Of a stretch of 35,286 nucleotides of DNA, positions 1-35,286 are shown in pieces; the first letter of the stretch is position 1; each line of letters starts with the position of its first letter. The translations under genes and the position numbers were made by a program. The stretch comes from Cochliopodium minus (lineage: Eukaryota > Discosea > Himatismenida > Cochliopodiidae): contig JAMYWO010000047.1 in the NCBI GenBank assembly GCA_024220525.1, forward strand, positions 166,923 through 202,208. The letters run 5' to 3'. Below the pieces are notes generated by a model. That model saw nothing but the letters and a program-made list of their open reading frames with translations, was not told where the DNA came from and searched no databases.

Positions 1-737
1 TATTCCTCTCTGAAAAACCGACCTCTTCTCCCATCATAACAGCTAGAGATCTGAGTTTGATGGTGGTAGCGCCAATGATAGTTGGGAAGTTGCTTGCTGT
101 TCTTTTGGAAAACAAAGCATCAAATTGTTTTGAAAAGTTTGGGAGAGTGAAATGGGGAGAAATTGAAAAGATTCTTTTGTTATTCATCATTTGGAGTTCT
201 TTCAGTGATTCTTTCCTCAAATTGAAATCTCAAGAATTGAATGTTTTTGTGATTATCACTCTTGTGGGTTATTTGATTGGATTGTATTTCCTCATGTTGG
301 GTTTCTCTTTTCTTCTTTCTTTGATCAAATTCATCTCAAGAGATAGATCCGATGCACTCGTCCTTCTATTCTTGTGTCCATCCAAAACCTTGGTATTGGG
401 TAAAAAAAAAAGATTTTCTTTTCCCTTTTTCTTCATCTCTTTCTCTTTTCTTTCAAATAAGGTATCCCAATGATTTTGATATTATACGATGGTGCTGAAT
501 TTATTGGTCTTTATCAAATTCCTCTCCTCATTTATCAGCGTATAATTTCTCATTTTTTTTCTTTCATTTTTTTTTATTTTTTCTGAAATTTTCTTTATAG
601 CTTTGCAACTTACTGTGGCAGGAATTTTGTTATCACATCTTAAAGCTTGGAAAGAAAGAGATCCCAAATTATTGTTGGAATCCACAATGAATCTGGATAA
701 TGAATTGAATAATGAATCTATACCTCTATGTAAATAA
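1..737 (+). CDS. SLC10A7-like (RCH1/SBF-like) membrane transporter, 3' part
   Basis: Partial gene running off the left edge. Exons: frame open from base 3 to 399, then 462..539 and 601..737 (TAA). Introns 400..461 and 540..600 have GT..AG ends and restore the frame. The spliced protein is hydrophobic with several membrane segments. It contains CPSKTLVLG running across intron 1 into GIPMI, then IPLLIYQPLQLTVAGILL, which match the last membrane helices of the SLC10A7/yeast Rch1 family (bile-acid-transporter fold). That family sits in the plasma or secretory membrane and affects cellular calcium homeostasis; its substrate is not established. A charged tail of about 28 residues follows the last helix. 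The N-terminal helices lie outside the window. Family call is firm; exact function is inferred. Confidence 0.82.
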
Positions 738-987
738 TTTAAGCCTGTTTCTTGAGAGTTGCAGAAAGCTTGAATAAAGATGAAAATTTGAGATTTTCCC
801 TTAAATATAAAATCAGAAAAGTCTTTTGATTTTTCTCGTAAAAAAAATTTTATTTCACATATAAATAATAAAAAAAAAAAATCGAAATTATTTTTTTAAA
901 CTAAAGGTAATAATCAAATCTCCAATGAAACAATTATTTAATCATATTCTTCAATATTAAAATGAAAATTAGAATAAACATTGAGAA
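738..987. other. A/T-rich intergenic spacer
   Basis: Spacer between the transporter stop and the next ATG. It is made of A and T runs, with a 10-base A run near 870. No gene or structured RNA was recognised. It must hold the 3' end of the transporter transcript and the promoter of the small Q/N-rich gene. Confidence 0.5.
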
Positions 988-1428
988 ATGGGAGGATTTT
1001 TAAGCAGAGATGATGATGATTGCCACAGAAGAGATAGTTGCAATTCTTATCCAGGAAATAATTCTTGTTCTCCACCACCATGTCAAATAAAAAAAAATGA
1101 TTGTTGTGATTCATCCTATCAAGGAAATACAAATTCAATAACCTTTCATTTAAGACCACAACAAAGACAAAATTATCATACTCAACAAAATTATCAATAC
1201 CCACCCCAACAAAATCAAAATTATTATCAATATCCACAACAACAAAGACAAAATTATCCTCAACACAATTATATTCCACAACAAAATCAAAATTATTATC
1301 AATACCCACAACAACAACCACCACAAAACTATCCTCAACACAATTATGTTGTCCAACAACATCCAAACTTTCAAATGACAAATAATATTGAAAACAAACC
1401 ACCCGCATTCAATCCAGAGTTCAATTGA
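988..1428 (+). CDS. Small Gln/Asn/Tyr-rich (prion-like) protein
   Basis: Single-exon ORF of 146 residues from ATG at 988 to TGA at 1428. The N-terminus is MGGFLSRDDDD; Gly2 and Ser6 fit the G-x-x-x-S pattern of N-myristoylation, which is an inference. A Cys/Pro-rich part follows (residues about 10-45). Residues 55-130 repeat QQNQNYYQYPQQQ-type and QNYPQHNY blocks, typical of low-complexity, aggregation-prone proteins. No catalytic domain or membrane segment is visible. The antisense ORF over the same bases is only a shadow of the repeat. I do not recognise the protein. The clean start, compositional coherence and in-frame stop support a real gene, but it has no neighbour that hints at a role. 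Confidence 0.6.
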   Translation: MGGFLSRDDDDCHRRDSCNSYPGNNSCSPPPCQIKKNDCCDSSYQGNTNSITFHLRPQQRQNYHTQQNYQYPPQQNQNYYQYPQQQRQNYPQHNYIPQQNQNYYQYPQQQPPQNYPQHNYVVQQHPNFQMTNNIENKPPAFNPEFN

Positions 1429-1536
1429 AACCAAATATATATAAGAATTGTTAAAATATAAAATTTTTTGTTCATTCAATGAAAATAGATTAAATAAAAG
1501 TTTCAACACCATTTTCTTAAGAAAAAGAAATAGAAT

Positions 1537-1743
1537 TCAGCAAATCATTACTTTTATTTTTTTTTTGAATTTCAACAAATAGTTTTCCTTCAAAACATTT
1601 TGCAACAATTGTTCTTCCAAAACGAAACCTGCGCTTGTAATTTCTTCGATCACTGTTTTTTTGTTTGCTCTGACGTGGTTGAAGATCCATTCTGAAGTTA
1701 TTGCCTTCTTCTTTTTCATAATCGACAATAAATAATTTCCCAT
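1537..1743 (-). pseudogene. C-terminal fragment of a class I SAM methyltransferase
   Basis: A 68-residue ORF whose second half reads HVRANKKTVIEEITSAGF followed by an ENYLLKFKKK ending. This is the shape of the last strands of small SAM-dependent methyltransferases (xHRxxKxxVIxEIxxAGF, then ENYFLxF). The SAM-binding Rossmann half is missing. The minus strand upstream of the ATG has an in-frame TAA, and the opposite-strand P-loop gene starts only about 150 bases away, so there is no room for the remaining 150 or so residues. I read it as a relic, or the last exon of a gene whose other exons I cannot see. Short length keeps confidence low. Confidence 0.35.
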
Positions 1744-1893
1744 CTCTCTTTAGAGATTTAAATACTGATCCAAGAAAAAGTGGGATATCTGAATCATATA
1801 TGAATTATATAATTAAAATTAGTAATTTCAGTTTCTAACAAAAAATTTGAATTGAGTTTTATTAATTTGATTCCAAGTTTCTCTGAAAATCAA

Positions 1894-2865
1894 ATGAAAA
1901 AAAAAAAATTTAAAAAACTCTTTTGTTTTATTATGAATAATTGGAATAATAAACTTTTTAAAATACCTAGTTTTAAGGAGAATATAGGAGGAACAAATAA
2001 ACTATTTGATCTTCAATATTACAAAGATAGAGTCGCTCTTTTATGTGATTCTGAAAAAACTCCTATAATCTTGACAGTTGGAGGAAATGGTCAAGGAAAA
2101 AGTTCATTAATTCGTTTGATGAGAATTCTTGCAAGAAATGATTCCACTGTTCAAACACCAAATACAGGGGAAATAATTATGAACCATCAGAACACCCTTT
2201 CATTAGAATATTATGAATTAATTGAAAAAAAAAAGGCAAAGATTGCAGATCTTAAAGGTTTAGAACCAAAAAACTTGGAAAAATGCAAAAATCAAATGGA
2301 TTTAATTCTCGAAGGAATACACGAAGATCAATCGAATGTAGATTGGGAAACTGGATCTATTTCAAAGGCTTTCAAAAAGTTCGCTTTCAATGTATCTTGG
2401 TTTTTTGAGCAGATTCCATTCAAAAACAAAACTTGGAAGAGTAATCCATATATTCCAAATGTCATTCTGATTGTACATGATTATCGACTAGCAAACAAAT
2501 ATAGATATTATGATTTGCAAAATCAAAAAAGCTCATTTATTGATAACGCTTTTTCTGTATTTCGTTGGGAAGAATTATCGAGATATTTTAGAGAAAAAAG
2601 TAAAAAGATCATTCTTGCATTTACTCACTATAACGAAGATTATAAAATCCCAAATAATTATGATAATAACAATCCAACATTCTTGTCAAAGGATAATTTG
2701 GAACAACAAACAAAGAAGTTGGGAATCAATTCCGTCTATTTTATCGATTCTCCTACATGGAAAAATGATACTCCTGAACCCAATCCAGTGGAATTGATAA
2801 ACAGTAACACATATGAAATGTGGAAATGTATGTTGACTTTACTTCAAAATGGTTCAAATAATTAA
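1894..2865 (+). CDS. P-loop NTPase of unknown function
   Basis: Single-exon ORF of 323 residues, ATG at 1894, TAA at 2863-2865. The frame is open further upstream but without an ATG. Residues 63-70, GGNGQGKS, are a Walker A motif (GxxxxGKS) preceded by a hydrophobic strand (PIILTV). Later strands, NVILIVHDY and KKIILAFTHYNED, sit where a dynamin/AIG1/septin-like GTPase would carry its G3 and G4 strands, but a clear DxxG and N/TKxD are absent. It could therefore be a divergent GTPase or an ATPase. A basic N-terminus (MKKKKFKKL) and a central Lys/Glu-rich stretch are visible. No membrane segment was seen. It lies tail to tail with the AAA ATPase gene. Nucleotide binding is well supported; the role is unknown. 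Confidence 0.65.
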   Translation: MKKKKFKKLFCFIMNNWNNKLFKIPSFKENIGGTNKLFDLQYYKDRVALLCDSEKTPIILTVGGNGQGKSSLIRLMRILARNDSTVQTPNTGEIIMNHQNTLSLEYYELIEKKKAKIADLKGLEPKNLEKCKNQMDLILEGIHEDQSNVDWETGSISKAFKKFAFNVSWFFEQIPFKNKTWKSNPYIPNVILIVHDYRLANKYRYYDLQNQKSSFIDNAFSVFRWEELSRYFREKSKKIILAFTHYNEDYKIPNNYDNNNPTFLSKDNLEQQTKKLGINSVYFIDSPTWKNDTPEPNPVELINSNTYEMWKCMLTLLQNGSNN

Positions 2866-3093
2866 TGAATTTTTGAGAATAATAAAAAATATTTGATATT
2901 TGATTAAAATTCAATGTTTTTAATTCTTTTCAACATTTGAAAGTATATATTAGTAAGATAAATAAATAAATTGAACATTCATTTGTCAACATTCATAATC
3001 AATTCAAAGTTAAAAAATTTAAAAAAAAAAATAATGCAAATAAAGAATTTTCATTTTAATGGGGGATTTCTTCATAAATTTAAAAACCAATTT

Positions 3094-4607
3094 TTAATTA
3101 TGTTCCTTTCCTTCGTCAATTGACCCTTCGACTTTTTTCTGTTCTTTCTTTTGTTGGTCTAAAAACTTTCTCGTATTCTCTTTTATAGTGGATTCAATCT
3201 CATTTTTGATTTCGAGCAGAGTGGATTCAACGTTGTGTTCATTTAGAGAGATTCTTGCTTTTAGGAAAATGCCTTGGAGTTGTGCAAAACTGATAACACT
3301 GCCATTGGTTAAATTCAAAGAAAGATTTTTTAAAAAAGGGTTATAAAAAGCATTTATTAATTGCTGATTGCCAAACAAAGGAGAATCTGAGAAAAATTTA
3401 ATGTACATATCCCCTATTTCTTTTCTTCCTGGTGGCAGAAACTCAATTTGATAGTCCACTCTGATAAATATATTTTTATAAAATTTTTTAAATTATTTAA
3501 ATTTAACAGGTAATTACCTTCCAGGTCTTAACAGAGCGGGATCTAAAACTTCTATTCTATTGGTAGTCATAAACAAAGCACAACCTTCTTGGGCAGTAGA
3601 ACTGTCAATACAATTGAGTAAACCAGAAAGAGTGATTTGAGATTTGATATTTTCATCATCATCATCATCCCAACGATTATGGGTTGCTCTTATAGAATCG
3701 ATATCTTCAAAAAGAATGATGTTATTTGTTGGAATATTAAGCATCAATCTCCTCAATTTGTTGTCATCTATATCAGGATTTGCCAAATTGATGAAATAAA
3801 GATCTAAACCGATATGAGATGCAAGAGATGCAACAAAACTCGATTTACCTTCAATTAAAAATAATTATAATTAAATTTGATTGTATATAAAATGATCCAT
3901 TCTTTGATATATTCACTAACAAATTTGAAAAGAATATTACCTTGTCCAGGGGAACCATATAATGCATAACCCCTTCTCCAAGGAACCGAGAGTTTTTCAT
4001 ACAGAGTTTGGGTTTCTTTTTTAAAAAAATTTTCAACATCCTTTATAAGTTTAAATTGTTCATCAGTGAGAACCATAGATTCAAGAGTCCTTTTGGTTGT
4101 AAATTTAGCAACTTCCCATGTATACCCCGTTGGAGTGAAGATTTTGATGAAATTCTTATATTTTTCTATGAAGTACACCATTGAAGCTTTCACTAAATTC
4201 TCCACTTGTTTCATATTTTCAGAATTTTCTACTGAAAAAACCAAAAGTTCTCCATTCTTTGCTCCTTGGTGTTCATTTGTCCTATCAATTGTAATTGTTA
4301 TATTATTATAGACAAATTCTGATAGTCCATAACCAGGCACAGAAAGAATCTTCTTATCTAATTTTTGAGTATGATAAATCTTGAAATTTTATTTGAAATA
4401 AATATTACCTTTATTGGTTTCCAAAGAAATACTTTTTGTAGTTCTTCTCCATTCCTTCATATCACTGATATATTCTAGAGTTGCTTTATACAATTCATTT
4501 TGTTCATTGCAACTGATTGTAAGCAAATATGTACTTTTTTTAATTATTTCTTTTAAGCTGCCAAGACTTTGAAGGCCAAAAATTCCTCCCAATAATAAAT
4601 TGCTCAT
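3094..4607 (-). CDS. BCS1-type AAA ATPase
   Basis: Four exons: 4607..4409, 4357..3941, 3848..3518, 3460..3094 (TAA), giving 437 residues; yeast Bcs1 is about 456. Introns are 51, 92 and 57 bp with GT..AG ends and preserve frame. Residues about 30-195 carry a BCS1_N-like region (TTKRTLESMVL, WRRGYALYG). Walker A is GSPGQGKS (201-208), split by an intron after the second Gly's first base. Walker B is ILFEDID (250-256), followed by sensor-1 MTTN and the arginine-finger segment LLRPGRVDYQIEF. Bcs1 proteins sit in the mitochondrial inner membrane and move the folded Rieske protein into complex III. The N-terminal hydrophobic stretch (LLLGGIFGL) is short, so membrane anchoring is uncertain. Other AAA ATPases of this group act elsewhere, so the mitochondrial role is inferred. 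Confidence 0.9.
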
Positions 4608-4663
4608 TTTTTTAATTATTTTTGACCTTTCAAATTTTTTAAAATTCAAATTTATTGGCCAAA

Positions 4664-5503
4664 TCAATTCAGAATACAATTTTCAGTTGGAGATTCATTT
4701 TTAATCTCTTTGTTCGATACATCTTTTTGATTTTTTTCACCATTTTTGTTCGAATCTTGTTCATTTGGCAAAACGGTTTTTTGTATATTACTTTTATTTG
4801 AATGAATAAATGAATATATATATTTAATAAACTTTGTTTTTTTTTGTAGGATCTCATTCAATTTTTCTGATATGTTAAGCTTTTCTGCTTCTATCTCTTC
4901 CAATTCATCATTTTGATTATATTTTTTCAAAATGATGTCATCTTCCACATGAACAAGATAAAATAAAAGACCTTCTTCTCTTGCTTTTATCAAATAATTT
5001 TCATCAAATTTTTGGTGAGAATTCTTGGATGAGAAATTGATGAAAAAGATGAATTCTAGAAACAAAAGTAAATAAAAGAAAATATTATTTCAAAAAAATT
5101 AGAAAATTAAAAGAAAAAGAGAAAATTTTTTTTTTTTACTTCTTGAATGCTTTTTTATGAATTTCTCCCAAAATCCATTTCCATCATCTATTCCACGGGA
5201 TTCGCTCATATCCAAACATAAAATTGGCAGTACATTATCACTTTCTTCCAATTTGAAATCCGAGTCGAGTTGGGACACAAAAACTTCTCCAAAAAGGTGT
5301 TGATTATTACTTTCAATTGAATCTTTGTTAGGTTCAAATAATTTTGTGAGAATCTCTTTAATTTTTTTTTTTTTTTTTTCTGTCCACAAACTTTCATACA
5401 AGGTGATCAATTCTAATTTAATTTCGGCCGCTATATTATCCATTTTTTTAATTGAGATCTTATCAATTTTAATTGGGGTCATATCCTTTTTTTTAAAATA
5501 CAT
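4664..5503 (-). CDS. Unknown two-exon protein with Lys/Glu-rich coiled-coil-like segment
   Basis: Exon 1 is 5503..5140 and exon 2 is 5055..4664 (TAA), joined in frame across an 84-bp GT..AG intron; about 250 residues. ATGs at 5503, 5482 and 5443 are all possible starts. Visible parts are a basic stretch KKKKKIK, a strand-like segment NVLPILCLDMSESRG, a segment KFIFFINFSSKNS spanning the splice, and NDELEEIEAEKLNISEKLN, which looks helical and possibly coiled. I do not recognise a family. The last 60 residues are low-complexity Lys/Asn and may include an unrecognised intron. Bases 4838-4914 are duplicated exactly at 8399-8475, where the same peptide continues into a different C-terminus, so the end of this gene is uncertain. 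Confidence 0.5.
4838..4914. repeat. 77-bp exact direct repeat, copy 1
   Basis: These 77 bases recur without mismatch at 8399-8475. The match begins inside a T run (nine T here, eight in the other copy) and ends exactly before the N at 8476. On the minus strand both copies encode the same in-frame peptide, NDELEEIEAEKLNISEKLN plus a few residues. It is more likely an assembly overlap than a natural repeat. Confidence 0.9.
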
Positions 5504-5861
5504 TTTTTTTTTATTTTTTTTGTCTTTTCATAAATAAGAATACAAAAAAAAAAAGTGAAAGATACCCAGATATTTGGTCATTATGATTCTACAGATATTC
5601 ATGGCAAATGATTGGTTTCCTCTGGACTATATTCCTTTCATATCTGATAACAAGTTCAAGGTAATCTGTAAATTGAAAGAATAGCAATTTCCCCAAAGAG
5701 GTGGTTGTTTTCATTTATCAACTTTGGACGATCAGAGCTGATAACTCTGCATTTGATGGTACAATCCCGCTGAACTATCGGGAAATCCTTTAGGCAAGCA
5801 GTTGTATGTCTGTATCAGAGCAAGAGAATCGGTTAATGTTATGAAGTGTTGTTATGGGAAT
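5504..5861. other. Unassigned stretch ending at the first N
   Basis: No gene recognised. The first 60 bases are the A/T-rich upstream region of the minus-strand unknown gene. From about 5575 the base composition becomes visibly less A/T-rich than any other non-coding DNA here (bases 5690-5861 are around 40% G+C). Both strands hold short open pieces, for example plus-strand ATG at 5582 (26 residues to a possible GTAATC donor) and a plus-strand frame around 5760-5861 reading WYNPAELSGNPLGKQ. None joins to a known family. It does not continue the GH92 reading frame that begins after the N. Confidence 0.4.
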
Positions 5862-5862
5862 N

Positions 5863-8123
5863 TATTATTGTTTTCAGAGTCATCCTTTCTGTATTCTAAT
5901 GTAAGGTTATTAGATTCCTCCAACCATTTCTCAAATTGTCTTTTCTGAGGAATATCTTGATTAATTTCCTAAATAAATATTAATTAATTTCAAAAATAAT
6001 AACAAAATAAAAATAAAAAATTTGTTTCAAAAAAAAAAAAAGAATATCAAAAAAATTGATTGTAAAAACAAAATTTATTCGAAATAATGGAAAGTAAAAG
6101 TTAAAAAATTTAAAAAAAATTCAAAAAAAATTCAAAAAAAATTCAAAAAAAATTCAAAAAAAATTCAAAAAAATTCAAAAAAAAAATTAAAAAAAAAAAA
6201 ATTAAAAAAAGACTTACTTCGAGAGGAGAGGAAGAAGGAGGGAAGGAAACATAGGCACCAGAGAGGAAATAGTTGATAGAAGTGATGTTGGGGAGGAGGG
6301 TTTCGTCCTTCCAAACACCATAAGAGGAGAAGCTTTGAGGGAACTTAGCTACAAAGTAGAACACCACCCCTCCGAACCTGTTTGACAGTCCGCCATCGTT
6401 TCTCATCCACCCGTTCACTTCGTTGTTTTGTGGGTCAATGTTTATGTTTGCTTCTACACAAGCGTGCTCTAAAAAAAAATCAAAATCAAAATTTGCAATT
6501 AAAAAAATAAAAAAATAAAAAAAAATAAAAATAAAAAATTAAAATTAAAATTAATATATTAAAACGTAAAAATAAGAATAAAAAAAATTGAACAAAAAAA
6601 TTTAAAAAATTCAAAAAAATATAGTAAAAAAAAATATTAAAAAATAAAAAATATATAAAAATTTTAAATAAAAATGGTAAAAATAATAAAAAATAATATT
6701 AAAAAGAAAAAATCTAAAATGTCAGGAATTTTAAAAATTTTTTGAAAATAAATTCAAATGATTTTTTAGAAAATAAATTAAAATAAACAAAAAACAAAGA
6801 TTTAGAACTAACCTTGCAAAGCAGTACTGATGTTAAATGTCACAAATCTTGGCTCGCCTGCATTCCAAGTGTATCTAAGAATAAAAGATAATAATTAGAA
6901 GAATTTTTAATAAATAAATTAAAATCAATAAAATCAATAAAAACAAATAAAAATATAAAATGAATAAAAATATCCAAAAATAATTTTTTTTACCTGTGAT
7001 AAGCAGCCAATTGAGTAGATGTGAGTTCGACATTTACATTGGAGTCCAACAACATCACGTTATAGTATCCTGGCAAGGCCTTTTCTTGGGTGTGTGAAAA
7101 GGTAGATCTGAAACCATAGTCCCTCAAATCAGAATTTTTTGGGGATCTATTTGTTGGCATAACTCCTTCATTTTTTAATGTTAATAAAGGATTCAAAAAA
7201 TTTTGATCTTTAATTTGGAATTTTTTTTTTTTTTGATTATATAATTATTATTTTTATTATATAATTATAAAATTATAATTAAAATAATTATATTATGTAA
7301 AAAAAACTTTCATCCAAATTGCAGAAAATGAATTATACCTATATTTCCGAGATCTGACGCACCAGATCCTACCATATGCGTATGGGAAAATAATCTGATG
7401 TGATCATCGTTGTAGTAATACCCTCCGAAGTGGTTGAAAAAGAAGTAGACATTTTCCCAGTTCACTGTATCTGGAGATACTCTGCATAACCCAAAAGGAA
7501 CTTATTAAAAATTAAAGTAAATTTGGATAGAATGAACAAATTTAAATTTGTTTAAAACTTTATCGATTTTGAAAATAGTATCAAAGAATTGCAACTTCTT
7601 ATTTAAAATAAGAGATACTATTAAATGATCTCTTTGAAATTATCAATATTATGAATAGGCCTATTCATAATATTGATAATTTGTTTGTATAAATGATAAA
7701 GGATCATTATTAATCAATATATATGATAGATTATAAAATTTGTATCCAAATTTTATAATATTTCTTGTATCATACAGTTGAGATGTAGAAATTGATCCAA
7801 ATTAGATTATATTTCACTTTAAATCTCTTGAAAATCATCTGATATAACAGATAACTCCAAGATTTTTGAAACTGTTTTAATAATTTACAATCGTTTTTGT
7901 AAAATTTTTTACCCATTGGTCCCTTTTATCATCAAAAAATGTTTTAAAATTGAAATTTGAACCAAAAATTTTATTTGTAATTTACTGGAGGATCTCCACC
8001 TATCCCATAACCATCGCCTCCCGTTCCGATGAAGGGATTGACATATTGAGAGAAATTGGATGTTGGAATAAAACAAACACTGGTTGAAATGAAAAGAAAC
8101 AAAATTGAAATCATTTTTATCAT
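5863..8123 (-). CDS. Secreted GH92-family alpha-mannosidase, 5' half
   Basis: Exons: 8123..7986, 7922..7913 (10 nt), 7500..7339, 7165..6994, 6874..6813, 6468..6218, 5968..5863, breaking off at the N at 5862. Start is ATG 8123 (or 8114); residues 1-17 look like a signal peptide. Family marks follow in order: NPFIGTGGDGYG, the microexon-encoded GPM joining GGDPP to VPFG, FNHFGGYYYNDDHIRLFSHT, GASDLGNIGVMPT, and STFSHTQEKALPGYYNV. All match the N-terminal beta-sandwich of glycoside hydrolase family 92, exo-acting calcium-dependent alpha-mannosidases (mostly alpha-1,2). About 300 residues are present. The catalytic half is missing here, but a matching second half lies at 29567..31397. GH92 is well known in bacteria and less common in eukaryotes; the many introns show this is a nuclear gene rather than contamination. 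Confidence 0.88.
6110..6205. repeat. A-rich tandem repeat inside a GH92 intron
   Basis: Repeated ATTCAAAAAAA-type units (about 11 bp each) followed by A runs, within the intron between exons 6218 and 5968. On the minus strand the nearby donor is a perfect GTAAGT. It looks like slippage-derived sequence with no visible function. Confidence 0.7.
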
Positions 8124-8167
8124 TTTTTTCTTTGGTAAATTCAATTTTTTATTAAATATTTATTGTT

Positions 8168-8475
8168 TTATTTTTGAAAAGTATTGTAGATTTTTTTCAT
8201 TTCTTTCATTATGAATTCGAAGGAATATTTAATAGAACTGACAACAGGAGAATGGTCCACAGAATTAGGAGATTTCACAGGGGAATAAATGGAAGAGGAA
8301 GAAGGATAAGTAAAAATTAAAGAAACAACAACAATAATTGTAAGAGATAATGCAATTATTGTATGATATTTTGCAACTTGAGATTTGAGAAAATAAGGTT
8401 TTTTTTGTAGGATCTCATTCAATTTTTCTGATATGTTAAGCTTTTCTGCTTCTATCTCTTCCAATTCATCATTTT
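8168..8475 (-). CDS. C-terminal fragment of a single-pass membrane protein
   Basis: A frame that enters from the N at 8476 and ends at TAA 8168-8170. It begins with the same 25-residue Glu/Lys/Leu-rich peptide as the gene at 4664-5503 (identical DNA, 8399-8475). It then diverges into PYFLKSQVAKYH, a clear membrane helix (TIIALSLTIIVVVSLIFTY), a Ser/Pro-rich segment and a tail ending in IYNTFQK. No start is visible because the block ends here. It may be the true C-terminus of the 4664-5503 gene, a duplicate of it, or an allele. The function is unknown. It lies upstream of and in the same direction as the GH92 half, 45 bp from its ATG. Confidence 0.5.
8399..8475. repeat. 77-bp exact direct repeat, copy 2
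   Basis: Identical to 4838-4914 and stops exactly at the N. Its left edge is in an eight-T run where the two sequences diverge. A shared segment of this fixed length at a block end is what an unresolved assembly-graph overlap would leave. Confidence 0.9.
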
Positions 8476-8476
8476 N

Positions 8477-8570
8477 AATAATAAATAATAAATAATAAAT
8501 AATAAATAATAAATAATAAATAATAAATAATAAATAATAAATAATAAATAAATGAATAAATGAATAAATA
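8477..8570. repeat. AATAATA 7-bp tandem repeat at the block edge
   Basis: Near-perfect copies of a 7-bp unit (AATAATA), then AATGAATA variants toward 8570. It begins immediately after the N. Translation gives repeating IIYYLLF-like heptads that are not protein. A very similar array closes the window (35211-35286), which bears on how the blocks should be ordered. Confidence 0.85.
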
Positions 8571-8613
8571 ATAATTGAATAAATTATTTTCATAATTATT
8601 TAAAAAAATGAAC

Positions 8614-9925
8614 ATTCAGTAGTCCATTGTAAGGTAGCATTGAGACCATTGTCTAAAAGGCAGTAAACGAGATAAGAAGAATTGTGTAAAAGAGAATAAA
8701 CTAAGAATGACTTGTTTTCTTCTGCCAAATATACTATGGATACATCACTATTCATTTCTGTTTTATCTTTAAACACATACATCCTTTTTTAAAATAATTA
8801 GATTATTAATCAAAAAAAAATTTTTAAAATTAAAATAATAAATAAATAATAAATTATAAAAAATAAAAATAAAAATAAAAATAAATTAAAATAAATTATA
8901 AAAATAAAAATAAAAATAATAATGAGAAAAAAGAAAAAAAACCAAGAAATTTTCATTCTTTCCACTTCTGAATTGAACAAATCTACACCAATGACGGAAT
9001 AATAAGAAGAGGAAGCATTGTATGAAGTAAAAAAATAAACTCTCCTTCCTTGTGAAGAAGGGGAAGAAGTTATAATAAACTTTCCATTTTCCTCATTTAT
9101 TTTGTATGGAAAAGTGATTGAAGAAAATGTTTGTCCATTTCCCAAAATCTTTTCCATTTTATTATTTAAAAATTTAAGAAATAAAAATGAAAATTACACT
9201 CAAAAGCCCATCACCATCGCTCATGGATGATACAAACATTCCTAGTGATGTAAAAATAGGATTATATTTGGAACCACCTTGCACTTTCCATGCAACAGTG
9301 CCATTGCTTGAAATCAAAACAAATGTTTCTTTAATTGAAGAATTTGATGCCATGAGACCTTTTATTCCAAATTTATTCAAAATTTAAACAAACTTTTTTT
9401 TGAATCATTCTTACAATCTCCTTCACTATCCATCCATCCTATGGAGATCCTTTAAAGTTTAATTTGTTAATTTAATTTTTCTCTCTTATATTTTTCTTTT
9501 ACGTTGAATTTGTTGAAGTATATTTCCAATTTATACCTCCAGAAACTTGAAATTTCAATTTTAGATCAAAGCAATTGAATTCGTCAGAAAAAAAAATTTA
9601 CAATTATAGGAAATATATTGAGATGTAAAAGCAGATGCACAAATTACTGAATCACTATTTGAAATACATCCTAATCTAATTGAAGAATATTAATAAAATA
9701 TAGTTGGATTATTGAATTTGACCCTATTCCTGTACCAGTGATATCATTATCCCTCCATAATAATTTGGGTTTAAAATTATTGAAATTTTGTGATGTGAAT
9801 TGGAGATTAGATAGGGCGTTTGTGCATTTCCCCATATAACAGTAACAATTGCTAATTTTTATGAAGAATATACTCCAAATAAGAAAAATAAAAATATATT
9901 TCATATTTCTCTTCAATTTTTCCAT
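8614..9925 (-). CDS. Secreted PQQ/beta-propeller-like protein, 5' part
   Basis: Exons: 9925..9723, 9675..9602, 9545..9503, 9449..9415, 9358..9198, 9148..8943, 8783..8614; all introns GT..AG and in phase. The first 28 residues contain a hydrophobic stretch (IFIFLIWSIFFI) and look like a signal peptide. The rest repeats a pattern of short strands ending in a Trp motif: PKLLWRD, GGINWKYTS, NGTVAWKVQGG, RMKISWMYV, NATLQWTTE. This suggests PQQ-type beta-propeller blades of an extracellular or lumenal protein. Several NxS/T glycosylation sites are present. The frame breaks off at a probable donor after TLQWTTE; without splicing it would end CSFF and stop. The same fold and motif resume in phase at 35157..34617. 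Function is unknown. Confidence 0.62.
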
Positions 9926-10106
9926 TTTTTTTTATTCTTAATTCAACAAATGTGTTTTTGTTGTTGAATTATTAAATAATTTGGAATAGAAAATGCTTTA
10001 ATTATTTTGATATAAAATATTTGCTAAAGAAAAATTATTAACTTCTTTTTTAATTTGATTTACATTTATAAATAAAAAAAAAATTGAAGGATAAACTGTA
10101 AAATAT
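9926..10106. promoter_or_regulatory. Divergent intergenic region between the PQQ-like gene and Snu114
   Basis: 181 bp of A/T-rich DNA between two start codons facing away from each other, so it must hold both promoters. No specific element is recognisable beyond A and T runs. Confidence 0.45.
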
Positions 10107-13100
10107 ATGGAGGATCTTGATTTGTATGATGAATTTGGTAATTATCTTGGGCCAGATCTTGATAATGAAGAAATAGAAGAAAATATTCAAGAAGAAGATG
10201 AAATGGACGAGAGAGAAGATAAAATTGATTCAAAAAAAGATGATATGGATGAAAAAAGTGAAGAAGAAAATATAGGAACAATAGTATTGCATGAAGATAA
10301 AGAATATTATCCTGAAGCATCTGAAATCTATCCTGAAGCTGAAACATTGGTCCAAGATGAAGATACACAACCATTGTCACAACCAATAATTAATCCAATC
10401 AAAAAGAAAATACACAGAGAAGAAGAAAAAGAAATACCAGAAACAAATTTTAACAAACAATTTTTGACAGATTTAATGAATAATGGCAATAGTGTTAGAA
10501 ATATATCGTTAATAGGAAATCTTCACCATGGAAAAACTTCTTTCTTGGATATTTTTGTAAAGAAAACACATCCCGAAAAATCAAAAATAAATAGTGAGAA
10601 ACTCCTTAAATACACAAATACTAGGAAAGATGAAATACAAAGAGGTCTCACCATCAAAAGCAAACCTATTTCTCTCGTATTACAGAATTTAAATGGCAAA
10701 TCTTTTTTATTGAACATCATGGACACTCCTGGCCACGTTAATTTTTCTGATGAAGTAACTGCCGCATTAAGAATAAGTGATGGAGTAGTATTGGTAGTGG
10801 ATGTGATTGAAGGAGTTTTAAATCACACCAAAAATTTGATTTTCCATGCCCTCTCTCAAAATCTCCCCATCACACTTTTCATCAATAAATTAGATCGTTT
10901 GGTTTTGGAAAGCAGATTCCCTCCTAAAGATGCTTACTTCAAAATTAAAGAGATAATAGATATTGTTAATTCTCATATCCTTCAATTTTCTCAATCCAAT
11001 CCTTCCTCCACATTTTCTGCTCCTCTCTTGTCTCCTCGTAAAGGAAATGTTCTTTTTGGAAGTTCCTTATTTGGCTTTTGCTTTTCTCTTCTTTCTTTCG
11101 CAAAAATTTATAACAAAAAAAATGGCGGGGAAATCAACGAAAAGATGTTTGCAGAAAGATTATGGGGTGATATCTATTATAATGCTTTGGATAGAAATTT
11201 CAAAGGAAAGCCTTCCTCTGGTGCCTCTCAAAGAACATTTGTTTCTTTCATTTTGGAGCCTCTTTACAAAATCTTTTCTTTCACTGTTTCTGAGAAGAGT
11301 GAAAATTTGAAGGATGTTCTCTCTCAATTGGGTGTTTATTTAAAACCTACCCACTATGAAATGAACAACATCCCTCTTCTTCGTCTCATCATTTCCAAAT
11401 TTCTCGGAGATTCTAACAACTCTTTTGTGGATGCAATTTCCCAACATATTCCCTCTCCACTAGTTTCTCCTCCCAACAAATTACCCCTCATTTTTCCCAC
11501 CTCTTCTTCTTATCTTTCCTCTAACAAAGAAAGCAATAATTCCAAAGATAAAAAGCAAGATCCTGAACAATTGGCTGTTGAATCTATGCTCAAAAATGAT
11601 AAAGATGGACCCCTCATCATCAACATTGTCAAAAACTATGAATCTCAAGATGGTTCTACTTTTGAATCTCTTGGAAGGATTTTCAGTGGCACCATTCGTA
11701 AAGGTGATCGTTTGAGAGTTTTGGGCGAAGGCTATTCAGTAATAATTTTTAAATTTTTTGATCATATCTTGACAAATACAATCTAAATATACTATATTAA
11801 TCTTATAATCTTAAAATACGATCCTTATGATATACAATATAATCTCTTAGAATACGTTAACTAAATACTCTTTTATTTTTATTCAAAAAAATACTCACAA
11901 AAAAAAAAAGTTTTTTAATTAAACCTTCTTTTGAAATAAATAGATTTTGGAAGAGGAAGACGTTACAGTGAGAGAAGTGACAAGTTTGGCTATATTTCAA
12001 AGCAGATACAACATAGAAATGGAGGAAGTGGGAAGTGGAAACTGGGTGTTGATAGGGGGAGTGTCTGATTGCATTTCAAAAACGGCAACATTGATGTGGG
12101 AAAACATGAAAGGAATAAACATCTTCACTCCTCTTTCTTTCATGACGATAGGGGTGTGCAAAGTGGCAGTGGAGCCCCTCAACCCCTCTGAACTTCCCAA
12201 AATGTTGGATGGATTAAGAAAGTTGGACAAATCGTATCCTCTTTTACACACCAAAGTGGAGGAGAGTGGAGAACATGTGTTGGTGGGAACAGGAGAGTTA
12301 TACTTGGACTGTGTTCTTTACGACATCCGTAATTTGTTTACCGAAATAGAAATAAAGGTGAGCGATCCTGTAGTTTCTTTTTGCGAAACAGTGGTGGACA
12401 CCTCTACCGTCAAATGTTTTGCTCACACTCCCAATCAGGGAAACAAACTCACTTTTATCTGTGAACCTCTTGAAAAAGAAATGGCATTGGACATTGAAAA
12501 CGACAAAATACCCCTCTACTCTCTTTCCAAAGAAAACCTTTCTTCTCTTCTCAGAGAAAAATACGAGTGGGATATCCTCGCTTCCAAATCTTTGTGGGCT
12601 TTCGGTCCCAGTCCCAAAAATGGACCAAATATTCTCTTGGATGATACTCTCCCCTCTGAAGTCGACAAAAACAAACTTTCTTCTTGCAGGGATTCCATAG
12701 TACAAGGTTTTCAATGGTCAACAAGAGAAGGTCCTCTTTGTGAAGAGCCGATCCGTTCCGTCAAATTTAAAATATTGGATGCTACCTTAGCAGATGAACC
12801 CTTTAAAAGAGGAGCAGGTCAAATCATCCCAACCTCAAGAAGAGTGTGTTATTCCTCTTTTCTTACTGCTACTCCTCGTCTGATGGAACCTGTTTTCTTT
12901 GTTGAAATTTTGGCTCCTGAAGAGTGTGTGGCTGCCACCTTTACCATCTTGGCAAGAAGAAGAGGAAATGTACTCTCTGAAACTTTGAAACCAGGTACTC
13001 CCTTTACTCTTATTCAAGCTCATTTGCCTGTCATGGATTCTTATGGTTTTGAAACTGATTTGAGATGTCACACTCAAGGAATGGCTTTTTGTACTACTGT

Positions 13101-13305
13101 TTTTGATCATTGGCAGAATGTTCCAGGAGATCCTCTCGATAAAAATGTATTATTAAAACCTTTGCAACCTTCTCAAACTCAAGATCTTGCAAGAGAATTT
13201 GTTGTAAAAACCAGAAGAAGAAAGGGTCTTTCTGATGACGTTGCGATTTCTCACTTTTTTGATGAAAAAATGATTTTGAATACACAAAATCTATTTAATT
13301 TTTAA
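10107..13305 (+). CDS. snu114: Snu114/EFTUD2, U5 snRNP GTPase
   Basis: Two exons, 10107..11738 and 11944..13305 (TAA), 997 residues; human EFTUD2 is 972. The 205-bp intron has GT..AG ends, is phase 0 and carries stops in the unspliced frame. The N-terminus [18 protein letters not shown] is the diagnostic start of the family, followed by a long acidic region. GTPase motifs: G1 GNLHHGKT (137-144), switch Thr in RGLT (179-182), DTPGH (206-210), NKLD (260-263). The second exon gives EF-2-like domains with [16 protein letters not shown]-like and [16 protein letters not shown] blocks and the [17 protein letters not shown] ending. In the U5 snRNP, Snu114 works with Prp8 and Brr2 in spliceosome activation and disassembly. 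An insertion rich in Ser/Asn (about residues 455-490) separates GTPase domain and domain 2. Converges on CWC22. Confidence 0.96.
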
Positions 13306-13405
13306 TAATATTTCCCATTAAACTTATTTAAATAATAATTTTTTTTTTGACTTTTTCCGATTTCAAATAATTTTTTTTTGATTGAAAAAGGTATTGAAAA
13401 TTTTT

Positions 13406-15377
13406 TTATTTCTTTTGTTTCTTCTTTTTTTTTTCAGATGAGGAAGAATCAGAAGAAGAATCAGAAGAAGAAGAGGAATCAGAAGAAGAGGAATCAGAAG
13501 AAGAGGAATCATCAGAGGAATCAGAGGAATCAGAAGAAGAGGAAGAATCTTCTTGTTTGGTTACACGAGGTAAGGTTTTTAGAGCCTCCCTCATGCCCTC
13601 TGTCAAAGCACCTAAACCAATCGAAGTAAAAAAATTGATGGCAAAGCGGGTGCTTGTAGCATGGTTCATAGGCAATAATCCAGAGATATGAGGTTCGATG
13701 AGAGGATCTTTAAATCTTTTGCACAAAAGATTAATACCCAAATATTCTGCCATTTCTTGAAAAAGGATTTTGATGAAAATTCTTGAAGAAGAGGTGGTCT
13801 CCCTTTCGTTCAAATGGATGAATTCTAAAGCAGACCAAGGAAGAGAATCAGTGTAAAAAAGATGAGCAAACAATTTGGCAACATTTCTAAGTTTGTTGGT
13901 TTCGAGTTGATGGATGTTTTCGTACCAATCAGAGAAAAGTTTTTTGTAAATGAATTGATATTCTTTTCTCAAATCACAAAACTTTTGAGCAAGCAAGGCG
14001 TAGTATCTCAAAAAACCCCTTTCTTGTGAACAACATTCAACAATCATGTTTGCGAGAACTTCTTCGTGTCCCTCTATCTTTAAATTCAACAGTTTGTGAG
14101 CACATTCATCATCACTGACAGAAGACATGATGGTGATGTAAATTTGTCTCCTCAAGTTAATCATTTCTGTTTCTGTTTTGTCTTTTATCACTTGTGTTTC
14201 TGTCTTTTTCTCATCTTTTGAATCTGAACTATCATCTGAACTATCAGAGCTGTCTGAACTGTCATCCGAGCTATCTGAACTATCAGAACTATCTTCTCCT
14301 TTTTATTAAAAAAATTTAATTGATTTTTTTTCAGAGAGATATTTAAAAAAAAAATTTCAAACCCAAAATTTTGTTTTTGAGAGAATTCCATTTTTGATTG
14401 GATTGTTTGAAATTTGGATCAAAAGAGAAGAGATCAAGATCATTCTGAGGATCATAAGAGTTGGAAAGGGAAAGATGTTGATGGGTGATTTTATCATCTT
14501 CTTCTACGAGATCCAACTGAGGGATTACAATTGGAAAATCTTTGAATTTGGATTTTCTGATTGAAAATAATTGTTCGATGAAATACTGAGTTCTTTTATC
14601 TATTTCTCCTTCTTGTAATATATGTCTAAATGCATCAAATACATCATTGAATGGTTTAGGATTGATTTCAGAAAGATATAGACCACATTCTCTCACGAAA
14701 TGAAAGGATATCTCGATACTTTCTTTTGTTGGCTTATCTAACAAGAGTGCAAGTATTTGGAGACCTATCAATTCTGATGCTACCTGTTGATTGATGAGAT
14801 GGGAAATAAATAAAACACATGTGATGGAACTATCTTTGTTATTTCTTTTAAATTCGATTTGAAAAGTGTTTATCAATCTTGTCAACAACAATTCTCCTAT
14901 TTCTGGCACTTTTGAATTTATCACACAAATTAATGATGCATAAAGTGAACTAAATTTTGGAGATGCTTTTTGACAATTAAGAATAGATTTCACCAATATC
15001 CCTTTTCCTCTGTATAAATTTTCTCTAAAGAATTCAGGTATCAGATTTGCTGTTTAAAGAAAGGATAAATTTGAAAAATGAAATTTATATCTATTTGTAC
15101 CTATATTGGTTGTATTTAATTTATTTAATAGTCCATTAATTGTTTTTTTGAGTGCTTCCCAACTTAATTTTTGATAATTTTCGCTCTCTCTATCTCTTTC
15201 TTCAGATATTAATTTTGCTAATTTAAAAGGAGGAATATAGATGTTGTTATCTATTTTCTTTTTTTCAATGACATTCTTTAGTTTTGATAATTCTTGTTCA
15301 TTTGTTGTTGGCTCCTTTTTTTCTGGAGAATTTTTTGTTGATTTCCTTTTATTATCAGAATCTCTCTCTTTTGACAT
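13406..15377 (-). CDS. cwc22: CWC22, spliceosome-associated MIF4G/MA3 protein
   Basis: Three exons: 15377..15101, 15049..14363, 14298..13406 (TAA), 618 residues. Introns are 51 and 64 bp and both split Gly/Ala codons in phase 1. The N-terminus is charged, then IYIPPFKLAKL and SWEALKKTINGLLNKLNTTNI start the MIF4G domain (about 50-270), which includes EIGELLLTRLI, CVLFISHLINQQVA and LQEGEIDKR. Exon 3 starts with a Ser/Asp tract and then the MA3 domain (INLRRQIYITIMSSV, CCSQERGFLRYY, ETNKLRNVAKLFAHL, TTSSSRIFIKILFQEMAEYL). The last 55 residues are a Ser/Asp run with a Lys tail. CWC22 is needed for spliceosome activation and, in animals, delivers eIF4A3 for exon-junction-complex assembly. Its 3' end is 100 bp from the Snu114 stop, tail to tail. 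Confidence 0.95.
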
Positions 15378-15510
15378 TGAAGAAGTTTCTTAGATCAAAA
15401 TCTTTCAATTTTTTTTTATATTTTTCAGAAAAATAGCTAAATATTCGTTAGATATAAATAATTGTGGAAAGCAAGTTGAGATGGATAATGAATTTTAAAA
15501 ACGAATTTAA

Positions 15511-18500
15511 TCAAAAATTAGTTGTTCTCATTTCTAATACAAAATTTTTCATTTCTGAATTGGAAGAATAAAAATATAACAATCTCTGAACAAAAATTTG
15601 TTCTTTAGGTTGATTTGCTAACATCAAATGAGGATCAGAATTTTCGCATCTCAAAAAAGAAGGAACAAAAACAAGAGCCAAATTGGTTACACTCATCAAC
15701 GTAACTTCCGCAAATTTTTCCTGTCCCAATTCCGAAATGAATTCTAATAAATAAGATGCTACCTCTCTATGTGAGGGAGGGAGATCTTTAAATATTTGGA
15801 AATACAAATTGAAATTATTTTGATCATCTGCAGCTTGAATACAAGCTTTCAAAAATAAAAAAAGAATTTAAATAAAAAAAAATTAAAAAAAAATTATCTT
15901 TACTTTCATAATCTGGAAATAAAGGGACAGGAAGTTTTCTGAGCCAAGATTTGAGGAGGGAGGCATAAATATGAGGATCCTTGGTTTTGAGGGAATAGAT
16001 ACCATAGTATTTGGACTTTATGATGCTTTCTATGTGCGTGGAGAGCTCTTTTGTTGCAACTGACAAACGAAAAATTCCTATTTGAAAAAAAAAAATAATT
16101 TATAAAAATAATAATAAAAAAAAAGGTTTACCTTGTGTCTTGAAAACTTCGAATCTATACAACTCTTCAACCAAAAAATTTATAAAACAAGGAATAAACA
16201 AGTTTGGGTAAACAGAAATTTGGTACTCCATGATTTCTTCGAGTGAGGCAGTAAAAATGTTGATGTTCTTCACAATAAAAAAGAAAAAATTAAATCAACA
16301 AAAGTTTTAGGAAAAAAAAAAAATTACTCTTTTCTTTTTGGTTTTTGCGAATTTTCTTGGGGTGGTGCCAGAACTGGAAGGACTGGTAGAACCAGAGTTG
16401 ACTACCAAGTTTGCATTTTTTGGCTCGAAAGTGTAAAGCAAATTTTCATTTTTGAAATTGTGTTCGTCGAGGATATGTCTAAAGTAAATAAAAAAAAAAA
16501 ATTTGAAAAATAAAAAATATTTTTAAATAAATATGTAAATAAAAACAAAACTTTAGAAATAAAAACAAATATATTTTTTAATTTTTTTTTTTTACCTCAA
16601 AACATTTCCAATGATCAAAGACTGGCCAATGAAAATGGACTCGTTGGTAGATTTGGAGATACCAACTTTAATCATCCAGGTGATAAACTCAGAACCAAGA
16701 AGGATGTTTTTGTAAGTGTTGTGTTTGTATTTTTTGGTTTTTATGATGGATTCGACGCCCAACTCAAAAAGCTTTTTTTTCAAAGTTAATGCCCTTTCAT
16801 CTACTTTGTTGTCCGTCCCTCCACTGTTATTCCTAAAAAAATGATAAAATGAAATGTATTTCAAAAAAAAAAAAAAAATTAAGAAAAAATGAAAAAAATT
16901 ATGAAAAATAAAATTTATAAAATTTTTTTTTAATAATAATGAAAAAATGAAAGTATACATTCTGTTTCCGACTTCTTGTTTGACTTGCGCGCTCTGAGAG
17001 ATGAAGATTTCACGGGGAGTCTGTTTGTAATCATTTCCATTATTTCCCTTTAAATTTGGCACATTCAACTTTTTGAGACTGGAGATGTGAAGATTGGGTG
17101 TGTTGTTCTTTTCCACTTTGTTATCTTTTTTTAAAAAAATTTGTGATTTTAAAGTTTAACTAAAAAAAGTCATTTTATTTTTTTAATTAATTTTTTTTTA
17201 TTTTTTTTTTTTTTTATTCATACTTTTTGTTTTAAATTTTTATAATTTAGTTTTTATCATTATTTATTTTTACTTTATTTTTTACATTTTATATTATTAT
17301 TATTCACATTTTTTTTTTTTAAAAATTATATTTTATATTTTCTATTATTATATTAATATTTTTTTATTAAGAAAAATTTTACTTTTGAGAGGGGAAGAAG
17401 TGAGGAGAGGATCATACATGCCGACATGGTTTTCAGGGTTGGATTGTTGAAAGATGGAGGAAGTGGTGTGTCGAAGAGAAGTGGTAGGAGGAGAGTAGGA
17501 GGAGATGGTGAGGGGTGTTCTTGAAGGTGGGGATGATGGATTTGGTGGAGATTGTGATCTTAATACTGGCGAATGTGTCATGTGTACGGTGGAGTGGCCT
17601 TTTATATTTTTACAAAAATCAAATTATTTTTTAATGTTTAATATGTCAAAAAAAAAAATTAAAATAAATTAAAATTAGTAAAACTAAAATAAATTAAAAA
17701 TAAATAGTAAACACTTTAAATTAAAAATGTAAAATATGAAATAAATTTAAAATATGAAATAAATTTAAAAAAAAAGACTAATGAATAAATATCAAACACT
17801 TGAAATAAATAAAAAAAAGAATTTTATCAATCAAGATGTTTTGGAATAAAAAGAACATTTTTTTGTTACCAAAATTAGGATGGTTGAGATTGCTGGAAGA
17901 ATGAGAAATGGAAAAGGAGCGCAAGGGAGAAGTACTGCTGCGAGGAGGGGAAGTAGTGCCTCCATGTACACTACTACTGTTATTACTGTTATTATTACTA
18001 TTGTTATTATTATTATTACTATTGGATAAGTCACCACTTTGATTGTCACGAGAAGAAGAGTTGGGAACATAGATGGGGGAAGAAGGAAGCTTGACAGTTT
18101 GCGACAAGTAAAGAGTGGAGGACTTTTTGCGGATATTATCAGAGGAGGGATTGTTTGAGGAGGAGGAGGAGGTTGTTGCTGTTGTGGGGGATCCTGATAT
18201 CTTCTCATCGCTTTTCACTCTGAAGAGGGATAAATCAAATTGAGATTTGCTTAGATTGAATCTTTGGAGTTTGGTTTGTTGGCTTGTGGGGGAGGAGATG
18301 TTCGTTTTCAAAGAGTCGATTTCCTTGACGGAGGAGGATTTTCTGAAATTGGAGATTCTTTCACTGGGAGAGGAGGGTTCTTTTGTATTAGATACAGAAA
18401 CAACTTCTTCTTCTTCATCATCCTCTATTTCTTCCTCATCTTGATTGATGCTATCGCCTTTCTCTTTTTCTTGGCTATCGTCTATTTCCCCATTCTTTAT

Positions 18501-19722
18501 TTCTTCTTCGCCTTTGTTTGTCGAGTTTGTTTTCTTTTTGATTTTAGTTTTTCTGAAAATTTTCTTTTTGATTATTTTCTTTGTTTGCGAATGCTTTGGT
18601 GATTTGGGAGGACTCACCAATTTGGGTTTGGAGATTTTTTGATTCGATTTTGTTAGTTCCTTTTAAATAATTGAAAATTAAGGAAGGATAATTTAATTGA
18701 TAATAAAGTTTAAAAAAACTGCATTTAATTTTGATTCTTACCACCAAATTTTCTATCCATTTTTTTTGTGATGTTTGATTTTCCGCCCAAAAAGCATAAA
18801 TTTGTTCGTTTATATTCAAGTGAATACAAAATCTATTTCCCATTCTCTTCCCTCCATCCGATACACTCTTCAAATTTTTTAAATTTATAATTGCCATTAT
18901 CCATTTATCCTCAAAATCCTTCAATCAAATAATATGTTAATTTTCCAAATTGAATAAATAATTTAAATCAAACTCGAATATGGTATAAATTCAACATTTG
19001 ATAACCAAATAATCAAAATTATATTAAATATTCATGTTTCTTACTTGTTTTGATTGAAATAAATAAAATTTGCTGTGTTGAAGGACAAGAAATCTTCAAA
19101 AAATAAAGAAAAATTAGCAAAAAAAAAATTCATATTTAATTTATACCTTTTCTTCAATCCTTCTTCAAACCAAAGTACAAGTGAACAATAAGAAATTTGT
19201 TCGAATTGAAAAGATTCTTTAAATTTCGTTTTATCTTCATCTTCTAAAAATAATTTATCAATCAATTCATTTGAATCATCAGAGCTTTTTTTCTTCTTTT
19301 CTGTAATAATTGTTAAGATAAAAAATAAATATTTAAAATGGTTTGAAATAAAAAGAAAAAATATAAATACTCTTCACTGATCTCTTTGATTTCTTTTTTA
19401 GACCTATTCTTATATTTTCGTTTGAGTTATGAGGTGATGTTTCTTTTTCTTGATCTCCATCATTGGAAGAGGTCTCGTTGGTTGAACTATCTTCTAATTC
19501 ATCTATATTATTATGCTTCGAAATATTCAACAATAAATCTTCCAAAGAATCATCTAATTCTTCCAATTTATAATCTTTATCATTCTTTTTTTTGATTGGC
19601 TTTTCTTGATCGGTTTGGACATTATTCAAATCTATTTCCGTTTTCATTAACATTTGTCTCCATAAATCCTTGGGAATAGCGAGTGTATTATGCTTGGATT
19701 TTTTGATAGCATTTTTATTCAT
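15511..19722 (-). CDS. PH-DEP-RhoGAP signalling protein
   Basis: Twelve exons: 19722..19371, 19300..19147, 19093..19045, 18918..18742, 18659..17870, 17598..17383, 17124..16959, 16832..16596, 16478..16328, 16267..16132, 16077..15904, 15845..15511 (TAA); 978 residues, all junctions in phase. An acidic N-terminus leads to a PH domain (about 145-245; GLKKRFLVLQHSKFYLFQ, ending FWAENQTSQKKWIENL). Then a long Ser/Asn/Pro linker, a DEP domain (about 640-735; LLGSEFITWMIK), and RhoGAP (about 765-970) with the arginine finger in GIFRLS (Arg813) and helices LLKSWLRKLPVPLFP and NLALVFVPSFLR. It should switch off Rho/Rac GTPases at membranes. A further in-frame upstream exon is possible, since the frame is open to about 19780, so the start is the least certain part. 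Confidence 0.88.
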
Positions 19723-20030
19723 CCTATCAGAATTTTTTTTATTTATTTCATTTATTTCAGGCAAAATTAGATCAGAGTGTATACTATTAATTTGAGATTG
19801 CTTTTGTTAAATATTGTTACTTATTATTGTGCATTGTTTCAAAAAAATATTTTTTAACAAATTCTGTTTGCCAAAACCGATAATACCCCCTAGTAAATTA
19901 TTTCATATAGAATTTGAAATCTGGGAATGATTCAATACATAAACAGAGTATTAAAAAAAATAATTTATCATTGAAAAATAAAAAAAAATTTCTGTTTTAA
20001 AAGAAAACTTAACGTCTTTCATTCATTGAC
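19723..20030. promoter_or_regulatory. Divergent intergenic region between RhoGAP and LD-repeat genes
   Basis: About 300 bp between two genes that diverge. It contains a weakly coding-like minus-strand part up to about 19790 and a possible short 5' exon (ATG around 19834), then A/T-rich DNA with one slightly less A/T-rich patch (19870-19935). Both promoters should be here; no defined motif was seen. Confidence 0.4.
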
Positions 20031-22452
20031 ATGTTAAAAGAATTCGAAAGTAATGCACAATTTGAGGGAACAGTCGCATGGAGTGATCATAAAGCCGCAA
20101 CCGATTTGAATAGAAGTGTTAATTCAATTATTAATAAATCAGCAACTATATTTCATGCAAAGCTCGATTATCATCCATCCGAGTTGATTAATGATTGCAA
20201 GGAATTGCATTATCTTTGCAATAATTTCATAAAGGATTCACCCTATGAAGATTCAATCCCCAAATACGAGTTTAAAAATTTTTTTAAATTCTTTTATTTT
20301 TAAAGTTATTTAATCTTTTTAATTTATCACAGGGGGTATATGAGAGACATGCTCGAGAATATCGATATACTCGAGAACACAATAAATAATTATCAACCAA
20401 ATCGAAAATGGACCAATTCTCAAATCCAATATATTGCCTCTTCCATGAAAGTAATTCTTGGATCACTTGTAAAAAGAAACGATAATTTTTCTTATTTAAT
20501 AATTTATATTTTTTTTTATAATACTGAATAATCCCCAAAATTTTATTTAGCAAGAGATGATGGATGTTGCCGAAATTGATCAAACCAAGCAAACATTGCA
20601 TCATATGAAATTTTGTGTTGAGTATCAAAATAAACTATGGAATGATACACCAAATCCACAATCATGCACTGTCCAAAATTTCCAAATTAGGAGCAATAAC
20701 TTTATAGATTTCCACGATTTTTGGCTTTTATTGGTGGAAAATAGATTGGAAGTGACCAAAGATCAACATCAAACCGAACAATTGAAAGAAATTTTGGAAT
20801 ATATCAAACCAAATATAGAGTTTATCAAAGATGTTTGTATAAGAATCCGCCAAAATCACAATAATATCTATCTCTTACATCAAAATGTAATTGTTTCTTT
20901 TTTAATTTTATACAAATTAATTTGACAAATTTTTTTTTTTTTGAAGAATCAACAACATTTTGTGGATTTAAGAGAAGGAACAAAAAGATTCATTCTTTTC
21001 ATCAAGGAAAATGATTTAAAGGCAAGATCGAACTATGATTATAAAGGAATAGAACCTGCAAAATTCCATTCCACTTTAGATGAATTGGTACATGCTATAG
21101 GTAGGGGAGAACAATCCTCAGTCCTGAATATGGCAAAAGATCTTACAGGACAAGTTAACGGGATTAATGATCAGATTCTTATGGAAGCCCAAAATGAATT
21201 AAAAGAACAAACAAAAGATTTGATTGCCACAGCAAAACAAAATTTGCAAGAATCAGAATCTCTCGAGGCAAAAAATAGATTGAATGAAATTGTCAATTCA
21301 ATGAAAAAACAAATTTCTGACATGGCCAATTTGCAAGAAGCTCAACTCAGACAAAGAGATCAATTAGTTCGTAATGCCACTGGTGTTGGAATGGCAATGC
21401 AAAACATGAACAAGATTCTCAGTATAACAACAGGAAACATTAAAGAAGATAAGAGTATTGATGATAACACTATTAATGATCTTGAAAATACAAGATTGGA
21501 GAATATCGGTAAAAAAGATAACAATGATCTCGATGATTTGGATAGAGAACTTGATGAACTCGATAACATGGGATCTTCCAACTTTAAACAACCTGTTAAA
21601 CAACCTCTCAAACAACCTGTTAAACAGCCTCTCAAACAACCATTTAAGCAACCCAACAAACAACCATTCAAACAACCCAACAAGCTACCCAACAAGCAAC
21701 CATTTAAACAACCCGTAAAACAAACACCTCCCCCAAGTGATGATCTCGATGATTTGGATAGAGAACTTGATGAGCTTGATAACATTGGTGGATCGAGCTT
21801 TAAACCCGTTAAACAACCTGTCAAACAACCTGTTAAGCAACCATTCAAGCAACCATCCAAACAACCATTCAAACAACCCAACAAGCAACCATTTAAACAA
21901 GTCGTCAAACAAACACCCCCACCAAAAGATGATTTCGATGATTTGGAATCTGAATTGAATGATCTTGATAACTTGGGTGGTTCTCAGTTCTCTTCCCAAC
22001 GTGGTTCTGAATTCTCATCCTCACGCACCCAGTCTTCCCAAAGAGATGAACTCGAAGATTTGGAATCCGAACTTAGTTCCCTCGAAAGTACTAGTTACAG
22101 ACAATCCAATACTTCAAGTTATAGACAATCCAACAATAACGAAATGGATGAATTAGATTTGCAATTGTCTCAATTGGATAAACCAAGAGTTAGCACCAAC
22201 AATAACAGCAGATCCACTTCATCCAACAATTCATCCAAGAAAAATGAATGGAGTATTGGTTTAGATCTCAAATCTAATGATGATATGTTCTCTGAATTGG
22301 ATGATCTTGATAAAGAAATTGGAGATTACAGTTTTGATCTCGATATGCAAAGTCCTCCTCCTCAAAACAAAAAATCATCAAATGATACTTCACAATTTGA
22401 TAGCTTTGACCAAGATGATGAGTTGGATGATCTTTTGAAAGAATTGAATTAA
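20031..22452 (+). CDS. Helical protein with KQP repeats and seven LD-like motifs
   Basis: Four exons: 20031..20269, 20333..20468, 20551..20886, 20947..22452 (TAA), 738 residues, junctions in phase. Residues 1 to about 420 are almost entirely amphipathic helix (for example HPSELINDCKELHYLCNNF, LVRNATGVGMAMQNMNKIL), resembling vinculin/talin-type helical bundles; I cannot assign a family firmly. The C-terminal 310 residues alternate KQP-x-x runs (nt about 21585-21720 and 21805-21915) with short acidic LD-like motifs: LDDLDREL (21529 and 21745), FDDLESEL (21934), LEDLESEL (22051), MDELDLQL (22144), LDDLDKEI (22297) and LDDLLKEL (22423), which ends the protein. The last fits the paxillin LD consensus LDxLLxxL exactly. 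A scaffold role in adhesion or the cytoskeleton is an inference. Confidence 0.75.
21585..21925 (+). repeat. Coding repeat: KQPx units around an LD-like motif
   Basis: Two arrays of a 12-15 bp unit encoding K-Q-P-V/L/F/N (about 21588-21720 and 21805-21915) flank a copy of the LDDLDRELDELDN segment and the TPPP linker. The blocks TPPPSDDLDDLDREL and TPPPKDDFDDLESEL show that a longer module of roughly 195 bp was duplicated and then diverged. The antisense frames of this array are open only because of the repeat. Confidence 0.8.
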
Positions 22453-22550
22453 AGGGAAAGTTTCATTTAATTAAAATTTTTGGATATTATTTGAATATAT
22501 ATATTGTTTTTTGAAACATCCCCTTTCCAAATTATCAAAAAAAAAAAAAA

Positions 22551-23993
22551 ATGAAAAGAGTAGAAACAGTTGAATTGGACAAAGTAAAAATGTATTATTA
22601 TGTTTTGAACATTTATAATGATTTTTAATACAAAGGTATGCATATCTGTGAAAGATGAATGGTTGGTATGGAATCATGTGGAAAAAGGAATTAAAGAAAG
22701 AATGCCATTAAAATCAATCGAATGGAACAATCCAATTATTTCTATGGTCAATATTATCAACTCTATCAATCCAATCTTTATCCCCCAAGATCATGCCTTT
22801 TTGAATTATCCAAATTTTCCCATCAATTGGTTTAAAAAACCATATCTCTTCATTTATTTCGTTCATTGTGATGATACAGGTACCTATAAAAAAGAGGTAA
22901 GAGATAAAATCAAGGAATGGGTCAAGGATAATCAAGTAAAAGAGAATCAATGGCTCATAGTCTATGTCACTACCAATAAAAAAAAGAACAATTTCAGCTT
23001 GTTGAATTCAATTTATGATAAGATAAAAAGTGAATTTAATTTGGTTAAGACAAACAATTTTGATAGGTAAAACAAATTATTTCCAAAACAATGTTTAATA
23101 TTTGTTGATTATATGAAATAATGAGAAATATTTTGATATTCTATTGCTCATTCAATATTTTCAAATTTGCAATAGAGTATGTCAAATAACAATACAACAA
23201 GAAACAGAGACAAATGAAGAATGGGAAATATTTATAAATATAATGAAAAAATCGATCTCTCAATGTCTATCAAAACAAACAGCAGATTATTATGAAAAAA
23301 TAAAAGAATATGAAAAGCAAGTGACCAATCCTGGGTTCAATTTTTGCCATTTTTTTCTATTGAAAGAGGGATTGGCCTTCACATTGCAAAGAGCAGGGTT
23401 GATATTGGATTCATTGTTGAGATATCAAGAATTGGAGACGTTATTGGAATCTCTCCACGAAAAAAAATCAATCAAATTGTTCGAATCTTTTCTTGAAGAG
23501 AATATCTTATCTGTGAAGAACAAAGATTCTTTTTCTGTTGTGATTTATCCCTCCCTCTCAAATCTCTTGAAGAAAAAGCCAAATCTAAGAGAGGAAATGT
23601 ACAAGAACACCATCTCTGAATTCTCAATGAAATGCTATCTCTTTTCGAGACAATCAGACCTCATCTTCTCTTTAAAGCAACCCAACAAGGTAGCAGTGAT
23701 GTCCATTGCTTTCATCAGACAGATGTACAAGGAATTGAAAAGAGTAAAAAGCTCCTCTGAGATGTTTTTCTGCGAAAGATGGGCATACCAAGCTTACATT
23801 GATATCATCAACGATTGTGATTTTTACTACAACAATCTCTTGCAGGACAATCAACCAGGTGAGCAGAATTTTGATATTTATATCAAGGGTATGTCCGATC
23901 TTTTGGGTGATTCCTTTTCTCCTACTCATCATCACCTCTTAATTGCTCATCTCCATTACCTTTCCAGAAAAATGGTAATTAATTTCTTTCATT

Positions 23994-24024
<31 letters not shown>

Positions 24025-27000
24025 TTCATTTATTTATTTATATCCATTATTTTTATTTATTTATTTATTATTTTTTACTATGTTTCATTTATTTTATCTA
24101 TATTTATATTTATTTTATTTTTATTTATTTTATTTGTATTTATTTTTAACTCTTTTTTTTTTGGTCATATTTGTAATAAGATATATATTTGTTATTATGA
24201 TTCACATACAAATCTAAAGTTTATTTTTGTTAAAGCTTGACAAAATAGGAGTTGCTATGGGATATCTTCCAAGTTTTGATAAACAAATTCTTCTTCCACC
24301 TTATGAAAACAAAAAAGAAGAGATGAAAGAAATAGACTTGAAAGAGAAAAATAAAGAAGTAAACAACACAAACACAAACACAATTATAAACTCTAACAAA
24401 TTGGAAAGAACATCCAGCACGATGAGAAGAATGACAAACAGCTCAGAAATGTCAAAACCTCATTCAACAGATTCTCAAACACTAGAGTTAGTAGAGCTGA
24501 CAACTAACGATCCATTGGCGTACGGAGAACTAACACAAAAACAGTTTGATCAGCTTTACATCGAAGCAACTACCAACGCTGCCATCCGATTCAAGTTTGC
24601 AGAAAACATGAGAAACAACGAGAAAATGACGGTGGACATTGCTCTCATTGATTATTTTAGAAAAGATTACAAACAAACTTCTTCTTCTATCGATGTCCTC
24701 TGCAGGAAATATCTTTCTACTGGTTGGAAACAAGTGGGTTATTCTCTTTTGTACAAGTTGGCACATTCCCAGTATGTGATAGAAGATTGGCCTAATTACC
24801 TCATCAGTTGTTTGTTGTTTGTCTCCAAAGAAAGTTTTGGATACACTCAGCACCAATCTTATTTTCTCGAACAGTTCCTAAATGTTTCTCAAAATAAATT
24901 GCAACAACCTTTGGTTCTTCCTAAACTCATTGAAATCATCACTCCTTCTCAGTTTTACTGTTTTAATTACACTGCTGACCCCAATTTTTGTGGGTTGATT
25001 CCCAAATTAAAGTTTCTTGCACCTCCTCCCATCGAGTCTGCCCTCGAGAAAAAAAAGAAAAAGAAACTCCCTCCTCCCTCCAAAAACGAAGAAGAAGAAA
25101 AACTCCAAAAAATGAAAGAAAATGCCCAAAGAAATCAAAACGGGAGGTTGTTGTTGGAGATAGGTGACAAATTGGTTGTAAGATACAAACTCAAGGGCCA
25201 TTTGTTGGAAGAGATCAAGTTTGAAAAAGTGATCATAAAGTGGAGCAAACAGTTTTTGAGACAAGAACCCGTCTCCCCCAATAAAAAAGGAAGCACCCTT
25301 TCTTTAAACACCACTTCTCTTTTAAGAGACCAAGATCTTTCTTCCAATTCTTCTTCCAATTCTTCTACTGCCTCTATTTCTACCAACACGCCCGTTTCTC
25401 ATCTCCCTCATCTTTCTCATCTCTCTGTTGTGGATAACACTTCTCATTCTGTCACTTCTCCTCGTGGAAAAGAAGAATTTAAAAGGACTCATCAACCCAA
25501 AAAGTCTTTAATCTCTTTTCTCGGCCGTCAAGATAAAGACAAAGATTCTCAAAGTGTTGATCACACCAACGATTCCAACAACTCTGTCAACACAGAAAAA
25601 AATGAAAAGAGCAAATTCAGAACGCATGAAAGAAAAAAAACGGGAACTTCTTCCATCAAATACGACAAAATTGAAAAAGATGAAACCTCTTCCCTTGTCT
25701 CTGACATTCAATTGGGAGTCTACAAAGATGAAATGCAAACAGATGAGAGTGAAACATTCGAGATGGTTGTGGAGGACTTTGTTTTGAAATCAAATGAAGA
25801 AAGCGAAATTGAATTTTCCAAAATAGTGGATGTAAGTGGAGACTTTATTTGTAACAGCATCTCTTTTAACATCGGAAACCTTTCTCTCACTCAATCTCTC
25901 ATGAATTACAACTACAACTCCATAGGGAGCCAAAACAACTTGAACAGAAAATTGATAAGAATAATCCCCACCATTCCTACCGCTTCTCTTTCCATCCAAT
26001 CTTTTCCTATTTATCTCAATCCTTTTGTCGATCATCCTTCCCAATCTTCCCTTTATGCTCCTTCTTATTTCAAATCTAACAATCCTGCTCAATCCATCCG
26101 TTTTTCCATCCATACCAACCAGGATGATCATATTGTCGGGGCTCAATCTTACGTGGTCTTCTTTTTCAAACACGAATGGATAAATCTCGTCAATCAATCT
26201 GATCTCCCTCTTTATTTGTACTCCCCTAAAAAATCTACAGAAAAAGGAGGAGAGGAAGAAGGTGATTTGGTAGCAACATTAACAGGAGCTCAAATAAGAG
26301 AAAACAAACTACTTTTGCCAGATACAACCACTTTTTACAGAAATCACAAACTGGTGGTTTATTTACCCATCTCTTTTTCTGATCCAGAACAAGTCAATCA
26401 TCAATTAAAAATAAACAACAAGCCTCTCCCTATTGATTTTTCAGTATCCTTCAGATATCTCAAATTAAATTCAAGATTCAACGTGGATAGTAATTTCAGC
26501 ATAACTCTCACCCATCCTTTTTCTGTGAATGTTGAACCCATTTCCCAAAACAAAGAAAATTCATTGTTTTTGCAAGTATCTGTTCAATCTCTCTCTTCTC
26601 TTCCTATCCTCTTTCTTTCTCACAGCATCACTTTACCTAACACTTCTATTTCTTTGCTTCAAGACTACAATTCCTCCTTTTTGAACAATTCTCTTCTGTC
26701 TCCCAACGAAAAGATCTCTCTTTCTTTCCTCGTTTCTTCCCAGATGAATCTCCAACAATACGATTATGATCTCTACTTTCAATTATTTTTGAATTATCAA
26801 TTCATAGATCCTACCCAATCCTCTCTTTATCACATTCATTCCCTGTAAACAAATTTTCTTTTTTTCAATTTTTTTTTTACATTTTTTATATTTTTAGAAA
26901 AGAAGAAAACATTCTCAAAGAAGATAACTCTACCAAACTTTTTGAAGAAGATTTGAACATAGAAGAAAAGCTGAACTATTGGATGCTCACACAAGAACAC

Positions 27001-28025
27001 TCTCAAAATAACAATCACATCTCCCTTTCGTCCTCCACAGATCTGAGCCAAATAGGAAACAGTAACACCCTTTTGGGTGGAAGTGGGAACAACAACTTGA
27101 TTTCTCCTCCTCCTTTGAGAAATCCTCAATTTTCAAGTTCCAATCCTTCCAGCCGCTCTCCCACTCTTACTCGTTCCCTAACTTCCCGTCCTCAACAAAA
27201 CCATTTTTCTCCTCCTCTTACTCGTTCTCAACAACAACAACATCACCCTTCTCTCCATAACCAACAACTCCACAACAATTCCATTTTCTCTTCTTCTCCC
27301 TCCCTCCAATCTCTTTTACATTCTTCTGACAAACATAAACAACTCACTAACAGTAACAACAATAACAATAACAATGATAAAAATTCTCACCAAAACGAAA
27401 ATAAAGAAGAGAAGTGCACGCTTTTTGTAAAAACTTTTCAAAATTTTGTAGATATTGAAAAAATAAAAGTTTCTTTCGACAATGAAAAAGAAAAAACTCT
27501 CATTCAAACAACTTGGGACAACAAGTTTTCTTATAAAGGATTGATTCCTCTTCCTATTGGAGGAAAGGTAAAAAAAAAAAAAACATTTTGTATTTAAATT
27601 GAACCTTTACATATTTATCAAACCTTTTCTAGAAAAAAAAATTTGATGTGATTTTGGATTTTAACAAGCAAATGAACTTGGGAGAATTGAACGAGTTGGA
27701 GGTTGTTGTGAAACTTCTCCCTCAAAACAGTTCTAGCAAAGAAACATTCATTGAATACTACGAAGATATTTCTTCCACTGTAAACTTGCAAGTAGATACA
27801 AACAGTTGGTTGGTTGTTGGGTACCAAGATTCTACTTTTGTATTATCAGTTTCTCAGCCAAAAAAGATAAAGTATAAATTGCTTCCCTTATTTTGTGGTC
27901 AACTCTCTTTGCCCACCTTTAAAGTTGTTGAGAATAATGATTCTTACATTTTCTCTTCTTCTATTTTTCCAAAGGTCACCGTAATCCCCAAGGCAACTTT
28001 CATTACTTCAACTGTAATTCATTAA
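22551..28025 (+). CDS. trappc10: TRAPPC10/Trs130-like TRAPPII subunit
   Basis: Six exons: 22551..22583, 22636..23066, 23176..23974, 24236..26844, 26898..27567, 27633..28025 (TAA), 1644 residues; human TRAPPC10 is 1259, the excess being low-complexity inserts. The start MKRVETVELDK in a short first exon joins in phase to VCISVKDEWLVWN; an ATG inside intron 1 (22618) is the alternative. N-terminal family features: PYLFIYFVHCDDTGTYKKEV, WLIVYVTTNKKK, NPGFNFCHFFLLKEGLAFT, and MKCYLFSRQSDLIF. Residues about 445-490 and 775-880 are Ser/Asn/Glu-rich. The C-terminal region ends with a beta-rich part containing SWLVVGYQDSTFVLS and KYKLLPLFCGQLSLP, as in TRAPPC10. TRAPPII activates Rab11/Ypt31 at the late Golgi and in cytokinesis. 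Intron 3 is full of ATTT repeats. Confidence 0.92.
23990..24165. repeat. ATTT/TTTA tandem repeat in TRAPPC10 intron 3
   Basis: A run of TTTA units with interruptions inside the intron 23975..24235. It stays open in the exon 3 frame for about 80 codons and so looks like coding, but it reads as Phe/Ile/Leu/Tyr only and is removed by GT..AG splicing that rejoins SRKM to LDKIGVAMG. Confidence 0.85.
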
Positions 28026-28261
28026 TAAAATGAATAAATTTTTTTTTTTGATAATCTCTTATCTTGTTAATCCTTAAAAATTCATTTGCCTTTCAAATTT
28101 AGCCATTATTTGATGTAAATTTCATATATAGTATGAAATTTTAAATCTGATGAAACATTTTTTTTCATTCTTCTTGTACATATTTTTTAAGAGCGACTTT
28201 GATATATTTTTTTTTCCCTTTCAAAATATTATAAAAAAATAAAAAAAAAAGAGGTTTATTC
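28026..28261. promoter_or_regulatory. Intergenic region upstream of GAPDH
   Basis: 236 bp between the TRAPPC10 stop and the GAPDH ATG, same direction. It holds T runs (28040, 28208) and an A run just before the ATG. It presumably contains the GAPDH promoter; no specific box could be assigned. Confidence 0.4.
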
Positions 28262-29506
<1,245 letters not shown>

Positions 29507-29566
29507 ATTTTATTAAACTTAGGATTTAAGCAAAAAACTAAGAATTTTATCCCAAATTTAATATAT

Positions 29567-31397
29567 TTAATGATTGACAAAATTGGTTTGGTTGGAAGTC
29601 ATATAAAAAACTATTTTCCCTCCATTTGCAATTTGAGAATGGTCAAAGGTTGGGATTTTCCAAAGAACATCATTGATGTAGACTTTTTCAACAAAAAAAT
29701 TTTGTTTCGAAAGGTTCACAGCTGAAATTTGAATGTTGCCTTCTTTTCTGTTAATAGTCATCTCTGGGAATAATGGATTTCCAAGAACATACCTTTTAAA
29801 TTCAATAAAAAAAAAGAATTAAATTTATTTAAATATTCTTTTTTTTTTACGTGGTGGTTGCGGCCAGTGGGTAAAATCCGAGAGCAGACCAAACATACCA
29901 AGCGCTCATTGTACCATAGTCATCATTACCTGGTAATCCATTGGGTGTTATCAAGTATTTGGTCTCTCTAAGCATGTTCACTGTTTCATTTGTTAAAATT
30001 TTTATTAAATATTTATTTTTAATTTACCATATTTTTGTGTCAAGTCAGGTCTCCCCGCCAATCCGAATAACCAAGGAGCAAACAAGTCTTCTTCGTTACC
30101 CGCCCAATAAAATGGGTTTGGAAGAATCTAAAATAATTAATTAAAATGATTTTTAAAGTTTTGATTTACATTCACTGTATCTAAATTGGATAATTCCAAA
30201 AACAAAGTTAATTCATTGATTAATTCTTCTTGGGAACCGAACAATTTTATCAAATCATCAAGATGCCAATATCCTTTAAATTTTTTTGAATTTTTGATTT
30301 TTTTAGATTTTTTTTTTTTTGGTTACCATGGTATCTATAGTGGTTAGCATCTCCTTCCACATATCTGCTATCAAAAACATCAGTCTTAAGGAGAGGACAA
30401 TCTTTTTAAATTAAATTAATTCTAATAAAATGAAATTTTTTTTTATTTTTTACCAAAAGTTCCATTTCTTCTTCTTGGACAGAAGTATTTTTCAACAGGG
30501 GACCACTAATAAAAAATTTCAATAAACTTTTTTAAATTTTATAATTTAATTTTATTATAATTTAATTAAATAATTTTATAATTTAATTAAATAATTTTAA
30601 ATTAAATATTTATTTTTAAACTAATTTTTTAATTTATAATTTTACAGTGTTGATAAAGTTTTTGGAACGGTTATAAAACAATTGTTGATCACCAGAATAA
30701 TTCAACGCTGCGGCCATTTGTGACACTGCAAAATCGTCATAGGAGTACGCCAATGTCAAACAAGCAGCTATAAAAAATAATCAAATTAATTTTAAAATGA
30801 AAAATATAAAAGAAATAAATGACAAAAATTAAATCAAAAAATGAAATTAAATTAAAAAAAAAAATTGTTAATGATTTTCTAAGAAATAAAAAAAAAATTA
30901 TAAATAAAATTTTTGAAATTCTTTTTTTACCAATGTCTGTTTCTTCATACACAACATATCCTTTGGTTATCCAGTCACTAAGATCCTCTTTTTTTTTAAT
31001 TTGATTGTTCAAAATATCAAATTAAAAAAAAAAGAAAAAAAAAATTCGAAAAAATAATAAATAATTTAAAATAATTGAATAATGTGGTTTTTACGTCTTG
31101 AACAATGATTTTGGACTTTTGTAGAACTTTGGTACATTCCTTTAAAACAATTAATTATTATTTTAGTATTTTTTTTCTTTATTTATTATTTTTTTTTATT
31201 TATATTTTTATTATTTTATTTTATTTTATTTTATTTTTATTATTTTTATTTTATTATTTTTTTACCTTGGTACGCTCTTTGTGCGTCGAAACCCCTCACA
31301 CCTTTGATATAGGAGTCCGCGATGATGATGTTGGCGTGTTGGCCTATCATGCAGCAAGTATATCCATTAGCCAATGGCCATCTCGGTATCGATCCTC
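29567..31397 (-). CDS. GH92-family alpha-mannosidase, catalytic 3' half
   Basis: Ten exons: 31397..31266, 31139..31095, 30987..30931, 30767..30646, 30505..30454, 30401..30327, 30273..30170, 30127..30028, 29980..29851, 29792..29567 (TAA); about 347 residues, in phase throughout. It enters from an intron that ends in the N at 31558. Family blocks: SIPRWPLANGYTCCMIGQHA, LTLAYSYDDFAVSQMA, NTWSPVEKYFCPRR, YVEGDANHYRYH, NPFYWAGNEEDLFAPWLF and GLPGNDDYGTMSAWYVWSAL. The Glu of the EGD motif and the Asp pair in GNDDYG correspond to the proposed catalytic acid and base of GH92. The C-terminal beta-sandwich follows. Together with the 5' half at 5863..8123, and about 100 missing residues, it would make a normal GH92 enzyme of about 750 residues, so both are probably one gene. 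Confidence 0.9.
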
Positions 31398-31479
31398 CTA
31401 AATAAAAAAAACAAATAAAATAAAAAAATAAATAAATAAAATCAATAACATTAACAAGAAAAATTAATGAAGATTAAAA

Positions 31480-31557
31480 AGAATAAAATAAAAAATAAAA
31501 AATAAAAAATAAAAAATAAAAAATAAAAAATAAAAAATAAAAAATAAAAAATAAAAA
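31480..31557. repeat. AAAAAAT 7-bp tandem repeat at the block edge
   Basis: About nine copies of a 7-bp AAAAAAT unit inside the broken GH92 intron, ending at the N at 31558. Read on the minus strand it gives FLFFIFY heptads, not protein. Such an array is a natural place for short-read assembly to stop. Confidence 0.9.
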
Positions 31558-31560
31558 NCG

Positions 31561-31638
31561 GAGTGTTTTGACAAACTTGATCATGGTGAGAAGTTCGACT
31601 TGGAAACAAAGAAAACTTTGAACAAACTCTTCACTTAG
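31561..31638 (+). CDS. Orphan terminal exon of an unknown plus-strand gene
   Basis: Directly after the N an open frame of 25 residues (ECFDKLDHGEKFDLETKKTL, then NKLFT) ends at TAG 31636-31638. Codon use and amphipathic Glu/Lys/Leu content look coding, while the minus-strand frame over the same bases matches neither GH92 nor UTP15. If real it is the last exon of a gene converging on UTP15 (72 bp away), whose other exons are not on the left side of this N. Short length keeps confidence low. Confidence 0.35.
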   Translation, partial: ECFDKLDHGEKFDLETKKTLNKLFT

Positions 31639-31710
31639 AAAGAAATAAGACATGCAATCATAGTTCAATTAATTAATAAACATATTTTTAATGTTTTTGA
31701 AAAGAATAAA

Positions 31711-34564
31711 TTAAATTTTGTTAAAAGTTTCGATGATTCCTTGTAGTTTTCTTAAACTTTTTTGAATCTCAACTTCCTCTTTGATTTTTTTGGTTAAGAG
31801 GAGAACAGAATTGTCAAAAAGATTTGAAGTTCCAATCAAATTTCCGTAAAGATTTAACAGAGTGTTTGAAATAATGATGCACAAATGAGAAGTGTGAGGA
31901 TCAGATATGTTGGTCACTAAAAAGTTTAAAAGTGGACGAATTGTTCTTTCATCATACCCTGAAATACAATTCTCCAATTCTCCTCTTACAAAAAGATAAA
32001 ATTAATAAATATGAAAAAAATATGAAAAATTTTAAAATAATAAATTTTTTTTACCTTTGAATGATTTCACTGAAGAAAGAGGAGATGAGTAAAGGGTTTT
32101 TGGTGAGAAGAGATTTGTCAGTGGCAGAACGATAATCAAATTTGGATAAGTGTTTTTCAAATAAATACTCTTTTCTTTTCTTTTTTTTAGATTGAGAATA
32201 AGGTGTGGTGTTTAAAAACTCTATGTTCTTTTCACTTTTCTCTCCTACTTTTTCTTCCCCCATCAAATAAATGGGTAATGTACTTTTCGCATTGTTATCG
32301 TTTGTATTCTCACTGCTCCCGTTGCTATTATTATGATTATTATTATTATTATTATTATTTTTGAAATATCTACTGTTATTTTTATTATTATTATTTCCTC
32401 CTTCGTTATTTATTTCTGAATTATTTTCATTTTTATTTTCTAGAAAAAAAAAACAACAAAAATAAAAAATATTTGAAAAAAAACATAATTTTAAAAAATA
32501 GAAAATATTAAATAAAAAAATATAGAATAGTATTCATTATAATTAAAAAAATATAGAATTTATTAAATAAAAAAATAAAAAATAAATAAAAAAAAATAGA
32601 ATATATTAAATAAAAAAATATATAATAGTATTCATTATAATTAAAAAAAAGGAGAAAATTACCAGAAGAGGAAGAGGAAGAAGAAGAGAGAGAAGAAGAA
32701 GAAAGACGATATTTGATGGACAAAAGGCCATCACTCATACCACAAACCATGTGAGAAAGAGAAGGGGAAAGAGAAAAAGAGAGGATGGGGGAAGGATATT
32801 TAATAGATTTTTTAACAGAGAAATCGAGAGGATCATACACTTTTACAAAATTATCCACACTGCTACTAAACATCCTTTTCCCGTATCCGTCAAAACTTAT
32901 ACTTGTCACTCCTTTTTGATGATTTTTCATTTCTATCACCATTCCTCCTTCTTTTCCATTTCCCTCTCTTCCTTCTATATAAAATATAATTTTTATAATT
33001 TTATTTTTACTTCTATAACATTAATATAAGATTATTTAAATTAATCAGATTATAATTTAAAATAAATAAAGATAATAATAAATAAATAGAATATAATTAT
33101 AAATTAATAAGATAATAATAATAAATTAATAATAAATTAATAATAAATTAATAAATTAATAGAATATCATTTAAATTAATAAGAATACCAATTTAAAAAA
33201 ATGTGTTCTATTTTTATAAAAATAGAATATAAGTGTTTAATAAAAATGGAATAAAAATTTAAAAAATTGTTTTTTTTTTTTTTTTTTTTTTTTTACGAGG
33301 AGGATTGGAATCATTTTCGTCACTATTATCTTCATCCATATGATGCAGATGAGAGGAGGAAGAAGTAGAATGAGAGTGGTGATTAGAAGAAGAAGAGTGA
33401 GAAGAATGAGAAAGATCATAAACAAAAAGACGACTATCATTAGTACCAATAGAAAGAAGATTAGAGTTATGAGGAAAAGGACACATTGCTGTCACTTCTG
33501 TTTTCACTTCTATTTCTCTCACACTTCCATTACTTCCCTTTTTCTTTTGTCTCACATCCCATACTCTCACTAATCCATCATATCCTCCTTTATAATGTAT
33601 ATATTTAAAAAATAATTTAAAAAAAAAATTAATAAAAAAAAATTCTTATAATTATAAAAATAAAAATAAAAATAAAAATAAAAATAAAAATAAAAATAAA
33701 AATAAAAATCCGAAATAGATTAAAATCAAAAAAAATAATAAAAATAGGGGAGGGAAACCAGTCATCCATATGTTCTTGTTTTCTTTGTTGATAGCACCAA
33801 CTCTTATTTTGTCACTATGTCCCTTCCAACTGTCAACACACTCTCCTCTCACCAAATCCAAATTTCTCTATTTTTTGTAAATAAATTTAAAATTAAAATA
33901 TATTTAAAATTTATAAATAAAATTAAAAATAAATTAAAAATAAAATTGAAGAAATATACAATGAAACCATCATCCCCAGCACACATGATATCAGTATTGT
34001 TGGGAGAAAAATCAACAAACCAAACCTCTGATTTGGTAGATTGAAAGGCCCTCAATTCATGTCCCCATCTTGTGAACACTCTCACTACACCATCAGCACT
34101 ACCACTCACAATCAATTTACCATCCCCTCTAAACTTTGCACCGTAAGCATAATCTTTAAATTTGGTTATTGATTTTTGTGGTTCTCCACTACTCGTATTC
34201 CCACTATAGATTTCCAACTTTTTTTTTGACGAATAAAGATAAATCATTTGATTAAATATTTTGATTAAAGTTTTTTGTTTATTTCAAAGTTATTATTATT
34301 GCTTTTTACTCTTGAAGAACTGGATACAACAAAATCATATGGTGAAACAGGAGAAAAGGAGATATGTGTTACAGGAGCTAATAATTTAGTTTGTATGGGG
34401 TACTATTTTAAATTTTTTTTATTTTTTGAGAAAAAATTAAGATTGATTTTTTTATCAAAAGGAGAATTATTTGCCTTGAAACTATTCCAATATTTTGATT
34501 CTGTATCCAATTTTGGTGATATAATGCTTGGGAAATTAAGTAATTTAATTCTATCATTCATCAT
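31711..34564 (-). CDS. utp15: UTP15, WD40 subunit of the small-subunit processome
   Basis: Eight exons: 34564..34475, 34402..34310, 34217..33960, 33867..33759, 33587..33297, 32974..32663, 32439..32055, 31984..31711 (TAA), 603 residues, all joins in phase. The N-terminal SKYWNSFK|YPIQTKLLAPVTHISFSPV and SPYDFVVSSSSR are the characteristic entry to the UTP15 propeller. WD repeats follow (about 40-345: KLIVSGSADGVVRVF, VDFSPNNTDIMCAGDDGF, GGYDGLVRVWDVR, FSSSVDNFVKVYDP). Ser, His and Asn tracts interrupt the later repeats and linker. The C-terminal UTP15 domain (LSKFDYRSATDKSL, SGYDERTIRPLLNFL) is intact. UTP15 belongs to the t-UTP/UtpA complex needed for pre-18S rRNA processing in the nucleolus. 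Intron 1 (34403..34474) appears to use a GC donor. Confidence 0.93.
32345..32362. repeat. Trinucleotide repeat encoding poly-Asn in UTP15
   Basis: ATT units on the plus strand read as AAT (Asn) in UTP15 exon 7, part of an Asn-rich linker between the propeller and the C-terminal domain. Similar Asn and Ser tracts occur in the RhoGAP and TRAPPC10 genes. Confidence 0.75.
33655..33708. repeat. AAAAAT hexanucleotide repeat in UTP15 intron 4
   Basis: About eight perfect AAAAAT units inside the intron 33588..33758. Intronic slippage repeat with no visible function. Confidence 0.9.
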
Positions 34565-34616
34565 TTTCAATTTTTTTTTTTTTTTTTATTTTTCAAATCG
34601 AATGGATAAAAAATCT

Positions 34617-35157
34617 TTAATTTATTCCAATAGAAAAGATTCCATCAGAAAAAGTACTAAACACTACAGATCTTTGTTCGTTATTCTTTCCAGTGATGAG
34701 ATTCAATTGTCCAGTTATTTCGGAAGTAGTTTCAACTTGATATTTCCATTGTAAAGTAAAGTTGTAGGGAAGATTGGAAGAGTTGATGAGAAAAGAAACA
34801 GAAACAAGGTACCTCTCTTCTCCACTTCTCACACCAAACATTATAAAATTACTTGGCTGCGTAATAGTTGTTATGTAGGATATTTCAGATGTCAGATATG
34901 CTCCTTTCAATCCCAAAATTTTATCATAATCTTGTTTTTTATTAAAAAAAAAGTAAACATTCAACCATTTTTTATTTTATTGATTGAAATTATCTTTTTT
35001 TTTTTTTGGAAGATTTTACCCACAGTAGCTATTACTTTGCCACTTCTAATGTCCAGTGCATAAAAGGTGCCACTTCCTTTTGCATAACTAAATACAAAAC
35101 TGTTCATATTGAATGAAAACCCAAGCCCTCTTATACCACCTTCACCCGATGTATCCA
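34617..35157 (-). CDS. Secreted PQQ/beta-propeller-like protein, 3' part
   Basis: Two exons, 35157..35020 and 34930..34617 (TAA), entered from an intron (acceptor AG at 35158-35159) that runs to the window end. The sequence GGIRGLGFSFNMNSFVFSYA then GTFYALDIRSGKVIATV is a classic PQQ/quinoprotein-like blade (xYALDxxSGK). A second blade ends NFTLQWKYQVETTSEI, close to the NATLQW blade of the 5' part at 8614..9925. The 5' part ends one base into a codon, and this exon begins with two bases before GAT, so the two join in phase; the sum is 1344 nt, 447 residues. No membrane helix is visible at the C-terminus. The stop lies only 52 bp upstream of the UTP15 ATG, same strand. It could instead be a paralogue. 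Confidence 0.6.
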
Positions 35158-35210
35158 CTTTAATTATAATTAAAATAATAAAAAATAAATTAACTTTTTA
35201 AAAAGTTTAA

Positions 35211-35286
35211 ATAAATAATAAATAATAAATAAATGAATAATAAATAATAAATAATAAATAAATGAATAATAAATAATAAATAATAA
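35211..35286. repeat. AATAATA-type tandem repeat at the window end
   Basis: Copies of AATAATA with AATGAATA interruptions up to the last base. The same unit and the same GAATAAATGAATA-style variants are found at 8477-8570. Both lie in the interrupted intron of a PQQ-like gene. Confidence 0.85.

Follow-up and report, generated by a model that had tools for sequence, protein, structure and literature searches.

Why does a GH92 gene near one end of a Cochliopodium minus scaffold (GCA_024220525.1, contig JAMYWO010000047.1) appear in two halves, each cut where the sequence has an N, and in the wrong order? The window, by which is meant the whole stretch of 35,286 nucleotides analysed, has a single N at each of three positions and no other N on a sequence scan. 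The four blocks, with one N between neighbors, are C1 (1-5861), C2 (5863-8475), C3 (8477-31557) and C4 (31559-35286), and the right end of C4 (35286) is the end of the scaffold.

5862: the N where C1 meets C2, a join that we judge wrong; a GH92 half on one side, a dispersed repeat on the other
8476: the N where C2 meets C3, a join that we judge wrong; the minisatellite on the C3 side is that of the scaffold end, and the C2 side matches C1
31558: the N where C3 meets C4, a join that we judge wrong; a GH92 intron on one side, a LINE-like fragment on the other

The gene itself was modeled as follows, with exon borders from our own gene models, placed by eye.

5863..8123, minus strand: GH92 5′ half, 7 exons, cut at the N at 5862 (gene model, PF17678 and PDB GH92 matches)
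8123-7986, 7922-7913, 7500-7339, 7207-6994, 6874-6813, 6468-6218 and 5968-5863, minus strand: exons of the 5′ half (gene model)
29567..31397, minus strand: GH92 3′ catalytic half, 10 exons (gene model, PF07971, PDB 7zgm_A at E 2.4e-52)
31398..31557, minus strand: part of a GH92 intron, from the sequence, with a run of (TTTTTAT)n type bordering the N at 31558

All 15 introns within the halves are GT..AG. An earlier note on this DNA had the 5′ half breaking off at the N after about 300 residues and the catalytic half beginning in an intron that ends at the other N; the models bear this out, the former running for 314 codons without a stop and open to the N, and the latter having 346 residues, then TAA, with the part-intron adjoining its N. 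In profile searches the 5′ half matches positions 1-224 of the 236 of PF17678 (E 3.9e-49) and the 3′ half positions 120-463 of the 464 of PF07971 (E 6.9e-92), both over the cut-off. Each domain is found in its own half only and the strands agree, as expected from the claim that the halves share the minus strand and do not overlap in the family. PDB matches are 6f8z for the 5′ half (E 1.1e-23) and 7zgm for the 3′ half, and, judged by these E-values, a chance match is ruled out for both. On alignment to 2wvx_A, query residue 285 of the 314 in the 5′ half pairs with chain residue 230, the last one reached, and the alignment of the 3′ half starts at 362, so that about 100 residues would be absent between the facing ends, in agreement with the number previously estimated. 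PF17678 ends at residue 274, and the last exon of the 5′ half (5968..5863) is supported by its splice sites, the open frame and about ten PDB-aligned residues. The acidic motifs GNE.. and GNDD.., which we take to have a catalytic role, are retained and align with 7zgm and 6f8z. Among the 660 sense codons of both halves there is no internal TAA, TAG or TGA, and glutamine is encoded by 23 CAA and 2 CAG. The frame is not continuous through both domains, given the absent residues and the order permuted as assembled, an interruption that we attribute to the assembly; the gene is otherwise an ordinary, intron-rich member of its family and biologically unremarkable.

A whole-genome profile search (44.65 Mb) gave 5 PF07971 and 3 PF17678 matches, all 8 within the two halves. 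With these profiles the genome yielded no second GH92 and no further copy of a missing half, which is the opposite of what the earlier note had named as evidence against a single gene. That the halves are parts of one gene, as it proposed, is supported, not proven: we infer it from their mutual fit and the absence of another copy. The missing middle was not found in the assembly, so the GH92 join itself is unseen.

The left end of C3 and the right end of C4 share features of another kind.

8477..8560: minisatellite, 31-mer at 8529, lying within a minus-strand gene's intron at the left end of C3
35210..35286: the same minisatellite, 31-mer at 35210 and 35239, where both C4 and the scaffold end on the right
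8600..9925, minus strand: 5′ portion of a gene interrupted by the left end of C3, its N-terminus signal-like (read by eye)
34617..35170, minus strand: probable 3′ part of that gene, at the right end of C4 (read by eye)

The 31-mer occurs three times in the 44.65 Mb, at just these positions, and its backward control not at all. In Pfam searches the 5′ part of the gene had no match and the 3′ part none above the cut-off; recognized by eye, the gene that stops at the left end of C3 apparently resumes at the right end of C4. C4 appears to belong to the left of C3.

The right end of C2 is tied to the interior of C1.

8399..8475: the closing 77 bases of C2, with an identical copy at 4838-4914 (a maximal exact match of 77, reaching the last base of C2)
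4838..4914: copy of the last 77 bases of C2 inside C1, interpreted as where a contig, C1b (4838-5861), really begins on the left
4837..4838: putative false join without an N, in a T run; the match to C2 begins exactly at 4838

No third place for the 77-base sequence was found in the genome. As set out in PMC7379835, most de Bruijn assemblers leave adjoining contigs overlapping by K, and SPAdes uses K up to 77. The reading frame is open across the overlap from C2 to C1b; C1 as given is likewise open across 4837/4838, for 57 codons to a stop. C1 seems to have been falsely joined there without an N, though a duplication could be an alternative source of the match.

Taken together, the GH92 join, the minisatellite join and the 77-base overlap lead to the order C4-C3-C2-C1b in place of the given C1-C2-C3-C4, each block retaining its strand. 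In all likelihood, then, the GH92 split is an assembly error in which the contigs at this scaffold end stand in reversed order with their strands kept. The previous proposal that 8477-31557 belongs to the left of 5863-8475 is supported, but its picture was too small, since C4 and C1 appear to be affected as well; its verdict of a scaffolding error gains support from another scaffold (C101, below), where an unrelated gene is permuted in like manner and broken at a single N. Reversal with strand kept fits the three joins proposed in the window, of which that of GH92 has a gap, and one on C101; none of them fixes where C1b lies relative to the remainder of C1. The cause may have been a scaffolder that was given, or that deduced, a wrong orientation of the read pairs, and to this we give about an even chance. 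Such an error would retain relative strand and flip order, would make neighbors seem to overlap and so leave single Ns, and would merge some neighbors on chance AT-rich overlaps. PMC4014442 names among the complications of assembly that paired-end contamination gives pairs in the wrong orientation.

A circle of C2 and C3 had been suggested by the GH92 tie between the right end of C3 and the left end of C2, together with a seeming gene running from the left end of C3 to the right end of C2; it was dropped as the minisatellite ties the left end of C3 to C4 and the 77-base overlap ties the right end of C2 to C1. Paralogues left the order undecided: the exons at the left of C3 with the C2 tail, in the given order, had 5 matches (4 from the window itself and a weak one on C305, E 0.16), and the C1 gene as given had 3, every one on C47 (two to itself and one to the copy in C2).

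The outer ends of this arrangement both carry repeats.

5564..5861: a dispersed repeat, also at 8 further genomic places, of which one copy forms the right end of C1
31560..31660, plus strand: left end of C4, LINE-like repeat fragment with 8 other genomic places

A relative of the C4 repeat, at locus L020, encodes a reverse-transcriptase-like sequence, recognized by eye. Pairwise comparison of five repeat loci against the rest gave two separate groups, and the idea of one transposon spanning both ends was set aside as less likely, since no outside locus, with 1.6-3.3 kb compared for each, matches both. This matters for the arrangement C1a-C3-C2-C1b-C4, with C1 split at 4837/4838 and C4 left rightmost, which draws on the 77-base overlap as well as the GH92 join and would have the repeat-ended C1b and C4 face each other over a repeat gap. 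It is very improbable, as the two repeats are of different families with no common locus outside the window among those compared, and the minisatellite links the right end of C4 with the left end of C3. If instead only C2 and C3 were swapped (C1-C3-C2-C4), the rest of the scaffold being right, GH92 would be accounted for with the fewest changes; yet the 31-mer common to the left end of C3 and the scaffold end would stay unexplained, the exact overlap of the C2 end with the C1 interior would become a coincidence or a duplication, and the right end of C2 would be set against the LINE fragment, all of which makes so small a correction very unlikely. That there are two GH92 genes or pseudogenes, separate and each broken off in place, is scarcely credible: each half does stand alone as given and no read joins them, but both are open with good splice sites and complementary, both breaks are at Ns, and the genome-wide profile search turned up no further copy of a missing half.

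The reversed order of contigs has a parallel on C101, where an ATP9-type flippase gene is cut at a single N (119661) and its 3′ part lies about 19 kb away on the wrong side, permuted in the same sense as GH92. When the two pieces are joined, query residues 2-184 align to 9vdk_A 720-903 (E 4.6e-80) with no gap at the join, and also to 7rd6_A 849-1032; the profile ranges of the pieces overlap (834-871), yet the joined letters align without overlap. The same scaffold also has a merge without an N at an (AAAAAAT)n run. All these breaks fall at gaps or repeat merges: for GH92 they are the Ns 5862 and 31558, for the flippase the N 119661 and the (AAAAAAT)n run.

Other genes were surveyed. TIGR01652 gave at least 48 matches (43 of 60 candidates scored), and of five flippase loci two are colinear past 870 (C240, C70), two are colinear and stop at 774 and 739 (C93, C201, respectively), and that on C101 is permuted. 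The 76 matches to PF00063 (myosin) lie in 18 places, 15 of them colinear over most of the model and 3 partial (C84, C79, C496), with no permuted order among the 18. None of the at least 14 matches to TIGR01517 (9 of 74 candidates scored) is permuted. TIGR00957 gave at least 10 (6 of 91 candidates scored); on C114 a piece matching 1380-1518 lies 32 kb to the left of pieces matching 492-756, on the plus strand and in the GH92 sense, though these may be paralogues. The fault is seen on two scaffolds, and the majority of the surveyed loci are contained in a single contig, where colinearity is expected anyway.

That the permutation is real, with scrambled genes (3′ half upstream of 5′ half) rejoined by DNA rearrangement or trans-splicing, draws on the like sense in two unrelated genes on two scaffolds but is hardly to be believed when the breaks are at single Ns, repeats and AT minisatellites, that is, where assemblies break, when about 100 residues are absent at the GH92 break, when no word of 14 or more bases is common to the right end of C3 and the left end of C2 as assembled (200 bases each), and when the 660 codons, free of in-frame stop triplets, give no sign of stop reassignment.

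As biology nothing is gained, and the value of the reversed contig order is as a finding on data quality. Two scaffolds suggest that the fault is assembly-wide; if it is, then synteny, gene models spanning an N, and claims of gene loss or of clusters from this genome could not be relied on outside one contig. Where a join has no N, as at the putative one at 4837/4838 and at the (AAAAAAT)n run of C101, it would escape users who trust only N-free sequence. A fault of reversed order should be mendable from the original reads.

A close known counterpart is relocation misassembly by a scaffolder working with wrong or mixed pair orientation, as when mate-pair libraries are contaminated by paired-end reads, in which likewise strands are kept, the order is wrong and breaks fall at gaps or repeats; here that cause is a proposed one. 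In the scrambled germline genes of ciliates, where stop-codon reassignment is common, pieces are permuted on one strand, as the GH92 pieces are, and the broken ends share short repeats (pointers). The GH92 breaks, by contrast, are at Ns and repeats, with no reassigned stops and no word of 14 or more bases common to the ends. The last and first 60 bases of the broken ends as assembled have no common word of 5-14 bases, but the true ends are missing from the assembly and may have carried one. Like the GH92 alpha-mannosidases 7zgm, 6f8z and 2wvx, the gene has both Pfam domains, but in two pieces of an intron-rich eukaryotic gene, of which the assembly lacks about 100 residues. The C101 pieces, once joined, align with the ATP9A/Neo1-type phospholipid-transporting ATPases 9vdk and 7rd6, whereas in the scaffold they stand permuted and about 19 kb apart.

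Very probably, one GH92 gene at the end of scaffold C47 has been torn apart by a reversed order of blocks. The window (35,286 bases, 28.9% G+C) is the terminal part, positions 166923-202208, of this 202,208-base scaffold of Cochliopodium minus, and single Ns at three positions (5862, 8476 and 31558) part it into blocks C1 (1-5861), C2 (5863-8475), C3 (8477-31557) and C4 (31559-35286), the right end of C4 being the end of the scaffold. The genome searched has 44,654,751 bases in 598 scaffolds.

The two parts of the GH92 gene
8123 to 5863 (C2), minus strand: 5' half, 7 exons, 314 codons without a stop
31397 to 29567 (C3), minus strand: 3' half, 10 exons, 346 residues and then TAA

All 15 introns within the halves have GT..AG borders in models whose exon borders, including those of the 10-base micro-exon 7922-7913, were set by eye. 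This micro-exon, predicted between AG and GT, restores a conserved DP.G..VPFG stretch. The 5' half matches PF17678 over positions 1-224 of 236 (E 3.9e-49) and the 3' half PF07971 over positions 120-463 of 464 (E 6.9e-92). In the alignment to 2wvx_A, residue 285 of the 314 in the 5' half is the last one matched, at chain residue 230, and the 3' half starts at chain residue 362, so about 100 residues are absent. A six-frame, exon-by-exon profile search of the assembly, in which short exons could be missed, did not recover this middle. Genome-wide, the five matches to PF07971 and three to PF17678 all lie within the two halves, and hence there is a single GH92 gene in two pieces, as the earlier note had rightly observed. 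As a GH92 member the gene is ordinary, and its split is no real feature of the genome.

At the other side of C2, the final 77 bases (8399-8475) recur without a mismatch at 4838-4914 within C1, as a maximal exact match, and a genome search with 8168-8475 gave matches at these two places only, the right end of C2 and the interior of C1. The minus-strand gene of C1 has a frame that stays open across the 77 bases and on into C2, where it passes a hydrophobic stretch before a stop at 8168; in C1 as assembled this frame is likewise open beyond 4838, for 57 codons. From 4837/4838 it thus leads to two different C-termini, with the 77 bases from 4838 identical to the right end of C2, and frame alone is not decisive there. 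A recent duplication is the alternative explanation of the match. An exact 77-base end overlap is what two graph neighbours leave, and we therefore take a separate contig, C1b (4838-5861), to begin at 4838 and to follow C2; 4837/4838, within a run of T, is then a probable false join with no N to mark it. PMC7379835, which gives SPAdes with k 21,33,55,77, states that adjacent contigs overlap by K bases in most de Bruijn assemblers; SPAdes may have made the present assembly.

C3 begins with a tandem repeat, which lies in an apparent intron of a gene on the minus strand whose start, near 9925, is signal-like. C4 ends with a tandem repeat of the same kind. A 31-base word of this repeat occurs at three places in the searchable part of the 44.65-Mb genome, window positions 8529, 35210 and 35239, while as a control the word read backwards gave no occurrence in the genome search. 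Beside the repeat, C4 has on its minus strand an exon reading ..GSGTFYALDIRSGKVIATV.. and more coding sequence that ends at a stop near 34617. By eye both gene parts resemble PQQ-type repeats; a Pfam search gave no match for the part in C3 and for that in C4 one match only, below cut-off (E 0.064). Most likely the right end of C4 continues into the left end of C3, with the common repeat as the firm part of the argument and the common gene as the soft part.

Repeats at the remaining block ends
5564-5861 (C1 right end): dispersed repeat copy, found at 8 further genomic places
31560-31660 (C4 left end): LINE-like repeat fragment, found at 8 further genomic places

Contigs naturally end in such repeats. 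The first is short and 75-93% identical to longer copies (L010-L015), several copies starting at the same internal point. Among relatives of the second (L020-L026), endonuclease/reverse-transcriptase-like coding was seen by eye, that of L020 being reverse-transcriptase-like. A further tandem repeat, 21524-21994, lies in a KQP-rich coding frame and matches the Pfam PT disordered repeat (E 1.2e-7).

Taken together, the joins of C4 to C3, of C3 to C2 through GH92 and of C2 to C1b give C4-C3-C2-C1b. The true order would be the assembled one backwards, each block on its assembled strand; the claim covers these four, and the placing of C1b relative to the rest of C1 lies outside it. The earlier note's proposal of a scaffolding error, with C3 belonging left of C2, is supported, also by a flippase on scaffold C101, and the C4-C3 repeat and the C2-C1b overlap extend it.

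Were read-pair orientation misread, outward-pointing as inward-pointing or the reverse, contigs would keep their relative strand and exchange order, the estimated distance between them turning negative, and AT-rich introns could supply chance overlaps and hence contig merges. Related tools insert one N where an overlap is absent. PMC4014442 lists wrongly oriented pairs from paired-end contamination among the complications of assembly. That such a misreading in scaffolding caused the reversed order is, in our judgement, an evenly balanced proposition.

The flanks of six single Ns were studied (C47 100216, 172784, 175398 and 198480; C101 119661; C93 32827), five of them reached via the window's own finding or cut genes and the sample so biased, and across these six no gene was shown to continue as assembled. 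Single Ns are also present in five further loci (C56, C97, C121, C303 and C45), outside this sample. The N at C47:100216 cuts a minus-strand ABC-transporter gene after its Walker A exon; no copy of the following exon, present in three C47 paralogues, was seen in the 731 bases readable to the left. At C93:32827 a flippase ends at profile position 774, and to the right of the N another, unrelated open frame starts.

Long protein families were searched genome-wide to see whether C47 stands alone. Of 18 myosin loci, 15 run colinear with most of the model, three are partial and none is permuted, and the other ATPase loci searched gave no permutation; colinearity is expected for genes inside one contig. 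On C114, MRP-type transporter pieces at 21026-21496 and 53295-54194, plus strand, are permuted in the same sense as GH92 and could be paralogues. The flippase model TIGR01652 gave at least 48 matches, with 43 of 60 candidates scored, and among the other flippase loci the sequence was read for three: C70 and C201, whose stretches are free of internal Ns, and C93, with one N just past the gene piece. The C201 flippase ends at position 739 without an N. Its last exon (L056, C201:34280-34409) and a C101 exon (L052, C101:100774-100645) are identical except for 1 of 130 bases, and beyond the exon the two sequences part at an AT-rich run. A merge without an N on C201 is likely and, from this near identity followed by divergence, allelic or duplicated contigs may add to the disorder.

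On the minus strand of C101, TIGR01652 positions 741-871 lie at 100397-99665 and positions 834-930 at 119570-119277, so that the 3' piece is to the right of the 5' piece, on the wrong side. Across the joined pieces the reading continues from ..IYNGWLLVG to YSTYYTMAPVFSLVLDEDL.., and over 9vdk_A residues 720-903 the joined sequence aligns (E 4.6e-80) without a gap at the join, the only gap being of a single residue elsewhere; the profile-range overlap 834-871 is thus not a sequence overlap. At about 99560-99625 the intron of the 5' piece passes into an (AAAAAAT)n run, beyond which it continues in other sequence without an N. The block with the 3' piece likewise ends in such a run, and a single N, at 119661, lies beyond the intron of that piece. 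The C101 flippase and the GH92 gene share the sense of their permutation, and C101 and the window show the same two kinds of bad join, one at a single N and one a merge without an N.
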